NCBI RefSeq assembly: GCF_002813295.1
Contig: NZ_PHUE01000001.1
Location: forward strand, 4,909,517 to 4,973,516
From: Flavobacterium sp. 5
GTDB taxonomy: Bacteria > Bacteroidota > Bacteroidia > Flavobacteriales > Flavobacteriaceae
Direction of reading: 5' to 3'
DNA length: 64,000 nt
Shown in pieces: positions 1-64,000 of this stretch. Positions within the stretch are counted from its first letter, which is position 1. Every line of letters starts with the position of its first letter. The notes under the pieces are model-generated. The model was not told the DNA's origin, did no database searches, and saw nothing but the letters and a program-made list of their open reading frames with translations. The position numbers and the translations under genes were made by a program.

Positions 1-587
1 CCGTAAACTTTGAAATTTGTAACAGAAATTTTTAATTTGGTAAAATCAACAGATTTTGGAGTTTCATGATTTTCATCAGTCAGAATAAATCGACCATGTG
101 ACAAATCAATACTTGAAGCAGTTAACAAAAATTTTTTCTTGGAAGGTGTTTTACTTGTGCCAAAAGCATCAATAAAATAATCCAGATTATTTTTTTTTTC
201 TTTTTTATAGGTCTTTAAATTAAAAAGAACACCATCCATAGCCAAATCACCAAAAACCAAATCAGCATCCAGCATTTTTTTGAATCCAAGAATTGTTGTA
301 TTTATTCTTTTGGTATAAATTAAAGTATCTTTGTGGTGATCAATAATGAGGACATCTTTTAGTTTTACACCTCCAAAAATTGTAAGCTGTACTTCATCAA
401 CTTTCATGTGAATCCCAAAATCATCATTGATACTTTTCATAAAATACTGCGCCAGCTTTGTTTGAAAAAACGGCATAGTAATAGCTATTAAAAGTACTAA
501 CAAAAGTAATATTAGTCCAACGAAAGTACGGAATACTATTTTTTTAATCTTTTTGATACGTGTTGTTTTTGTTTTTTTGATACAAAT
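1..587 (-). CDS. TamB-like translocation/assembly protein, N-terminal part (3' end off window)
   Basis: The minus strand is open from about position 590 to the window edge. It encodes a basic N-terminus (KKIVFRTF), one hydrophobic anchor segment (GLILLLLVLLIAITMPFF) and then beta-rich AsmA/TamB-type sequence such as VDEVQLTIFGGVKLKDV. Large Bacteroidota TamB-domain proteins of the cell envelope begin this way, and this gene is commonly divergent from tsaD, as here. TamB proteins span the periplasm and act in envelope biogenesis or lipid transport. No ATG, GTG or TTG lies in frame before the membrane segment: the open frame offers only ATT at 587 after a stop at 591-593. A TTG in another frame would join it if the seven-A run near 573-579 were one base shorter, so the true start is uncertain. 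The family call is good, the start is weak. Confidence 0.72.
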   Translation of the reverse strand, partial: MCIKKTKTTRIKKIKKIVFRTFVGLILLLLVLLIAITMPFFQTKLAQYFMKSINDDFGIHMKVDEVQLTIFGGVKLKDVLIIDHHKDTLIYTKRINTTILGFKKMLDADLVFGDLAMDGVLFNLKTYKKEKKNNLDYFIDAFGTSKTPSKKKFLLTASSIDLSHGRFILTDENHETPKSVDFTKLKISVTNFKVY

Positions 588-707
588 AAATTATTTGCCT
601 CTGGAAATGGTAATATCTTAACTAAAAAATCTTTAATTTTGGCACAGCTGTAAAAATACTATTTTTATGGTAATTCATCAAATATACTTCAAAATTCATC
701 TGTTTAT

Positions 708-1730
708 ATGCAAATTCCTGAGGTTTTTATACTTGCAATAGAAAGTTCTTGCGATGATACTGCTGCTGCTGTATTATGTAACGATAAAGTATTGTCTAAT
801 GTTGTGGCCAATCAGTTAATTCACAATCAATATGGAGGTGTAGTACCCGAATTGGCTTCTCGTGCACATCAACAAAACATTGTTCCCGTAATTGAAGCTG
901 CATTAAAAAAAGCAAATATTCAAAAAGAGCAATTATCCGCAATAGCTTTTACACAAGGACCTGGACTTATGGGTTCACTTTTAGTTGGTAGCTCATTTGC
1001 AAAGTCTATGGCTTTGGCATTAAAAATTCCTCTTATAGCCGTAAACCATATGCATGCCCATATTCTGGCGCATTTTATAAACGAAGAAGGTTTTGACAAA
1101 CCTGAGTTCCCTTTTTTAGCCTTGACCATTAGCGGTGGACATACACAAATCGTTAGAGTCAATGACTTTTTTGATTTAACAATAATAGGAGAAACTACAG
1201 ATGATGCTGTTGGAGAAGCTTTTGATAAAAGTGCAAAAATATTAGGACTTCCTTATCCTGGAGGCCCTCTAGTAGATAAATATGCTCAATTAGGAAATCC
1301 TAAAGCTTTTCCTTTTACTAAGCCCAAAGTTCCTGGATTAGATTTTAGTTTTTCTGGATTAAAAACAGCTATTTTATATTTTATTCAAAAGAAAAAAAAT
1401 GAAAATCCTGCATTTATTGATGAAAATTTAAATGATATCTGTGCATCCATTCAACATACTATTATAGAAATTTTGATGGATAAACTAAAATTAGCTGTAA
1501 AAGAAACTGGCATTAAACAAATTGCAATTGGAGGCGGTGTTTCTGCCAATTCTGGAATTCGAAATACTCTAAAAGCAACAGAAAACAAATACGGTTGGAA
1601 AACTTTCATCCCAAAATTTGAATACACAACAGATAATGCTGCAATGATTGGAATTGTAGGCTATCAAAAGTTTTTATCACAAAAATTTGAAACTGCTGAT
1701 GTCGTTTCTAAAGCAAGAATACAATTTTAA
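708..1730 (+). CDS. tsaD: tRNA N6-adenosine threonylcarbamoyltransferase TsaD
   Basis: TsaD transfers the threonylcarbamoyl group from threonylcarbamoyl-AMP to A37 of ANN-decoding tRNAs, working in the cytoplasm with TsaB and TsaE. The 340-residue length is normal for the family. Visible signatures are the N-terminal ESSCDDT (residues 12-18), the metal-binding HxxxH in NHMHAH (H114 and H118), the ASKH-fold nucleotide-binding stretches ISGGHTQ and IGGGVSANSGIR, and the C-terminal TTDNAAMIG carrying a metal-ligand Asp. The ATG at 708 gives the expected N-terminus immediately before the first conserved strand. It heads a tight plus-strand group with rsmE (2-base gap) and a DUF4159 gene (9-base gap), and is divergent from the TamB-like gene. 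Confidence 0.97.
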   Translation: MQIPEVFILAIESSCDDTAAAVLCNDKVLSNVVANQLIHNQYGGVVPELASRAHQQNIVPVIEAALKKANIQKEQLSAIAFTQGPGLMGSLLVGSSFAKSMALALKIPLIAVNHMHAHILAHFINEEGFDKPEFPFLALTISGGHTQIVRVNDFFDLTIIGETTDDAVGEAFDKSAKILGLPYPGGPLVDKYAQLGNPKAFPFTKPKVPGLDFSFSGLKTAILYFIQKKKNENPAFIDENLNDICASIQHTIIEILMDKLKLAVKETGIKQIAIGGGVSANSGIRNTLKATENKYGWKTFIPKFEYTTDNAAMIGIVGYQKFLSQKFETADVVSKARIQF

Positions 1731-1732
1731 TT

Positions 1733-2440
1733 ATGCAATTATTTTACAACCCTACTATAAACGAAACTACTGAAACTTTTTCTTTTGACAAAGAAGAGAG
1801 CAAACATATTATTAAAGTTTTACGCAAAAAAGATAGTGATATCCTGCATGTTACTAATGGTTTAGGATTATTATTTAAAACAGAAATTACTTTAGCCTCA
1901 GATAATAAATGTACCGTTCAAATAGTATCTATTGAAAAAACTGAAGTCCCAAAATACAAATTACATCTTGCGGTTGCTCCAACAAAAATGAATGATCGTT
2001 ATGAATGGTTTCTTGAAAAAGCAACTGAAATTGGTATACATGAAATCACTCCTATTATTTGTGATCGATCAGAAAGAAAAGTGATTAATACTGAGAGATT
2101 TGAAAAAATTATTCTTTCGGCTATGAAACAATGCAACCAAATGTACCTTCCTAAGTTGAATCCTGCTATCACATTAAAAGATTTTTTAAAGGTTAAAAAC
2201 TCTGGTACAACATTAATTGCACATTGTGAAGAGACCAATAAAAAATCCCTAAAATCGATTCTTATTCCAAGTACTGATTACACAATATTAATTGGACCAG
2301 AAGGTGATTTTTCAACCAAAGAAATTGAATTAGCACTTGATAATAATTATACACCAGTGTCATTAGGAGAAACAAGATTACGAACAGAAACAGCTGCTAT
2401 CGTAGCTTGCCATAGTGTTGTCTTTAGTAATGAAATTTAG
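1733..2440 (+). CDS. rsmE: 16S rRNA (uracil(1498)-N(3))-methyltransferase RsmE
   Basis: RsmE methylates N3 of U1498 in the small-subunit decoding region using S-adenosylmethionine. The 235-residue protein has the N-terminal PUA-like domain (FDKEESKHIIKVLRKK, where the HxxVLR-type motif is typical) and a C-terminal SPOUT knot domain. The SPOUT signatures are LIGPEGDFSTKEIELA and LGETRLRTETAA, which form the cofactor-binding knot. The start lies two bases after the tsaD stop, so the two are almost certainly co-transcribed. Length and motifs match the family with nothing unusual. Confidence 0.95.
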   Translation: MQLFYNPTINETTETFSFDKEESKHIIKVLRKKDSDILHVTNGLGLLFKTEITLASDNKCTVQIVSIEKTEVPKYKLHLAVAPTKMNDRYEWFLEKATEIGIHEITPIICDRSERKVINTERFEKIILSAMKQCNQMYLPKLNPAITLKDFLKVKNSGTTLIAHCEETNKKSLKSILIPSTDYTILIGPEGDFSTKEIELALDNNYTPVSLGETRLRTETAAIVACHSVVFSNEI

Positions 2441-2449
2441 ACTTAAAGC

Positions 2450-3088
2450 ATGAAAAAAGTTTTGTTTATATTATTATTCATTTCCTTACCTTGTTTCTCA
2501 CAAGAAATCGCTTTGTTAAAATACAATGGTGGAGGTGATTGGTATGCAAATCCAACTTCATTACCTAATTTAATAAAATTTTGCAATGCAAATATTAATA
2601 CACAAATAAAACCTAAACCCAGAACAGTAGAACCTAGTAGTCCCGATTTACTTTCATATCCATTTATACATATGACGGGACATGGAAATGTTGTGTTTAG
2701 CGATTCCGATGTTGCTAATCTTAGAAAATATTTAATTGCTGGCGGATTTCTTCATATTGATGATAATTATGGAATGGATCAATATATCCGCAAGGAAATC
2801 AAAAAAATATTCCCTAATGAGAACTTGATTGAAATTCCTGCAAATCATCCAATATTTCAAAAACCATTTATTTTCGCTAATGGATTGCCTAAAATTCATG
2901 AACATGATGGTAAAAGACCTCAACCTTTTGGAATTTTTATAGAAGATAAACTCGTATTACTCTATACTTACGAATGTGATCTTGGAGACGGCTGGGAAGA
3001 TGCTGAAGTTCACAATGATCCATTGGAAGTTCGCGAAAAAGCTTTGAAAATGGGTGCCAATATAATCAACTACATTTTTACAAATTAA
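2450..3088 (+). CDS. DUF4159 domain-containing exported protein
   Basis: This 212-residue protein begins with a Sec signal peptide (MKKVLFILLFISLPCFSQ, cleavage probably after the Ser-Gln), so it is periplasmic or secreted. The mature part matches DUF4159: an opening LLKYNGGGDWYANP, a central FIHMTGHGNVVFS and GGFLHIDDNYG, and a later GLPKIHEHDG. DUF4159 proteins have a class I glutamine amidotransferase-like or flavodoxin-like fold, and no biochemical function is established to my knowledge. In Flavobacteria the gene commonly follows rsmE, as here with a 9-base gap, which fits an operon with tsaD and rsmE. The family call is firm and the role unknown. Confidence 0.88.
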   Translation: MKKVLFILLFISLPCFSQEIALLKYNGGGDWYANPTSLPNLIKFCNANINTQIKPKPRTVEPSSPDLLSYPFIHMTGHGNVVFSDSDVANLRKYLIAGGFLHIDDNYGMDQYIRKEIKKIFPNENLIEIPANHPIFQKPFIFANGLPKIHEHDGKRPQPFGIFIEDKLVLLYTYECDLGDGWEDAEVHNDPLEVREKALKMGANIINYIFTN

Positions 3089-3400
3089 TTCTCCATTCTA
3101 TTACTTTTTTTTAAAAAGAAACTTTGCAATATTGTTTTATATATAGATAAACAGTTTTTTATTTTAAAAACAAAGGCTTTTTTTTACAAGTCTATTAGTT
3201 AAATATTTCCAGATAAATAATTTTAATCAAAATATACCTACGTATTAACCCCTAAATCACTGATATTAAACCCCGTAAAACAACACTTTTCTAAAAAGAG
3301 CTAAAACAAAATGTTAATTTAATTTGTAATTCATATGATATTGTTATAAAATTGTATAATTATTAACCAAACCAATAATTTTATAACAAATTCTATTACC
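3089..3400. other. Intergenic region, no gene seen
   Basis: About 310 bases of very AT-rich sequence lie between the tsaD-rsmE-DUF4159 group and the M43 protease gene. No open frame with a plausible start, no tRNA-like fold and no clear hairpin terminator was found. It presumably contains the promoter of the protease gene, but I could not identify a clean TTG-N19-TAnnTTTG match. Confidence 0.5.
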
Positions 3401-4366
3401 ATGAAAAAACTAATTTTATCAGCTATTGCTGGATTAATGTTGTTCTCTTGTCAAAACGACCAAAACGACGAAAATGACCAAAGTGAAGCTACAATTGAAA
3501 CGGAAGCTGTAACACAACGAAAATGCGCATCTCAAGATGTTTTAGAATCACAATTAAAAGAAGATCCGACATTGGCTATTCGAATGAATAAAATCGAAGC
3601 CTTCACACAAAAGGCTATACTAACAAAGCGTTTAGTAAATGGAAAAGTCGTAATTCCGATAATTGTAAACGTATTGTATAAAACGTCCGCAGAAAACATA
3701 TCCGATGCACAAATACAATCACAAATAGATGTATTAAACAAAGATTATACTGCAACAAATCCTGATTTTTCAAGTACTCCTTCAGAGTTTGCATCTGTTG
3801 CTGCAAATATTGGAATAACATTTGAATTAGTAAAAATCAACAGAAAATCAACAACAAAAACTTCATGGGGCACAAGAGATGCTATGAAAAAAACAAAACA
3901 AGGAGGACTTGATCCAACATCGCCAACAACTAACCTTAATTTATGGGTTTGCACTATCGGTGGAGGAATATTGGGTTATGCTCAATTCCCTGGAGGATCT
4001 TCAACTACAGATGGAGTTGTAATTGATTCAAAATACTTTGGATTATCAGGTACTGGTAGTTATCCATATAATTTAGGAAGAACTGCTACACATGAAATTG
4101 GTCACTGGATGAACCTAAGACATATTTGGGGTGATGCATCTTGTGGAAACGATTTAGTTGCAGATACTCCCGTAGCAAAAACTTCAAACTTTGGTGTTCC
4201 AGTTTACCCATACGTAAGTACATGTCTTCCTGCTCATAATGAAATGACGATGAATTATATGGACTATACAGATGACAGAGGTATGTTTATGTTTACTAAT
4301 GGACAAAAATCAAGAATGACAGCTTTATTTGTTACTGGTGGTTCAAGATCAGCTTTCGGAATATAA
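3401..4366 (+). CDS. Secreted zinc metalloprotease, M43 (cytophagalysin/pappalysin) family lipoprotein
   Basis: A 321-residue protein with a lipoprotein-type signal peptide (MKKLILSAIAGLMLFSC, lipobox LFSC), then an acidic QNDQNDEND linker. The catalytic site is the metzincin-type HEIGHWMNLRH near residue 231, followed by IWGD, with a downstream Met-turn in MNYMDYTDD. M43 peptidases are typically HExxHxxGxxH. Here Asn replaces Gly in the third block, a variant I believe is common in Bacteroidota members of the family. Cysteines near SCGND and STC probably form the family disulfide. There is no T9SS C-terminal domain, so it is probably anchored at the outer membrane or periplasmic. It is monocistronic, bounded by a strong terminator at 4392. 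Confidence 0.88.
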   Translation: MKKLILSAIAGLMLFSCQNDQNDENDQSEATIETEAVTQRKCASQDVLESQLKEDPTLAIRMNKIEAFTQKAILTKRLVNGKVVIPIIVNVLYKTSAENISDAQIQSQIDVLNKDYTATNPDFSSTPSEFASVAANIGITFELVKINRKSTTKTSWGTRDAMKKTKQGGLDPTSPTTNLNLWVCTIGGGILGYAQFPGGSSTTDGVVIDSKYFGLSGTGSYPYNLGRTATHEIGHWMNLRHIWGDASCGNDLVADTPVAKTSNFGVPVYPYVSTCLPAHNEMTMNYMDYTDDRGMFMFTNGQKSRMTALFVTGGSRSAFGI

Positions 4367-4391
4367 TTTTTATTTGATTTTTTTTAGTTTT

Positions 4392-4420
4392 AAAAACTCG
4401 CTACTTGTTAGCGAGTTTTT
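4392..4420 (+). terminator. Rho-independent terminator after the M43 protease gene
   Basis: A perfect 12-base inverted repeat (AAAAACTCGCTA and TAGCGAGTTTTT) with a 5-base loop, running into a T-rich tail, 26 bases after the protease stop codon. Because of its flanking A and T runs it could also work on the other strand. It argues against starting the next gene inside the loop. Confidence 0.9.
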
Positions 4421-4446
4421 TTATCTTTATAACCAAATACTACTAT

Positions 4447-5538
4447 ATGATTACACCCAAAATTATTGCAAATGGTATAGTAAGAGCTGTTGCTATTTTA
4501 ATATTTATAGCATTAGCCCTTTATTTTCTATATCAAATACAAAACATACTAATTTATCTTTTAGTTTCATTAATCCTAACTTTAGTGGGTTCACCAATTT
4601 TAGATTTTTTGAAAAATAAGTTAAAATTTAAACATACATTAGCAACAATTGCAGTTTTGTCTTTTTACTTTTTAATTATATTAGGTTTTATAATGATGTT
4701 TGTTCCTTTGATAATTTCTCAAGGTCAAAATTTATCACTTTTAAATACAATTGAAATAGAAAAAAATAGCCTAAAATTAATTGAACAAATAAACATTTTT
4801 CTTGAGAAACATCATATAGATTCAGCAAAAGTATTTGATCCAAACAACTTTAAATCCTTCATTAATTTTAATATGGTTCCCAATTTTTTAAATTCGGTTC
4901 TAGGAACTATTAGCGGGTTTGGTATGGGATTTGGTTCTATTTTGTTCATTACATTTTTTTTTCTTAAAGACAAATTAATTATTTTGCAAGGTGTAAAATT
5001 ATTAATTCCAGATTCACACGAAGAAAAAATATTAAACTCTGTAGAAAAAATAAACTTGTTACTTTCTCGATATTTCATAGGATTATTGATTCAGTTATTT
5101 ATTGTTTTTATTTTATATATTATCGTTTTGTTAGTTTTCGGAATACCTAATGCTCTAATAATAGCATTTTTATGTGCTGTATTGAATATCATTCCTTATT
5201 TAGGCCCTTTAATTGCTTCCATCTTCGCTGCTATTTTAACCATGCTAAATAATTTGGACTCCGATTTCCAATCTGAAATTTTACCAACAACCATTTATGT
5301 ATTAATTGGATTTTGGATTGTACAATTAATAGACAATAACTTTTCGCAGCCTATTATTTTTTCCAAAAGCGTTAGCTCTCACCCGCTTGAAATATTTCTC
5401 ATTATATTAATTGCTGGTTTTTCATTTGGGATTTTAGGAATGATTATCGCAATCCCGTTATACACCATTTTGAAAGTTATTTTCAAAGAATTTTTTCCTA
5501 ACAATGAGTTTATACAACACATAACAAAAAACATATAA
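4447..5538 (+). CDS. AI-2E family transporter (polytopic membrane permease)
   Basis: A protein of about 363 residues rich in transmembrane helices, matching the AI-2E/PerM/TqsA-like family. It has N-terminal helix pairs, a soluble central segment (roughly residues 110-150), a re-entrant FGMGFGSILFITFFFLKD, and the C-terminal NIIPYLGPLIASI and QPIIFSKSVSSHPLEIF motifs typical of the family. Members are proposed to export autoinducer-2 or act as ion/proton antiporters, so the substrate cannot be read here. An upstream in-frame ATG at 4405 would place the start inside the terminator loop. The ATG at 4447 gives the usual short N-terminus (MITPKII) and is preferred. The methyltransferase gene follows after 1 base, implying co-transcription. 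Confidence 0.88.
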   Translation: MITPKIIANGIVRAVAILIFIALALYFLYQIQNILIYLLVSLILTLVGSPILDFLKNKLKFKHTLATIAVLSFYFLIILGFIMMFVPLIISQGQNLSLLNTIEIEKNSLKLIEQINIFLEKHHIDSAKVFDPNNFKSFINFNMVPNFLNSVLGTISGFGMGFGSILFITFFFLKDKLIILQGVKLLIPDSHEEKILNSVEKINLLLSRYFIGLLIQLFIVFILYIIVLLVFGIPNALIIAFLCAVLNIIPYLGPLIASIFAAILTMLNNLDSDFQSEILPTTIYVLIGFWIVQLIDNNFSQPIIFSKSVSSHPLEIFLIILIAGFSFGILGMIIAIPLYTILKVIFKEFFPNNEFIQHITKNI

Positions 5539-5539
5539 A

Positions 5540-6721
5540 TTGAACTTAGACATTTTAGATCCTAAAATACAGGAATTTATAGATTTAAATATTGGAGTTT
5601 CTGTTTCAAAATTAGCACTTCAAAAAAACCCATTTCCAACAGTAGAATGGATTTCAATTTTAAATCAAATCGCAGCAAAAGCAAAAGCAAAAGATAAACT
5701 ACCGACTTGGTTTTCGACTCGAAATATTATTTACCCAAGTAAAGTTTCGGTAGAACAAACATCTTCCGAAATAACTGCAACACACAAAGCTACCATTATT
5801 TCAGGCGAAAATTTAATTGATTTAACTGGAGGATTTGGAATTGATGATTACTATTTTTCTAAAAGAATTAAAAATGTAGTGCATTGTGAAATCAATACAG
5901 AACTATCAAATATTGTAAAACACAATTTCAATCAATTAAATAATAACAGTATTACTTGCTACTCTGGAGATAGCATCGAAACCTTATCAAAATTAAATAC
6001 AAAATGGGACTGGATATACATTGATCCTTCAAGAAGAAATGATACAAAAGGCAAAGTTTTTATGCTAAAAGACTGTTTGCCAAATGTTCCAAAAAATTTA
6101 GATTTCTATTTTGAAAAGACAAATTCTATCTTAATAAAAACAGCTCCAATATTAGACATCACTGCAGGTATTAATGAACTGAACTATATTAAAACAATCC
6201 ATATTATTGCTCTAGAGAACGAAGTAAAAGAATTACTATGGGAATTAAACAAAGATTATAACGGAGGTATTACGATTAAAACTGCTAATATCACAAAAGA
6301 AAGAACTGAAGCTTTCGAATTTAATTTGAATGAAATACAAATTAAACCAAACTTTAGCTTACCTAAAAGATATTTATATGAACCCAATAGTGCTATAATG
6401 AAATCCGGAGGTTTTGACCAAGTTAGTCTATTTTATAAATTGAATAAGCTTCAAAAACACTCACATCTTTATACTTCAGATGAATTAATACCATTTGCTG
6501 GTAGAATTTTTGAAATAGATACTTGTTTTCCATACAATAAAAGTGAAATGAAACATTATCTAGAAAATAAAAAGGCTAACATCACTATCCGAAACTTTTC
6601 AGATTCTGTTGAAAGCATTCGAAAAAAATGGAAAATAAAAGATGGTGGAAATTTATATTGTTTTTTTACAACTGATGAAAATAATAGCAAAATTGTTTTA
6701 ATTTGCAACAAAATAAAATAA
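5540..6721 (+). CDS. Class I SAM-dependent methyltransferase with THUMP-like domain (PG_1098 family)
   Basis: A 393-residue cytoplasmic protein with a Rossmann-type methyltransferase core in the middle. Motif I is LIDLTGGFGIDDYYF, the acidic strand is NVVHCEINTEL, and the catalytic-loop-like stretch is WDWIYIDPSRRNDTKGKVF, with an IDPSRR sequence characteristic of this Bacteroidota family. The C-terminal third (PKRYLYEPNSAIMKSGGF onward) fits the THUMP-like ferredoxin-fold domain described for the P. gingivalis PG_1098 group. The presumed substrate is RNA, but no specific modified base is known to me. The start is a TTG at 5540, one base after the permease stop, and no ATG gives a complete N-terminus. 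It is probably co-transcribed with its neighbours. Confidence 0.85.
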   Translation: MNLDILDPKIQEFIDLNIGVSVSKLALQKNPFPTVEWISILNQIAAKAKAKDKLPTWFSTRNIIYPSKVSVEQTSSEITATHKATIISGENLIDLTGGFGIDDYYFSKRIKNVVHCEINTELSNIVKHNFNQLNNNSITCYSGDSIETLSKLNTKWDWIYIDPSRRNDTKGKVFMLKDCLPNVPKNLDFYFEKTNSILIKTAPILDITAGINELNYIKTIHIIALENEVKELLWELNKDYNGGITIKTANITKERTEAFEFNLNEIQIKPNFSLPKRYLYEPNSAIMKSGGFDQVSLFYKLNKLQKHSHLYTSDELIPFAGRIFEIDTCFPYNKSEMKHYLENKKANITIRNFSDSVESIRKKWKIKDGGNLYCFFTTDENNSKIVLICNKIK

Positions 6722-6725
6722 CAAA

Positions 6726-7292
6726 ATGAAATACATTCTAGTTCTGGCATTCTACTTTTTTAGTTCTACTATTTTCGCTCAAAAGCCTTGCGAATATGCA
6801 ACAAATGTTAACGATTCCATTGGTACTTACAAATCAACAAAAGAATACTTAATTCATGAAAAAGTATTTGCAGGAAATTTTAATTACATTTTTTATTCCC
6901 TAGCATTAACAGACGGATTACCTACATTAACATTACAGATAATTCAAAAAAGCAAAGATTTTGTAAAAGCAAATTGTTTTGACAAAAATTCAAAAATGTA
7001 TCTTCAATTGCAAAATGGCAAAATAGTAACATTAATACATATTGACCAAGAAAGTTGTGGAACTATGCTTCGTGATGACAAAGGTTTTGACAACAGAGTA
7101 AAATCGGGAATTTTTATGTTTTCGAAAGAAAACTATGAAGACCTAAAAATATCTCCAGTTACTTTAATGCGAATAAAATACCTGACAGACACTGAAGACT
7201 ATATACTCAAAAAAGAATTTACTGCTGAACTTGATGGCAAAGTTTACCACCCAGAAACTTATTTTATTGATAACATCCGTTGTATAGAATAA
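6726..7292 (+). CDS. Unknown exported protein
   Basis: A 188-residue protein that I do not recognise. It starts with a clear Sec signal peptide (MKYILVLAFYFFSSTIFAQ), so it is periplasmic or secreted. The mature part is mixed alpha/beta with no lipobox and only four cysteines (KPCEYA, KANCF, ESCGTM and the near-terminal IRCIE), which could make two disulfides. There are no repeats and no membrane segment beyond the signal. It starts 4 bases after the methyltransferase stop and is followed by a strong terminator, so it is the last gene of the group that begins with the AI-2E permease. Confidence 0.75.
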   Translation: MKYILVLAFYFFSSTIFAQKPCEYATNVNDSIGTYKSTKEYLIHEKVFAGNFNYIFYSLALTDGLPTLTLQIIQKSKDFVKANCFDKNSKMYLQLQNGKIVTLIHIDQESCGTMLRDDKGFDNRVKSGIFMFSKENYEDLKISPVTLMRIKYLTDTEDYILKKEFTAELDGKVYHPETYFIDNIRCIE

Positions 7293-7313
7293 AATATCAA
7301 CAACCATATAATA

Positions 7314-7360
7314 AAAAAACATTTTCAAATGAAAAAGAATCTCATTTGAAAATGTTTTTT
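7314..7360. terminator. Bidirectional hairpin terminator between convergent genes
   Basis: A perfect 19-base inverted repeat: AAAAAACATTTTCAAATGA at 7314-7332 and its complement at 7342-7360, with a 9-base loop. A and T runs at both ends give a T tail in either direction. It closes the plus-strand operon ending at 7292. It also abuts the stop codon of the minus-strand small ORF at 7360, which supports a real minus-strand transcript ending here. Confidence 0.9.
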
Positions 7361-7527
7361 TATGCAGCATAAGTATCTTGTTTTTCTATATGTTTATCAG
7401 TATTGATAACATAATTTTTTACATTTCGAACTACCATTGGAACTAGCACACCAATCAACATAACTTCAATAAATGTAATTCCAGATTTGTTCTCTGGCCC
7501 AATACACTTCTTCAATATTCTTTTCAT
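7360..7527 (-). CDS. Small 55-residue protein with prepilin-like N-terminus
   Basis: An ATG at 7527 opens a 55-codon frame. The product has a basic leader (MKRILKKCIGPENKSG) followed by ITFIEVMLIGVLVPMVV and a short polar tail. The block G-ITFIEVM resembles the class III (type IV pilin/pseudopilin) processing site G-FTLIEVM, including Glu at +5 of the mature form, followed by a hydrophobic helix. It could instead be a simple one-helix membrane protein. Support for expression comes from a Bacteroidota-type promoter at 7691-7723 on the same strand and a terminator exactly at its end. No prepilin peptidase or other pilus gene is visible in the window. The coding call is moderate and the function is unknown. 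Confidence 0.5.
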   Translation of the reverse strand: MKRILKKCIGPENKSGITFIEVMLIGVLVPMVVRNVKNYVINTDKHIEKQDTYAA

Positions 7528-7917
7528 CTACCGATTTTGTATATATTATTTCTATATGATGAATGAAAAAATAAAATTTAGTGACAAGTTTTTTTTCAAT
7601 ACATCAAAATAAAAAATTGAATTTTTAAAGTTTTTTAAACTTCAATAATTATCAAAACTTTAAATCATTGTTAATAAATGATTTGCGGCGCGAAAGTAAA
7701 CATACAATTCAATAAAACAACAATATAATCGATGAAATGCAGTTTTTTCATCTATTTTAAAGTAAATACTTACCTAAAACACAAAACACACATTGTTAAA
7801 CACTTATAAAACCTATCTTTTCTAAATACAAAAAGCTATTTATTTCAACTAATTTATAACATACTGATAATAAGTACAGGACAAAAAAATAAAAACATTT
7901 TAGAAAAAAAAAAGATT
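7528..7917. other. Intergenic region holding a minus-strand promoter
   Basis: About 390 AT-rich bases between the small ORF and the VanX-like gene, both on the minus strand. Apart from the promoter at 7691-7723 and the resulting untranslated leader of roughly 160 bases, I see no gene, hairpin terminator or recognisable riboswitch. Confidence 0.5.
7691..7723 (-). promoter_or_regulatory. Bacteroidota-type promoter for the small ORF
   Basis: Reading the minus strand, TTGTTG (7723-7718) is followed after a 19-base spacer by TACTTTCG (7698-7691). This differs at one base from the TAnnTTTG consensus of the Bacteroidota primary sigma factor. Downstream the sequence continues CGCCGC, a GC patch often seen at such start sites. 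The only gene downstream on this strand is the 55-codon ORF. Confidence 0.55.
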
Positions 7918-8571
7918 TTATTTACAATCCCATTTAAAATTTGAGACAAAATCATTTAAACCAGCTTTCAAATTGTAATGCCACCATTCTGAATCAAAAG
8001 AATTAAAATGTTCTTTAATCATAATTTTTTTTAACAGATTTCTATTGTTCCTGATTTCTTTCGAAAAACCAGAAAAATTATGGCTAGCTTCTTTACCAAA
8101 AAAATCGAATGTAGTTCCCATATCCAATTCTTTACCTTTAAAATCTACCAGAGTTATATCAACTGCTCCTCCTCTATTGTGTATAGATCCTTTAGTGGGA
8201 TTTGCAACATATTGTGGATCGGAAACAATTTTCCACATTCTTTTTTGAATATCCAAAGGACGATAACAGTCAAATAATTTAATTTTATAGCCTTGTTTCA
8301 TAAATCTTTTATTAGCCAGAATCAAAGCTTTTACAGTCTTGTAACGCAAATAACATTCTGCACAATCATAAACTTTAGATTTCAAAAAATTATCATCCGT
8401 AGCATACTTCATATCATAAACAAAGTCCTGACTGTAGTCTTTTAAATTAACAAAAGTAGTATCATTAATAGAAACCGAAAATGGTATTTCATTGTGTATA
8501 GTCTGAGCAATACTATTTTCAAAACAGACAAAACATATCAAAGCAAATAAAAATTTTAAGTAGGATATCAT
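7918..8571 (-). CDS. D-alanyl-D-alanine dipeptidase, M15D (VanX/DdpX-like)
   Basis: A 217-residue exported protein with a signal peptide (MISYLKFLFALICFVCFENSIAQ). The M15 zinc site is visible as SIHNRGGAVDITLVD (SxHxxGxAxD pattern giving His and Asp ligands) and the C-terminal EWWHYN (Glu base and His ligand). FDCYRPLDIQKRMW carries the conserved Arg seen in VanX-type enzymes. Members hydrolyse D-Ala-D-Ala or related D,L-dipeptides. With a signal peptide and no van cluster, a role in peptidoglycan dipeptide salvage is more likely than vancomycin resistance. The gene stands alone; no clear terminator was found. Confidence 0.88.
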   Translation of the reverse strand: MISYLKFLFALICFVCFENSIAQTIHNEIPFSVSINDTTFVNLKDYSQDFVYDMKYATDDNFLKSKVYDCAECYLRYKTVKALILANKRFMKQGYKIKLFDCYRPLDIQKRMWKIVSDPQYVANPTKGSIHNRGGAVDITLVDFKGKELDMGTTFDFFGKEASHNFSGFSKEIRNNRNLLKKIMIKEHFNSFDSEWWHYNLKAGLNDFVSNFKWDCK

Positions 8572-8778
8572 ATTAAATAAATTTCCATAAAAATAGAAAT
8601 TTTTAGCTCCTAGATGAAAGTATTTTAATTAAAAACATTCGAATGAGAAAAATACTGATTCTCATCTTTCTACTCAATAAGAAAAAAACATCAAAAAAAA
8701 CCTATTATTAATATTGATTACTTGTGTGTTGTTTTGTAATACATTAATTTTAAATAATAATACTAAAATATTGATATT

Positions 8779-11159
8779 ATGAAACATAACATTTACCTAT
8801 TTGTAGTATTGATTGCTTTATTTTCTTTTGGAATATCTAGTGCTCAAGAAACTAAAAACTGGCCAGACAGGACAGTTCTTCCTATTGAACCTTACCAAAA
8901 AGTTGGTAAAGTTGCACCTATCATTAAGGATTCAGATCCTATAGAATGGCCTAAAGAAATTAGCGCCCCAAAAGGAGCTCCCAATGTTTTACTGATTATG
9001 ATTGATGATGTAGGTTTCGGAGCAACTTCTACATTTGGAGGTCCTATTCCAACGCCTAATTTTGATGCGTTAGCCGCAAATGGATTGAAATACATTCGTT
9101 TTCATACCACAGCAGTTTGTTCTGCAACAAGAGCTGCATTAATTACAGGACGTAACCATCATACTGCTGCAACAGGTATCATTATGGAATTCTCTACGCC
9201 ATATCCAGGTTACAACAGTTTAGTGCCTCGTTCTGTAGCAACTATTGGTAAAATATTGACTGATAATGGTTACGGTACTTCTTGGTTTGGTAAAAATCAT
9301 AATGTACCCGATTGGCAAACAACTTCTGCTGGTCCATTTAATTTATGGCCAACTGGATTAGGATTCGAATATTTTTATGGTTTCCTAGGAGCTGATGCAC
9401 ATCAGTTCAGACCTGCATTATTTGAAGGAACTCACCCAATCGACCCGTATTTAAAAGATGAAAAAGTAGATCCTGATTATATTTTGGATAGAGATTTGGC
9501 AGACCATGCTATTCATTGGATCCAAACGCAAAAGAACGTTTCTCCTGACAAACCTTTCTTTGCTTATTATACACCAGGAACAGCACATGCTCCGCACCAA
9601 GCTCCTAAAGAATGGATTGCTAAATTTAAAGGAAAATTTGATCAAGGTTTTGATAAACAACGTATCGAAACGTATGAAAATCAAAAACGTTTAGGTATTA
9701 TTCCTGCTGATGCAAAACTTGCACCTACGCCAGATGTATATCAAAAATGGGATAAACTTTCGCCAGGAATGAAAAAAGTGGCAGCAAGAGAAATGGAAGT
9801 GTACGCTGCCATGGTTGCTTATTGTGATGATCAGATTGGTAGAGTACTACAATCTATTAAAGATTTAGGCGAATATGATAACACTATGGTTATCTATATT
9901 ATGGGTGATAATGGTTCTAGCGCCGAAGATCCAACAGGTCATGGTATGACAAGTGAAATTGGTATATTGGTAAATGGCGAAGAAGATACCGAAGAATACA
10001 TGTTGCAACATTTAGAAGATTTTGGTGGACCATGGACTGCAGAACATTATTCTCATGGTTGGGCACACGCAATGAATACACCTTACCAATGGGATAAAAA
10101 AATTGCATCACACTTAGGTGGAAGTCGTACGGGGATGGTAATCTCATGGCCTGCAGGAATCAAACAAGTAGGTCAAGTACGTAGCCAGTTTACACATGTT
10201 ACGGATATTGTGCCAACTATTTTAGAAGCTGCTCATATTCCTGAACCAAAAAAAGTAGATGGATTTGACCAAGAGCCAATGGCAGGAAAAAGTTTGGTAT
10301 ACACATTTGATAATGCTAAGGCTCCTGAAACACATAAAACACAATATTTTGAAGTAATTGCTAACAGAGCTTTTTATAAAGATGGATGGATGGCAAGTAC
10401 AACACCTAAAAATTTGCCGTGGCAAGGTCATCCTGTACCATCAGAAGATCCAGTAAAAGACTATAAATGGGAATTGTACGATCTTACTAAAGACTTTACT
10501 CAATCAAACGACATAGCAGCCAAGAATCCCGAAAAGTTAAAAGAAATGCAGAAAGCATTTATGGAAGAAGCTGAAAAATACAAGGTATTTCCATTTGATG
10601 ATCGCTACATTGACAGAGTAAATCCTGAAAATCGTCCTAATTTAAATAAAGGAAGAAACCAATTTGTATTCCACCAAGGAACTTCACGTATCACTGAAGG
10701 AATGGCTCCTAACATGAAAAATACATCTTTTAGTATCGCTGCTGATATTGATGTTAAAGCAGGTGATGACGGAATGATTATCACCCAGGGGGATATTTTG
10801 CTGGTTTAGCTTTAATGTTACAACAAGGGAAACCAACTTTTGCGTATGCGTTTTCTCATTATCCCGACCATAAATGGACAATACAGTCACCAACACCTTT
10901 AACTGCAGGTAAACATACTATTGTTTTAAACTTTGATTATGCAGGTGGTGGCGTTGGCAAAGCTGCGAAAGCTAATATATTAGTTGATGGTAAAAGTGTA
11001 GCAAGCGGGGATATTCCAAGAACAGTTCCTAGCCGTTTCTCCGCAGATGAAACTTTAGATGTTGGAGAAGATTTTGGTACCCCGGTAACTAGAGATTATG
11101 ATGTACCATTTATCTTCAAGGGTAAAATAGATAAAGTTACGGTTGATATAAAAAACTAA
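8779..11159 (+). pseudogene. Arylsulfatase (AtsA-like), frameshifted near its C-terminus
   Basis: The first frame (8779-10809, 676 codons) has a Sec signal peptide, the metal-binding MIDDVGFG and the sulfatase signature CSATRAALITGR. In that signature Cys114 is the residue converted to formylglycine. TPNFDALAANG and GDNGSSAEDPTG also belong to the active site. The frame then ends abruptly (ITQGDILLV). The missing tail continues in another frame at 10815-11159 (QQGKPTFAYAF to the end), which carries the usual C-terminal beta domain including FSADETLDVG. A run of five G at 10788-10792 should be six: with one more G the reading is TQGGYFAGLALMLQQG and the gene is intact, about 793 residues. The cause is a real deletion, slippage or a sequencing error. 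No sulfatase maturase is in the window. Confidence 0.88.
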
Positions 11160-11164
11160 TATTT

Positions 11165-11197
11165 AAAAGGATGAGAAAAAATCTCATCCTTTTTTTT
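11165..11197 (+). terminator. Terminator after the arylsulfatase gene
   Basis: An inverted repeat AAAAGGATGAG / CTCATCCTTTT with a 7-base loop and an eight-plus T tail, a few bases after the sulfatase stop. It may also serve the minus-strand OmpA-like operon that converges from the right. Confidence 0.88.
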
Positions 11198-11366
11198 ATC
11201 AAATATGCAAACAAAAAATAGTGATGAGCCTCTATTTTTAACAATAAGATTGAATTTTTTATCCGAATTATTTAAAATATCTTCATTAATTAAAATCATA
11301 TCTACCAACTATATATGGCTGATACAAATAATAAAAAAATAGTTTAAACTAATACTATTCTAAAGC

Positions 11367-13298
11367 CTACATTTTGAGAATTAAAAACTCAGATCTTCTA
11401 TTTTGTTGATGTTGCTCTTCTGTACATGGTACTCCATTTTTACAGCCGTTAATTAATTGAGTTTCTCCATAACCAATAGCGCTTTCAATTTTTTCTGGAG
11501 CAATCCCTTGCGAAATAATGTAATCTCTTGAAGCTTTAGCTCTTCGGTCAGAAAGTGCTAAATTATAATCATCTTTAGCTCTAGAATCGGTATGTGATTC
11601 GATTTTAATAACCATTTCTGGATACTCGTTTAATAATAAAACGACTTTATTTAACTCAATAGCCGCATCATTTCGAATATTGGACTTATCTAAATCAAAG
11701 AAAATAATTCCAATTTTTATTTTTAAAACACCGTTTTCTTTTACAATTAAATTTGATTTAATACCTAAATCAAGTATTGTTTTCCCTGAAATAGCAAGTG
11801 TTAAAACTGGCGATGAAATGGTATTAAATCCTTGTTTTGATACTTGAAGTGTATAATTTTCTGCACATCCAACTGGAGTTTTAAATTCATATTCTCCATA
11901 TGCATTGGTTATAACTTCTTCTTTCTTTTGTCCTTCTGATGTAAACAAAGATACTGTCGCTTGTCCAATTGGTTTCTCTGTAAGTTCATTAAAAATACAC
12001 CCCTTAATAAGCTGTTTACAAATCGGTATTCTTTCAAAAGAATAAATATCATCATCACCCTTACCTGTTTTTCTATTAGAAGAAACAAAACCTAAATTAG
12101 TTTCTTCATTGACAATATAGGCGAAATCATCCATATTACTATTAAGAGGAGTTCCTAGGTTACTTGGACTTTCGAATGTTCCCTCATTAATAATACTTTC
12201 AAACACATCAAGCCCTCCCAATCCCAAATGCCCATCACTTGCAAAATACAAAGTATTATCTGTGCTAAAAGGGAACATTTCGCGCCCCATTGTATTAATT
12301 TTATCACCTAAATTTCTAGGCTGAGAAAAATTATTATCTCCTAAGATATCAACGACAAAAATATCTGTAGCACCAATAGATCCAGGCATATCTGAAACAA
12401 AATACAGTTTTTTTCCGTCCTTACTAACAGTAGGTTGACCTACAGAGTATTCATCACTATTAAAAGGAAGTTCTTTTATATATCCCCAACTTATTTTTTC
12501 GTTATTATTAGTTGCTGTAGCCGAATACAATTTAAGGTTATTAACGCCTTTTCCGTCACGTTTTAGTTTTCCTTCATAATTATTTCGGGTGAAATAAATA
12601 GTATTTTCATCTGGTGAAAAAGCTACGCAAGCATCATGATATTTAGTATTGATATCTTTAGAAAATCGCTCTAGAAAAGTCACATCTGTTTGCGATGGAG
12701 TTATTCTTCCTAATTGCAAATTCAAATAAGGTTGGTCATTCCACGCATATCTATCGGTAGATATATACGAGGAATCTATAGTTGTAGCATACAAAAGTTT
12801 TCCTTTGTAAAACATTGGCCCAAAATCAGAATAAGCAGAATTTATAGATAAATTTTGAAGTGCAAATTGTGGTTCTTGATTTAAAATCTTGTTTATAGTT
12901 TGCTCCTTAAAAGAAAAATTTTTCGCTCTTATATCTGAATCATCAGCTTTTTTACTAAAAGTTTTCATCCATTTTTTAGCCGAATCATAACTTTTAATTC
13001 CTTCTAAAGTTTGGGCATACCTAAAAATATATTCTGTCGAAACCTCATTTGGATATTCTGACAATAGTACTTGATACCATTCATTTGCTTTTTGCATATT
13101 GGTATTAAAATAATAACAATCGCCAGCTCTTTCTAATGTTTCTTTAGAACGATCTCCTTTATCTATTGCATCTTCATAAATTTTCCCAGCTTCTAAATAC
13201 CACATTTTATCAAAAAGGGCATCTGCCGTTTTGTTTTTGGTTTGTGAAAACCCAACCATTACAACTTGTAATCCGATTAAAGTAATTATCTTTCTCAT
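11367..13298 (-). CDS. OmpA family protein, PorE-like (TPR, beta-propeller, CarboxypepD-reg, OmpA)
   Basis: A 643-residue exported protein (signal MRKIITLIGLQVVMVGFSQ). The order of regions is N-terminal TPR-like helices (about 25-130), a PD40/WD40-type beta-propeller (about 140-420, repeats such as DENTIYFTRNNYEG and DNTLYFASDGHLG), a carboxypeptidase regulatory-like beta sandwich (GCIFNELTEKPIGQATVSL) and a C-terminal OmpA domain. The last shows FDLDKSNIRNDA and the peptidoglycan-binding YNLALSDRRAKASRDYI. This is the arrangement known for PorE of the type IX secretion system, which links the machinery to peptidoglycan. It lies 12 bases after the SprF-like gene and forms an operon with the giant adhesin gene, the usual synteny in Flavobacteria. 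It is probably a dedicated paralogue for that cargo. Confidence 0.88.
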   Translation of the reverse strand: MRKIITLIGLQVVMVGFSQTKNKTADALFDKMWYLEAGKIYEDAIDKGDRSKETLERAGDCYYFNTNMQKANEWYQVLLSEYPNEVSTEYIFRYAQTLEGIKSYDSAKKWMKTFSKKADDSDIRAKNFSFKEQTINKILNQEPQFALQNLSINSAYSDFGPMFYKGKLLYATTIDSSYISTDRYAWNDQPYLNLQLGRITPSQTDVTFLERFSKDINTKYHDACVAFSPDENTIYFTRNNYEGKLKRDGKGVNNLKLYSATATNNNEKISWGYIKELPFNSDEYSVGQPTVSKDGKKLYFVSDMPGSIGATDIFVVDILGDNNFSQPRNLGDKINTMGREMFPFSTDNTLYFASDGHLGLGGLDVFESIINEGTFESPSNLGTPLNSNMDDFAYIVNEETNLGFVSSNRKTGKGDDDIYSFERIPICKQLIKGCIFNELTEKPIGQATVSLFTSEGQKKEEVITNAYGEYEFKTPVGCAENYTLQVSKQGFNTISSPVLTLAISGKTILDLGIKSNLIVKENGVLKIKIGIIFFDLDKSNIRNDAAIELNKVVLLLNEYPEMVIKIESHTDSRAKDDYNLALSDRRAKASRDYIISQGIAPEKIESAIGYGETQLINGCKNGVPCTEEQHQQNRRSEFLILKM

Positions 13299-13310
13299 AG
13301 CTCCTTAATA

Positions 13311-14228
13311 TTAAAAAAACCTTGGCGACTTTAATGCTTGCTCCTTTGATTTTAACTCAAAACGTAATACAATTTCATGACTGCCCGATGAATACTTTTG
13401 AAGATCAGAAATTGTATAATCATAAGAATATCCTAGAAAAAATTGTGGAGTAATTTGGAAACCAGCTACACCACTAAAAGAATCACTTGTACGATATGAA
13501 GCACCCAAAGTAAGTTTTTCAAAAAACATAAAATTAGCAGATAAATCAACCGTAATTGGTGCACCTGAAACAGATTTCAATAAAAATGCTGGTTTGAATT
13601 TTGTATTATAACTAATATCAAAAACCCATCCTCCAATTAAATAGATATGAATACGTTCATCAGCAAAAGCTTCTTGAACATCATCATAACTTTTATCTGT
13701 TAAAAAATTTGGAACAGACAAACCAAAATAACTTTTTTCACTATGTAAAAAAAGACCTGCACCAATAACAGGTAAAAAATCATTTTGTATGTTTTGCTGA
13801 AATTGGATATCATTATCTCTATAACTTCCCTTTGACCAATCAGTATTAAGAACTCTACCTCCTCCTTTTACTCCAAAAGAGAGCTTATAGGTTTCTGAAG
13901 TCTTAATCGTATATGAAAAGTTGGCATCAATATATTGTTCTTTTGAAGGCCCAATTTCATCATTTACAATTGACAATCCCAAACCTACATTTTTACCAAC
14001 GGGAGAATCTATAGTTAAGGACTGAGTGTTTGGAGCTCCATCAAAACCTACCCATTGTGTTCTATATAAACCAGTAATTGTCATATGTCCAGCTGATCCA
14101 GCATAAGCAGAGTTAACACTCATTGTATTATACATATATTGAGTGTATTGCGGATCTTGTTGCCCATAAAAACTGTTTACCATAAGCAACATTAGTATAG
14201 CGATAATTTGATTATATGTTTTAATCAT
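13311..14228 (-). CDS. PorP/SprF family type IX secretion membrane protein
   Basis: A 305-residue outer-membrane beta-barrel protein with signal MIKTYNQIIAILMLLMVNSFYGQ. It then shows the family hallmark QDPQYTQYMYNTMSVNSAYAGSAG, where the Q-YMYN and N-AYAGS patterns are diagnostic, followed by alternating beta strands to a C-terminal EIVLRFEL. In F. johnsoniae SprF is required for export of the giant adhesin SprB, and PorP/SprF proteins serve cargo with type B C-terminal signals. It lies 51 bases downstream of the giant gene, so it is almost certainly the partner for that product. Confidence 0.93.
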   Translation of the reverse strand: MIKTYNQIIAILMLLMVNSFYGQQDPQYTQYMYNTMSVNSAYAGSAGHMTITGLYRTQWVGFDGAPNTQSLTIDSPVGKNVGLGLSIVNDEIGPSKEQYIDANFSYTIKTSETYKLSFGVKGGGRVLNTDWSKGSYRDNDIQFQQNIQNDFLPVIGAGLFLHSEKSYFGLSVPNFLTDKSYDDVQEAFADERIHIYLIGGWVFDISYNTKFKPAFLLKSVSGAPITVDLSANFMFFEKLTLGASYRTSDSFSGVAGFQITPQFFLGYSYDYTISDLQKYSSGSHEIVLRFELKSKEQALKSPRFF

Positions 14229-14279
14229 TGTTTAATGTATTATCAATTTTTCAATTATTCAGTTGATTCAAAATTTTTA

Positions 14280-17200
14280 TTATCGTTTTAAATATAGCCA
14301 TCCCGATGTTTTGTCTGATCCATCTCCTAGATCCAATATAAAGAAGTATGTACCTGTTGGTAATACTTTTTCAGGTCCATCTGATGTTCCATCCCAAGTG
14401 TTTTTATAACCATTTTTAGCATAAACTAAATTTCCCCATCTATTAAAAACTTCAAACTTATTATTTGGGTAATTTGCAATACAATCTATATAAAATACAT
14501 CATTTGTACCATCTCCATCAGGAGAAAACTCATTGTATATTTTTAGACAAGTTGGCTTAATTGTAGCACTGCTTTCGTTATTGGAAGCATTAGTATCTAT
14601 TTGATCTAAAGCCACCAATTTAGCAATGTTTAGATAATCATTAGTATCCAACACTTTTACTTTTACTGTTAAAGTTTGAGCTGAATTAACTTCAACAGAA
14701 GGTATTTTCCATATTCCATTAGAAACGTTATACTCTCCTGATGTAGCTGTCGCTGATATAAATTGATATCCAGCTGGTAAAACATCTTCAACTTCAACAT
14801 TAGTAGCATTCAAACTTCCTATATTATCTGCTGTTACAATGAAGTTTATTTCTGCACCAATACTTGGATCAACAGCATCTACCGTTTTTATAATAGCAAT
14901 ATCTGTTTTTGGCACTTCAATATGAGCGTTATCTTCATCATCTTCACTTTGATCACCATCATCATTATTTGGTGTACTATTAGGATCAAATTGATTACTA
15001 GCAGTAATTTGAGCCGTATTAATATAATCTGAATCAGTTAAACCAATTGGAGACTCTACAGTTGCTTGATAGTTTATTGTCAGACCACTAAGAGGAATTA
15101 TTAAATTTGACCATGCTATTCTAAAGCTTCTATAAATACCTCCGTTAGTTACATTAGTAATATTACTATAGCCTATTGGTAATAAATCTTCAATAGATAC
15201 ACCAGTAGCAACTACAGGTCCGGCATTTTCAATTTGAACTGTAAAAGTTACCTCTTCACCAACATTAGCTTTTACGTTACTTACTGATTTATGTAAACTC
15301 AAGTTTGCTATTTGTACTTCTACATCAATGCTATCATAATCATCTTCTGTAATAACTCCATTGTTTGGAGTAGAATCAGGATCTGGCAAGTTACTAGCTG
15401 TAATTTCGGCTACATTTAAGAACTCATTTAAGGCTCTAGTCACTGGATTAACCCTTGCATATACAAGTAATGTTTGATCATTACCGTTTAAAATTGATCC
15501 AACAATCCATCTTCCATCAGTAAATGTATAGATACCACTTGTAGCGTTATGTGAGACATAGGTAAATCCAGATGGCAGTAAATCTTTAACTTGAACACCT
15601 GTCGCGTTACCTGGACCTTCATTACTTACTTTAATTTGAAAAGTAACGATATCTCCAACATTTGGTTTCTGATTATTAATGATTGTTTTTTCTATAGAAA
15701 GATCCGCCACTACAATTACTGGAGTTACAGAAATACTATCATAATCATCCTCAGTAGTAATTCCATTATTTGGTGTACTATCTAAATCAAATTGATCAGA
15801 TGCTGAAACTTCTGCAATATTTAAAAACTCGTTAGTAGCACCAGTTGGAGTTTTAACCAATACATTCATAAGTAGTGTCTGGCTACTGTTTGGAAGTATA
15901 ATTCCAGGATTCCAAATACCAGTAATTCTATCGTAAGATCCTGAACTTGCATTAAAGAATACATAATCATACCCTGACGGTAAAATATCTTTAACCTCAA
16001 CGCCTGTTGCAATATTAGGTCCTGAATTGGTTACTGTTATTTGGAATGTAATTTGGGAACCTACTAATGGAGTAATATTATCATTTACAACCAATTTACT
16101 TATAGACAAATCTGCTATTTCATTAACTGGAGTTAAATTAAGCGAAGCAAAATCATCTTCAGTTGTGATTCCATTATTTGGTGTACTATCAGGATCTGGC
16201 AAACTAGATTCGATAACTTCTGCTGTATTTAGATAATTTCCAGTTCTTTTAACAACTGCGGATATCAATAAGTTTTCAAAAGTTCCATTAGCAATTGATC
16301 CGATATTCCAAATTCCTGTTACTTCATTATAGACTCCTGCTGTAGAGCTATACACAGTATAAGTATATCCATTAGGTAAAATATCTTTGACTTTTACATT
16401 TGTAGTTGCTTGAGGCCCGTTATTTGTAACCGTCACTTGGAATGTTACTGTTGTTCCATATGCTGGACTTGTATTTCCGCCAACAACTGTTTTTGTTAAT
16501 GATAAATCAGCTAAAAATGTAACTGGAGTAACGACTACACTTGCGTAATCATTCTCTGTAATTACTCCATTGTTTGGAGTCGAATTCGGATCAAATAAAC
16601 TACTCGCAGTAATTTCAGCAACGTTTGTATAAATACCTGTTGCTTTTACGATCGCATTGATTAGTAGATTTTCTGAAGCTCCATTTGGTAATACACCAAT
16701 AGTCCAAATTCCTGTTGTTGAATTGTAGATTCCTGCCGATGGAGTAGAAATTGTATAGGTATACCCTGTAGGTAGTAAATCTTTAACCTGAACTCCTGTT
16801 ACGTCTTGAGGACCATTATTGGTTGCTATTATTTCAAAAGAAATAGATGAACCAACTAATGGTGTTGCATTTCCTCCAACAATTGTTTTTGTTAATGATA
16901 AATCTGCTTGTGGAATAATTGGTGTAACCACTACACTCGCATAATCATCTTCTAACGTATTTCCATTGTTTGGTGTAGAATCTGGATCTGGTAAAGAACT
17001 CGCGATAATTTCGGCAACATTGGTATAAACTCCTGTTGCATTTACCGTAGCATTTACCGTCAAGGTTTCTAATGCTCCATTGACTATGTTATTAATATTC
17101 CATATTCCAGTAGTTGCATTATAAGTTCCAGCCGAAGTAGTTGAAATCACATACGTATAACCTGTTGGAAGTATATCTTTAACCTGAACACCAGTTGCAT

Positions 17201-20200
17201 CTTGAGGACCATTATTCGTTGCTAAAACTTGAAATGATATTGATGCTCCAACTAATGGACTTGTATTATTTCTAACAACACTTTTAGCCAATGATAAATC
17301 AGCTTCTAGTTTAACTGGAGTAACCACTACACTAGCGTAATCATCTTCAGTCGCAATTCCATTGTTTGGAGTAGAATCCAAATCAGGTAAACTACTAGCA
17401 AATATTTCAGCGACATTGGTGTAATTTCCAATAGCGTTTACTTTAGCATTTACCGTTAAGGTTTCTGACGCTCCATTGGCAAAATTATTAATATTCCAAA
17501 TACCTGTCGCTGGATTATAGGTTCCAGCAGTAGTCGTTGAAATCACATAAGTATAACCCGATGGTAATAAATCTTTGACTTGAACGCCAGTTGCATTTTG
17601 AGGACCATTATTAGTAGCTACAACTTGAAATGAAATTGAAGAACCAACTAATGGACTCGCATTACCTCCAACGATAGTTTTTGTTAATGATAAATCGGCA
17701 ACAGCAGTAACTGGAATAACCGTTATACTCGCGTAATCATCTTCTGTAACCACTCCATTGTTTGGTGTAGAATCTGGATCTGCAATACTGCTATTTGTTA
17801 TTTCAACTTTGTTGGTATGATTTCCTGAAGCATTTACCGTGGCATTAACTACCAAGGTTTCTGATGCACCAGTAACTAAAGTTTCAACTGTCCAAACTCC
17901 TGAAGTAGAATTATAAGCTCCAGTAGTAACATTAGACGAAACAAAAATAAATCCACTTGGTAATAAATCGGTTAGTGCAACTCCAGAAGCAGTTCGAGGA
18001 CCTGCATTATTCACTATTACATTAAAGGTCACTGGGGATCCAATCAAACGGTTGGTGTTTCCGCCGACAATTGTTTTAGTTAATGATAAATCAGCTTCCA
18101 ATTTAATTGGAGTAACAATCACACTAGCATAATCATCTTCTGTAACATTTCCATTATTTGGAGTAGAATCTAAATCAGGTAAACTACTAGCGGTGATTTC
18201 TGCAATATTGGTATAAATACCTGTTGCATTTACCGTTGCATTCACAGTCAATGTTTCTGATGTTCCATTAGCTAAATTAGCAATATTCCAAAGACCAGTT
18301 GCTGGAGTGTAAATTCCTTTTGTAGCCGTTGAAATAACATAGGTATAACCTGATGGCAATAGATCTTTAACTTGAATGTTTGTTACATCTTGAGGACCAG
18401 CATTAGATACTATCACTTGGAATGAAATCTGTGTTCCAACTAACGGAGTTGCATTTCCTCCAACTATTGTTTTAGTTAATGATAAATCGGCAACAGCTGT
18501 AACTGGAATAACAGTTATACTGGCATAATCATCCTCAGTAGTACTTCCGTTGTTTACTACAGAATCTGGATCGGTTAAATTACTAGCAGTGATTTCAGCA
18601 ACATTGGTATAATTTCCTGTAGCATTTACCGTAGCAGTAACAATCAAAGTTTCTGAAACACCATTCGCTAAAGCACCAACATTCCATAGTCCAGTAGTTG
18701 AATTGTATCCTCCTGCCGTAACATTAGAAGAAACAAAAGTAAATCCATTTGGCAATACATCTTTTACTTGAACACCTGATGTAGCTTGAGGTCCTGCATT
18801 AGTAACCACAACATTAAAGGTAACTTGAGATCCTATTAAGCGATTTACATTTCCTCCAACAATAGTTTTAGTCAATGATAAATCAGCTTCTAACTTAACT
18901 GGAGTCACAATCACACTAGCATAATCATCTTCAGTAGTAATTCCATTGTTTGGTGTACTATCTAAATCTGGTAAACTACTCGCTGTGATTTCTGCAACAT
19001 TCATATAAACTCCTGCCGTTTTAATGGTAGCATTAACCATTAAGGTTTCGGATGCGCCATTGGCTAAATTATTAATGTTCCAAATTCCTGTAGTTGGATT
19101 GTAAGTTCCTGCCGTAGCAGTTGAAATCACATACGTATATCCTGATGGTAGAATATCTTTAACTTGAACTCCTGTCGTATTTTGAGGTCCATCATTAGTC
19201 GCCGTAATTTGGAAAGAAATAGAAGAACCAACTAATGGACTTGCATTACCTCCAACAATTGTTTTTGTCAATGACAAGTCGGCAACCGCGGTAACAGGAA
19301 CAACTATTATCGCTCCGTAATCATCTTCTGTAATTACTCCATTGTTTGGAGTAGAATCTGGATCAGCTATACTACTTGCAGTGATTTCTGCTTTATTCGT
19401 ATGGTTACCTGTAGCAACTACTTTAGCCGTAACTGTTAAGGTTTCAGATGCTCCATTAATCAATGTTCCAATATTCCAAACTCCGTTAACTTCATTATAA
19501 ACTCCAGTAGTAAGACTTGAAGAAACAAAAGTAAATCCGCTTGGAAGTAAATCTTTTACTGTAATTCCTGAAGCCGTTTGAGGTCCTGCATTATTAACCA
19601 CAATATTAAAGATAACTTCAGATCCTATCAAACGATTGGTGTTTCCTCCAACAATTGTTTTAGTCAATGATAAATCAGCTTCTTGTTTAATTGGTGTAAC
19701 TACCACACTAGCATAATCATCTTCGGTAGTAACACCATTGTTTGGTGTACTATCTAAATCTGGTAAACTACTCGCTGTGATTTCAGCAATATTCGTATAG
19801 ACTCCTGTAGCTTTTACCGAAGCATTAACCGTTAAAGTTGTTGATGCTCCATTTGCTAAAGAAGGAATACTCCAAATTCCTGTAGTAGCATTGTAAGTTC
19901 CTGTAGAAGGAGCTGAACCAATATAAGTGTAACCTGTAGGAAGCAAGTCTTTAACTTGAACTCCTGTCACATCTTGAGGCCCATTATTAGTTGTAATTAC
20001 TTGGAAAGAAATTGAAGCTCCAACTAATGGACTTGTATTACCACCAATTAATGTTTTAGTTAATGATAAATCGGCTGTTGCCGTAACTGGAATAACTGTT
20101 AGACTAGCAAAATCATCCTCAGTATTTTCTCCATTGTTTACTACAGAATCCGGATCAGATAAACTACTTGCAGTTACCTCAGCTGTATTTTTATAAATTC

Positions 20201-23200
20201 CTGTAGCATTTACAGTAGCAGTAACCGATAACGTTTCAGATGCTCCATTTGCTAAAGCACCAATTGTCCAAACTCCTGTTCCTGACACATAAGATCCTGT
20301 AGTTGCAACAGAAGAAACATAAGTAAATCCTGTTGGTAATAAATCTAATACTGTGACACCCGAGGTAGCTTGAGTTCCTGCATTATTTACTACAACATTA
20401 AAAGTAACTTGAGAACCCACTAAGCGATTCAGATTACCTCCAACGATTGTTTTAGTTAGTGATAAATCAGCTTCAATTTTAACTGGAGTAACAATCACAC
20501 TCGCATAATCATCTTCAGTAGTAATTCCATTGTTCGGAGTAGAATCTAAATCTGGTAATGAACTTGCAGAAACTTCAGCAACATTAGTGTAAACTCCTGT
20601 GGGTTTTACAGTAGCGTTAACTGTTAATGTAGCTGACGCTCCATTTGCTAAAGCGTTAATATTCCAAATTCCTGTAGTCGAATTATAGGTTCCTACTGAA
20701 GGAGCAGAACCTACATAAGAATAGCCTGTAGGCAACAAATCTTTAACTTGAACTCCAGTTGCATTTTGAGGACCATCATTCGTAGCTATCACTTGAAAAG
20801 AAATGGATGAACCAACTAATGGACTTGCATTACCTCCAACGATAGTTTTTGTTAATGATAAATCGGCTGTTGCAGTAACTGGAACAACAGTTACACTTCC
20901 ATAATCATCTTCTGTAATCACTCCATTATTTGGTGTAGAATCTGGATCGGATATACCACTGGCAGTAACCTCCGCTTTATTGGTACGAACTCCTGAAGCA
21001 TTTACCGTAGCAGTAACTGTTAACGTTTCTGATGCACCACTAACTAATGAACCAATAGTCCAAACTCCTGTAGTTGTATTATACCCTCCCGTCGTTATAC
21101 TTGAAGAAACAAGAGTAAACCCGCTTGGTAATAAATCGGTTACTGTAACTCCTGGAGCAGTTTGAGGACCTGCATTATTTACTACTACATTAAAGGTAAC
21201 CTCAGAACCAATCAAGCGATTAACATTACCTCCAACAATTGTTTTAGTTAATGATAAATCAGCTTCTTGTTTGATTGGAGTAACCACCACACTTGCATAA
21301 TCATCTTCAGTAGTGATTCCATTATTTGGTGTACTGTCTAAATCGGGTAAACTACTCGCAGTTATTTCTGCGATATTGGTATAATCCCCTGTAGCTTTTA
21401 CGGTAGCATTTACTGTCAAAGTTTCGGAAACACCATTCGCTAATGCGCCAATATTCCAAATTCCTGTCGTTGGGTTATAAGTTCCAGCAGTAGCTGTTGA
21501 AATCGTATACGTATATCCTGTCGGCAATAAATCTTTGACCTGAACTCCTGTAGTATTTTGAGGTCCGTTATTAGTAGCTACAATTTGGAAAGAAATTGAT
21601 GTTCCAACTAATGGACTTGCATTACCTCCAACTATCGTTTTAGTCAATGATAAATCTGCAGTTGCTACAACTGGAACAACCGTAATACTAGCAAAATCAT
21701 CCTCTGTATTTTCTCCATTATTTACAACAGAATCTGGATCAGATAAACTACTTGCGGTTATCTCAGCAGTATTTTTATAAATTCCTGAAGCGTTTACAGT
21801 AGCTGTAACAATCAAGGTTGCTGATCCTCCATTCGCTAAAGTTCCAACTGACCAAACTCCTGTTCCTGGTACGTAAGCACCTGCAGTAACAGTCGAAGAA
21901 ACATACGTAAATCCAGTTGGCAATTGATCTAAAACAGTGACACCCGAAGTAGGTTGAGGCCCTGCATTATTTACTACTACATTAAATACAACTTGAGAAC
22001 CTACTAATCGATTTGTATTTCCTCCGACAATTGTTTTAGTTAATGATAAATCAGCTTCTGTTTTAATTGGAGTAACAATCACACTTGCATAATCATCTTC
22101 TGTAGTAATTCCATTATTTGGTGTAGAATCTAAATCAGGTAAACTACTAGCTGAAACTTCCGCAACATTGGTATAAACTCCTGTAGCATTTACAGTAACA
22201 CTTACCGTTAAAGTTGCTGACGCACCATTTGCTAAAGCATTAATATTCCAAATTCCATTGGCTGGATTATAAGTTCCTGCTGAAGGTATTGAACCAACAT
22301 AAGTATAGCCGGTTGGCAATACATCTTTAACTTGAACACCAGTTGCATCTTGAGGTCCATCATTGGTGGCTACAATTTGAAATGAAACCGAATCCCCAAC
22401 AAGTGGAGTTGTATTACCTCCAACTATTATTTTTGTTAATGATAAATCGGCAATGGCAGTAACTGGTACAACCGTTACACTTCCATAATCATCTTCTGTG
22501 GTAACTCCATTGTTTGGTGTAGAATCTGGATCCGATAGGCTACTAGCTGATATTTCAGCGGTATTAGTGTGATTTCCTGTAGATTTTACGGTTGCATTAA
22601 CAATCAAAGTTTCTGTTGCACCATTTGCTAATGCACCAATATTCCAAACTCCATTAACTTGATTGTATGCTCCTGTGGTTACACTCGAAGAAACAAATGT
22701 AAATCCACTTGGTAAAAGATCTTTTACGGTAACTCCTGAAGCGTTTTGAGCACCTGCATTATTAACTACTACATTAAAGGTAACTTGTGAACCAACTAAG
22801 CGATTTGTATTACCATCAACTATTATTTTAGTTAAAGATAAATCAGCTTGTTGTTTAATTGGTGTAACAATTACGCTAGCATAATCATCTTCTGTAGTGA
22901 TTCCATTATTAGGAGTAGAATCTGGATCTGGTAGACTACTCGCTGATATTTCGGCAATATTCGTATAATTCCCTGTAGCATTAACTGTAGCCCCAACTGT
23001 CAAAGTTACGGATGTGTTATTAGCTAAATTATTAATATTCCAAATTCCAGTAGTTTCATTATAAGTTCCTACTGTTGGTAGTGAACTAACATAAGTAAAT
23101 CCAGATGGCAATATATCTTTTACTTGAACTCCTGTTACATTTTGTGTACTACTATTATTAGTCGCAACAATTTGAAAGGAAACTGATGCACCAACCAATG

Positions 23201-26200
23201 GACTTGCATTACCACCCACTATTATTTTTGTCAATGATAAATCAGCTACTGCTGTTACAGGAACAATAGTTACACTTGCATAATCATCCTCTGTCGTAAT
23301 TCCGTTATTTACTATCGAATCTGGATCGGTTAAACTACTAGCTGTTACTTCCGCTTTATTGGTATGATTTCCTGTAGCATTTACCGTAGCAGTAACGATT
23401 AAAGTTGTAGATCCTCCATTCGCTAAGGTTCCAACGTTCCATAATCCTGTAGCAGGGATATAAGATCCTGCTGTAAAAGTCGAAGAAACATAAGTTAATC
23501 CACTTGGTAATAAATCGGTCACAACAGCCCCTGTCGTTGTTTGAGGTCCAGCATTATTCACCACAACATTAAAAGTAACTTGTGATCCTATTAAATGATT
23601 TGTGTTACCTCCAACTATCGTTTTGGTTAATGATAAATCAGCTTCTTGTTTAATTGGAGTAATTAGTACACTAGCATAATCATCTTCTGTAGTGATTCCA
23701 TTATTTGGAGTAGAATCTAAATCAGGTAGACTACTTGCTGTCACTTCTGCAATATTGGTGTAAGTTCCCGTAGCATTTACTGTAGCATTTACTGTTAAGG
23801 TAGCTGATGCTCCATTTGCTAAAGTATTAATATTCCACAATCCAGTCGCTGGATTATAAGTTCCTACAGTTGGAGATGAACCAACATAAGTATATCCTGT
23901 TGGAAGCAAATCAGTAACCTGAACTCCTGTAGCATTTTGAGGTCCATCATTAGTTGTTATAATTTGAAAAGTAATTGATGCTCCAACCGCTGGACTTACA
24001 TTTCCTCCGAAAATCGTTTTTGTTAAAGATAAATCGGCTGTTGCAGTAACAGGAACAACTGTTACAGTGCCATAATCATCCTCAGTAATAACTGCATTGT
24101 TTGGTGTAGAATCAGGATCAGGTAAACTACTAGCCGTTACTTCGGCGACATTAGTATAAATTCCTGTAGCATTTACCGTAGCGGTAACTGTTAAAGTTTC
24201 AGAGGCTCCATTTGCTAAGGCTCCAATAGTCCAAACGCCCGTAGTTTCATTATAAGCTCCAACGCTAATACTCGATGAAACAAAAGTAAATCCACTTGGT
24301 AGTAAATCTTTTACCGTAACACCCGAAGTAGCTTGACTACCCGCATTATTAATTATTACATTAAAGGTAACTTGAGAACCTACTAAACGATTTACGTTTC
24401 CACCAACTATAGTTTTAGTTAATGACAAATCGGCTTCTGTCTTAATTGGAGTAATTATTACACTAGCATAATCATCTTCTGCTACTGTAGTGTTTCCATT
24501 ATTTGGAGTAGAGTCTAAATCAGGTAAACTACTGGCTGTAATTTCAGCAACATTAGTATAAATTCCTGTCGTTTTAACTGTAGCATTTATAGTTATAGTT
24601 GTAGAAGTTCCATTTGCTAATGGTCCAATATTCCATATTCCTGTGGCTGGATTGTAAGTTCCTGTAGAAGGAGCGGAACCTACATAAGTATAACCCGTAG
24701 GAAGTAAATCTTTAACTTGAATTCCTGTTGGACTTTGAGGCCCATCATTAGTAACTATAATTTGAAATGTAATTGGTGAACCTACAAGAGGACTTGTATT
24801 ACCTCCAACTACTGTTTTTGTTAATGATAAATCGGCAACTGAAACCACTGGAATAACTGTTATTGTTGCAAAGTCATCTTCTGCATTTTCACCATTATTT
24901 GGAGTTGAATCTGGATCTGCTAAACTACTAGCTGTAACTTCAGCATTATTCTTATAATCTCCAGTTGCATTTACCGTAGCAGTAACTAGCAAAGTTTCTG
25001 AGGCTCCATTAACCATTGACCCAACCGTCCAATTTCCTGAAACCTCATCATAAGCTCCTGAAGTTACACTCGAAGAAACAAAAGTAAATCCTGTTGGCAA
25101 TAAATCTTTTACTATAACCCCTGAAGTAGTTTGGCTACCAGCATTACTAACAACTACAGTAAAACTAACTTGAGATCCTACTAATCGATTCGTGTTACCT
25201 CCAACAATTTTTTTAGTCAATGACAAATCTGCTTCTAGTTTAACTGGTGTAGTCAAAACACTAGCATAATCATCTTCTGTAAGAACACCATTGTTTGGAG
25301 TTGAATCAATATCAGGCTGATCACAGCTAAATACTTCGGCAATATTAAGATAATCTCCTGTTGGATTTACTAATACCGTAAGTGTCAAAACTTCCTCTAC
25401 TCCTGCCTCAACCAATCCAACATTCCAAATACCTGTAGTTGGTTCATAAGCTCCTTTTGTAGAGTTGTATATTTGATAACTATATCCTGATGGAAGTAAA
25501 TCTCTAATTTGAACACCTGTAGCATTATCTAAACTGGAGTTTTTTACTCTAACTTCGAATGCAATTGCAGTACCTATTAATGGAGTCAATTCATTATTAA
25601 CAACTGTTTTTGTTAATGATAAGTCTACTGCTGTTGGTAAAATTGTTACCGCAACCGATGATTGATCATCTTCAGAGGCAACATTATTATTTGGTGTACT
25701 ATCAATATCAAATTGATCACAAGCAGTAACTTGTGCGGTATTTAAGTAATTCCCAGTATTAGTTACTTTCGCTTTAAAAGTAAGTTGCGTTGTAGTTCCA
25801 AGAGCTACATTTAAACCAACCCAAGTAATAGTGAAATTTCCAGCATTATATATCCCTCCATTAGTAACAGAACCTGCCACTAGTGTATAACCATTAGGCA
25901 AAACATCTTTAACAGATACTCCCGTTGCATTTACAGTTCCTGCTCCAGTATCTTTATTAAGTACATTAATTGTAAAAGTTACTTCGTCACCTACTTTTAC
26001 ACTTGTTGGTGTAACTGATTTAGTAAGTTCTAAATCGGTTTGAGCTAGTATTGTTATACTTACTTGATCTGTTGCAGCGGTACAAGGACCATTGGTCACT
26101 CTCCATTCTAAAACCGTTGTTCCAACTGCCAATCCTGAAACTGTTGTTGTTGGTGAATTTACATCAGCAAACACAATTGAAGAAGGTGGACCAGAAAATT

Positions 26201-29200
26201 TAACCCATTCACCTTGTCCTACTGTTGGTGTTGTTGCAGCCATTACTACTGGAGAAAATTGTGGCAACGTTTGATCAGGACCCGCATTTGCATTTACTGG
26301 TTGTGCAAATATTTCAATTTGCATTGTATCTGTAGAAGAACAGCCATCATTATTTAAAGTAGTTGCTGTCCAAGTAAATTCATAAACTCCTGTTGTTAAT
26401 CCAAAAACAAGTGTTGCGGGATCATTTGGCGAAGCAATGGAAGCAGTGTTTCCTGATGTTTGTGTCCAAGTACCTTTTCCTGAAGTTACAGCAGTTGCAG
26501 CAAGATTTGTTTGCACTACTGAACATAATTTTTGATCAGGACCTGCATTAGCAATACTTGGAGGAGTGGCATTAAAAGTAATCGAAACTTGATCGCTAGA
26601 TGGTGCACATAATGATGGACTTGTAAAAGGTCCATTTGTTACTGTCCAAGTCAAAACATAGGTTCCCAATACGGTAACATTTGACAAAGTTGTTTTCGGA
26701 TTATTTGGACTGTCAATAATAGCATTTCCACCTGATGGCTCTGATGAAAAAGTCCATTTTCCTATTCCTACTGCAGGTGCTACTGCGTTAGTTGTATACG
26801 ATTGCTGACAAGCAACTGTGTCATCTGGACCAGCATTGGCCTGACTTGGTGCTTGATATACATTAATACGAACTATATCCGACAAATCAGTACAGGTAGG
26901 ACTTTTAAACACCCATTTTAATATGTATAAACCTTGTACAGTCAAACCTGTAACCTGTGTGTTTGGTGATGTAGGGAAATTAATATTAGCAACACTACCA
27001 GTAGGTTGCAATACCCATTGCCATTCGGATGATGTTCCAGAAGGTGCTGTGTTTCCTGCTAAAGTTACTGTACTATTATCTGCATTACATATCGTTTGAT
27101 CTACTCCTGCATTTGGCGGAAAACTTGCTCCACCATTTACAGTTACACTTACATTATCAGAACTTCCTGTACAATTTCCACCTGATGCAAAATTATAGCC
27201 ACTCGTAGTATAAGTAAATTGATAGGTATTACCAGGAACTACCGTTACGTTGGCTACATAACTATCAGATGGTGTTTGTGTAATTACTACGCCTGTTGTA
27301 CTTCCACCAGTTTGTGTCCAAGTTCCTTTTGAATTTTCTGTTCCTACTAATTGCACACTAGTAACATTACAAAGGACTTGATCTGGACCAGCTGTAGCCA
27401 AAGGTGCTACTTCAATAATTACATCATCAAATGTTACTGGACATAAAAAATTTCCTTTACTACCAACAGTCCATCTAAAAGTATATGTTCCTTGAACGAG
27501 ATTACTTACTGCTGTTGTTGGACTAGTTGCATCTGCAAGTACAGGAACATTTGGTGCACCCGCTAAAAGTGTCCAGGCACCAAGTTCAAAAAAAGTATCA
27601 TAAGAGTTCCCTGCTAATGTTGTCGAATTACTACTACAAATATTTTGATCAGGTCCTGCATTGGCAGCTGTTGGAGGAATTCCAATTGTAATTTTCACAT
27701 CATCAGAACCAGTAGAACAATTTCCTGCTGTAATCGTCCAACGAAAAACGTAAGGTCCTGTATTTTGAAAAGTAAATACCGCTTTAGGATCAGTTTCATC
27801 ACTAATTGTATAATTTTCTAAACCTGAAACTCTTGTCCAAATACCAGTTGCTCCACTTGGCAAAGTAGCATCCATTGTTGCTGTTGTACCACACAAACTT
27901 TGATCAGGACCAGCAACAGCAGTGGTTGCATCAGCGGCAACAGTTACAATAACATCATCCGAAGAACTTCCACAAGAACCTACATTTGGTACGATTGTCC
28001 AACTAAAAGTATAAGTGCCATTCGATGGTATTGTAGCAGTTGTGCTAGAGGCATGAATATCTACAAAACTAACTCCTAAACTTGGAGTTACTGTCCAAGT
28101 ACCTTGTTCTAAAATTCCAGCATTATTTCCAACTAAATTTACTGATGTTGTAGCATTTGGATAACAAGCATCTGGGCCAGCATTAGCAATAGTAGTTCCT
28201 AATCCTGCAACCGTAGTTACTGTCATTGTATCGGAAACTGGCGCACTACAACCTCCTGTTCCTGGATGAGTATAACCAATTGTCCATTGTAGCACATTGG
28301 ACGATCCGGTAGTTACAAATCCAGAGGCAACAGCGTGCGGATCTCCTGAATCTGAAAAAGTAATCATATCAGGACCTGAAATCTGAGTCCATAACCCGAA
28401 TTCACCAGGAGCTGGAATACTTCCGTCAAGAACAACTTGTGAATTTACACAACTATTAACATCTGCTCCTGCATTGGCTGCCGAAAGTGTTGAACTAGAA
28501 ACATAAACCGTTACATTATCTATTGATAAAGGACATTTTGTTCCTCCGCCTTTTGTAATATATTGAAATTCATATGTTCCAGAAATAAGTCCGGTAGCGG
28601 TTGTATTTTGTTCTAACTTATCAACTATAGTAGCTGTATTAGGTCCGCTAATTTGCGTCCAATAATGATTTCCTGCTCCAGCAATACCTACACCAGCCAA
28701 AGGAGCAATGGTAACACCGCAATCTAAATTAACATCCGATCCTGCATTCGAAGGAGTTGCATTAGCAGAAACAACAATAGCTAAATTATCGAATCCGTAA
28801 TCGCAACCTACTGGCAAATCACCATTCTCAGATCTTACAAATTGTAAAATATAAATCCCTGACTCCATTAAACTTATATCCAAGTTATTTCCAACTGATT
28901 TGGTTACTGTTGGAAAAGGCGCTAAAGGAGAAGTTGCTGGACCACTCAAAATTCTATATTTATTAGCTCCAGATCCTGTTACAGTAATTGGTATTGAAAA
29001 GTCAGTTTGATCACACTCTCCAAAAATATTATCACCATTATTGGCCAAAATAGTTCTATCAGATGCTTTATATTCTACAACATAATCTTTATAAGAAGTA
29101 CATCCCGTTACTGAATTAGTTAATGTATAGCGAAATGTATAAGGATCTCCCGCATCAGAAATACCAGTTACAAGAGTAGTTGAACTTGTTGGCGATTGTA

Positions 29201-30296
29201 TAATACAAGCACCACCTCCTGTTTGTGTCCACAATACAGTTTCGTTAGCATATGATGGCACTTGACCTACCAATGATACCTGAGTAACTGTATTATCACA
29301 AAAATAAATATTCTCTGTTCCTCCTCCTAAATTAGTAACATCTTGTGTCGCCGGAGGAACGGTAATACTAACTTCGTCTGAACCTGAAATACAAGGACCT
29401 ACTACAGTCCATCTGAAAACATAAGTCCCTTCTTGTAAGTTTGAAATGTTGGTATTATTCGCATTTGCATTTGCAATAGTTGGTGTACTTGGTCCAGTAA
29501 CAAAAGTCCAAGTTCCGTTTTGTCCATTTAAGCCACAACCTCCAAAAGAACCATTTAAATTCACGTTTTGTGTTGTCGTATAACAATTACCTAATGTTAT
29601 ATCAGAACCTGCAGTTACTGGAGTAACTCCACCATAATTAGTAACCGTTATAGAAGAAGATGAACTACATTTTTGCCCTGGAGCATATTCTGGTCCTTCG
29701 ATAATCCATGATAATGTAGAGACTCCACAACTAGTCGGTGGTAATGTTAAAGTAGTAGTTGAAGAATTATGAAGGTTTATCACAACGCCAGCATTATTAC
29801 CTCCTGTTATTTCCCAATGTCCCGTTTCTCCAGCATTTAAAGGTGTATTTCCTGTTACACTAATGGCTCCCGAAGAATTAGGGCACGAAGCTATATTTGA
29901 ACCTGCATTAGCAATGGTTATTGGCATTACCACAACTGTCTTATCCTGATAAGCTAAAATACCATCACCACAAGTAGCTGAATATCTAAAAACATAGGTG
30001 TTTCCACCTGTATAGCCACTAACTGTAGTAGTTGTCGAATTGGGAGATGTTATCGTAACAGAAGGACCACTTATTTGTGACCATAATACCGATCCATTTA
30101 TTGGAGATGGTGTATTACCAATTAATCGCATACTATCTGTAGCACAAATAGTTTCATTAAGTACTCCTGCATTGACTACGCAATTTTGAGCATTTACAGT
30201 TATAAAACTCAATAAAAACAAAAGGAGAATCCAAAGAAGTTTTTTTTTATTTACAATCTTATATTGAAAATATTTTGTTTGGTAATCTTGATCCAT
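14280..30296 (-). CDS. Giant T9SS-secreted adhesin-like protein: Ig/PKD-like modules, 29 DUF11 modules, type B sorting domain
   Basis: A 5338-residue protein. The N-terminus has a basic stretch and a signal peptide (LLWILLLFLLSFITVNAQ). Residues about 38-1417 hold 15 Ig/PKD-like modules of 80-100 residues, most starting ANAGPDQ-x-x-C and ending C-x(3-5)-D-x-V. Residues about 1418-5240 hold 29 DUF11 (TIGR01451-type) modules, each opening ADLSLTK and ending in an acidic loop DxDSTPNNG...EDDYASV. The last 90 residues are a gliding motility-associated/T9SS type B C-terminal domain: FSPDGDGTNDVFYI, FEVFNRWGNLVY, TWDG and PTGTYFFIL. It should be exported by T9SS and displayed on or released from the surface as a long fibre for adhesion, gliding or matrix, with the SprF-like and PorE-like proteins downstream as partners. 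Ligand unknown. The acidic loops may bind calcium (inference). Array copy number depends on correct assembly. Confidence 0.93.
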   Translation of the reverse strand: MDQDYQTKYFQYKIVNKKKLLWILLLFLLSFITVNAQNCVVNAGVLNETICATDSMRLIGNTPSPINGSVLWSQISGPSVTITSPNSTTTTVSGYTGGNTYVFRYSATCGDGILAYQDKTVVVMPITIANAGSNIASCPNSSGAISVTGNTPLNAGETGHWEITGGNNAGVVINLHNSSTTTLTLPPTSCGVSTLSWIIEGPEYAPGQKCSSSSSITVTNYGGVTPVTAGSDITLGNCYTTTQNVNLNGSFGGCGLNGQNGTWTFVTGPSTPTIANANANNTNISNLQEGTYVFRWTVVGPCISGSDEVSITVPPATQDVTNLGGGTENIYFCDNTVTQVSLVGQVPSYANETVLWTQTGGGACIIQSPTSSTTLVTGISDAGDPYTFRYTLTNSVTGCTSYKDYVVEYKASDRTILANNGDNIFGECDQTDFSIPITVTGSGANKYRILSGPATSPLAPFPTVTKSVGNNLDISLMESGIYILQFVRSENGDLPVGCDYGFDNLAIVVSANATPSNAGSDVNLDCGVTIAPLAGVGIAGAGNHYWTQISGPNTATIVDKLEQNTTATGLISGTYEFQYITKGGGTKCPLSIDNVTVYVSSSTLSAANAGADVNSCVNSQVVLDGSIPAPGEFGLWTQISGPDMITFSDSGDPHAVASGFVTTGSSNVLQWTIGYTHPGTGGCSAPVSDTMTVTTVAGLGTTIANAGPDACYPNATTSVNLVGNNAGILEQGTWTVTPSLGVSFVDIHASSTTATIPSNGTYTFSWTIVPNVGSCGSSSDDVIVTVAADATTAVAGPDQSLCGTTATMDATLPSGATGIWTRVSGLENYTISDETDPKAVFTFQNTGPYVFRWTITAGNCSTGSDDVKITIGIPPTAANAGPDQNICSSNSTTLAGNSYDTFFELGAWTLLAGAPNVPVLADATSPTTAVSNLVQGTYTFRWTVGSKGNFLCPVTFDDVIIEVAPLATAGPDQVLCNVTSVQLVGTENSKGTWTQTGGSTTGVVITQTPSDSYVANVTVVPGNTYQFTYTTSGYNFASGGNCTGSSDNVSVTVNGGASFPPNAGVDQTICNADNSTVTLAGNTAPSGTSSEWQWVLQPTGSVANINFPTSPNTQVTGLTVQGLYILKWVFKSPTCTDLSDIVRINVYQAPSQANAGPDDTVACQQSYTTNAVAPAVGIGKWTFSSEPSGGNAIIDSPNNPKTTLSNVTVLGTYVLTWTVTNGPFTSPSLCAPSSDQVSITFNATPPSIANAGPDQKLCSVVQTNLAATAVTSGKGTWTQTSGNTASIASPNDPATLVFGLTTGVYEFTWTATTLNNDGCSSTDTMQIEIFAQPVNANAGPDQTLPQFSPVVMAATTPTVGQGEWVKFSGPPSSIVFADVNSPTTTVSGLAVGTTVLEWRVTNGPCTAATDQVSITILAQTDLELTKSVTPTSVKVGDEVTFTINVLNKDTGAGTVNATGVSVKDVLPNGYTLVAGSVTNGGIYNAGNFTITWVGLNVALGTTTQLTFKAKVTNTGNYLNTAQVTACDQFDIDSTPNNNVASEDDQSSVAVTILPTAVDLSLTKTVVNNELTPLIGTAIAFEVRVKNSSLDNATGVQIRDLLPSGYSYQIYNSTKGAYEPTTGIWNVGLVEAGVEEVLTLTVLVNPTGDYLNIAEVFSCDQPDIDSTPNNGVLTEDDYASVLTTPVKLEADLSLTKKIVGGNTNRLVGSQVSFTVVVSNAGSQTTSGVIVKDLLPTGFTFVSSSVTSGAYDEVSGNWTVGSMVNGASETLLVTATVNATGDYKNNAEVTASSLADPDSTPNNGENAEDDFATITVIPVVSVADLSLTKTVVGGNTSPLVGSPITFQIIVTNDGPQSPTGIQVKDLLPTGYTYVGSAPSTGTYNPATGIWNIGPLANGTSTTITINATVKTTGIYTNVAEITASSLPDLDSTPNNGNTTVAEDDYASVIITPIKTEADLSLTKTIVGGNVNRLVGSQVTFNVIINNAGSQATSGVTVKDLLPSGFTFVSSSISVGAYNETTGVWTIGALANGASETLTVTATVNATGIYTNVAEVTASSLPDPDSTPNNAVITEDDYGTVTVVPVTATADLSLTKTIFGGNVSPAVGASITFQIITTNDGPQNATGVQVTDLLPTGYTYVGSSPTVGTYNPATGLWNINTLANGASATLTVNATVNATGTYTNIAEVTASSLPDLDSTPNNGITTEDDYASVLITPIKQEADLSLTKTIVGGNTNHLIGSQVTFNVVVNNAGPQTTTGAVVTDLLPSGLTYVSSTFTAGSYIPATGLWNVGTLANGGSTTLIVTATVNATGNHTNKAEVTASSLTDPDSIVNNGITTEDDYASVTIVPVTAVADLSLTKIIVGGNASPLVGASVSFQIVATNNSSTQNVTGVQVKDILPSGFTYVSSLPTVGTYNETTGIWNINNLANNTSVTLTVGATVNATGNYTNIAEISASSLPDPDSTPNNGITTEDDYASVIVTPIKQQADLSLTKIIVDGNTNRLVGSQVTFNVVVNNAGAQNASGVTVKDLLPSGFTFVSSSVTTGAYNQVNGVWNIGALANGATETLIVNATVKSTGNHTNTAEISASSLSDPDSTPNNGVTTEDDYGSVTVVPVTAIADLSLTKIIVGGNTTPLVGDSVSFQIVATNDGPQDATGVQVKDVLPTGYTYVGSIPSAGTYNPANGIWNINALANGASATLTVSVTVNATGVYTNVAEVSASSLPDLDSTPNNGITTEDDYASVIVTPIKTEADLSLTKTIVGGNTNRLVGSQVVFNVVVNNAGPQPTSGVTVLDQLPTGFTYVSSTVTAGAYVPGTGVWSVGTLANGGSATLIVTATVNASGIYKNTAEITASSLSDPDSVVNNGENTEDDFASITVVPVVATADLSLTKTIVGGNASPLVGTSISFQIVATNNGPQNTTGVQVKDLLPTGYTYTISTATAGTYNPTTGIWNIGALANGVSETLTVNATVKATGDYTNIAEITASSLPDLDSTPNNGITTEDDYASVVVTPIKQEADLSLTKTIVGGNVNRLIGSEVTFNVVVNNAGPQTAPGVTVTDLLPSGFTLVSSSITTGGYNTTTGVWTIGSLVSGASETLTVTATVNASGVRTNKAEVTASGISDPDSTPNNGVITEDDYGSVTVVPVTATADLSLTKTIVGGNASPLVGSSISFQVIATNDGPQNATGVQVKDLLPTGYSYVGSAPSVGTYNSTTGIWNINALANGASATLTVNATVKPTGVYTNVAEVSASSLPDLDSTPNNGITTEDDYASVIVTPVKIEADLSLTKTIVGGNLNRLVGSQVTFNVVVNNAGTQATSGVTVLDLLPTGFTYVSSVATTGSYVSGTGVWTIGALANGASETLSVTATVNATGIYKNTAEVTASSLSDPDSVVNNGENTEDDFASLTVIPVTATADLSLTKTLIGGNTSPLVGASISFQVITTNNGPQDVTGVQVKDLLPTGYTYIGSAPSTGTYNATTGIWSIPSLANGASTTLTVNASVKATGVYTNIAEITASSLPDLDSTPNNGVTTEDDYASVVVTPIKQEADLSLTKTIVGGNTNRLIGSEVIFNIVVNNAGPQTASGITVKDLLPSGFTFVSSSLTTGVYNEVNGVWNIGTLINGASETLTVTAKVVATGNHTNKAEITASSIADPDSTPNNGVITEDDYGAIIVVPVTAVADLSLTKTIVGGNASPLVGSSISFQITATNDGPQNTTGVQVKDILPSGYTYVISTATAGTYNPTTGIWNINNLANGASETLMVNATIKTAGVYMNVAEITASSLPDLDSTPNNGITTEDDYASVIVTPVKLEADLSLTKTIVGGNVNRLIGSQVTFNVVVTNAGPQATSGVQVKDVLPNGFTFVSSNVTAGGYNSTTGLWNVGALANGVSETLIVTATVNATGNYTNVAEITASNLTDPDSVVNNGSTTEDDYASITVIPVTAVADLSLTKTIVGGNATPLVGTQISFQVIVSNAGPQDVTNIQVKDLLPSGYTYVISTATKGIYTPATGLWNIANLANGTSETLTVNATVNATGIYTNIAEITASSLPDLDSTPNNGNVTEDDYASVIVTPIKLEADLSLTKTIVGGNTNRLIGSPVTFNVIVNNAGPRTASGVALTDLLPSGFIFVSSNVTTGAYNSTSGVWTVETLVTGASETLVVNATVNASGNHTNKVEITNSSIADPDSTPNNGVVTEDDYASITVIPVTAVADLSLTKTIVGGNASPLVGSSISFQVVATNNGPQNATGVQVKDLLPSGYTYVISTTTAGTYNPATGIWNINNFANGASETLTVNAKVNAIGNYTNVAEIFASSLPDLDSTPNNGIATEDDYASVVVTPVKLEADLSLAKSVVRNNTSPLVGASISFQVLATNNGPQDATGVQVKDILPTGYTYVISTTSAGTYNATTGIWNINNIVNGALETLTVNATVNATGVYTNVAEIIASSLPDPDSTPNNGNTLEDDYASVVVTPIIPQADLSLTKTIVGGNATPLVGSSISFEIIATNNGPQDVTGVQVKDLLPTGYTYTISTPSAGIYNSTTGIWTIGVLPNGASENLLINAIVKATGIYTNVAEITASSLFDPNSTPNNGVITENDYASVVVTPVTFLADLSLTKTVVGGNTSPAYGTTVTFQVTVTNNGPQATTNVKVKDILPNGYTYTVYSSTAGVYNEVTGIWNIGSIANGTFENLLISAVVKRTGNYLNTAEVIESSLPDPDSTPNNGITTEDDFASLNLTPVNEIADLSISKLVVNDNITPLVGSQITFQITVTNSGPNIATGVEVKDILPSGYDYVFFNASSGSYDRITGIWNPGIILPNSSQTLLMNVLVKTPTGATNEFLNIAEVSASDQFDLDSTPNNGITTEDDYDSISVTPVIVVADLSIEKTIINNQKPNVGDIVTFQIKVSNEGPGNATGVQVKDLLPSGFTYVSHNATSGIYTFTDGRWIVGSILNGNDQTLLVYARVNPVTRALNEFLNVAEITASNLPDPDSTPNNGVITEDDYDSIDVEVQIANLSLHKSVSNVKANVGEEVTFTVQIENAGPVVATGVSIEDLLPIGYSNITNVTNGGIYRSFRIAWSNLIIPLSGLTINYQATVESPIGLTDSDYINTAQITASNQFDPNSTPNNDDGDQSEDDEDNAHIEVPKTDIAIIKTVDAVDPSIGAEINFIVTADNIGSLNATNVEVEDVLPAGYQFISATATSGEYNVSNGIWKIPSVEVNSAQTLTVKVKVLDTNDYLNIAKLVALDQIDTNASNNESSATIKPTCLKIYNEFSPDGDGTNDVFYIDCIANYPNNKFEVFNRWGNLVYAKNGYKNTWDGTSDGPEKVLPTGTYFFILDLGDGSDKTSGWLYLKR
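17310..25245 (-). repeat. Tandem array of ten two-domain (A/B) DUF11 units, about 793 bp period
   Basis: Within the giant gene, DUF11 modules 3-22 alternate between two subtypes. Type A opens with GGN-x-NRL-x-GS and carries NNAGPQ and GFTFVSS. Type B opens with GGNASPLVG and carries TNDGPQ or TNNGPQ and GYTYV. The repeated junction (GATAAATCAGCTT and variants on the plus strand) recurs near 17305, 18085, 18880, 19672, 20465, 21258, 22048, 22843, 23637, 24428 and 25228. That is a period of about 793 bases, or two modules of about 132 residues. The array thus grew by duplicating a pair of domains rather than single ones. Modules 23-24 are B-like without an intervening A. Confidence 0.88.
26041..30180 (-). 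repeat. Fifteen N-terminal Ig/PKD-like modules with paired cysteines
   Basis: The N-terminal region of the giant protein consists of 15 diverged modules. Typical openings are AGPDQSLC, AGPDQNIC, AGPDQVLC and AGVDQTIC, and typical ends are NCSTGSDDV, CTDLSDIV and CSSTDTM. One Cys near the start and one near the end of nearly every module suggests an intramodule disulfide. The last module (AGPDQTLPQF) has lost the first Cys. The DUF11 region that follows is almost free of cysteine. At DNA level these modules are much less similar to one another than the DUF11 array. Confidence 0.75.
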
Positions 30297-31685
30297 ATAT
30301 TAGTTATTTATAGTGGAAAACTTGACTCAAAAACTTAATGAAAAACAATAACACCCTTCAAAAAATATAATTATGAATTAAAAAAATCTAAACTAAAATA
30401 TTCTTAATTGTTTATATCCTTTTTTCACATTACATCATTTTTCGCAAAAATCGCAGGGTAATAAAAAACACTTAAGAATTCTAAGCATTCTTTTTAAGTA
30501 AAAAAATATTAATAAAACTACAAATAAAATTACTATTAGCAAATAATTAAGACAATTTTATCCCATATTATTCTGATAAATAAAAGATTAAGAAACCGTA
30601 AAGAGGTCTACGAATTGTTAATATAAATTTAAAACAACAAAACCATCTAAATAAAAACGCCTAACAATATTATTTATATATATAAATTAATTCTGCTTTT
30701 AATGATTTCAAAAAAATCCACTAGTAGTATTATCCCAATAATTTTCTTTGCAAGTCTTTCTCCTAATAACAGATTTATAAGAGATTCGCATATTTAATAC
30801 CGTAGTCACAATGGAATATCAATTCATCCTAATGAATCATGGATAAATAAAATTGGGAGGATTCAATTTGAGGCACTATAAAATCTCTAGTCTTTTATAA
30901 AAAGAATTCTTTCGGTTTGCTTTTTTTATATTAAAACTTATTAATACGACTAATATAAAGTAGACATGCAAACAAAATGGTAAATCTATTAGAGAAAAAC
31001 TATGTTAACTTTTACCCTTCTACTTTTTTGCATTTCCATTTCCTATTTGTCAAAATATCCTAAACAAATTGCTTGAAGAATAATCAATTTGGGATAACAA
31101 TGCACTATACCTTTCGAGTGATGATTTTTTTAGTCATTAAATATCTAAAATCATACATAGATTAGGACTGATATAAATTTATTTAATCCTTAAAGAAAAC
31201 ATATTTTATCCGAATTAAGTATTGCCTTTTATACACTTTACTGTGGTAAGTATATGTTTTTTATTAAAACATATACAAAAACACAAAAGTAGATAACATA
31301 ATATTAGTTTAGAGTAAATTATAGGTTATTCAGCCTACTCTTATAATGTAGTTTTACAAATGTAATATTTAAGTTTAACTTAAAATTATGATATTATCTA
31401 ACTAACCTAAAAAAAATCTAAACTATGAAAAATCCAAAAAAAATCTTAATTCTTTAAAAAGTAAGGCGTTTTTATTAATTAAACATTCATTTATTTAATA
31501 ATTACTCCTGTTTAAATCTATTAACAAGCATTTGAAGTTTGTTAATAATTATCGATTTTAATTGAATAAATCTTAAACCTATGTTAATGAAATTTTAAAA
31601 TAAAAGCATTTGTAAATGAAACAATTGTTTAAGTTTTTTTAGACATTATGAAATTTAGGCTATATACTAAAATCCATTGTATCTT
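30297..31685. other. Long AT-rich intergenic region
   Basis: About 1.4 kb between the divergent giant-adhesin gene and the first SusC gene. I found no convincing gene. It holds an 11-base-stem hairpin at 31250-31276 (GTATATGTTTT / AAAACATATAC) with no neighbouring gene end to explain it. It also holds an 11-codon frame at 31424-31456 (MKNPKKILIL) of unknown meaning, and a weak promoter-like pair before susC (TTTG at 31609, TAAGTTTT at 31630, spacer 17 bases). The promoters of both flanking operons must lie here. A stretch around 30700-30860 looks as if it might be a degraded coding sequence on the minus strand, but stops interrupt it and I cannot assign it. Confidence 0.45.
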
Positions 31686-34600
31686 ATGAAGAAAAGAGTA
31701 AAAAGTAAAAATGTAAAACTTTCAAAAATAATTTTACTACTATGTTTAGTGTCGCTATTTAAAGTAAGTATTATTAGGGCAGAAACATTTGATATGACTT
31801 TTGAACAAAGTCAAGACAGAATTTTGAAAGGTAAAGTTGTTAATGAAATTGGATCTCCTTTAAATGGGGTTAATGTTGTTGTAAAAGGTACATCTAGAGG
31901 TACTGTAACTGATAAAAATGGAGACTTCACTATTGATGTTCCAGAAAAAAAGAATGTTTTGATATTTTCATATATCAGCATGAAGGATCAAGAGGTTACT
32001 ATTAATGGTCAAAATGATATTACCGTAGTCATGACAGACCAAGCAGAATCTCTTAAAGAAGTGGTACTTATTGGTTACCAAAGTGTGCAAAAGAAAACGG
32101 TTACAGGTGCTATGACTACTGTAAAAGCTAAGGATATAGAGAATGTTCCGTATGCTTCTATTGATCAAATTTTAGCAGGTAAAGTAGCAGGACTTACTTC
32201 CCTAAGTACATCAGGTGAACCTGGAGCGAGAACTGTTACTAATATTAGAGGTTCTAATAGTGTCGGTTTAGGAGGTATTAGTTACCCACTTTATGTTGTT
32301 GATGGTATTATTTACGACATCAATGATATGCCAAGTTCTTATGGTAATAATCCACTAGCGTCACTTAATCCTAATGAAATCGAATCGGTAGATGTTTTGA
32401 AAGATGCCTCTGCCTCTGCTATTTATGGTTCTAGAGGAGCGAATGGTGTTATCTTAATTAAGACAAAGGCAGGATCTAAAAATCAAAGGCCAACTTTTAG
32501 AGTAAATGCTTATACAGGAATTGGATTGAAACCTTCTTTAAGAACAGTTACTGTTGGAAGATTAGAACGCCAGCTAAAATTAGATGCAATTAGTAAAAAC
32601 TATAAAGATTTAGATCATAATTTCCATATGGGTTTAACGGATAGTTTGAATGTTGCCTTTAATAACCATACTGACTGGCAAGACCTTTTTATTCAAAATG
32701 CAAAAATTAGTAACGTTGATGCTAGCGTCAGTGGAGCATTCGGGAAAAACCAATATAAGGTATCTCTAGGGTATTATGACGAAACTGGTGTTATTATTGG
32801 TTACAGATTAAAAAGATTTTCGCCTACAATGTTTTTGTCTTTATATCTAACTGATAAAATAAATTTTACGGTAAATGTCATGCCTTCCTTTATGGATACA
32901 AAGCATGGATTTGGTAATGGAGAAACTTTTCCGTTTTCTACTTGGGCATTTCCTAGTTCTTTTTGGAACATTTCGGATAAACAAAAAAAGGCTTACAAAG
33001 GTGAGGCAGGAAATCTGGATGATGACAAGAGAGTGGGACTTTTGGCGAATGCTAGGTTAAATATTAATTTCACAAAAGACTTGCTATTCACGAGTTCATT
33101 TTCTTATAACTTCTTTGAGAATAGACGAGACCAATTTCAAAGCGCATTTATTTACCAGGTGGATAAAGATGCTGCAGTTAGTGAGCACTTTGTGACTAAT
33201 ATAAATGAAATTGAGAATTATTTAACATACACAAAAAGCTTAAATGATCAACATCATTTTTCAGCAATATTAGGACTGCAAGCTTCTTCACAGGATAATA
33301 AAAGTTCCTACCTACGTGGTCAGGGTAGTTTAGGAAGTACTGTTTCTGGTATTTCTCCTGGAGTAGATTTAAGTGGTAATTCTTATATTGAAGAAAAGAA
33401 ACGAATGGGAGTTTTTGGTCGTTTTAGTTATGATTACAAAGAGAAATACTTGTTCTCAAGTAGTTATAGGAGAGATGGATCATCTCGTTATAATTCAGGC
33501 GAACGTTGGACTGATTTTTATTCTGTGGCAACAGGTTGGCTTGTTTCAGAAGAATCTTTCTTTGAACCTGTTAAAGAGGTAGTTAATTTCCTTAAATTCA
33601 GAGGTAGTTATGGAGTAACAGGTAATGACCCAGCAAGTTATTATGCCCAATATAATATTTATACTGGAAATGCTAGCTACGATGGTTCCTCATTTGGAGT
33701 AAATAATCCTGCACAGGCTGCTACTTATAATGGTGTACCCACAGTATCACAAAATTATAGTGACTTTGCAGGATCAAAAGATGTTACTTGGGAGAAATAT
33801 CCACAAGTCAATGTTGGTATTGATCTTAATATGTTTAATAATCGTGTGCAAATAAATGCTGATTGGTATGCCCGTGATTCTCAAGACGTTTTCTACTCTA
33901 CTTTAGTAGCACCAGCAACATCAGGGTATAATTTTTATAGTGGTAATGCAGTAAATATCAGAAATACTGGGTACGAATTTACACTCTCTACTGTAAACTT
34001 AGGAAATACTTCTAATTTTAAATGGAGTACCTCTTTTAATATTGCTTTTAACGATAACTATGTTACCAAATTACCTGATGGAGGAAAGGATCTTACTGTT
34101 GGGCCACCTTGGTTACAATATACATTAACAGAAGGAATGCCTTTATTTAATTACAGAGTATGGGATATTCAAGGTGTTTATGCAACAGATGCTGAAGTTC
34201 CTACAGATCCTTTAACTGGGCAAAAAATGAAATTTTATGGTGAAACAATTAAAGCTGGGGATCCTAAATATGTAGATCAAAATGGGGATCATATTATTGA
34301 CAACCTAGACAAAAAGTATGCAGGAAGTCCAAATCCTAAAGCGTCAGGAGGTATTTCTAATGATTTCCGTTACAAAAATTGGTCAATGTCTATATTTTGC
34401 AACTTTGTATATGGGCGAAAAATATGGAATGCTTACATTTCAGACAGACTTAATGGATCAAGAACTGCTGCTCCTTGGGCAGATTGGGGTTCACGCGCAA
34501 CCTTAGGTATCATTCAAGATTTAAATTATTACCAAGGTCCCGGCGATACTACCGCTGAATATGGAAGTGTGATTAGTAACAACAGTAATGTTGATCGTTT

Positions 34601-34862
34601 CAATGTTGCCAATTCTCAATATATTGAAGACGGTAGCTTTTTTAGAATAAAAAACATAAGATTGGGTTATAGCGTCCCTGAACGTTTTGGCAAAAAAATA
34701 GGATTAAGTGCCCTACAATTTTATGGTATGGCAGATAATGTGGCATTGTTTACAAAATCAACTTTACCTGATCCGGAAGCTGTTGGTTCAGATGGGTATT
34801 CATCAGGAAATAATTACCCATTGGCTATTAAGTTTACTCTTGGATTATCTGCTACTTTCTAA
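31686..34862 (+). CDS. SusC/RagA family TonB-linked outer-membrane transporter
   Basis: About 1058 residues. After a signal region (MKKRVKSKN then hydrophobic LSKIILLLCLVSLFKVSII), a carboxypeptidase-regulatory-like domain follows (ILKGKVVNEIGSPLNGVNVVVKG). Next come a TonB-box-like segment and plug (VVLIGYQSVQKKTVTGAM, then IDQILAGKVAGL and the SusC-typical LNPNEIESVDVLKDASASAIYGSRGANGVI region), and then a 22-strand-type barrel ending LALKFTLGLSATF-like with a C-terminal Phe. It imports bound ligands across the outer membrane with its SusD partner and TonB energy. A TTG at 31677 is in frame, but the ATG at 31686 gives a normal signal peptide and is preferred. There is no N-terminal STN signalling domain. 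susD follows after 18 bases. Confidence 0.93.
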   Translation: MKKRVKSKNVKLSKIILLLCLVSLFKVSIIRAETFDMTFEQSQDRILKGKVVNEIGSPLNGVNVVVKGTSRGTVTDKNGDFTIDVPEKKNVLIFSYISMKDQEVTINGQNDITVVMTDQAESLKEVVLIGYQSVQKKTVTGAMTTVKAKDIENVPYASIDQILAGKVAGLTSLSTSGEPGARTVTNIRGSNSVGLGGISYPLYVVDGIIYDINDMPSSYGNNPLASLNPNEIESVDVLKDASASAIYGSRGANGVILIKTKAGSKNQRPTFRVNAYTGIGLKPSLRTVTVGRLERQLKLDAISKNYKDLDHNFHMGLTDSLNVAFNNHTDWQDLFIQNAKISNVDASVSGAFGKNQYKVSLGYYDETGVIIGYRLKRFSPTMFLSLYLTDKINFTVNVMPSFMDTKHGFGNGETFPFSTWAFPSSFWNISDKQKKAYKGEAGNLDDDKRVGLLANARLNINFTKDLLFTSSFSYNFFENRRDQFQSAFIYQVDKDAAVSEHFVTNINEIENYLTYTKSLNDQHHFSAILGLQASSQDNKSSYLRGQGSLGSTVSGISPGVDLSGNSYIEEKKRMGVFGRFSYDYKEKYLFSSSYRRDGSSRYNSGERWTDFYSVATGWLVSEESFFEPVKEVVNFLKFRGSYGVTGNDPASYYAQYNIYTGNASYDGSSFGVNNPAQAATYNGVPTVSQNYSDFAGSKDVTWEKYPQVNVGIDLNMFNNRVQINADWYARDSQDVFYSTLVAPATSGYNFYSGNAVNIRNTGYEFTLSTVNLGNTSNFKWSTSFNIAFNDNYVTKLPDGGKDLTVGPPWLQYTLTEGMPLFNYRVWDIQGVYATDAEVPTDPLTGQKMKFYGETIKAGDPKYVDQNGDHIIDNLDKKYAGSPNPKASGGISNDFRYKNWSMSIFCNFVYGRKIWNAYISDRLNGSRTAAPWADWGSRATLGIIQDLNYYQGPGDTTAEYGSVISNNSNVDRFNVANSQYIEDGSFFRIKNIRLGYSVPERFGKKIGLSALQFYGMADNVALFTKSTLPDPEAVGSDGYSSGNNYPLAIKFTLGLSATF

Positions 34863-34880
34863 AATTAAAAAATAAAAAAC

Positions 34881-36398
34881 ATGAAAACATATTATAAAAC
34901 TAAATATATACAACACCTACTTACATTTTGTTTTGTTGTAATATCCTTGAATTCTTGTTCTGATTATTTGGATGAAAAACCAATAAGTCAACCCTCTAAC
35001 GTTACTTTTTGGAGAAATAGCACTGATGCTAATTCCGCAGTTGCAGGAGGTTATGCTCAATTAAGAAAGGCTTTAAACTCAGGATTGTCCTACTATGCAC
35101 ATGGAGATCTTGGAACTGATGTTTTTTCTACTGATAGAGAACTTAGGTCCGAGTTTACAGATATTATGAAATTTAAATTAGGAAAATCAGTTCCTGTAAC
35201 AGACACATGGAATCCCATGTATAAAGTAAGAGATTTTTCTATATTTTATGCTGCTATAAAACAAGCTGATCTATGCCTTAAACACATTCCAGAAATTCCA
35301 AAAGAGGAGTTTAGTGATTATGATGTACAGTATAATCAGTATATAGGGGAAGCCTATTTTATAAGAGCCTTTTCTTATTTTTATATGGCTCGTGTTTGGG
35401 GTAATGTGCCTATTGTTGATAGTTCAGATCCAGATATTGTTGACCTAAAGAATTATAAACGTGAGGATGTAGCAAAAGTATTAATCAAAGCTACTGAGGA
35501 TTGCCAATTAGCTCTTAAATATTTGTCATGGGATTATAGTACTGCGACTGATAAAGTAGTTAGAGCAAATGCTGGTGCAGCTTGGGCTTTACTCGCTCAT
35601 ATTTATGCTTGGTCTGGTAATTATCCCGCCTGTGAAATTGCTGCTGGAAATGTTATCAATAGTAATGTTTATAGCTATGTAGATCGTAATAATTATCTAG
35701 ATATTTTTAAAGGTCAGTCTGAAGAATGTATATTCGAAATTGCTCAAAATTCTGAAAATGAAGCCCAAAGTGGTAATGATCTAAGTCTTCCTCGTTTTTT
35801 ACTTAGAGGAGAGTATTTGAAAACACCTAGAGGTGTGGATACAAAAGAAACAGTTTGGCAATTTGATCTTAAAACTGTACAGCAAATTTTCTTTAATGAC
35901 CCAAAAGATTTAAGAAGAACGAAAGGTTTTGCAGAATTTTCAAGTCAATGGCCAATTCTTCTTAAATATTCCAAAATTATTTACACTAGTGAAACATCAG
36001 CATTAAGCCTTAATAATATAGTAGTTTTTCGTTTAGCTGATATTGCTTTATTACAAGCAGAAGCGCAAGCAGCACAAGGTAAATATGCTGAAGCAAGAGT
36101 AACATTAAATAGTATTCGAGTAATGGCTGGTTTAGAAAATTCAACTACAACTAATGACAAATTATTTGAAGCTATTATCGAAGAGCGCGGTAGAGAATTG
36201 TTTATGGAAGGACATCGCTTTTATGATTTAGTACGTTTGGCTCGTGAAAAAAAAGTGTATAAGTTCGGAGATTCTTCTAATAAAATATCTCCAGCTGAGT
36301 TCCTAAACGGAAAGAGTTATTGGCCAATACAACCTTCATTGTTAGAAACTAATATACTGTTTACACAAACTGAATTTTGGAAATCTCAGGCGCAATAA
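34881..36398 (+). CDS. RagB/SusD family nutrient-binding lipoprotein
   Basis: A 505-residue lipoprotein with a lipobox (SLNSC) after a short signal and the usual SusD start CSDYLDEKPIS. TPR-like helices carry the ligand platform. Family hallmarks include YIGEAYFIRAFSYFYMARVWG and VPIVDSS in the N-terminal half, and RLADIALLQAEAQAAQGK, ARVTLNSIRVMAGL and IIEERGRELFMEGHRFYDLVRL in the C-terminal half. It is a surface-exposed lid for the SusC transporter encoded just upstream. The ligand class cannot be inferred from sequence alone. The next gene starts 7 bases after its stop. Confidence 0.93.
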   Translation: MKTYYKTKYIQHLLTFCFVVISLNSCSDYLDEKPISQPSNVTFWRNSTDANSAVAGGYAQLRKALNSGLSYYAHGDLGTDVFSTDRELRSEFTDIMKFKLGKSVPVTDTWNPMYKVRDFSIFYAAIKQADLCLKHIPEIPKEEFSDYDVQYNQYIGEAYFIRAFSYFYMARVWGNVPIVDSSDPDIVDLKNYKREDVAKVLIKATEDCQLALKYLSWDYSTATDKVVRANAGAAWALLAHIYAWSGNYPACEIAAGNVINSNVYSYVDRNNYLDIFKGQSEECIFEIAQNSENEAQSGNDLSLPRFLLRGEYLKTPRGVDTKETVWQFDLKTVQQIFFNDPKDLRRTKGFAEFSSQWPILLKYSKIIYTSETSALSLNNIVVFRLADIALLQAEAQAAQGKYAEARVTLNSIRVMAGLENSTTTNDKLFEAIIEERGRELFMEGHRFYDLVRLAREKKVYKFGDSSNKISPAEFLNGKSYWPIQPSLLETNILFTQTEFWKSQAQ

Positions 36399-36405
36399 TA
36401 AGATT

Positions 36406-37095
36406 ATGATAAATAAATATATAAAAACTGCAAGTATGAATTTATTTTTAAAAAACAGCATAATAGTTTTAATCCTTTTTCTGAGCATTACAGCTTGTAC
36501 ACAGGATGACTATTTAACAGACAGCGGAGTAGCAAAGGCTGAGACAGAATTAACAGCTTATGATTACTTAAAAGCTCATAAATATCAAATGTTTGATACA
36601 CTTATTACTTTAATCGATCATTATGATTTAAAAGAGACTATTAATTCCTCTGGAACTTTCTTTGCTCCAGATGATTATAGTATAAAACGTTTTTTAGAAG
36701 CTAAAGAAAAAGCTCTGAATCCTGGTTCCCCAGGAGAAGTACCAAAGACATATACATTAGATGATTTATTAAATGACCCAACTATTACTTCACATAGTAT
36801 TTTGCAATATGTTTTTAAGGAGAAGATTTTATTGAATTCTGCAACTACTGCTGGTACAGAATATAAAACTTTGGCAGATACTTTGATTACAGTTAAGAGA
36901 ATTAAAACCGATGACAAGGTTTACTATGAGCATAGTGATACTCCAGTGTATTTTCTGTACTACTGTAAGGATGGTAAAATAAATGAAGTATGCCAAACTT
37001 CAGATATTTTAACCCAAAATGGCAATGGCACAGTACTTCATGTTCTTAATAACAGTCACGTTTTTAATCTTTTTTCAAAAGAAGTTAAAAAATAA
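36406..37095 (+). CDS. Fasciclin-like (FAS1) domain lipoprotein
   Basis: A 229-residue lipoprotein with hydrophobic signal IIVLILFLSITAC and lipobox Cys about residue 31. Starting at the second Met (36436) would give a more compact signal peptide. The body has FAS1 features: a first block LKAHKYQMFDTLITLIDHYDL, the TFFAPDDYSIKRFL block (resembling the FAS1 TVFAPTNxAF), HSILQYVFKEKIL, and a terminal block CQTSDILTQNGNGTVLHVLN that matches the second FAS1 homology region. FAS1 domains mediate adhesion or polysaccharide/protein binding. In SusCD operons such lipoproteins are thought to be accessory surface ligand-binding proteins. It is co-transcribed with susCD. Confidence 0.75.
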   Translation: MINKYIKTASMNLFLKNSIIVLILFLSITACTQDDYLTDSGVAKAETELTAYDYLKAHKYQMFDTLITLIDHYDLKETINSSGTFFAPDDYSIKRFLEAKEKALNPGSPGEVPKTYTLDDLLNDPTITSHSILQYVFKEKILLNSATTAGTEYKTLADTLITVKRIKTDDKVYYEHSDTPVYFLYYCKDGKINEVCQTSDILTQNGNGTVLHVLNNSHVFNLFSKEVKK

Positions 37096-37116
37096 TTTTT
37101 TAAAATAAAACTAATT

Positions 37117-38109
37117 ATGAGAAAAAATATAATCATATCAACGCTAATAGTAACATTACTATTAATTGTTGGAGCCTGCGAAAAACCTGAAATCGGGTAT
37201 TTAAGCGATAACATTTTTTACAATAATAGTGTCTATATGGTAGAAAGAGGAAAAACTACTTATTCTGCGCCAATAGTAGCAAATGGTTCTTCGTCTCCTC
37301 TAAATGTCGAGCTTCTTAAAGTAAAAGATTCAGTAGGAAATGATGTGACAGCAATCTTTAAAGAACCTCAGAGTATTAAGGTTTATAAACAACCTGTGAC
37401 TTATCTAGATTCTACTATGGCGCTGCTTAATTCTAGATTTAAAGATAGTATTGTGCAACCATTTAAAATAAATCCTATAGGAGGACGTATGGAATTTACT
37501 CCAGCAACAACCTTTTTGCCAGGAGGCAGCTATTCAATAGATGTAAAGGTAAGTAATTCAAAAGGAGAGAAAACTATTGAAGATGCCGCTAAAATTGTAC
37601 TAACAAATTCAAGTGGAGTTCCTTATATATTACCATTTAAAAGGGTAAGAGACTATTCTGATGGTTCTACTTTAAATAATACGGATGATGAAAATATAAC
37701 AATAGATGTAGATTTTGTTCCTGGTACACAAGAAGAAACGAAGTGTATTTATAAATTTTTAGATAAAAATGGCGTTGCTTTTAATCCAAAAGCAGGCGAA
37801 ATTACTAGATGGATGCCAACATGGCCTTCTATAGATGATTGGGATCCTTATTTTACTCCTGTATTAACAGATACATCTATTGAGCATCAAATGCCTGGTT
37901 TAATTGGATTTACATTTCCATATTTTAATGTTGTAGTTGTCAAAGGTCAGTCTTGGGATCAGGGTGGTGATGCGCTTTGTTATTTAAATATTCCAAAAGG
38001 TCATCTTAATGAATATAATGTAAATATACAGGTCGCTTTTGCATTTCGTATTTATGCACAAGGAACATTTAATATAACGGTGCATTTACATAAACTTACT
38101 AGAAAATAA
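37117..38109 (+). CDS. SusCD-operon lipoprotein, probably DUF5007 family
   Basis: A 330-residue lipoprotein (signal ending LLLIVGAC, then EKPEIGYLSDNIFYNN). The N-terminal part has an Ig/cadherin-like pattern (YMVERGKTTYSAPIVANGSSSPLNVELL, then GGRMEFTPATTFLPGGSYSIDVKVSN). The C-terminal part is a distinct beta-rich domain with many aromatic residues (RWMPTWPSIDDWDPYF and KGQSWDQGG), suggestive of ligand binding. I believe this is the DUF5007 type found beside fasciclin-like proteins in SusCD operons, from memory of the family only. Role unknown, probably a surface glycan- or peptide-binding accessory. Confidence 0.6.
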   Translation: MRKNIIISTLIVTLLLIVGACEKPEIGYLSDNIFYNNSVYMVERGKTTYSAPIVANGSSSPLNVELLKVKDSVGNDVTAIFKEPQSIKVYKQPVTYLDSTMALLNSRFKDSIVQPFKINPIGGRMEFTPATTFLPGGSYSIDVKVSNSKGEKTIEDAAKIVLTNSSGVPYILPFKRVRDYSDGSTLNNTDDENITIDVDFVPGTQEETKCIYKFLDKNGVAFNPKAGEITRWMPTWPSIDDWDPYFTPVLTDTSIEHQMPGLIGFTFPYFNVVVVKGQSWDQGGDALCYLNIPKGHLNEYNVNIQVAFAFRIYAQGTFNITVHLHKLTRK

Positions 38110-38125
38110 TTTAAATACATTTAAG

Positions 38126-39418
38126 ATGAATAAATTAATTTTATATACTTACCTCCTACTAGGATGCTTATTTGTATCCTGTAACGACTCGATAGACGAA
38201 ACTGTAAATGAAAGGACTAGTTTTAATCTCGATTTGTATTTTGAAACGTATGGTTTTCAAAAGGCAGAAATGTCAACAACAGAAGATGAGTTTAGCTATA
38301 TTTTAAAAATAAAAAATAAAGATGCAGCACCTTTAGATGTAACTTTAAAAGTTGATGAACAAATTCTGAATGATTACAATAGCGTTCAGAAAACGGATTA
38401 TAAAATACTACCAGCAAGTTATTATACGCTAACAGAATCATTAAAACTTAATGCAATAGAAACTAGTACACCTATAGTTTTTAATATTCAAAAAATTGTA
38501 GATGAGTTAGGTTTAGAAGCTTCTGCAAATTATGTGGTTCCAATAAAACTACAATCAAATACTGCGGATTCTAATAATGACAGCATTGGTAGTCAAGCAA
38601 TAGTGCATGTTGCTATAGCAGATCCAACACTCTTTTTTGACGATAAAGTGGTAAAGCTTGTCGTTGACGATACCGTAGCAAAACCAATTTTAAAAGTGTA
38701 TGCTAAATATAATTTTAATAACATTGATGTTTCTAAATTCACAGTTCAAGCAAATCCAGATAAAGTTGCGACTTATAATGCTGCTAATAATACCAATTAT
38801 TTGAGTTTTCCAGCAGGTAGTTATAGCTTTAAATCCATCGAAGTTGATAAAAGTAAGCATCAATTAACAATAAGCTATGAACTAGATTCAAAATTACTAG
38901 ATACCGAAGGTATTAATTCTTACCTGTTGCCTTTAGATTTTGTTTCAGCTGAATATATTATACAGCCAGATACAACCATTAATTTAGATGTTAGCTTTAA
39001 ATCTACAAAACCAGTATATGAAGGCGTTTTCGATTTAACTACAAATCAACCACCAACAAATGACTATTTTGGTTATCAAGTAACTATTGATTTATCTCAA
39101 GCAGCTAAACTTTTGAAAACTACAGAAGACGAATTAAAAATAAGAAGCAATATTGTTTTTTATGCTATCAATAACGATGATAGAACTTTTATGAAAGATT
39201 ATACAGCTAATCCTCCAGGTTTTTGGTTTAGTAAAAATGGTAATGCTGAGGGTTATAATGATAATTCATTAATGTATGTAGAGTATGACAATGATGGCAT
39301 ACTTAATATTGGTCAATTCCCAGATGCAACAGTATCAGGAGATAAATATACGGTCTCAATGGCTTTGGTCTATAATGGATTAATGGTACGATATAATATA
39401 CATTTAAATATAAATTAA
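38126..39418 (+). CDS. DUF1735 (BT_3987-like N-terminal) domain lipoprotein
   Basis: A 430-residue lipoprotein (lipobox LFVSC). Two related beta-sandwich segments show the DUF1735 pattern: LKIKNKDAAPLDVTLKVDEQILNDYNSVQKTDYKILPASYYTL, and again QANPDKVATYNAANNTNYLSFPAGSYSF. The shared core has an N-Y/A-T start, a central YxxLPxxxY and a valine-rich strand. The C-terminal third is a separate beta domain. Proteins of this type are encoded in SusCD operons and are thought to be surface substrate-binding lipoproteins. This is the last gene of the operon, 16 bases after the previous gene and just before a terminator. Confidence 0.75.
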   Translation: MNKLILYTYLLLGCLFVSCNDSIDETVNERTSFNLDLYFETYGFQKAEMSTTEDEFSYILKIKNKDAAPLDVTLKVDEQILNDYNSVQKTDYKILPASYYTLTESLKLNAIETSTPIVFNIQKIVDELGLEASANYVVPIKLQSNTADSNNDSIGSQAIVHVAIADPTLFFDDKVVKLVVDDTVAKPILKVYAKYNFNNIDVSKFTVQANPDKVATYNAANNTNYLSFPAGSYSFKSIEVDKSKHQLTISYELDSKLLDTEGINSYLLPLDFVSAEYIIQPDTTINLDVSFKSTKPVYEGVFDLTTNQPPTNDYFGYQVTIDLSQAAKLLKTTEDELKIRSNIVFYAINNDDRTFMKDYTANPPGFWFSKNGNAEGYNDNSLMYVEYDNDGILNIGQFPDATVSGDKYTVSMALVYNGLMVRYNIHLNIN

Positions 39419-39438
39419 GATTTTTAGAGACTAATTAT

Positions 39439-39479
39439 AAAAAAGACTGCATGTGTTCAAACACTTTGCAGTCTTTTTT
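39439..39479 (+). terminator. Terminator of the first SusCD operon
   Basis: A perfect 13-base inverted repeat (AAAAAAGACTGCA / TGCAGTCTTTTTT) with a 15-base loop and a T tail, 20 bases after the last stop codon of the operon. Confidence 0.9.
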
Positions 39480-39519
39480 GGTTTTAAAAGGCATCAGATA
39501 TCAATTTATTTCCAAATCA

Positions 39520-39554
39520 AAAAACCTCCAAAATCAATGAATTTGGAGGTTTTT
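39520..39554 (-). terminator. Terminator of maeB
   Basis: An inverted repeat AAAAACCTCCAAA / TTTGGAGGTTTTT with a 9-base loop. On the minus strand it ends in a T run and lies about 40 bases beyond the maeB stop codon. The flanking A/T runs may make it work in both directions. Confidence 0.85.
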
Positions 39555-39593
39555 AAAATTAGACCTAATCTTTTATTAATAGAGAACTAAGCA

Positions 39594-41873
39594 TTAGCTT
39601 TTACTTTTTTCACGCTCTTGAGCATCAATTACAGCTACAGCAGTCATATTTACAATTTCATTTACGCTTGCTCCTAATTGAAGAATATGAATAGCTTCGC
39701 TTAATCCCATCATGATTGGACCAATAGATTCAGACTTATTCAGTTCCTTCAATAATTTATAAGTAATATTAGCTGATTCTAAATTTGGAAAAATAAGCGT
39801 ATTCACTTTTTTACCTGCTAATTTGGAAAAAGGAAAAGTCTTTTGCAATAATTCTGTATTTAAAGCAAAATCTGTTTGAATATCTCCATCTACTAATAAA
39901 TCTGGATTCTTTTCATGCAAAATATTTACTGCTTTTCTAACTTTTGCAGCGTTAGGATGCGTTGATGAACCAAAATTAGAATAAGAAAGCATCGCAATAA
40001 CAGAATCAAAACCAAAAGAGCTAGCTACGTTTGCAGTCATTTGAGCAATGTCTGCCAATTCATCTGCTGTTGGTTCAATATTAATTGCTGTATCAGCCAA
40101 AAACATTGGACCTCGCTCTGTTGTCAAAATATTAACTGTTGCAACCTTTTTTACATCCTGAGCTTTTCCGACAACTTCAAAAATTGGTTTTACAACCGTT
40201 GGGTAGGATCTTGAGTAACCTGAAATCATACCATCAGCATCCCCTTCAAGAACCATCATCGCACCAAAATAATTTCGTTCTCGCATTTTTGACTGAGAAC
40301 TATATAAAGTAGCTCCACTTCTTTTTCTATTATTCCAATATTTCTGAGCATATTGATCTCTTTTTTCTTTAGATTCTGCATCTTTAGAATCAATAATAAC
40401 AATATCTGCATTAAAGTCTAACTCCTTTTTAAACCCTAAAATAGTCTCTTTGTTACCTAATAAAATTGGCTCAGCAATTCCTTCTTCATAAACAATTTGA
40501 GCTGCTTTCAAAACATCCAAATGATCTGCCTCTGCAAAAACAATCTTCTTAGGATTTATTTTTGCCCTATTATGTAGCATTCGAACCACTTTATTATCAT
40601 TACCAGAACGCAACAACAATTCTTCTTTATAATTGTCCCAATTTTCAATCTTAATTCGAGCAACCCCACTATCGATAGCTGCTTTGGCAATAGCAGGAGG
40701 AATTGAATAAATTAATCTAGGATCAAAAGGTTTAGGTATAATGTAATCTTTACCAAAAGCTAGACGAGTTTCACCATAAGTAATATTTACTTGTTCAGGA
40801 ACAGATTCTTTTGCTAATTCAGCTAAGGCTTTTACCGCAGCCATTTTCATTTCCTCGTTAATTTTTGTTGCTCTAACATCTAATGCTCCCCTAAAAATAT
40901 ATGGAAATCCCAAAACATTATTTACTTGGTTAGGATGATCAGAACGTCCTGTTGCCATAATGATGTCTTTTCTAGTTTGTACTGCCAATTCATAGGCAAT
41001 CTCTGGGTCTGGATTGGCCATTGCAAAAACAATAGGATCTTTTGCCATAGTCAATAACATCGCTGGATTAACCACATCAGCAATAGATAATCCGATAAAA
41101 ACATCGGCATTGACCATAGCTTCTTCTAAAGTATCTATTTTTCTATCCGAAGCAAATTCTAATTTTTCAATTGATAAATTTTCTCTATCACTTCTGATTA
41201 CTCCTTTACTATCTAACATCACAATATTTTCGGCACGTGCTCCAAAAGCTTTATAGAGTTTGGTACAAGAAACAGCGGCAGCTCCTGCCCCACTAACAAC
41301 AATGCGAACTTCTTCTATTTTTTTATCTATTATTTCTAAAGCATTTAGTAAAGCTGCAGCCGAAATAATCGCAGTACCATGCTGATCATCGTGCATCACC
41401 GGAATATCCAACTCTTCTTTAAGTCTTCTTTCTATTTCAAAAGCCTCAGGTGCTTTTATATCTTCTAGATTAATACCACCAAAAGTTGGCGACATTATTT
41501 TCACCGTTTCTATGAATTTATCTACATCTTTAGTATCCAATTCAATATCAATACTATCAATATCAGCAAAAATTTTAAACAATAATGCTTTTCCTTCCAT
41601 AACTGGTTTAGAAGCTTCTGGGCCGATATCTCCCAATCCTAAAACAGCAGTTCCGTTAGAAATTACAGCTACTAAATTTCCCTTGGCGGTATATTTGTAA
41701 ACGTTATTTACATCCTTAGCAATTTCTAAACAAGGCTCAGCTACTCCCGGAGAATAGGCTAGCCCTAAATCACGTTGTGTAGCATAAGGTTTTGTAGGCA
41801 CAATTTTAATTTTACCTGGTTGAGGTTTTTCATGATACTGTAGGGCTTCTTTCTTAAATTTATCTTTACTCAT
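39594..41873 (-). CDS. maeB: NADP-dependent malic enzyme with C-terminal phosphotransacetylase-like domain (MaeB)
   Basis: A 759-residue fusion typical of MaeB. Residues 1-430 are the malic enzyme: YSPGVAEPCLEI, the catalytic GNLVAVISNGTAVLGLGDIG, metal-binding VMHDDQHGTAI and Rossmann VVSGAGAAAVS. The C-terminal 330 residues resemble phosphate acetyltransferase (KIVFAEADHLDVLKAAQ and GMISGYSRSYPTVVKP), which in MaeB is regulatory, binding acetyl-CoA and related effectors rather than being catalytic. It decarboxylates malate to pyruvate with NADP reduction. It is monocistronic between terminators, with its own promoter at 41954-41983. If the neighbouring hydroxyproline pathway feeds 2-oxoglutarate into the TCA cycle, malic enzyme would help withdraw malate, but adjacency may be chance. 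Confidence 0.95.
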   Translation of the reverse strand: MSKDKFKKEALQYHEKPQPGKIKIVPTKPYATQRDLGLAYSPGVAEPCLEIAKDVNNVYKYTAKGNLVAVISNGTAVLGLGDIGPEASKPVMEGKALLFKIFADIDSIDIELDTKDVDKFIETVKIMSPTFGGINLEDIKAPEAFEIERRLKEELDIPVMHDDQHGTAIISAAALLNALEIIDKKIEEVRIVVSGAGAAAVSCTKLYKAFGARAENIVMLDSKGVIRSDRENLSIEKLEFASDRKIDTLEEAMVNADVFIGLSIADVVNPAMLLTMAKDPIVFAMANPDPEIAYELAVQTRKDIIMATGRSDHPNQVNNVLGFPYIFRGALDVRATKINEEMKMAAVKALAELAKESVPEQVNITYGETRLAFGKDYIIPKPFDPRLIYSIPPAIAKAAIDSGVARIKIENWDNYKEELLLRSGNDNKVVRMLHNRAKINPKKIVFAEADHLDVLKAAQIVYEEGIAEPILLGNKETILGFKKELDFNADIVIIDSKDAESKEKRDQYAQKYWNNRKRSGATLYSSQSKMRERNYFGAMMVLEGDADGMISGYSRSYPTVVKPIFEVVGKAQDVKKVATVNILTTERGPMFLADTAINIEPTADELADIAQMTANVASSFGFDSVIAMLSYSNFGSSTHPNAAKVRKAVNILHEKNPDLLVDGDIQTDFALNTELLQKTFPFSKLAGKKVNTLIFPNLESANITYKLLKELNKSESIGPIMMGLSEAIHILQLGASVNEIVNMTAVAVIDAQEREKSKS

Positions 41874-41953
41874 AATATCTTAAATCATTAAAACCTACTA
41901 AAAAACAGTAGTTTTTTTATATTAAATTTATTCATTTCATTAACACAATCTAT

Positions 41954-41983
41954 CAATTCTAAAATTAATTTACATTGTAACAA
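41954..41983 (-). promoter_or_regulatory. Bacteroidota-type promoter for maeB
   Basis: On the minus strand TTG (41983-41981) is followed by a spacer of exactly 19 bases and TAGAATTG (41961-41954), one mismatch from TAnnTTTG. It would give a leader of about 75 bases before the maeB start at 41873. Confidence 0.55.
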
Positions 41984-42061
41984 AAGTCATTTCTTTTGTC
42001 TTTTTTATATTTCAGTGGAAATTATATCGAAAATTTCATCTATCATTCTAGTAATTATTTT

Positions 42062-42090
42062 AAAAAAAAGGAGGTAAATAAATTACCTCC
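42062..42090 (-). terminator. Terminator of the second SusCD operon
   Basis: GGAGGTAA (42070-42077) and TTACCTCC (42083-42090) form a hairpin. On the minus strand it is followed by eight T residues, and it lies about 30 bases beyond the SusD stop codon at 42119. Confidence 0.85.
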
Positions 42091-42118
42091 TAATAAAACT
42101 AAAACTAACTCAAAATTA

Positions 42119-43729
42119 TTATTGTATGTAACCTGGATTTTGTTTCAAATTACTATTTCTCTCCAATTGAACCTTTGGTATTGGAAGAATCTTTCTAAAA
42201 GCACCAGCAGGATTAGCTTTGTTTGAAAACCAAGATTTTGTTGAAAATACTCCAAATCGTATTAAATCTTGTTTTCTATGCGCTTCTCCGACAAATTCCC
42301 AAGCTAGTTCATCTAAGAAACCTCCATACTGAATATCTGCTCCTCCTTCATAATCTGTAATTACTCCAGAATCATAAGTTCCGTATTTATAAACACTACC
42401 ACCTAAAAGTTTAGCTCCTGTAACAGTTGCTTTAGCTGGATTGGTGTTTTTAAAATCTCTTTGTCTGATTTCTGTTACAATTGCTGCTGCCCCATTAGCA
42501 TCTCCAGTTCTTAACAAACATTCTGCTTTAATCATCATGGCATCAGTTAATCTATAAAATGGAACATCATTACTTGTTTGTCCAATTTCACCAGTACCAA
42601 TTTCATATTTAACCATTCTATATCCTTCATTAGGTTCGCAACCATTTACATTAGTCAAATAATTAATATATTCAAATTGTTGCCCATTTTCTAACATTAT
42701 TGGTTCTCCTTTACTATCAAACTGTTTTCCTCCTAACCAAGAATCTTTTAATCGTTGATCATCTGGATCATAAGTATCTATAAATTGAGGTATTCCACCA
42801 GTTCCGTTCCAAGGTCCTCCAGCCAAATCATAAGTTCTCTGACTTTCGGCTGCTAATGTTTTGAATGGCCAATAATTTCCACCGGCTTTAATTTGATCAA
42901 AAGGAATAGAAAATATTTCTTCCGGTGAACTTTCATTTTTTATTTTAAAATTGTCCAAATAATTACTTGTCAAACTAAATTTACCGCTATTAATAACCTC
43001 ATTAACCTCAGCCAAGGCTTCGTTCCATTTTGGTGTTCCTATATACACTTCTGCATTTAAATATAATTTTGCTAAAGTCATTTTAACAGCCCACTTTGTA
43101 ATTTTCCCATAAGTGGCACTATTATTTTCTTCACTTAAATAAGGTAAAGCTCCTTTTAATTCACTTTCTACAAAATCATATACTTCTTTTCCTGTATTCT
43201 GTGTTGGCAAATATCCTTTTGGGAAATCATATTTGGTTACTATAGGAACATTTCTAAAATTATCTAATAATAAATAATAATAAATAGCTCTTAGTGCTCT
43301 CAATTCTTGAAAAATGGTTTCTTTATTCTCAATACCTGGTATTTGTTCTATTTGAAAAATTGCTTTATTAACACTATTTACACCATTATATAAATAAATC
43401 CAATTTCCATCCGCATGAGGAAGCGGAGCCTCATAAGTGTGTTGATGCATTGTGATGTAATAATCTCCCCATCCAATACCATTTCGTTGTGGTGTTACCA
43501 TTAAATCTGATGATTCTTCATACAAGCAAAATGCTGCATCCCAACCCCAATAAACATCTCTAAATGAGGTATAAGCTGGTGCTATAAGACTAGTCAAATC
43601 TTCTGCTGTAAATTTAGTATTCTCTGCAAGGACTTTATCATAAACATTCTCGTCCAAATTTGTACATCCTGCTCCTAAAAATAGTAAGCTCGAAGCAAGT
43701 ATTTTATATACTATGTTTTTATTTTTCAT
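42119..43729 (-). CDS. RagB/SusD family nutrient-binding lipoprotein
   Basis: A 536-residue lipoprotein with lipobox LFLGAGC followed by TNLDENVYDKVL, the SusD start pattern. Hallmarks include QELRALRAIYYYLLLDNFRNVPIVTKY, AVKMTLAKLYLNAEVY, YRLTDAMMIKAECLLRTG and the C-terminal FLDELAWEFVGEAHRKQDLIRFGVF. It should form a surface lid on the SusC protein encoded 11 bases upstream. The ligand is unknown from sequence. Its position at the end of a run of GH127, peptidase and hydroxyproline genes points to a glycopeptide ligand (inference). Confidence 0.93.
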   Translation of the reverse strand: MKNKNIVYKILASSLLFLGAGCTNLDENVYDKVLAENTKFTAEDLTSLIAPAYTSFRDVYWGWDAAFCLYEESSDLMVTPQRNGIGWGDYYITMHQHTYEAPLPHADGNWIYLYNGVNSVNKAIFQIEQIPGIENKETIFQELRALRAIYYYLLLDNFRNVPIVTKYDFPKGYLPTQNTGKEVYDFVESELKGALPYLSEENNSATYGKITKWAVKMTLAKLYLNAEVYIGTPKWNEALAEVNEVINSGKFSLTSNYLDNFKIKNESSPEEIFSIPFDQIKAGGNYWPFKTLAAESQRTYDLAGGPWNGTGGIPQFIDTYDPDDQRLKDSWLGGKQFDSKGEPIMLENGQQFEYINYLTNVNGCEPNEGYRMVKYEIGTGEIGQTSNDVPFYRLTDAMMIKAECLLRTGDANGAAAIVTEIRQRDFKNTNPAKATVTGAKLLGGSVYKYGTYDSGVITDYEGGADIQYGGFLDELAWEFVGEAHRKQDLIRFGVFSTKSWFSNKANPAGAFRKILPIPKVQLERNSNLKQNPGYIQ

Positions 43730-43740
43730 TTTGATTTAAT

Positions 43741-46731
43741 TTAAAAAGTTACATTTAATCCTAGGGTTAAACCTCTAGTACTTGGATATTTATCTCTGTT
43801 ATCCATACCTTGAGACAATGGATCCTCTCTTTTTATTTCTGGATCTAAACCTTTGTATTTTGTAAATGTGGCTAAGTTATTTCCAGACACATACAATCGC
43901 ATCGCGCTTAAAAACTTAAATGGCTTAACATCAAAATTATAAGATAAGGTTACGTTATCAACCTTTACATAATCACCTTGCTCAATATAATAGCTCACAT
44001 AGGTTTGATTGTAACTTAATACCGCATTATCATACACTTTATCGTATGCACTGTCCAACATATTATAAGCAATTGTAGGATTCTCGTAAAACATACGTTG
44101 CGTATTTAGTATCTGAAAATCAAAAGCTCCTGTTAATACAACACTTAAATCAAATTTTTTGTAACTAAAAGTATTGGTCCAACCTGCATAATATTGCGGA
44201 ACACCATTGCCTAAATATTGCATATTGGCATCATTATACATAGCAGTAGTAAGCGTTTTTCTTGTACCATCTGGCAATTCTACAATCCATTTTCCATCAT
44301 TAGTAATATCTACCGATTTTAATCCCCAAAAATTACCTATTGATTGTCCCACTTCTAGTCTATGAGTTGTAAATGAAATAGGGTCTCCTGTGTTTCCCAC
44401 ATTCAAATAATCTCCTTCAATTTTATATAAATCATTAGAAAGACTTGTCAGTTCATTTTTATTGTGTGAAAAAGTCATAGAAGAGTTCCAAACAAAATTC
44501 TCCGTTTTGACAGGAATTGTATTAAGAAGAATCTCAAATCCTTTATTTTCCATTTTACCAACGTTAGCAGTCATACCAGTCGCTAAATAAGGCGGAGTTG
44601 GTACATTATAATTAAATAACATATCACTAGTTTTTTTGCTATAGACATCAAAACTTCCGCTTATTCTATTATCCAAAAATCCAAAATCAAGACCAATATT
44701 TACCTCTGTTGTTTTCTCCCAGCGCAAATCAGGGTTAGGATTTCTTGTTGGCTGTAATCCCTTTACCCATTTTCCATCATTAAAAAAATAACCATCATAT
44801 TCATACAATGTTTTAGACATATAAGATTCAGTAGGAATAACTCCTGTTACTCCATAACCTGCTCTCAATTTTAAAGCGTTTACAGCAGTAACGTCTTCTA
44901 AAAAAGACTCTTTATTTATACTCCATCCTGCAGAAACAGCTGGAAAATTACCCCATTGGTAATTGGCACCAAATTTAGAAGAACCTTCTCTCCTAATACT
45001 AAATAACAAATCGTATTTACTATTAAAATTATAGTTAACTCTACCAAAAAATCCTATTAATGTACTATCATCTTTATAACTTCCCATTCTTGCTTTTCCA
45101 TCAGTCAAAGCATTTCCTGCAAGTAAATTATTATAAGAAAAAGCATCTGTAGGGAAATCATAATTACTAGCCGAAAAACCTTGATTTAGTATATATTGAT
45201 AACTATACCCCCCTAATACTGTAAATTCGTGCTTATCAAAAATTTTATGGTATTTGGACGTTATTTCTACATAATCACTATCTGTAGTTCCTGTATCTCT
45301 AGAAGCCACTCCATTTCTCTTATTTATAGTATTTGAATAATGCTTTTTGGTTTCAGCATATCCATTTAAACCTGTGTTTTTATTTTTTGAAAGTTGTGTA
45401 CCTACATTCCACCCTGGTAATAAATCAAAAGTTATATTAGCAGTAAATCTTTGCCAAGTACTGTTCCTGTCTTGTTTTGTTTCGTTCATAATAGCTACAG
45501 GATTATAATATTGAAATTTACCCGTATCCTCATTATAAGTTCCATCTGAATTATATACAGGAGCCGTAGGGTTTCTTATCATCGCCTGTCTGTAAGCATA
45601 AGCTGCTGTTCCTTCTGAAAGACCCATATTTTGTGTACCATTTAGTAAGCTTAAGTTAATTTTCAATTTATCATTAAACATAGTATGATTCACATCAAAT
45701 GAAAAACGGTACTCTTTATTAAATGTGTTATTAAAAACGCCTGTTTCGTTTACATAATTAAGATTTACGATATAATTTGTTTTAGCATTTCCTCCTTTTA
45801 AAGCTAAATTATGATTTTGAGCAAATCCGCTTCCTGATATTTCATCTAACCAATCTGTACTAGCTCCACCATCTGTAAAAGGAATTGAGAATCCTTCAGC
45901 ACGTAAACTTCTTTGTTGACCTGCATCTAAAAATTTAGCCTTATTAGCAAAATTGTTTACTGTAGCAAATGTTGAATAGGTAATAGTTGGTTCCATTTCT
46001 TTATTTATCGTTTTTGTAGTAATAAGAATTACTCCATTGGCTCCTCTTGTTCCATAAATTGCAGCAGCCGAAGCATCCTTCAAAACATCGATTGAAGCAA
46101 TTTCATTTGGAGCAACCGTATTAAGGCTTCCAGGTACACCATTAATTAAGACCAGAGGACCATTATCTCCCATTATGGTAGAAAATCCACGCAATGTAAT
46201 ATTTGAGGATGAACCCGGATCTCCTGAACCGTTAGTGATTGTCAAACCTGCCACTTTACCTTTAATAAGATCGGAAGCATCTCTAATATTTCCCTTAATA
46301 AAATCTTTTTCTTTTATACTAGCAATTGCACTAGTAACTCTTGATTTTTTTTGCGTACCGTAACCTACGACAACTACATCTGCTAATTGCTCAGTGTCAC
46401 TCACCAGAAAGACATCAATTTTGCTTTTATTTGCAATTGCTACTTCCTTAGTTTTAAATCCTATATAAGTAAAAAGTAAATTAGACTTTTCATCTTTAAG
46501 GACAATCTCAAATTTTCCATCAAAATCGGACACTACAGAATTAGAAATATTCTTTTCTGTAATTGTCACCCCGGAAAGAGGTATTCCATTGTTATCTTTT
46601 ATGGTACCCTGGATTTTTTTTTGCGCAAATGAGGTGAGAAAAGTTAGAAATAAAAAAATGGTTAATCCCATTTTTCCCTTCCAAAATTTACTCTCAAAAA
46701 TTTGCATTGCTGAAAGGTTGGTAAAATTCAT
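43741..46731 (-). CDS. SusC/RagA family TonB-linked outer-membrane transporter
   Basis: A 996-residue protein with signal segment MGLTIFLFLTFLTSFAQ, a carboxypeptidase-regulatory-like domain (KIQGTIKDNNGIPLSGVTI), a TonB-box/plug region (VVVVGYGTQKKSRVTSAI, VAGLTITNGSGDPGSS, and ASIDVLKDASAAAIYGTRG) and a beta barrel ending in GLTLGLNVTF. It imports ligands bound by its SusD partner. The start at 46731 leaves a 20-residue pre-signal region; Met9 (46707) or Met21 (46671) are alternatives. There is no STN domain, so regulation is not by anti-sigma signalling through this receptor. A terminator at 47058-47105 separates it from the upstream M61 gene, so it has its own promoter. Confidence 0.93.
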   Translation of the reverse strand: MNFTNLSAMQIFESKFWKGKMGLTIFLFLTFLTSFAQKKIQGTIKDNNGIPLSGVTITEKNISNSVVSDFDGKFEIVLKDEKSNLLFTYIGFKTKEVAIANKSKIDVFLVSDTEQLADVVVVGYGTQKKSRVTSAIASIKEKDFIKGNIRDASDLIKGKVAGLTITNGSGDPGSSSNITLRGFSTIMGDNGPLVLINGVPGSLNTVAPNEIASIDVLKDASAAAIYGTRGANGVILITTKTINKEMEPTITYSTFATVNNFANKAKFLDAGQQRSLRAEGFSIPFTDGGASTDWLDEISGSGFAQNHNLALKGGNAKTNYIVNLNYVNETGVFNNTFNKEYRFSFDVNHTMFNDKLKINLSLLNGTQNMGLSEGTAAYAYRQAMIRNPTAPVYNSDGTYNEDTGKFQYYNPVAIMNETKQDRNSTWQRFTANITFDLLPGWNVGTQLSKNKNTGLNGYAETKKHYSNTINKRNGVASRDTGTTDSDYVEITSKYHKIFDKHEFTVLGGYSYQYILNQGFSASNYDFPTDAFSYNNLLAGNALTDGKARMGSYKDDSTLIGFFGRVNYNFNSKYDLLFSIRREGSSKFGANYQWGNFPAVSAGWSINKESFLEDVTAVNALKLRAGYGVTGVIPTESYMSKTLYEYDGYFFNDGKWVKGLQPTRNPNPDLRWEKTTEVNIGLDFGFLDNRISGSFDVYSKKTSDMLFNYNVPTPPYLATGMTANVGKMENKGFEILLNTIPVKTENFVWNSSMTFSHNKNELTSLSNDLYKIEGDYLNVGNTGDPISFTTHRLEVGQSIGNFWGLKSVDITNDGKWIVELPDGTRKTLTTAMYNDANMQYLGNGVPQYYAGWTNTFSYKKFDLSVVLTGAFDFQILNTQRMFYENPTIAYNMLDSAYDKVYDNAVLSYNQTYVSYYIEQGDYVKVDNVTLSYNFDVKPFKFLSAMRLYVSGNNLATFTKYKGLDPEIKREDPLSQGMDNRDKYPSTRGLTLGLNVTF

Positions 46732-46778
46732 AGCTTTTGTTTTTGGTTATGGTTAAAAATTAATTCTCTTTGTTAATG

Positions 46779-46796
46779 CACAATTAATCAATTGTG
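46779..46796. promoter_or_regulatory. Inverted repeat in the susC leader
   Basis: CACAATT and AATTGTG flank a 4-base centre, 48-65 bases upstream of the susC start. It could be a protein-binding site or a small leader hairpin. There is no T tail, so it is not a terminator. Function unproven. Confidence 0.4.
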
Positions 46797-47057
46797 TGAT
46801 TTAAACACTTGTAAAATTAAATTTTAATCACAATAACAAAGACCAACAATTTATCCTAAACCAATAGTATATTATCCTTTTATTGCTTTATTTGATGCAA
46901 ATTCGAATAAATTAAATACTACTAAAAAAAATAATGTTAATTGTATAGTAATAATACAGACTTATAAACATTATCACTAAAAAAACGCAACAACAGTAAA
47001 GAAACACAACTCTCAAAAAACCTTAAATTACAGTATGTTATATAAAACATAAGAGGC

Positions 47058-47105
47058 AAAAAAAAAAAAAAAAACATCACATCTTATTAAAAATAATCTG
47101 TGATG
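47058..47105 (-). terminator. Terminator after the M61 peptidase gene
   Basis: On the minus strand CATCACA ... TGTGATG (7-base outer stem, with an additional ATTATT/AATAAG inner pairing) is followed directly by 17 T residues. It ends the transcript of the catabolic and peptidase genes and separates it from the SusCD pair. Confidence 0.82.
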
Positions 47106-47201
47106 GTCTGTCATATTTTTTAATCCAATACTTATAAATTCAAAGGCATTCATTTAATTCAAAGATCTAAATTCATTGCTTTTACATACGATAAATACAA
47201 A

Positions 47202-48785
47202 TCATTTATTCAACCATGAATAGAAAACTTTTTGTTGCGATTCATTTTTTGTATCCAAAAATTGAAAGGAATATTTTTTGGATTTAGAATCGTAATCAAC
47301 TTGTTCTTTCAATCTTAATCCTGCATAAGATAAGTAGGCATTATAATCAATTTCTTTGGTAGTATACACATATTCAAACTCTTTGGCTAATGAAATTCTG
47401 GCTGTAGTCTCGCAGGCTTGTTGAAATTCAGCATCTGTAAATCCACGCTGCATTTTTTTGTAATACTGCCAATACAAAAGTTGCATAACATCATCTAAAG
47501 ATTTTTTATTTTCTGTTGCCTTGCGAATAGCAAAGTCAAGAACAAGACCAACTGCAGGTCCTTTGTCATAATAAGAAATAGCTTTATTCGCATTCTCTCC
47601 TTGTTTTCCAAAAGGTCCATCACTCCATGTCTCAAAACTAGACTGTGTTAGTGATTGATAATTTCTGCCTGGACTGTTCTCAAAAGCATTAATACTACTT
47701 TCAAAATTATTAAATAACGTTTGTTCATTGATAAGTCCTGCTCTTTTTACAATTAAATATTCATAATAGACAGATAATCCTTCGCTTACCCAAAGTAGGT
47801 TTGTTTTGTTTCCTTTATCATAATCAAAAGGTCCTAGTTCGAAAGGTCTTATTCTTTTTACATTATAATGGTGAAAATATTCGTGAGCTAAAAAATTCAT
47901 CATCGTCGTCATAGTATCAGGATTGTCTAACCCATTACCATCAAAACTTACAGTCGTATTATTTAAATGTTCTATACCTCCCTGCCCTGGACCGATTCCA
48001 ATAAATGTATATTCTTTATACGGAATATCACCAATTACAGCAACGGCAGATTCTACCACTTTTTTTAAATTACTCATAAAAGTTACTTTATCAAAATTGC
48101 CTAATTTATATCCAACAAATCGATGTTCAATACCTTTTACTTTAAAAGATGGCAACTCTTCTAAATCTCCAATTAGTATTGGACAATCATACAGAATATC
48201 AAAATCAGAGGCATAAAATTCAGTTTTACTTTCTTTTATCGATTCTAATCCTGTTGCAATTTTCATTCCCTCTTTCATTCCTGAAATTTTCACAGAAACT
48301 GGTATATTCAAATTTTCATTTATATATACAAACAAACTATTTGGAATGATATACGCATGTGTGGTATCTAAAAAACTATTGGCAACAAATTGTTTATCTG
48401 CTTTTACATCATAACTCAATGTGAATGGTCTGTTCTTTGTTACATTAATTTGCCATGTATTTTCATTAGCCTTCGTTACAGCTAAATCTTTATTGTCGTT
48501 TTTTGCTACAAAATTTTCTACCATTTTGCTATAATTCATCATTTGATAATAGCCTGGCATCCAGTTTGGCATTTTAAAATCGATAGTTTCTTCTTTCCAA
48601 CCAGAACAATTCAATTCAACATGAAAATAATGACTTTCTGGATTTGGCATCGAAACAGTATATTGCAAAACAGGATTTACTGATTGTGCTTGAACGTTAT
48701 TTGTTAATACACTCATTATATTCAATAGCAAAACAAACAGAAAAAAAATTCTGTTTGTTTTGTGTAAAAATGATAGCTTTTTCAT
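47202..48785 (-). CDS. M61 family metallopeptidase (glycyl-aminopeptidase type), PDZ domain missing
   Basis: A 527-residue exported protein with a signal peptide (FFLFVLLLNIMSVLTNNVQAQ). It has an N-terminal beta domain and a thermolysin-like catalytic domain with HEYFHHYNVKRIRP near residue 300 (HExxH zinc site) and WVSEGLSVYYEYL giving the third zinc ligand Glu. M61 enzymes usually continue about 100 residues further into a PDZ domain. This protein stops soon after the family's AGLRLKE position with only a short tail. M61 enzymes act as aminopeptidases with preference for small residues such as Gly or Ala. It lies 4 bases after the GH127 gene, so they are co-transcribed, and it is followed by a terminator. 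Confidence 0.88.
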   Translation of the reverse strand: MKKLSFLHKTNRIFFLFVLLLNIMSVLTNNVQAQSVNPVLQYTVSMPNPESHYFHVELNCSGWKEETIDFKMPNWMPGYYQMMNYSKMVENFVAKNDNKDLAVTKANENTWQINVTKNRPFTLSYDVKADKQFVANSFLDTTHAYIIPNSLFVYINENLNIPVSVKISGMKEGMKIATGLESIKESKTEFYASDFDILYDCPILIGDLEELPSFKVKGIEHRFVGYKLGNFDKVTFMSNLKKVVESAVAVIGDIPYKEYTFIGIGPGQGGIEHLNNTTVSFDGNGLDNPDTMTTMMNFLAHEYFHHYNVKRIRPFELGPFDYDKGNKTNLLWVSEGLSVYYEYLIVKRAGLINEQTLFNNFESSINAFENSPGRNYQSLTQSSFETWSDGPFGKQGENANKAISYYDKGPAVGLVLDFAIRKATENKKSLDDVMQLLYWQYYKKMQRGFTDAEFQQACETTARISLAKEFEYVYTTKEIDYNAYLSYAGLRLKEQVDYDSKSKKYSFQFLDTKNESQQKVFYSWLNK

Positions 48786-48789
48786 AAAC

Positions 48790-51189
48790 CTATTGATTTA
48801 CCATCCATTCATGAATTCCTGCTGATTTATCAACTGGTAATTGCACAACCATTTTTAAAGCCGTAGTTGTTACAGGTTCAAATTGTACTGAATTGTATTT
48901 GTCTTTAGCTAATTCATAAGTCGAGGTGTTTTTTACAGGAACCCATTCCTCTCCTATTTTATAAAATATTTGCCATGAAGCTGGAACTGCGCAACCACCC
49001 CAAGGCGTATCATCATACCAATACACTTTGGTAGATGAAACGGTATAGGCTTTATCAAAATCGTATTGTACAAATTCTGTTGTATTATTTTTTGGCCACC
49101 AATGTAAATAGTTTGCTTCTTTATCAGCTGAATTTGCAACTTCATATTGATCATTCAAAGCCTTTAGCATTAATTTACTTTTAGAAGAAGAACTTACTAC
49201 ACTTCTGGATGCAATTGTACTAGCAGGCTTTGGATTTGAAGCAGATGTTTCATAAGGAATCCAAACTTCCATTTCGTTACTTCCTCTGTTATTCCAAGCG
49301 TAGTAAGGAATTGCATTAACTACACTTTTAGATTGTGTTAATTCTTGACTATTCTCGATACGGCTTGAAGATGAACCTACAGTTGAAAGTTCTAAAATTC
49401 CGTTTAGCTTGTCCGCTTTGTAACTTTCGGTTACAACAGCATCTTTATCAACAACAATACTTTGCACACTTTTGTCCGCTTGATCAAAACCTTCCAGACA
49501 ATAAACAATAGGCCCTTTTTGCAATGCGAACCTGTCTTTATCAGCTTTTACATTCTCATTTGCCAATACCTTTTGAATTGGCATAGGAAAATCAACTGTT
49601 ACTTTATCACCTTTTACCCAAGCACGCTTAATAACTGCGTATCCTTTTTCTATAACATAATCCACTTTTTTTCCATTTACAGAAATAGGAATAGCAACAG
49701 ACTTACTGTCTTTAAAACTATATAAATCCCCAGAAACTGGTTTGCCTATTGCCCAACTAGGAATACGAACATGCACCGAAAAATCAGCCTTTTTTGAAGG
49801 ATCAACAGTCAATGCAACCGTTCCATTCCATGGGTAATTCGTTTGTTGTGTCAAAGTAACTTTTGCAGCATCTAATTCTACATCCATTGTATTACTCATA
49901 AAAAGATTTACATACAAATCATTGTGATCGTGAGCATACACATATCCAGGCACTGAAGGTAAAAATCTAGTAATATTAGAGATACAACAAGCACAGCTAA
50001 ACCACTCTCCTCTTTGATGTTGTCCCAAAGAAGCTAAAGGATTCGGATAGAAAAAGTGATCTCCACTTAATGAAACACCAGATAATAATCCATTATACAA
50101 TGTTCTCTCCAAAACATCAATATATTTTGAATCTCCATGCAATAAAAACATTCTTAAATTCCAATATACATTTCCAATTGCTGCACATGTTTCTGCATAA
50201 GCGGACATATTAGGTAATTCGTAAGCTGCACCAAATGCTTCTCCAGCACCAGTAGCTCCGATACCTCCTGTTATGTATAATTTCTTATCGACTACATCAC
50301 CCCAGATGTTATCAATAGTATTAAGATATTGTTGATCTCCTGTTAATGCAGCTACATCTGCCATACCGGTGTACATATAAGCAGCACGTACTGCATGACC
50401 CACAGCTTCTTTTTGATCAACTACTTTTTTATCTGCCTGATTATAAGAATCTCCTCCAGGTCCGCGGACATCTAAAAAGAATTTAGCTAAATCAAGATAT
50501 TTTTTTTCTTTTGTAACTCGGTATAATTTTACCAAACCCATTTCTACAATCTGATGACCAGGGTAAATTTGCAATTTTCCCTGACCAAAATCCTTAACCA
50601 ATAAATCGGCATTTTTTATGGCTACATTCAAAAAAGTGCGTTTCCCTGTGGCTATAAAATGAGCTGTGGCCGCTTCATACAAATGCCCTGCATTGTACAA
50701 TTCATGACTAAGATCTTCGTCTTTTACCCATCGTTTATCCCCAATCCATTCATGAGGGTGAGCAGCATTTACGGTTCTAAAAGTATATAAATAACCATCT
50801 GGCTCTTGTGCTGCCGCAATTATTCCGATTAAAGTATCTAATTGTTTTTCCAGAACAGGATTTTTTTTAACCTGCAATCCATAGGATGCTCCTTCTATCA
50901 GTTTGTACACATCGGTATCATCAAAAGGAAAATCAGTCAACTTGTCGCCCGGAATTGTTTTAGAAGCTCTCAAAAAATTATTGATTCGTCCTGTTTCTTT
51001 ACACTTTTTTAAAATGTAAGGAATAGTAACTTCTGCATTTACTTCAATTTTTGGTTTCCAAAAATTATCAGTCAAATGAACATGAGTAAAATCGACAGGT
51101 TGAATCGCATAATCTTTTTTCTGTGAATGAACCAAACAGCTCATTCCTATCAAAAGTGTTACTGCTGTTTTTTTAATATTTGATATCAT
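48790..51189 (-). CDS. Glycoside hydrolase family 127-like, putative beta-L-arabinofuranosidase
   Basis: A 799-residue exported protein (signal MISNIKKTAVTLLIGMSCLVHSQ). The alpha/alpha-barrel (about 30-440) carries the GH127 active site. AETCAAIGN near residues 331-336 supplies the zinc-ligand Glu and first Cys, and EWFSCACC near 396-402 supplies the other cysteines, one of which is the proposed nucleophile in the B. longum enzyme HypBA1. Beta domains follow, and a C-terminal jelly-roll (SSTKVYWYDDTPWGGCAVPASW) resembles a carbohydrate-binding module. HypBA1 releases L-arabinose from beta-1,2-arabinobiose on hydroxyproline-linked sugar chains of plant extensin. Other GH127 or GH146 members act on pectin side chains. 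The neighbouring hydroxyproline genes favour the extensin role. It starts 42 bases after the permease gene. Confidence 0.88.
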   Translation of the reverse strand: MISNIKKTAVTLLIGMSCLVHSQKKDYAIQPVDFTHVHLTDNFWKPKIEVNAEVTIPYILKKCKETGRINNFLRASKTIPGDKLTDFPFDDTDVYKLIEGASYGLQVKKNPVLEKQLDTLIGIIAAAQEPDGYLYTFRTVNAAHPHEWIGDKRWVKDEDLSHELYNAGHLYEAATAHFIATGKRTFLNVAIKNADLLVKDFGQGKLQIYPGHQIVEMGLVKLYRVTKEKKYLDLAKFFLDVRGPGGDSYNQADKKVVDQKEAVGHAVRAAYMYTGMADVAALTGDQQYLNTIDNIWGDVVDKKLYITGGIGATGAGEAFGAAYELPNMSAYAETCAAIGNVYWNLRMFLLHGDSKYIDVLERTLYNGLLSGVSLSGDHFFYPNPLASLGQHQRGEWFSCACCISNITRFLPSVPGYVYAHDHNDLYVNLFMSNTMDVELDAAKVTLTQQTNYPWNGTVALTVDPSKKADFSVHVRIPSWAIGKPVSGDLYSFKDSKSVAIPISVNGKKVDYVIEKGYAVIKRAWVKGDKVTVDFPMPIQKVLANENVKADKDRFALQKGPIVYCLEGFDQADKSVQSIVVDKDAVVTESYKADKLNGILELSTVGSSSSRIENSQELTQSKSVVNAIPYYAWNNRGSNEMEVWIPYETSASNPKPASTIASRSVVSSSSKSKLMLKALNDQYEVANSADKEANYLHWWPKNNTTEFVQYDFDKAYTVSSTKVYWYDDTPWGGCAVPASWQIFYKIGEEWVPVKNTSTYELAKDKYNSVQFEPVTTTALKMVVQLPVDKSAGIHEWMVNQ

Positions 51190-51231
51190 TATAGAATACT
51201 TTTAATGATTAATTTTTAATGAAGTAGTAGC

Positions 51232-52641
51232 TTATTTATCTTTATTTACAAAATAGTAATAGATTGGAATTCCTAATAATACGATTGCCAATCCTGGTAA
51301 TGATGAGCTGTATTTATAAACCAATAACATAATACAAATACTCGAAGCTGCAATAATATAGATAGCTGGTAATACTGGATAACCTATTGCTTTATATGGT
51401 CTTTCTAATTCTGGTTTTGTTTTTCTTAATCTAAAAATCCCCGCAATAGTCAAGATATAAAAGATCAGAACAACAAATATTACATAATCCAATAGTTCAT
51501 TGTATTTTCCACTTAAACAAAGGACAGAAGCCCAAAGACATTGAATCCACAATGCTTTCTCTGGCACTCCATTTTTATTTAATTGCGCCATTTTTTTAAA
51601 GAAAAGACCATCTTTTGCCATTCTATGATACACACGTGCTCCAGAAAGTATTAATCCATTATTACATCCAAAAGTGGAGACCATTAACAAAATTGCAATA
51701 ATATAAGTTCCTGAACTTCCAAAAATATGCTGTGAAGCTACAACACCAACACGATCATTTTCGGCATGTGCGATCTCATCTAAAGTAAGAACCGATAAGT
51801 ACATCATATTAGTTGCAACATAAATAATAGTTACAATCAGCGTTCCAAGGAAAAGACTTCTACCAATATTTTTCGATGGGTTTTTTATTTCACGAGCAAT
51901 AAAAGTTACATTATTCCATGAATCACTGCTAAATAAACTCCCCACAAGACTAGCAGCAACTGCTCCCATTATAGCTAATCCTGAATAAGGAATAAGGGTA
52001 TTTCCTTCCATTTTATTTATTGAAAAACCTGTGCTCCAATTGGCTTTCCAAACATCTGCTTTTGCAGCCAATATGAAACCAAAAATGATAAGACCAAACA
52101 ATGCAATTAGTTTTACCATTGTAAAAACGGTTTGAATAATCTTTCCTTCTTTAACACCTCTAGTATTAACATACGTAAGAAAAACAACAAGAATAATAGA
52201 TGCTAATTGTGCAGCTGATATTTGCAAAAATCCTAAATCTAAAATTATATTTTTTTCACTCAAAGAAGGAAAAACATAAGCTGCAAACTTACTAAAAGCG
52301 ACACCTACAGCAGCGATAGAACCTGTTTGTATAACTGCAAAAAAACTCCATCCGTATAAAAAACCTGTAAGAGAATTGAAAGATTCTCTTAAATAAACAT
52401 ATTGCCCGCCTGCTTTGGGAAACATCCCACTTAATTCTCCATAACTTAAAGCCGCTGCAATCGTAAGGAAACCTGTAAGCAGCCAAACCAGTAATAATGC
52501 TCCCGCAGACCCTACATTACGAACAATATCTGCGCTCACAATAAAGATTCCTGAGCCAATCATAGAACCAGCAACAATCATTGTAGCGTCTAATAAACCT
52601 AATGACCGTTTAAATTTTTTTTTATTTGTTTTTGATTCCAT
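51232..52641 (-). CDS. APC superfamily amino acid permease
   Basis: A 469-residue inner-membrane protein with about 12 hydrophobic helices. The APC signatures are at the start: LGLLDATMIVAGSMIGSGIFIVSADI (the unwound TM1 with GSGIF), WLLTGFLTIAAALSYGELSGMFPKAGGQYVYLRE in TM2-3, and FAAYVFPSL. Later FSSDSWNNVTFIAREIKNPSKNIGRSLFLG is typical of the LAT/YfnA-like amino-acid permeases. In this context it is a good candidate for uptake of hydroxyproline, proline or a small peptide-derived amino acid (inference). It is upstream of GH127 on the same strand, 188 bases downstream of the oxidase gene, so it could have its own promoter. Confidence 0.9.
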   Translation of the reverse strand: MESKTNKKKFKRSLGLLDATMIVAGSMIGSGIFIVSADIVRNVGSAGALLLVWLLTGFLTIAAALSYGELSGMFPKAGGQYVYLRESFNSLTGFLYGWSFFAVIQTGSIAAVGVAFSKFAAYVFPSLSEKNIILDLGFLQISAAQLASIILVVFLTYVNTRGVKEGKIIQTVFTMVKLIALFGLIIFGFILAAKADVWKANWSTGFSINKMEGNTLIPYSGLAIMGAVAASLVGSLFSSDSWNNVTFIAREIKNPSKNIGRSLFLGTLIVTIIYVATNMMYLSVLTLDEIAHAENDRVGVVASQHIFGSSGTYIIAILLMVSTFGCNNGLILSGARVYHRMAKDGLFFKKMAQLNKNGVPEKALWIQCLWASVLCLSGKYNELLDYVIFVVLIFYILTIAGIFRLRKTKPELERPYKAIGYPVLPAIYIIAASSICIMLLVYKYSSSLPGLAIVLLGIPIYYYFVNKDK

Positions 52642-52642
52642 T

Positions 52643-52704
52643 TGTTGGTTAGTTGGTTAGTTTTAGTTAGTTATTTTTATCATTACCACTGTGTGTGGCG
52701 TAAT
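52643..52704. promoter_or_regulatory. Direct and inverted repeats upstream of the permease gene
   Basis: The 188-base gap before the permease holds a run of TTGGTTAG-like direct repeats (52645-52675) immediately before the start codon. Next to it is an imperfect inverted repeat ATTACCAC / GTGGCGTAAT at 52682-52704. These lie in the leader or promoter of the permease-GH127-M61 genes and may be regulatory. No consensus TTG-N19-TAnnTTTG promoter was recognised. Confidence 0.4.
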
Positions 52705-52829
52705 TATTATTTTTTTTAATTTAGATTTAAAGATCTCTAAGTCCTTTATTATGGAACAACGATGATGGCTAATAAATTAAATATTAATTTAAACCAGAAA
52801 GAAAATCAGTATGAAAGGAACCACCCTTT

Positions 52830-54080
52830 TTAATTAAATCTCTCTACCTCAAATGCTTTAGTATCAATACTGGTCGGTTCTCTATTAATTAATTGAGAAA
52901 CTAATTTTCCCGAACCAGGACCAAGACTAAGCCCCATCATTGAATGTCCCGTTGCTATAACAACATTATTGTATTTTTTTATTTTTCCTATATAAGGCAA
53001 ACCATCTGCGGAGCAAGGTCTGTAACCGTACCAAATATCTTTTTCTGCCGGTTTTTCAATTTGAAATTCAGGTAAGAAATCTTTAACAGCATTCAATACT
53101 CCGTTGATTCTTTCATACTGTGGTTTCGCAGTAGTTGGAACCACTTCCATTGTTCCACCAAATCTAATTTTATTTCCATCCATTGGTGTAATCGCAACTC
53201 TTCCTTCGGCAAGAATCATCGGATGGTTCAGTTTATAATCTGAATCTTCTAAGGTTAATGAATATCCTCGACCAGGCATCAATGAAATCTTCGCACCTAC
53301 TAACTCAGCAATTTCTTTAGACCAAGATCCGGTAGCAATAACAACATCATCAGCTGGATATGCATTTTCTTTGGTAATCACTTTGGTAACTACACCATTA
53401 CTTTTTTCAAAAGATTGTACAGTTTCACCATATTTAAATTCTACTCCTTTTGCTAATAGTAGTTTTTTAAGTCCGTCCATTAATTTGTCTGGATAAACAT
53501 GAGAATCACAATTAAATTTTACAGCTCCAATCGCATTAATTTTTGTTTGAGATTCCAAAGCCTGTAACTCTTCGTAATTCAACAAGCTAACGTCAAGTCC
53601 TAATTCTTTTGCTTTTTCGACAGTGTGATGTGCGTGTTCACCCACTTTTTCTGTTTGAAAAACTTCTAACATGCCTTTGTGTTCGTAACCAAAATTAAAA
53701 TCAGGAATTTTGTTCCATTCTTCGAATTCGTGCTGGCTTAACAAAGAAATATCTCTAAGCGGAATTGCCGATTTAATAACATTTTTATTTGTAGCACTTT
53801 TTGCGAAATTTAATCCCCAATCTATCAACGCTTTATTAAAGGAAGGCTTTACATAAAATGGACTCTTCGAATTGAACATCCATTTGAATCCCTGCCAAAT
53901 AATTCCTGGCGCAGCCAATGGTATAAAGTGACTTGGACAAACATAACCGGCATTACCGTATGAACAATTATCTTTAAAATTATCCTTATCGATAACCGTT
54001 ACTTTACAACCACTTTGTTGTAAATAAAAAGCAGAACTAAGTCCAATTATTCCACCACCTATTACTACTACATTTTTCAT
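52830..54080 (-). CDS. FAD-dependent D-amino acid oxidase/dehydrogenase, probable D-hydroxyproline dehydrogenase
   Basis: A 416-residue cytoplasmic or membrane-associated flavoprotein of the DAO/DadA family. The Rossmann dinucleotide motif is at the N-terminus (VVIGGGIIGLSSAFYL), then VIDKDNFKDNCSYGNAGYVCPSH (the SyaNAG-type loop of DadA proteins), a central DDVVIATGSWS, and the C-terminal DIWYGYRPCSADGLPYIG and GHSMMGLSLGPGSGKLV. DadA-like enzymes deaminate D-amino acids. In hydroxyproline pathways one such enzyme oxidises cis-4-hydroxy-D-proline to 1-pyrroline-4-hydroxy-2-carboxylate. Because the epimerase, deaminase and dehydrogenase of this route are encoded upstream in the same run, that is the likely substrate. 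Its electron acceptor is unknown. The gap to the upstream DUF885 gene is 21 bases. Confidence 0.85.
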   Translation of the reverse strand: MKNVVVIGGGIIGLSSAFYLQQSGCKVTVIDKDNFKDNCSYGNAGYVCPSHFIPLAAPGIIWQGFKWMFNSKSPFYVKPSFNKALIDWGLNFAKSATNKNVIKSAIPLRDISLLSQHEFEEWNKIPDFNFGYEHKGMLEVFQTEKVGEHAHHTVEKAKELGLDVSLLNYEELQALESQTKINAIGAVKFNCDSHVYPDKLMDGLKKLLLAKGVEFKYGETVQSFEKSNGVVTKVITKENAYPADDVVIATGSWSKEIAELVGAKISLMPGRGYSLTLEDSDYKLNHPMILAEGRVAITPMDGNKIRFGGTMEVVPTTAKPQYERINGVLNAVKDFLPEFQIEKPAEKDIWYGYRPCSADGLPYIGKIKKYNNVVIATGHSMMGLSLGPGSGKLVSQLINREPTSIDTKAFEVERFN

Positions 54081-54101
54081 ACGAAATTGTATATGATATT
54101 A

Positions 54102-55886
54102 TTAAAATTTATAAAATTTCCAGTTTGTTTTAAAATCCCGATCCAACTTCTGATTCGTTAAAATTGCTCTTAACAATTCGATTGGCATACTATTTTCGTG
54201 TAAAATAGCATCATGATATTCTTTGTAACTCATTTTTCCGGTAGTTACCATTTCATTTTTTAAAGCCATAAATTGTAAACCTCCAAGCATATATGCTATT
54301 TGATATAAAGGGCTATATCCGCCTTCAAAAGAACGACGTACTTCGCCTTCAGCATTGGCTCGTTCATGCCCAACTCTATCTACTAAAAAGTCGATACATT
54401 GTTGCGGAGTCCATTTTCCTAAATGATAATTTAAAGAGAAAATGATTCTGGCACAGCGATGCATACGCCAAAACAACATTCCGATTTTGTCTTGTGGAGT
54501 TTGCGGAAATTTTAAATCCCACAACAACATTTCCCAATACAATGAATTTCCTTCAACCCAAAAAGGCGTATCAAAATGACGATACGCTTTGTAACGGTCA
54601 CGCATAAATTGTTGCAAATGATGCCCCGCAATTAATTCATGATGAATAGTCGCACGAGAGAAATTTGGATTATTTCCTCGCATACTCATCATTTTTTCGT
54701 CATAAGACATGGTGTTTGTTGGGTAGGAAATAATTAGAGATTCGCCTCCTAAAAAGAAAGGATTTACTTTTTGCGCTTCAGGCGACATCATATATACTCT
54801 CCAAGTTTCCTCTGCAATTGGAGGAATTGTCAAAAGATCGTTTTTCTTTAAAAAATCAACAGATTGATTGTATAAATCTAACATTGCCTGAGGCTGGTCA
54901 CCCGGCGCTACAAAAGATGTTTTTACTTTTTCCTGAGCCTCTTTCCAATTATCGCCAAATCCCATTTCTTTAGATGCTTTTAGCAATTCTGCATCGCACC
55001 AAGCAAATTCTTTATTGGCAATATTTACCAATTCTTCTGGCGAATAAGGAATAAATTCAGTTTCTAATTGACGAATTAACTCATCTCTACCAATTGGATT
55101 ACCAATAATTCCACTGCCATCATCTTTTTGGGTACTTATTTCTACTTTTTTAGATTTTAAAAGTGTACCATAATCAGCAAGAAGTTTGTCTAAGTCTTCG
55201 TAGGTTTTTGGAACCCACCAAGTAAATAATGGGTCATATCCGTTATAAAACTCAAAATACTTTTTGAGGATCTGTTGCAATGCTTTTGAATGCTGAACCG
55301 CAAAATTGGAAGATTCTTTATCTAAACCGTTTATTTTTTCTACGGTTTTGATTTGCTCTTTAATGGTTTTGCATAGCGAATTCATTTCTTTAGCGACAGC
55401 TTCACCATTCACTTTATTTCCTCTAAGACGTGGTTTTTCTAAAGCATAAATTTGATTTTCAAAAGGGAAATAAACTTTTATTTTGTTGTAAACCTTTTGC
55501 TGTTTAACCAACGCATCTTTTTCATTATTTAAATTTCTATTAAATAGAATATAATCAACTTTGCCATTAATGTTCATGGTATCAAAATCTAGTGCTTTTA
55601 GCGTGTTTTGATATTGGCTTATTAATGTTAAAAGTCGTTCTCTTCTTTCTGGAGTATTATAATCGCTTCTTTCAAAATATGTTCCGTAAGTATCAGCAGT
55701 ACTAGCAACAGAATAAAATCTGATAATACTCCCTTTGTCAGCTTCATAATGAACCATTGTATTGTTCACTTCGCTTGTTTGTTCGTATAGTCCAAGATTT
55801 GAAGTTTGCGCAAGAGCATTTATTGGCAGCATCATTGCTACATTTAGAAGAAATAAAATTTGAATCTTACTGCTAATATTACCCAT
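54102..55886 (-). CDS. DUF885 family exported metallopeptidase-like protein
   Basis: A 594-residue protein with signal peptide (IQILFLLNVAMMLPINALAQ). It matches the DUF885 family, largely helical proteins related to gluzincin peptidases. The active-site-like motif is IHHELIAGHHLQQF near residue 415 (HExxxGHHxQ), followed about 30-40 residues later by WVEGNSLYWEMLLWDL, which supplies the third-ligand Glu region. The C-terminal LLRAILTNQ segment is also typical. Substrate unknown; peptides are the natural guess. It sits between the S9 peptidase and the hydroxyproline oxidase, 55 and 21 bases away, so it is part of the same transcript and probably works in the periplasm on peptides entering through the SusC pore. 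Confidence 0.85.
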   Translation of the reverse strand: MGNISSKIQILFLLNVAMMLPINALAQTSNLGLYEQTSEVNNTMVHYEADKGSIIRFYSVASTADTYGTYFERSDYNTPERRERLLTLISQYQNTLKALDFDTMNINGKVDYILFNRNLNNEKDALVKQQKVYNKIKVYFPFENQIYALEKPRLRGNKVNGEAVAKEMNSLCKTIKEQIKTVEKINGLDKESSNFAVQHSKALQQILKKYFEFYNGYDPLFTWWVPKTYEDLDKLLADYGTLLKSKKVEISTQKDDGSGIIGNPIGRDELIRQLETEFIPYSPEELVNIANKEFAWCDAELLKASKEMGFGDNWKEAQEKVKTSFVAPGDQPQAMLDLYNQSVDFLKKNDLLTIPPIAEETWRVYMMSPEAQKVNPFFLGGESLIISYPTNTMSYDEKMMSMRGNNPNFSRATIHHELIAGHHLQQFMRDRYKAYRHFDTPFWVEGNSLYWEMLLWDLKFPQTPQDKIGMLFWRMHRCARIIFSLNYHLGKWTPQQCIDFLVDRVGHERANAEGEVRRSFEGGYSPLYQIAYMLGGLQFMALKNEMVTTGKMSYKEYHDAILHENSMPIELLRAILTNQKLDRDFKTNWKFYKF

Positions 55887-55941
55887 AAATATTTTTTTTA
55901 GTGTTTACAAAACTGTTTCGAACCTTTAGAAAATTATAGTA

Positions 55942-58236
55942 TTACTGAGTCAACTCGCCGTTGTTTCTATCCGGAGCATCTACCCCTAATAAATGTTTTA
56001 CAAAAAAATCACGTTTGCGTTTTCTTCCGTAAGGTCCTCCATCGCTATGTCCGACACCTGGTAATGGTAAAAATTCGAAAGTTTTTCCACATTTGATTAA
56101 TTCATCAGCCACACGGTAAGTCGATTCTGGCGGAACATTTTCATCAGCTTCACCCACTATTAGCAATAAATCACCTTTCAGGTTTTTCGCGTTAGTAACG
56201 TTCGATTGTTCTTCGTAGTTTTTATCAACCGGATATCCCATCCATTGCTCGTTCCACCATTGTTTGTCCACTCTGTTATCATGACATCCGCAAGCGGCTA
56301 CACCAGCTTTGTAAAATTCAGGATGAAATAATAAACCGCCTAAAGCATTTTGACCACCGGCAGAAGTTCCGTATAATCCAACTCTGGAATCATCAACATA
56401 AGCATATTTTTTTGCCAAAGCTTTTATCCAAAGAATTCTGTCTTCAAAACCTCCATCTTTTAAATTTTTCCAACAAACATCATGAAAAGCTTTCGAACGA
56501 TTGGCAGTTCCCATTCCATCCATTTGTACGACTATAAATCCTAACTGCGCTAAACTTTGCATTTCAGTAGTGTATCGATCCATGAAGTTTTTTGGGACAA
56601 AAGAATCTTGTGGTCCTGCATAGATACTTTCGATTACAGGGTATTTTTTGTTTGGATCAAAATTGGCAGGTCTGCATATAATTCCCCAAATATCTGTAAT
56701 TCCATCTCTGCCTTTTGCATGAAAAGGTTCCGGCAAAGACATTCCTGTTGCTAAATAGGCTGTAGCATCAGATTTTTCTAATTCCATTATTTTTGCACCA
56801 GTATCCGTTCGGTGCAATTCGATTGTAGTCGGAACATTCGGTTCTGAGTATGTATCGATGTAATATTTTTTGTTTAATGAAAAGGAAATAGAATGATTCC
56901 CTTTTGAAGGAGTAAGATTAACTAATTTTTTTCCATCAAAATCAATTCGATAATGATGAATATAATAAGGATCTTCGCCATTATTCATTCCGCTGGCAGA
57001 AAACCAAATCTCTTTTTTGTGTTCGTCAATACTATCAATGCTTCGAACAACCCATTCGCCTTTGGTAATCTGCTTTTCTTTACCAGTCAAATTATCAACT
57101 GAGTAAAGATGTCTCCAACCGTCTTTTTCAGAAGACATGATTACCGTATTGCTTTCTTTGTTATAATGTGTAAAAAGTCTGCTTTCGTAAATAAAAGTTT
57201 TTGTCTTTTCATCAACAATAGAACGGGTTTCAGCAGTAGAAGCATTCACCTCAATAATTCTAAATCTTTGGTGACCACGATCTACTTTTTCATACGTAAA
57301 ATAATTAGCATCGCCTTTACGCCAATCTAATTTTGGAGCATCAAAAAAGTCAATAATTGGGGTATTTACTTTTACAACTTTATTATTTGCTACATGAAAC
57401 AAATTCATTTCGTAAGTTGTAAAAGGATCTCCAGGTTGTTTATAAGAGTTTGTTTTTAATTTCCCTCTTGTTGTATTAGGCAATGATGTCAATACATAAT
57501 ACACTGGCAAATCTTCAACAAGGGTTATATGATACCCAACTACATAATTGCTATCTGGCGACCAGGCCAGCGCTCCATAAGGTTTCTCTTTTGTACCATC
57601 TGTAGTAAATTGAATGGCTTCTCCTCCACTAACTGGTTTTATAAATACATTATTATCTTTGATGTAAGCCGACCATTTTTTGTTAGGAGAAAGACTATCT
57701 GTTCTGAAAAAATTCCATCTCGCCCATTGGTCGTTTAATTTCGGATATTTATTAGAATCCTTAACTAATGAAGTAACGCTTTTGATACTGTAGTCTGATA
57801 AATTTACCTGAAAATAATTTTTCTCGTATTTTAAAGTTATTGATTTCGCTTTAGAATCGTAGTTTAAACTGTCGATAGCTAAACTTTTTTGAGAAACTGC
57901 TTTTCCAGAAATTTCACTTAATGCTTTTTTAAGTTTAGGTTCATCAAACAATTTACTTTTTGCACCTTTTGTGGCATCAACCAAGATATACTCCCGAACA
58001 CTATCTTTTAAAACATTAGAATACCAAAATGAATTTCCATCTGGTTGCCAACGGGCATTTATACTTGTTTTAAAAACTTTATTTTTAACGGCATCATCTA
58101 ATTTTAATGCCTGTTTATATCGTTCTAAAATTTCACTTTTGGAAGGTTGATAGGGAACTGTTTCTTTATTTTGTGCATAAAAATTACAACTAAGAAACAA
58201 TGTCAAAAAGGTAGCAATGTGTAAATTATTTTTCAT
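55942..58236 (-). CDS. S9 family peptidase, dipeptidyl peptidase IV-like
   Basis: About 764 residues with signal MKNNLHIATFLTLFLSCNFYAQ. Starting at the upstream Met at 58290 would add 18 residues before the signal, so 58236 is preferred. An N-terminal DPP IV-type beta-propeller (about 60-500) precedes an alpha/beta-hydrolase domain. The catalytic triad is visible as Ser in YGTSAGGQNALGG (near residue 623), Asp in VGEADENVPP and His in GVGHSDGG. GTSAGG replaces the more usual GxSYGG. S9B enzymes release X-Pro or X-Ala dipeptides and would suit proline/hydroxyproline-rich peptides. It lies 63 bases downstream of the epimerase stop (9 bases if the longer start is used), within the hydroxyproline cluster. 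Confidence 0.9.
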   Translation of the reverse strand: MKNNLHIATFLTLFLSCNFYAQNKETVPYQPSKSEILERYKQALKLDDAVKNKVFKTSINARWQPDGNSFWYSNVLKDSVREYILVDATKGAKSKLFDEPKLKKALSEISGKAVSQKSLAIDSLNYDSKAKSITLKYEKNYFQVNLSDYSIKSVTSLVKDSNKYPKLNDQWARWNFFRTDSLSPNKKWSAYIKDNNVFIKPVSGGEAIQFTTDGTKEKPYGALAWSPDSNYVVGYHITLVEDLPVYYVLTSLPNTTRGKLKTNSYKQPGDPFTTYEMNLFHVANNKVVKVNTPIIDFFDAPKLDWRKGDANYFTYEKVDRGHQRFRIIEVNASTAETRSIVDEKTKTFIYESRLFTHYNKESNTVIMSSEKDGWRHLYSVDNLTGKEKQITKGEWVVRSIDSIDEHKKEIWFSASGMNNGEDPYYIHHYRIDFDGKKLVNLTPSKGNHSISFSLNKKYYIDTYSEPNVPTTIELHRTDTGAKIMELEKSDATAYLATGMSLPEPFHAKGRDGITDIWGIICRPANFDPNKKYPVIESIYAGPQDSFVPKNFMDRYTTEMQSLAQLGFIVVQMDGMGTANRSKAFHDVCWKNLKDGGFEDRILWIKALAKKYAYVDDSRVGLYGTSAGGQNALGGLLFHPEFYKAGVAACGCHDNRVDKQWWNEQWMGYPVDKNYEEQSNVTNAKNLKGDLLLIVGEADENVPPESTYRVADELIKCGKTFEFLPLPGVGHSDGGPYGRKRKRDFFVKHLLGVDAPDRNNGELTQ

Positions 58237-58299
58237 ACTTATCTGGAAAAGGGAACCTTCATTTATATTAATATTATAAGTAACCTGCAATAAATCTGA

Positions 58300-59310
58300 C
58301 TACAACACCTGAAATCCATGAGCGTATGGATCATCTTCCTCATCAATTATTATTGTGTTATAACCATACACTTTTGCCCATCCTTGAATACTCGGTACAA
58401 TTGCTTTAATATCACCGATTGATGTTTCTTCTTCAATTCGTCCAACGAACTTACTTCCGATATAACTTTCATGGATGAATTCTTCTCCCATTTTAAGCAA
58501 TCCTTTTGCATGTAATTGTGCTATTCTTGCCGAAGTTCCTGTACCACAAGGAGATCTATCGATTGCTTTATCTCCATAAAAAACGGCATTTCTACCTGAT
58601 GACGTTGGATCAATTGGAGAACCAGTCCATAACATATGACTTACATCACGAATCGTATCGTTTTCCGGATGAATGAACAAATCAGGATACTTTTCGTTTA
58701 TACTTTTTCTAACTACCTGACTGTACTGAACAATTTTACTTGCGGTAAAATCCTGAACTCCTGAGAAATTCTTCTGTGGATCTACAATTGCATAATAGTT
58801 TCCTCCGTAGGCAACATCAAAAACTATTTCACCTAATTCTGGACAATCAATCGTTAAATTCTCAGCGGCTAAATACGATTTTACGTTGGTTAATTTAACC
58901 CACTCTACTTTTTTATTAACCTGCTTGTATTCAATTTTTACGAGTCCTGCAGGAGCTTCCATGTTTATTCTTCCGGCAACTTTTGGAGTAATTAATCCTT
59001 CTTCTATTGCAATGGTGATCGTACCAATAGTTCCGTGACCACACATTGGCAAACAGCCTGATGTTTCGATAAATAAAATACCAAAATCATTTTCAGGATT
59101 ACTTGGCGGAAATAAAATACTTCCGCTCATCATATCATGTCCGCGAGGTTCAAACATCAATCCTTTGCGAATCCAATCGTATTCGTTTAAGAAATGTTGT
59201 CTTTTTTCGCTCATGTTTGCTCCAATCAAATTTGGACCACCACCAGCTACAACTCTAACAGGATTTCCGCAAGTATGTGCATCTACGCAAAAAAAAGTTT
59301 TTCTAGCCAT
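58300..59310 (-). CDS. 4-hydroxyproline 2-epimerase (proline racemase family)
   Basis: A 336-residue cytoplasmic enzyme that interconverts trans-4-hydroxy-L-proline and cis-4-hydroxy-D-proline with two catalytic cysteines. Both are present: LPMCGHGTIG (Cys near 90) and DRSPCGTGTSAR (Cys near 255). This distinguishes it from trans-3-hydroxyproline dehydratases, which have Thr in the second position. The opening FFCVDAHTCGNPVRVV (CGNPVR) and the substrate-loop EPRGHDMMSG are typical of hydroxyproline epimerases rather than proline racemases. The start codon overlaps the stop of the upstream aldehyde dehydrogenase by one base (TAATG), so the two are translationally coupled. The first pathway step is LhpA/HypA-like in other bacteria. 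Confidence 0.93.
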   Translation of the reverse strand: MARKTFFCVDAHTCGNPVRVVAGGGPNLIGANMSEKRQHFLNEYDWIRKGLMFEPRGHDMMSGSILFPPSNPENDFGILFIETSGCLPMCGHGTIGTITIAIEEGLITPKVAGRINMEAPAGLVKIEYKQVNKKVEWVKLTNVKSYLAAENLTIDCPELGEIVFDVAYGGNYYAIVDPQKNFSGVQDFTASKIVQYSQVVRKSINEKYPDLFIHPENDTIRDVSHMLWTGSPIDPTSSGRNAVFYGDKAIDRSPCGTGTSARIAQLHAKGLLKMGEEFIHESYIGSKFVGRIEEETSIGDIKAIVPSIQGWAKVYGYNTIIIDEEDDPYAHGFQVL

Positions 59311-60896
59311 TATGAAATTGCGGAATTAGTTTTACTATTATTTACTAATCGAGAAATTCCGAGAGGATTTTCATCTTGAAGCGCTTCAGGCAACTGAGCA
59401 TTAGGCCAGTTTTGATAACTAAAAGGTCTAACCCAACGTTTGATAGCATCAATTCCTACTGCCGTAAATCGTGAGTCGGAAGAAGATGGATACGGTCCGC
59501 CGTGTACCATTGCAGGGCAAACTTCAACACCAGTAGGCATTCCGTTAAAAATAATTCTTCCAACTCGATTTCCTAAAGCATCAACTACCTCTCCAAAATT
59601 TCCTAATTCGTTGTCTTCTGCTAATAATGTCCCTGTTAACTGCCCTTCTAATTCATTAATAATAGCAACTAACTCGGTTTCATTTTCACATTGAACAACA
59701 ATTGAAAAAGGTCCAAAAACCTCTTTGTGCAAAACAGTATTTTTCAAAAATTCTTTTCCAGATACTGCTAATATTTTTTGCGAAGCGAAATTAGGCTTAT
59801 CATTTCCATCATAAACAGCAACTACTTCTACTCCATTTTGAGAACTCAATGCCTCATTATTTGTCACATAATTTTTATGAATGGATGGATTCAACATACA
59901 AATTGGATCAATTTTTAAAATCTCACTGGCCAATTGATCCGTAAATGTATTCAAATCATCATTCTTAACTCCAAGTATCAATCCAGGATTCGTACAAAAC
60001 TGACCTGCACCAAGCGTTACAGAACCAGCACAGGCACTCGCCCACTTGCTTGAATTTTGTTTTAATGCTTCCGGTAAAATCACAACAGGATTTATACTTC
60101 CCATTTCGGCAAAAACCGGAATTGGTTCAGGACGTTGTGCGGCTAAGTCATACAATGCACGACCTCCTTTTATACTTCCAGTAAATCCTACTGCTTTTAC
60201 CAAAGGATCTTGAACTAATTGCACTCCTACTTCAATACCACTACTATTCAAATTAGAAAAAACTCCTTCTGGCATATTGGTTTTTTGAGCTGCTTTTATA
60301 ACTGCCGAAGCAACCATTTCGCTAGTACCAGCATGCATTGGGTGACTTTTTACAATAACCGGACATCCCGAAGCTAATGCAGAAGCCGTATCACCACCTG
60401 CTGTAGAATAAGCAAAAGGGAAATTACTGGAACCAAAAACAACAACAGTTCCTAATGGTCGCATCATTTTACGAATATCAACTTTAGGCAATGGTTGTCT
60501 GTCTGGAATTGCGGTATCAATTGTAGCTTCTACCCAAGAGCCATCTGCAACTAAATCTGCAAAAGCATTAAGTTGACCAATAGTTCTACCTCTTTCTCCT
60601 TCGGCTCTTCCTCTTGGCAAACCCGATTCCTGACAATATACCTCCAACAAGCTATCGCCCAAAGCCAATATTTCATCAGCAATTGTTCTTAAAAACTGTG
60701 CTTTTTCTTTACCTGTACATTTCTGAAAAGATAAAAATGCTTTATTAGCTATAGCTGTCGCCAATTTAATCTCATCAGCAGTCGCCTCAGTAATTTGCCA
60801 AGGATTTTCGACATTGAGTTGCGGATTAAAAGTTTTGAATATTTTATCTCCACTTGCCAACAACTGACTTCCTATATAATTTTTTCCAGTAATCAT
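59310..60896 (-). CDS. Alpha-ketoglutarate semialdehyde dehydrogenase (aldehyde dehydrogenase family)
   Basis: A 528-residue NAD(P)-dependent enzyme of the aldehyde dehydrogenase superfamily that oxidises 2,5-dioxopentanoate to 2-oxoglutarate, the last step of hydroxyproline catabolism. Visible features are a cofactor region GTVVVFGSSNFPFAYSTAGGD and CPVIVKSHPMHAG, VGFTGSIKGGRAL, the general base Glu in FAEMGSINPV (near 263) and the nucleophile Cys in GAGQFCTNPG (near 297). Length and the FCTNPG form match the KGSADH group tied to hydroxyproline or glucarate pathways rather than the general ALDH forms. It lies 70 bases downstream of the deaminase gene and overlaps the epimerase start (TAATG). 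Confidence 0.9.
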   Translation of the reverse strand: MITGKNYIGSQLLASGDKIFKTFNPQLNVENPWQITEATADEIKLATAIANKAFLSFQKCTGKEKAQFLRTIADEILALGDSLLEVYCQESGLPRGRAEGERGRTIGQLNAFADLVADGSWVEATIDTAIPDRQPLPKVDIRKMMRPLGTVVVFGSSNFPFAYSTAGGDTASALASGCPVIVKSHPMHAGTSEMVASAVIKAAQKTNMPEGVFSNLNSSGIEVGVQLVQDPLVKAVGFTGSIKGGRALYDLAAQRPEPIPVFAEMGSINPVVILPEALKQNSSKWASACAGSVTLGAGQFCTNPGLILGVKNDDLNTFTDQLASEILKIDPICMLNPSIHKNYVTNNEALSSQNGVEVVAVYDGNDKPNFASQKILAVSGKEFLKNTVLHKEVFGPFSIVVQCENETELVAIINELEGQLTGTLLAEDNELGNFGEVVDALGNRVGRIIFNGMPTGVEVCPAMVHGGPYPSSSDSRFTAVGIDAIKRWVRPFSYQNWPNAQLPEALQDENPLGISRLVNNSKTNSAIS

Positions 60897-60966
60897 TTTT
60901 CTTCTTTATTGTTTGATTGGGTAATTTATAAGATTGAAAATTAATTTCAAAATCGTAATCTAAAAT

Positions 60967-61881
60967 TTATAGACTTTTATAGTCTGGAAGTGTTGGTCTA
61001 GTTTTTAATGAACTATTAATGATATCCAAAACTCTTTCTCTTTCTGCTCCCATCAATGGAATTCTAGGTGCACGTACGTATTCACTTCCTAATCCTGCTC
61101 CAACTTCAGCTAACTTAATGTTTTGAACTAATTGAGCATTAATATCCAATTCTAATAAAGGTAAAAACCAACGGTAGATAGTTAATGCTTCTTGAATTCT
61201 TCCTGCTTTAGCTAATTTATAGATAGCAACAGTTTCTGCTGGAAAAGCATCTACTAATCCACCAACCCATCCATCAGCACCCATCAAAAGACTTTCTAAT
61301 CCTAAAGTATCAACTCCGGTCATAACTTTCAATCTGCTACCAAATCTATTAATGATTCTGGTTACATTAGAAATATCTCTTGTTGACTCTTTTACCGCTT
61401 GAATATTATCTAATTTTAAAAGTTCTTCAAACATATCCAAAGTAACTTCGATTTTATAATCCACTGGGTTATTATAAATCATGATTGGCAAAGAAGTACT
61501 TTTAGCAACTTCAGTAAAATACTGAACAGTTTCATAATCTGTTGCTTTATAACGCATTGGAGGTAACATCATTAGACCTTTTGCACCATTAAGTTCTGCC
61601 ACCTTAGCAGCCTCAATAGCACCACGAGTTGTTTGTTCAGCAATGTTCATGATAACAGGAACTTTTCCGTCAACAATACGTACTGTTTCTAAAATCAGCT
61701 CTTGCTTTTCTTCTTCTAAAAGTGTACTTGCTTCCCCTAAGGTACCACCAAGTATAACTCCTTCTATACCAGCATCTAATTGAGCATCTAGATTTTTCTC
61801 AAACATTTTAAAATCTAATTTATCATCAGCTGTAAAATTTGTGGTAACAGCTGGCATTACCCCTTTCCATTGAATATTCAT
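60967..61881 (-). CDS. DHDPS family protein, probable 1-pyrroline-4-hydroxy-2-carboxylate deaminase
   Basis: A 304-residue (beta/alpha)8 aldolase-fold protein of the dihydrodipicolinate synthase/N-acetylneuraminate lyase family. The Schiff-base Lys is in AVKESTRD (near 162) and the catalytic Tyr in MIYNNPVDY (near 136); GGTLGEASTL is the GGT/SGT-E substrate loop. This family is functionally broad, but in hydroxyproline operons such a protein (LhpC/HypD-type) deaminates and dehydrates 1-pyrroline-4-hydroxy-2-carboxylate to 2,5-dioxopentanoate. Clustering with the epimerase, oxidase and semialdehyde dehydrogenase supports that specific role over lysine synthesis. It is first in the minus-strand run, with a promoter-like site and palindrome upstream and the AraC gene divergent. 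Confidence 0.88.
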   Translation of the reverse strand: MNIQWKGVMPAVTTNFTADDKLDFKMFEKNLDAQLDAGIEGVILGGTLGEASTLLEEEKQELILETVRIVDGKVPVIMNIAEQTTRGAIEAAKVAELNGAKGLMMLPPMRYKATDYETVQYFTEVAKSTSLPIMIYNNPVDYKIEVTLDMFEELLKLDNIQAVKESTRDISNVTRIINRFGSRLKVMTGVDTLGLESLLMGADGWVGGLVDAFPAETVAIYKLAKAGRIQEALTIYRWFLPLLELDINAQLVQNIKLAEVGAGLGSEYVRAPRIPLMGAERERVLDIINSSLKTRPTLPDYKSL

Positions 61882-61912
61882 AATGATATTTTTTTTTATT
61901 TATTTAATAGTT

Positions 61913-61956
61913 CAAAGATATTAAGTCAACCAAAAAAAAATAATAACGGTTGTTAT
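61913..61956 (-). promoter_or_regulatory. Probable activator-dependent promoter and operator of the hydroxyproline operon
   Basis: On the minus strand TATCTTTG (61920-61913) is a perfect match to the -7 element TAnnTTTG, about 32 bases before the deaminase start. No TTG occurs at the normal 19-base distance. The place where it would be is covered on its far side by a palindrome, ATAAC-GGTT-GTTAT at 61943-61956. A missing -33 element next to a palindrome suits activation by the divergent AraC regulator. AraC family sites are often direct repeats, so the palindrome may instead belong to another factor. Confidence 0.5.
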
Positions 61957-62068
61957 CTAAAACTAATACAATATTATCTCATTTGAAGCATTATGTCAAA
62001 AAGTAGATTAATTTTAATCCATCATTTATTTAATTTTATATCTTTCCAAAAAATTCAAAACAAATACC

Positions 62069-62923
62069 ATGAAAGTTTTTCCATTTAAAATACCAAAGTC
62101 AAGTGAAGAAGCATTTATTTATCAGGAAGACCGTGAATATATTTTTTATGATAAATACCATCAACATGAGGAAATTCAGATTAGTTATATAAAAAAAGGA
62201 GAAGGTACTGTTTTAGTCGGTGATATGATTTCGGAATATAAAGAAGGAGATATACTTATAGTAGGAAGCAATTTGCCGCACGTTTTTAAAAGTGATATAT
62301 CCGAAAGCAAAAAGAAATCTGTAATGCTTACCATTTTTTTTACAAAAAATTCATTTGGAAAAAACTTTTTCAACTTACCTGAATTGCACAGTATAGAGCC
62401 TTTTTTTGAAGCAATTAAAAATGGAATACGAATAAGAAATGCAAAGCCTTCCATAATAAAGAAGTTCGAAAAATTTAAAGACGCCGATAAATATGACCGC
62501 TTTATACTTTTCTTATACCTACTAAAAGCTTTTTGTCACGCAGAAAAAACACCTCTGTCTAATTATGTCTTTAATAAACCTTTTACAGATGCAGAAGGAA
62601 AAAGAATGCAAATGGTTTTTGATTTTGTGATGAATAACTACCAAAAAAATGTCACCTTAGATGAAGTTGCTCAAATTGCAACTATGACCAAAAATGCTTT
62701 TTGCAAATATTTTAAAACACGTACTAACAAAACTTTCTTTCAATTTTTAATCGAAATAAGAATTGAGCATGCCGCAAAACTACTTGTAAAAAACAAAGAA
62801 CTATCTGTTATTGAAATATCCGAAATGAGCGGATTTAATAACATTTCCAATTTCAATAGAAAATTCAAGGAAATAAAAAAGAAAACACCATTTGAATTTA
62901 AAAACTCACTTTCTGATTCCTAA
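62069..62923 (+). CDS. AraC family transcriptional regulator
   Basis: A 284-residue regulator. The N-terminal part is a cupin-type sensor (YHQHEEIQISYIKKGEGTVLVGD, then YKEGDILIVGSNLPHVF, both carrying metal/ligand-binding His positions). The C-terminal 100 residues are the double helix-turn-helix: VTLDEVAQIATMTKNAFCKYFKTRTNKTFFQFLIEIRIEHAAKLL, then SVIEISEMSGFNNISNFNRKFKEIKKKTPFEF. The second part matches the AraC signature. It is divergent from the hydroxyproline operon with a 187-base shared region, a standard arrangement for a local activator. Its inducer is likely hydroxyproline or a pathway intermediate (inference). Confidence 0.92.
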   Translation: MKVFPFKIPKSSEEAFIYQEDREYIFYDKYHQHEEIQISYIKKGEGTVLVGDMISEYKEGDILIVGSNLPHVFKSDISESKKKSVMLTIFFTKNSFGKNFFNLPELHSIEPFFEAIKNGIRIRNAKPSIIKKFEKFKDADKYDRFILFLYLLKAFCHAEKTPLSNYVFNKPFTDAEGKRMQMVFDFVMNNYQKNVTLDEVAQIATMTKNAFCKYFKTRTNKTFFQFLIEIRIEHAAKLLVKNKELSVIEISEMSGFNNISNFNRKFKEIKKKTPFEFKNSLSDS

Positions 62924-63024
62924 AAAACTAATAAATTCTAAAAAGTAAAATATATTTTTATGCAAATTTTAGCTGGTAAAACTGTCTTGCAAAAACTATC
63001 CTAAAATTATATCCTATAAACCAA

Positions 63025-63076
63025 AAAAGAGTAATATAGTATTTGTTATTGATAATAAATACTATGTTACTCTTTT
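63025..63076 (+). terminator. Terminator after the AraC regulator gene
   Basis: A long inverted repeat (AAAAGAGTAATATAGTATTT / AAATACTATGTTACTCTTTT, one mismatch) with a 12-base loop and A/T-rich ends, about 100 bases after the araC-type stop. It separates the regulator from the M1 peptidase gene and is probably bidirectional. Confidence 0.75.
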
Positions 63077-63169
63077 CAAATCTACATACTTTTGGAAATA
63101 AGCACTCTTTTCTTAACCCATAAAGGCTTTAGCTTACAATAAAGTCTTAAATCTCAAAATTACAATAGC

Positions 63170-64000
63170 ATGACCAGAAAGCACCTATTCCTTTTTATTT
63201 TTCTAAGTATAAATCTAATTTCATTCGGACAAACCACAAAAGTTTATACTCTTGCTGATACACTTAGAGGTAGTTTAACTCCAGAAAGACTATGGTGGGA
63301 TGTATTGCGATATGACATAACTGTAAAACCAGATTACGACAATAAACTAATACAAGGGAGTAATGCTATAACATACAAAACACTTAAAGAGAAAAGCAAT
63401 ACCAAAATGCAGATTGACTTGCAGGAACCTTTGGTTATTGACAGTGTAATACAATCCGGAAAAAAATTAAATTTCAAAAAAGAAGGTAGTGTTTGGTATA
63501 TAGAAACTACAAAATCTAAAGTTGGAACAACTCATAAAATAGAATTATTTTATAGTGGAAAAGTTCATGAAGCCATAAACGCTCCCTGGGATGGTGGCTG
63601 GATCTGGACAAAAGACGAATTAGGTCGCCCATGGATGACAGTAGCTTGTCAAGGACTTGGAGCATCAATTTGGTACCCTTGCAAAGACCATCAAAGTGAT
63701 GAACCAAATCAAGGAGCAAGTCTTACTATGACTGTACCTACTGCATTAACAGCAATTGCAAACGGAAGATTAGAATTTAAAAAAGTCAATAAAGACGGAA
63801 CAACCACCTCAAAATGGGCTGTTGTAAACCCTATCAGTAATTATTGCATCATTCCGTATATCGGTATGTATGTTAATTTTAAAGAAAACTATAAAGGCGA
63901 AAAAGGGAATTTAGATTTAAACTATTGGGTACTAGATTATAATTTAGAAAAAGCCAAAAGCTATATGCCTACTGAAGTGCATAATATGCTAAAAGCTTTT
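63170..64000 (+). CDS. M1 family aminopeptidase, N-terminal part (3' end off window)
   Basis: An ATG at 63170 opens a frame of 277 codons that runs to the window edge. It has a signal peptide (LFLFIFLSINLISFGQ) and the M1 N-terminal beta-saddle: RLWWDVLRYDITVKPDYDNKLIQGSNAITYK, IELFYSGKVHEAI, and the substrate-binding stretch DELGRPWMTVACQGLGASIWYPCKDHQSDEP. The catalytic HExxH would lie beyond the window. M1 enzymes are zinc aminopeptidases, here apparently periplasmic or secreted. It lies beyond the terminator of the AraC gene, so it is an independent unit, but its position beside the peptide-related locus is suggestive. Confidence 0.9.
   Translation, partial: MTRKHLFLFIFLSINLISFGQTTKVYTLADTLRGSLTPERLWWDVLRYDITVKPDYDNKLIQGSNAITYKTLKEKSNTKMQIDLQEPLVIDSVIQSGKKLNFKKEGSVWYIETTKSKVGTTHKIELFYSGKVHEAINAPWDGGWIWTKDELGRPWMTVACQGLGASIWYPCKDHQSDEPNQGASLTMTVPTALTAIANGRLEFKKVNKDGTTTSKWAVVNPISNYCIIPYIGMYVNFKENYKGEKGNLDLNYWVLDYNLEKAKSYMPTEVHNMLKAF

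Follow-up and report, generated by a model that had tools for sequence, protein, structure and literature searches.

A gene island of Flavobacterium sp. 5 is likely a co-regulated system for using arabinosylated hydroxyproline-rich glycoproteins (HRGPs) of the extensin type, from plants or green algae. Its substrate, inducer and enzyme specificities are predictions from sequence, with extensin as the candidate substrate. The original prediction had coupled a SusCD pair, a beta-arabinofuranosidase, peptidases and hydroxyproline (Hyp) catabolism. This coupling is supported by recurrent synteny, by a near-perfect co-occurrence of SusD with a GH146 and by a shared promoter site, but not in the form tied to GH127: the conserved arabinofuranosidase of the island is a GH146-type protein encoded outside the window.

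Gene content and extent of the island

The window is the whole 64,000-nt stretch that was analysed (positions 4,909,517-4,973,516, forward strand, of the circular contig NZ_PHUE01000001.1). Checking against the ORF list confirmed the coordinates and strands of the twelve genes from SusD to the divergent AraC gene, and profile matches and visible catalytic motifs agree with the families first assigned to them (Table 1). The S9 gene probably starts at an in-frame ATG and not at the ORF-listed TTG at 58290.

Table 1. Features of the island within the window (window positions).
Feature	Position	Strand	Basis
Terminator-like hairpin and T run, 3' of SusD	42069..42091	-	terminator scan (7 sites vs 5.6 in shuffles)
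SusD-like outer-membrane lipoprotein	42119..43729	-	Pfam SusD_RagB
SusC-like TonB-linked porin	43741..46731	-	TIGR04056, 726 bits
26-bp shared site, 119 bp 5' of SusC start codon	46851..46876	-	site comparison
Terminator-like hairpin (CATCACA...TGTGATG and T run), M61-SusC gap	47075..47105	-	alignment and fold
M61 peptidase, N-terminal signal visible	47202..48785	-	Pfam; HEYFHH motif
GH127 beta-L-arabinofuranosidase-like, F5/8-type C-terminus, 799 aa	48790..51189	-	PF07944, 383 bits
APC-type amino acid permease	51232..52641	-	profile matches
DAO-family FAD enzyme, candidate D-hydroxyproline dehydrogenase	52830..54080	-	profile matches
DUF885 putative metallopeptidase	54102..55886	-	Pfam; HHELxxGHH motif
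S9/DPP-IV-type peptidase, 764 aa with ATG start	55942..58236	-	Pfam; GTSAGG motif
4-hydroxyproline epimerase (4HypE)	58300..59310	-	NF010578 above cut-off; both Cys motifs
Aldehyde dehydrogenase (ALDH), candidate 2-oxoglutarate-semialdehyde dehydrogenase	59310..60896	-	profile match
DHDPS-family, candidate pyrroline-4-hydroxy-2-carboxylate deaminase	60967..61881	-	profile match
26-bp shared site, DHDPS-AraC intergenic region, 71 bp 5' of DHDPS start codon	61953..61978	-	
AraC-family regulator, cupin sensor domain	62069..62923	+	divergent; profile match
Weaker site copy, 3 mismatches, 114 bp 5' of M1 gene	63030..63055	+	
M1 peptidase gene, first part; rest from contig base 1	63170..64000	+	

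The locus had been taken to end at 62923; instead, the island continues 20.7 kb beyond the window, across the contig ends, to contig base 20712. The M1 gene leaves the window and resumes in frame at contig base 1 (557 aa in total). The whole island spans about 42.6 kb, with the window covering its first half; the extension encodes M1, DPP-IV-type and aminopeptidase P peptidases, HExxH proteins, GH97, GH43, DUF5695 and the GH146-type beta-L-arabinofuranosidase. As expected of a SusCD PUL, SusC and SusD are adjacent, 11 bp apart, and the cluster also encodes carbohydrate-active enzymes: GH127 within the window and, conserved together with SusCD, the GH146, GH43 and GH97 proteins of the extension.

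The minus-strand genes had been described as one tightly spaced 20-kb run, which is correct for gene content and strand. Spacing is tight from DHDPS to M61 (-1 to 188 bp) and within the SusCD pair, whereas 470 bp separate M61 from SusC. Because this gap holds a terminator-like hairpin and a conserved stretch 5' of SusC, the run probably comprises two transcription units, one a Hyp operon reaching from DHDPS to M61 and the other the SusCD pair; a single 20-kb operon was judged unlikely. The hairpin was seen in alignment and fold and is absent from the list of the consensus terminator scan; that scan (7 sites in the region vs 5.6 in shuffles) was uninformative, as was a sigma-70 promoter scan (66 found vs 61.6 in shuffles). 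The island as a whole is apparently under common control.

Hydroxyproline catabolism and distribution of the island

The epimerase scores above the curated cut-off (NF010578 587 bits, cut-off 376) and has both catalytic Cys motifs, MCGHG and SPCGTG. The DAO, DHDPS-type and ALDH proteins belong to the right superfamilies for conversion of Hyp to 2-oxoglutarate and are encoded together in one operon; among the matches listed for these three, no equivalog scored above its cut-off.

Two congeners (G197 and G190) keep the island at 74-93%, minus GH127 and a 331-aa gene, and G190 also lacks DUF6055. Since both retain the order of the genes, GH127 excepted, this order reflects more than chance. Among 149 genomes of the family, a SusD orthologue (>400 bits) is present in nine, including the source genome, and a GH146 of this type in ten; the SusD orthologue occurs in nine of these ten and nowhere else (Fisher test, 1.3e-13, with genomes treated as independent and kinship uncorrected). 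All ten GH146-bearing genomes carry 4HypE, which lies within 25 kb of GH146 in seven. Such joined loci were found in seven genera of two families, namely six genera of the source family and one genome of another family.

A match to the 4HypE family is present in 86 family genomes, 76 of which have no GH146 of this type, so the ability to degrade Hyp does not by itself point to the use of glycoproteins. The same count, together with prolyl peptidases suited to collagen, would fit a Hyp operon that serves collagen or gelatin peptides and has SusCD and glycosidases as unrelated neighbours. We consider this very improbable in view of the promoter site shared by these genes, the co-occurrence of SusD with GH146 and their repeated joining to Hyp genes in seven genera.

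Glycoside hydrolases

The 728-aa part of the GH146-type protein matched the PDB entries 5opj, which we take to be BT0349, with 207 bits and 8k7y, presumably Bll3HypBA1, with 127 bits, compared with 68.5 bits for the best GH127 entry. It is thus nearer to GH146 than to GH127 structures, a class assignment made from structure matches. In the parts of the sources available to us, XeHypBA1 and Bll4HypBA1, termed GH146 in PMC10850190, are described as acting on Hyp-linked arabinosides (PMC6085000, PMC10850190). The GH97 protein is nearest to a retaining alpha-galactosidase (511 bits vs 204 for the best alpha-glucosidase) and retains the nucleophile Asp. A single-sequence PDB search with DUF5695 gave no match.

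The GH127 protein in the window has a catalytic domain with the Zn-binding Cys3-Glu layout and the acid/base Glu (motifs GEAF 316, ETC 333, CACC 399). It had been proposed as a HypBA1-type enzyme; however, its nearest PDB entry is 6ex6 (753 bits), with 3wkw, which we take to be HypBA1, far behind (291 bits). A role as aceric acid hydrolase was rejected (NF049879 490 bits, cut-off 950).

The proximity to 6ex6, an arabinogalactan-active enzyme, raises the question of whether the target is arabinogalactan-proteins (AGPs, with Hyp-linked type II arabinogalactan) instead of extensin. On this reading, galactan side chains would lose their arabinose to GH127 and GH43, with the AGP backbone as the source of Hyp; GH43 and GH97 would fit as well. 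We regard an AGP target as distinctly unlikely: the scanned island proteins have no Pfam match of galactanase type (GH16, GH30, GH35 or similar), relatives do without GH127, and the conserved enzyme is GH146, although this family also counts an AGP-directed beta-1,3 enzyme, Bll3HypBA1, among its members.

Absence of GH127 from G197 and G190, the two nearest carriers of the island, is, for GH127 itself, the loss of synteny that the original prediction had named as counting against it; GH127 was accordingly rejected as the part around which the locus is conserved. In a tree, the protein groups with Chitinophagaceae sequences; three tree sequences were wrong-frame extractions, of which L118_y and L119_y were excluded and L196_y was retained under the label "linked" on a long, unreliable branch. 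Because of this absence and this grouping, GH127 is probably a late addition to the island.

It might even be a recent hitch-hiker with a different substrate in an otherwise HRGP-directed island, which we think rather unlikely. Besides its absence from G197 and G190, its grouping and its nearest structure, this would agree with six other genomes of the class that carry a copy at 65-69%: five also encode 4HypE, always more than 10 kb away from that copy (34 of the 54 genomes with a GH127 match were examined, and class searches scored at most two first-look candidates per genome). Against it, 4HypE stands no more than about 10 kb from a GH127 relative in 17 of 80 named loci (about 0.35 expected, with genomes treated as independent), and the only other full-length orthologue among 12 family genomes searched (G061, 53%) adjoins Hyp genes. 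Elsewhere, GH127 and an island-type GH146 are fused as one 1,568-aa protein.

Proposed route and comparison with known systems

Extensins and related HRGPs are hard-to-degrade wall proteins of plants and green algae. To our knowledge, the use of their protein part by environmental bacteria is hardly known, and we found no such locus in the literature searched. The island suggests how a glycoprotein could be taken all the way into central metabolism, and it offers a candidate operator, regulator and enzymes (GH146, GH127, DUF5695). Secreted metalloprotease-like proteins and SusCD would capture and import glycopeptides. Judging from nearest relatives, a periplasmic GH43 would take off the alpha-arabinose cap, GH146, perhaps assisted by GH127, would remove beta-arabinoses down to Hyp, and GH97 would remove alpha-galactose. 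X-Pro/Hyp-type peptidases (DPP-IV-type S9, aminopeptidase P, M1, M61, DUF885) could then free Hyp, which would enter via the permease and be converted to 2-oxoglutarate by the epimerase, DAO, deaminase and ALDH.

The Bifidobacterium longum HypBA1/HypBA2/HypAA system (GH127, GH121, GH43, ABC transporter) likewise acts on extensin-type proteins, freeing their Hyp residues of beta-L-arabinofuranosides, and shares the GH127/146 and GH43 enzymes; the island has SusCD in place of the ABC transporter and adds peptidases and the pathway from Hyp to 2-oxoglutarate. With the Bacteroides thetaiotaomicron arabinogalactan loci containing BT3674, it shares a SusCD pair, co-localized exo-glycosidases and a linked regulator, but it apparently also consumes the backbone amino acid of the polymer. 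In place of the hybrid two-component or anti-sigma systems typical of SusCD PULs such as those of B. thetaiotaomicron, the island encodes an AraC-type regulator that carries a cupin domain. The 4-hydroxyproline catabolic operon (4HypE, DAO, DHDPS-type deaminase, KGSADH) holds the same four enzyme types, which the island joins to SusCD, peptidases and arabinofuranosidases, with a common promoter site. The Xanthomonas euvesicatoria XeHypBA1/BA2/AA cluster, as far as the available parts of the sources describe it, resembles the island in combining GH43 with a beta-arabinofuranosidase termed GH146 (PMC10850190) and is adjoined by a prolyl oligopeptidase pseudogene (PMC6085000); in contrast to the island, its account in that part of PMC6085000 includes no Hyp catabolic genes, and the word "TonB" does not occur in its text.

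The 26-bp site and the AraC regulator

In other genera, the 26-bp site recurs before SusC, DHDPS, GH146/S9 and M1 genes. A scan there yielded 14 matches above the best of 36 shuffles, which preserved single-base composition only, and all 14 are in promoters. Genome-wide, the site pattern with up to 3 mismatches had 17 matches vs 7 for the reversed control. In G075, whose Hyp operon lies on one contig and SusCD-GH146 on another, both modules have the site. It is weak at the Hyp operon of G030, scores under the best shuffle in G127 (14.9-15.5 bits) and was not found at the Hyp operon of G144. Congeners with Hyp genes only also carry the site, which therefore belongs primarily to the Hyp operon.

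The AraC protein may sense a cytosolic Hyp signal and activate the island promoters via this conserved site. We tentatively propose, at slightly less than even chances, a Hyp-responsive AraC regulon that would give the Bacteroidota a hitherto undescribed "glycoprotein utilization locus" type, consuming both HRGP glycan and Hyp backbone. An ancestral Hyp operon would have had an operator of its own, like that of the Hyp-only congeners, and have shared it with the SusCD, GH146/S9 and peptidase promoters, the backbone amino acid and not a sugar would be the inducer, and DUF5695 would be a new HRGP-active enzyme family. If true, a SusCD locus would be governed by the backbone amino acid of its polymer instead of by sugar.

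The notion that loci lacking AraC also lack the site was dropped after a check of Hyp-only loci outside the genus. Among these, the stretch examined for L163, L164, L168 and L169 shows no DHDPS promoter, L165 has an AraC at 43% without the site, and L170 has an 18.5-bit match 56 bp 5' of a DHDPS frame that is just 30% identical.

Gene content and transcription units

The ORF listing and family-model searches bore out all the genes, strands and families of the original prediction. With 587 bits against a cut-off of 376 in the 4-hydroxyproline epimerase model and both catalytic Cys motifs present, 4-hydroxyproline epimerase (4HypE) is the firmest predicted assignment of the set. The DAO, DHDPS-type and ALDH proteins are of the families expected; among the matches listed, none passes the cut-off of an equivalog model, which leaves the operon as the basis for their specificity. 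The 799-aa GH127 protein had been taken for a HypBA1-type enzyme; its closest solved relative is instead 6ex6, which we take to be BT3674. Its motif layout (GEAF / ETC / CACC) is compatible with the Cys3-Glu zinc site that passages of PMC10850190 describe for both GH127 and GH146.

The hydroxyproline (Hyp) operon comprises DHDPS, ALDH, 4HypE, S9, DUF885, DAO, permease, GH127 and M61, with a divergent AraC gene. The proposed single tight minus-strand run holds from DHDPS to M61 (spacing -1 to 188 bp) and from SusC to SusD (gap 11 bp), but is broken by a 470-bp gap between M61 and SusC, where alignment and folding reveal a hairpin with a T run. The consensus hairpin scan did not place this hairpin among its listed sites, whereas that after SusD was listed. 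Two island-bearing congeners, G197 and G190, have a similar inverted repeat in the gap, and the stretch that follows, before SusC, is strongly conserved among all three. Because of the gap, the hairpin and this conserved stretch, SusCD is most likely transcribed separately from the Hyp operon.

The island beyond the window

The window ends at the final base of a single contig of 4,973,516 bases. The M1 gene carries on from there into base 1 without a change of reading frame (557 aa in total, matched full-length in G197 and G190); the contig is therefore circular, and the island extends to contig base 20712. The nearest structures for a 728-aa part of the 1,019-aa PF07944 protein are 5opj and 8k7y, both GH146. 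GH97 is nearest to the retaining alpha-galactosidase 3a24/5e1q (511 bits vs 204 for the best alpha-glucosidase) and retains the Asp that 5e1q has altered; Ser of extensin bears alpha-galactose. Three proteins of the extension (DUF6055, the 871-aa protein with its type IX sorting tail and the 331-aa protein) carry HExxH motifs, which makes them candidate uncharacterized metallopeptidases. DUF5695, 85-91% identical to Flavobacterium proteins, lies near GH146 in 13/17 fetched GH146 loci; single-sequence search returned no solved relative, and in the open-licence literature the name occurs in a single unrelated paper. It is a candidate new enzyme family.

Features of the window, of the island's extension past base 1 of the contig, and of other loci
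Feature	Position	Strand	Remark
PorP/SprF and OmpA-type genes	window 13311-14228 and 11367-13298		after DUF11-repeat gene
DUF11-repeat protein	window 14280-30296	-	5,338 aa
Weaker copy of 26-bp site	window 31292-31317	+	3 mismatches, 20.6 bits; 359 bp before second SusCD pair
Second SusCD pair, then fasciclin-domain and BT_3987-N/DUF4859 proteins	window 31677-39418	+	
26-bp site before SusC	window 46851-46876	-	
Hairpin and T run	window 47075-47105		inside M61-SusC gap
26-bp site before DHDPS	window 61953-61978	-	
26-bp site before M1	window 63030-63055	+	
M1	window, from 63170		
S9/DPP-IV, then aminopeptidase P (M24)	contig, from 868	+	before strand switch
871-aa protein	contig 4753-7368	+	type IX sorting tail, HEGIH
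DUF6055	contig 8041-9354	-	HEIGH
GH97	extension, between DUF6055 and 331-aa gene	-	
331-aa protein	contig 11561-12556	-	HEMGH
GH43 with F5/8 and LamG	extension, between 331-aa gene and DUF5695	-	
DUF5695	contig 14871-17573	-	
1,019-aa PF07944 protein (GH146-type)	extension, after DUF5695	-	
26-bp site before GH146	contig 20928-20953		one mismatch
Second, shorter GH127 of the source	G000:C1:1895135-1897045		without F5/8 end
GH127-GH146 fusion	L070 10013-; L080 9923-; L232 7161-		1,568 aa
SusC/SusD relative, Pedobacter sp. V48	L085, 16546 onward		

Joint presence of GH146, SusCD and the Hyp genes

One draw of 149 family genomes, source included, contains a 4HypE-family match in 86 (83 of these at 57% or more), a SusD orthologue above 400 bits in nine (next best 296 bits) and a GH146-type frame of 1,002-1,057 aa in ten. 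All nine SusD genomes fall among the ten with GH146 (Fisher 1.3e-13), and all ten have 4HypE (hypergeometric 0.002, with 83); both figures treat genomes as independent. Seven of the ten have GH146 no more than 25 kb from 4HypE: the source itself (G000, where the distance spans the ends of the contig), G127, G061, G094, G117, G100 and G143. In G030 and G075, SusCD, AraC, GH146 and DUF5695 are clustered and the Hyp genes sit on other contigs; in G144 the island genes are scattered. G061 carries the island with SusC frames that differ (22-25%), plus a full-length GH127 of its own (53%). One run in G286, of another family (f41), contains GH146, DUF5695, M1, DHDPS, ALDH, 4HypE, DAO, DUF885, permease and S9, together with a SusC (26%) beside a 520-aa frame, an AraC (34%) and a half-length GH43 match. 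Such loci thus occur in seven genera: those of G094, G100, G117, G143, G061 and G286, and the window's own. GH146 and 4HypE are both present, far apart, in G436, G547, G559 and G505.

GH127 as a probable addition to the island

The expected synteny of GH127, 4HypE and SusCD was found in part: GH127-4HypE linkage recurs elsewhere, but GH127 is absent from the island in G197 and G190, where the SusD to M1 genes keep their order at 75-93% with no GH127 between M61 and the permease. Most of the extension is present there too, at 74-88%; the stretches fetched contain no 331-aa gene, and G190's has no DUF6055 either. Among 61 genus genomes, ten (source included) have a close 4HypE, and the source is the sole one with full-length GH127, the next best match (53%) lacking the C-terminal part. 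A tree of the best 80 named matches places the window's GH127 beside Flavitalea, Ilyomonas and Parafilimonas (SH-aLRT 99); its branch is long (0.47), and the gene was likely acquired by transfer. A metagenome protein 89% identical to it exists. The source's second, shorter GH127 is 51% identical to the window's and distant from the Hyp genes; similar matches of 49-53% occur in 11/61 sampled genus genomes, the window's aside.

In the loci of these best 80 named matches (63-70% identical; up to 10 kb fetched per side), 4HypE occurs in 17, 4HypE or DHDPS in 20, and at least one island-type Hyp, permease or peptidase gene in 42; about 0.35 loci with 4HypE would be expected, assuming one gene per 5 Mb. 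Made up of ten Mucilaginibacter, two Pedobacter, two Sphingobacteriales MAGs, Ilyomonas, Arcicella and Flectobacillus, the 17 are not independent. On the tree, where one row labelled linked is a bad extraction, the linkage label changes 14 times (at least 11 by starred branches) vs 19.7 for shuffled labels. Arcicella and Flectobacillus share the order 4HypE-permease-GH127, with a permease 71-76% identical to the window's. In Pedobacter sp. V48, a pair related to the window's SusC/SusD (47%) starts ~4 kb past the GH127 of that locus.

At class level, GH127 matches occur in 54/395 genomes, and 16 of the 34 examined have 4HypE. Eight of these 16 (G507, G485, G408, G320, G380, G583, G242 and G566) have a frame of GH127 or GH146 type no more than 10 kb from 4HypE. 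Six genomes (G320, G408, G485, G583, G505 and G483) have a 65-69% GH127 copy. Five of them also have 4HypE, always more than 10 kb away from that copy; the linked frame in G320, G408 and G485 is a second GH127 (51-53%). Three loci (L070, L080 and L232) encode a natural fusion of GH127 (residues 1-804, 63-64%) and the island's GH146 (from 805 on, 67-68%); the first and the last of these may come from the same organism.

A shared 26-bp site

Comparison by eye shows that the conserved sequences ahead of SusC and of DHDPS share GATAATATNNTATNNGTTTNNGATAA. The search pattern was built from these two sites, and their perfect match is no independent test. Allowing up to two mismatches, the sole further match in the genome lies 215 bp before the GH146 gene; with up to three the count is 17, against 7 when the pattern is reversed, and the 17 include one match ahead of M1 and one ahead of the second SusC of the window. 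The promoters of SusC, DHDPS and GH146 also bear the site in G197 and G190, with 0-2 mismatches.

Nine sites from the three congeners, including one identical pair, were made into a matrix; this was run over 12 stretches from nine other genomes, and the six best matches per stretch were inspected. Fourteen score higher than any of 36 shuffles (best 17.1 bits); all lie outside genes and precede SusC (4), S9 (4), DHDPS/AraC (3), M1 (1), GH146 (1) and DUF6055 (1) frames. No match in G127 or G144 reached this threshold; G127 has three of 14.9-15.5 bits before DUF6055, SusC and S9, and the SusC match of G144 scores 17.2 bits with a larger matrix. In G075 the site lies 60 bp before DHDPS, although the Hyp genes and SusCD-GH146 sit on different contigs.

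The site also occurs in the DHDPS/AraC region of eight loci (L156, L158-L162, L166 and L171) without the island's SusCD or GH146, all with AraC at 51% or more and none in the training set; in seven it lies 56-62 bp before DHDPS. None was found in L165 (AraC 43%) or the Hyp operon of G144, and that of G030 has a weak one (10 bits). A site of at least 20 bits occurs in just 1/80 named GH127 loci, and the operator is therefore not theirs. The simplest reading is a candidate AraC operator, originally the Hyp operon's and later common to SusCD, glycosidase and peptidase promoters. The second SusCD region, with its weaker site, may be a further regulon member; no counterpart of it occurs in the sequence fetched around the islands of G197 and G190.

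Proposed route and known systems

To our knowledge, the joining of these parts, which are of known kinds, under one operator is new; among the matches listed from the open-licence literature, none describes a SusCD locus linked with the breakdown of Hyp. As described in PMC6085000, Ara4-Hyp is Araf-alpha1,3-Araf-beta1,2-Araf-beta1,2-Araf-beta-Hyp; its cap is removed by GH43 (HypAA), and HypBA1-type enzymes work on Ara-Hyp to Ara3-Hyp. According to PMC10850190, Bll4HypBA1 (GH146) cleaves Araf-beta1-Hyp. The island brings together GH43, GH146, in the source GH127, GH97, several peptidases (prolyl-type and metallo-), a permease and the Hyp pathway. What the sequences show directly is gene content, conservation, joint presence and the shared site; SusCD would import glycopeptides, and the specificities of all enzymes and the island's inducer are putative. 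Protein locations are predicted solely from visible N-terminal signals. The closest precedents come from B. longum and Xanthomonas, along with a Latescibacteria genome study, which infers extensin use from GH127 (PMC4454575).

Elsewhere in the window, the 5,338-aa DUF11-repeat protein has a CHU_C secretion tail and is, by sequence, a giant type IX-secreted surface protein.
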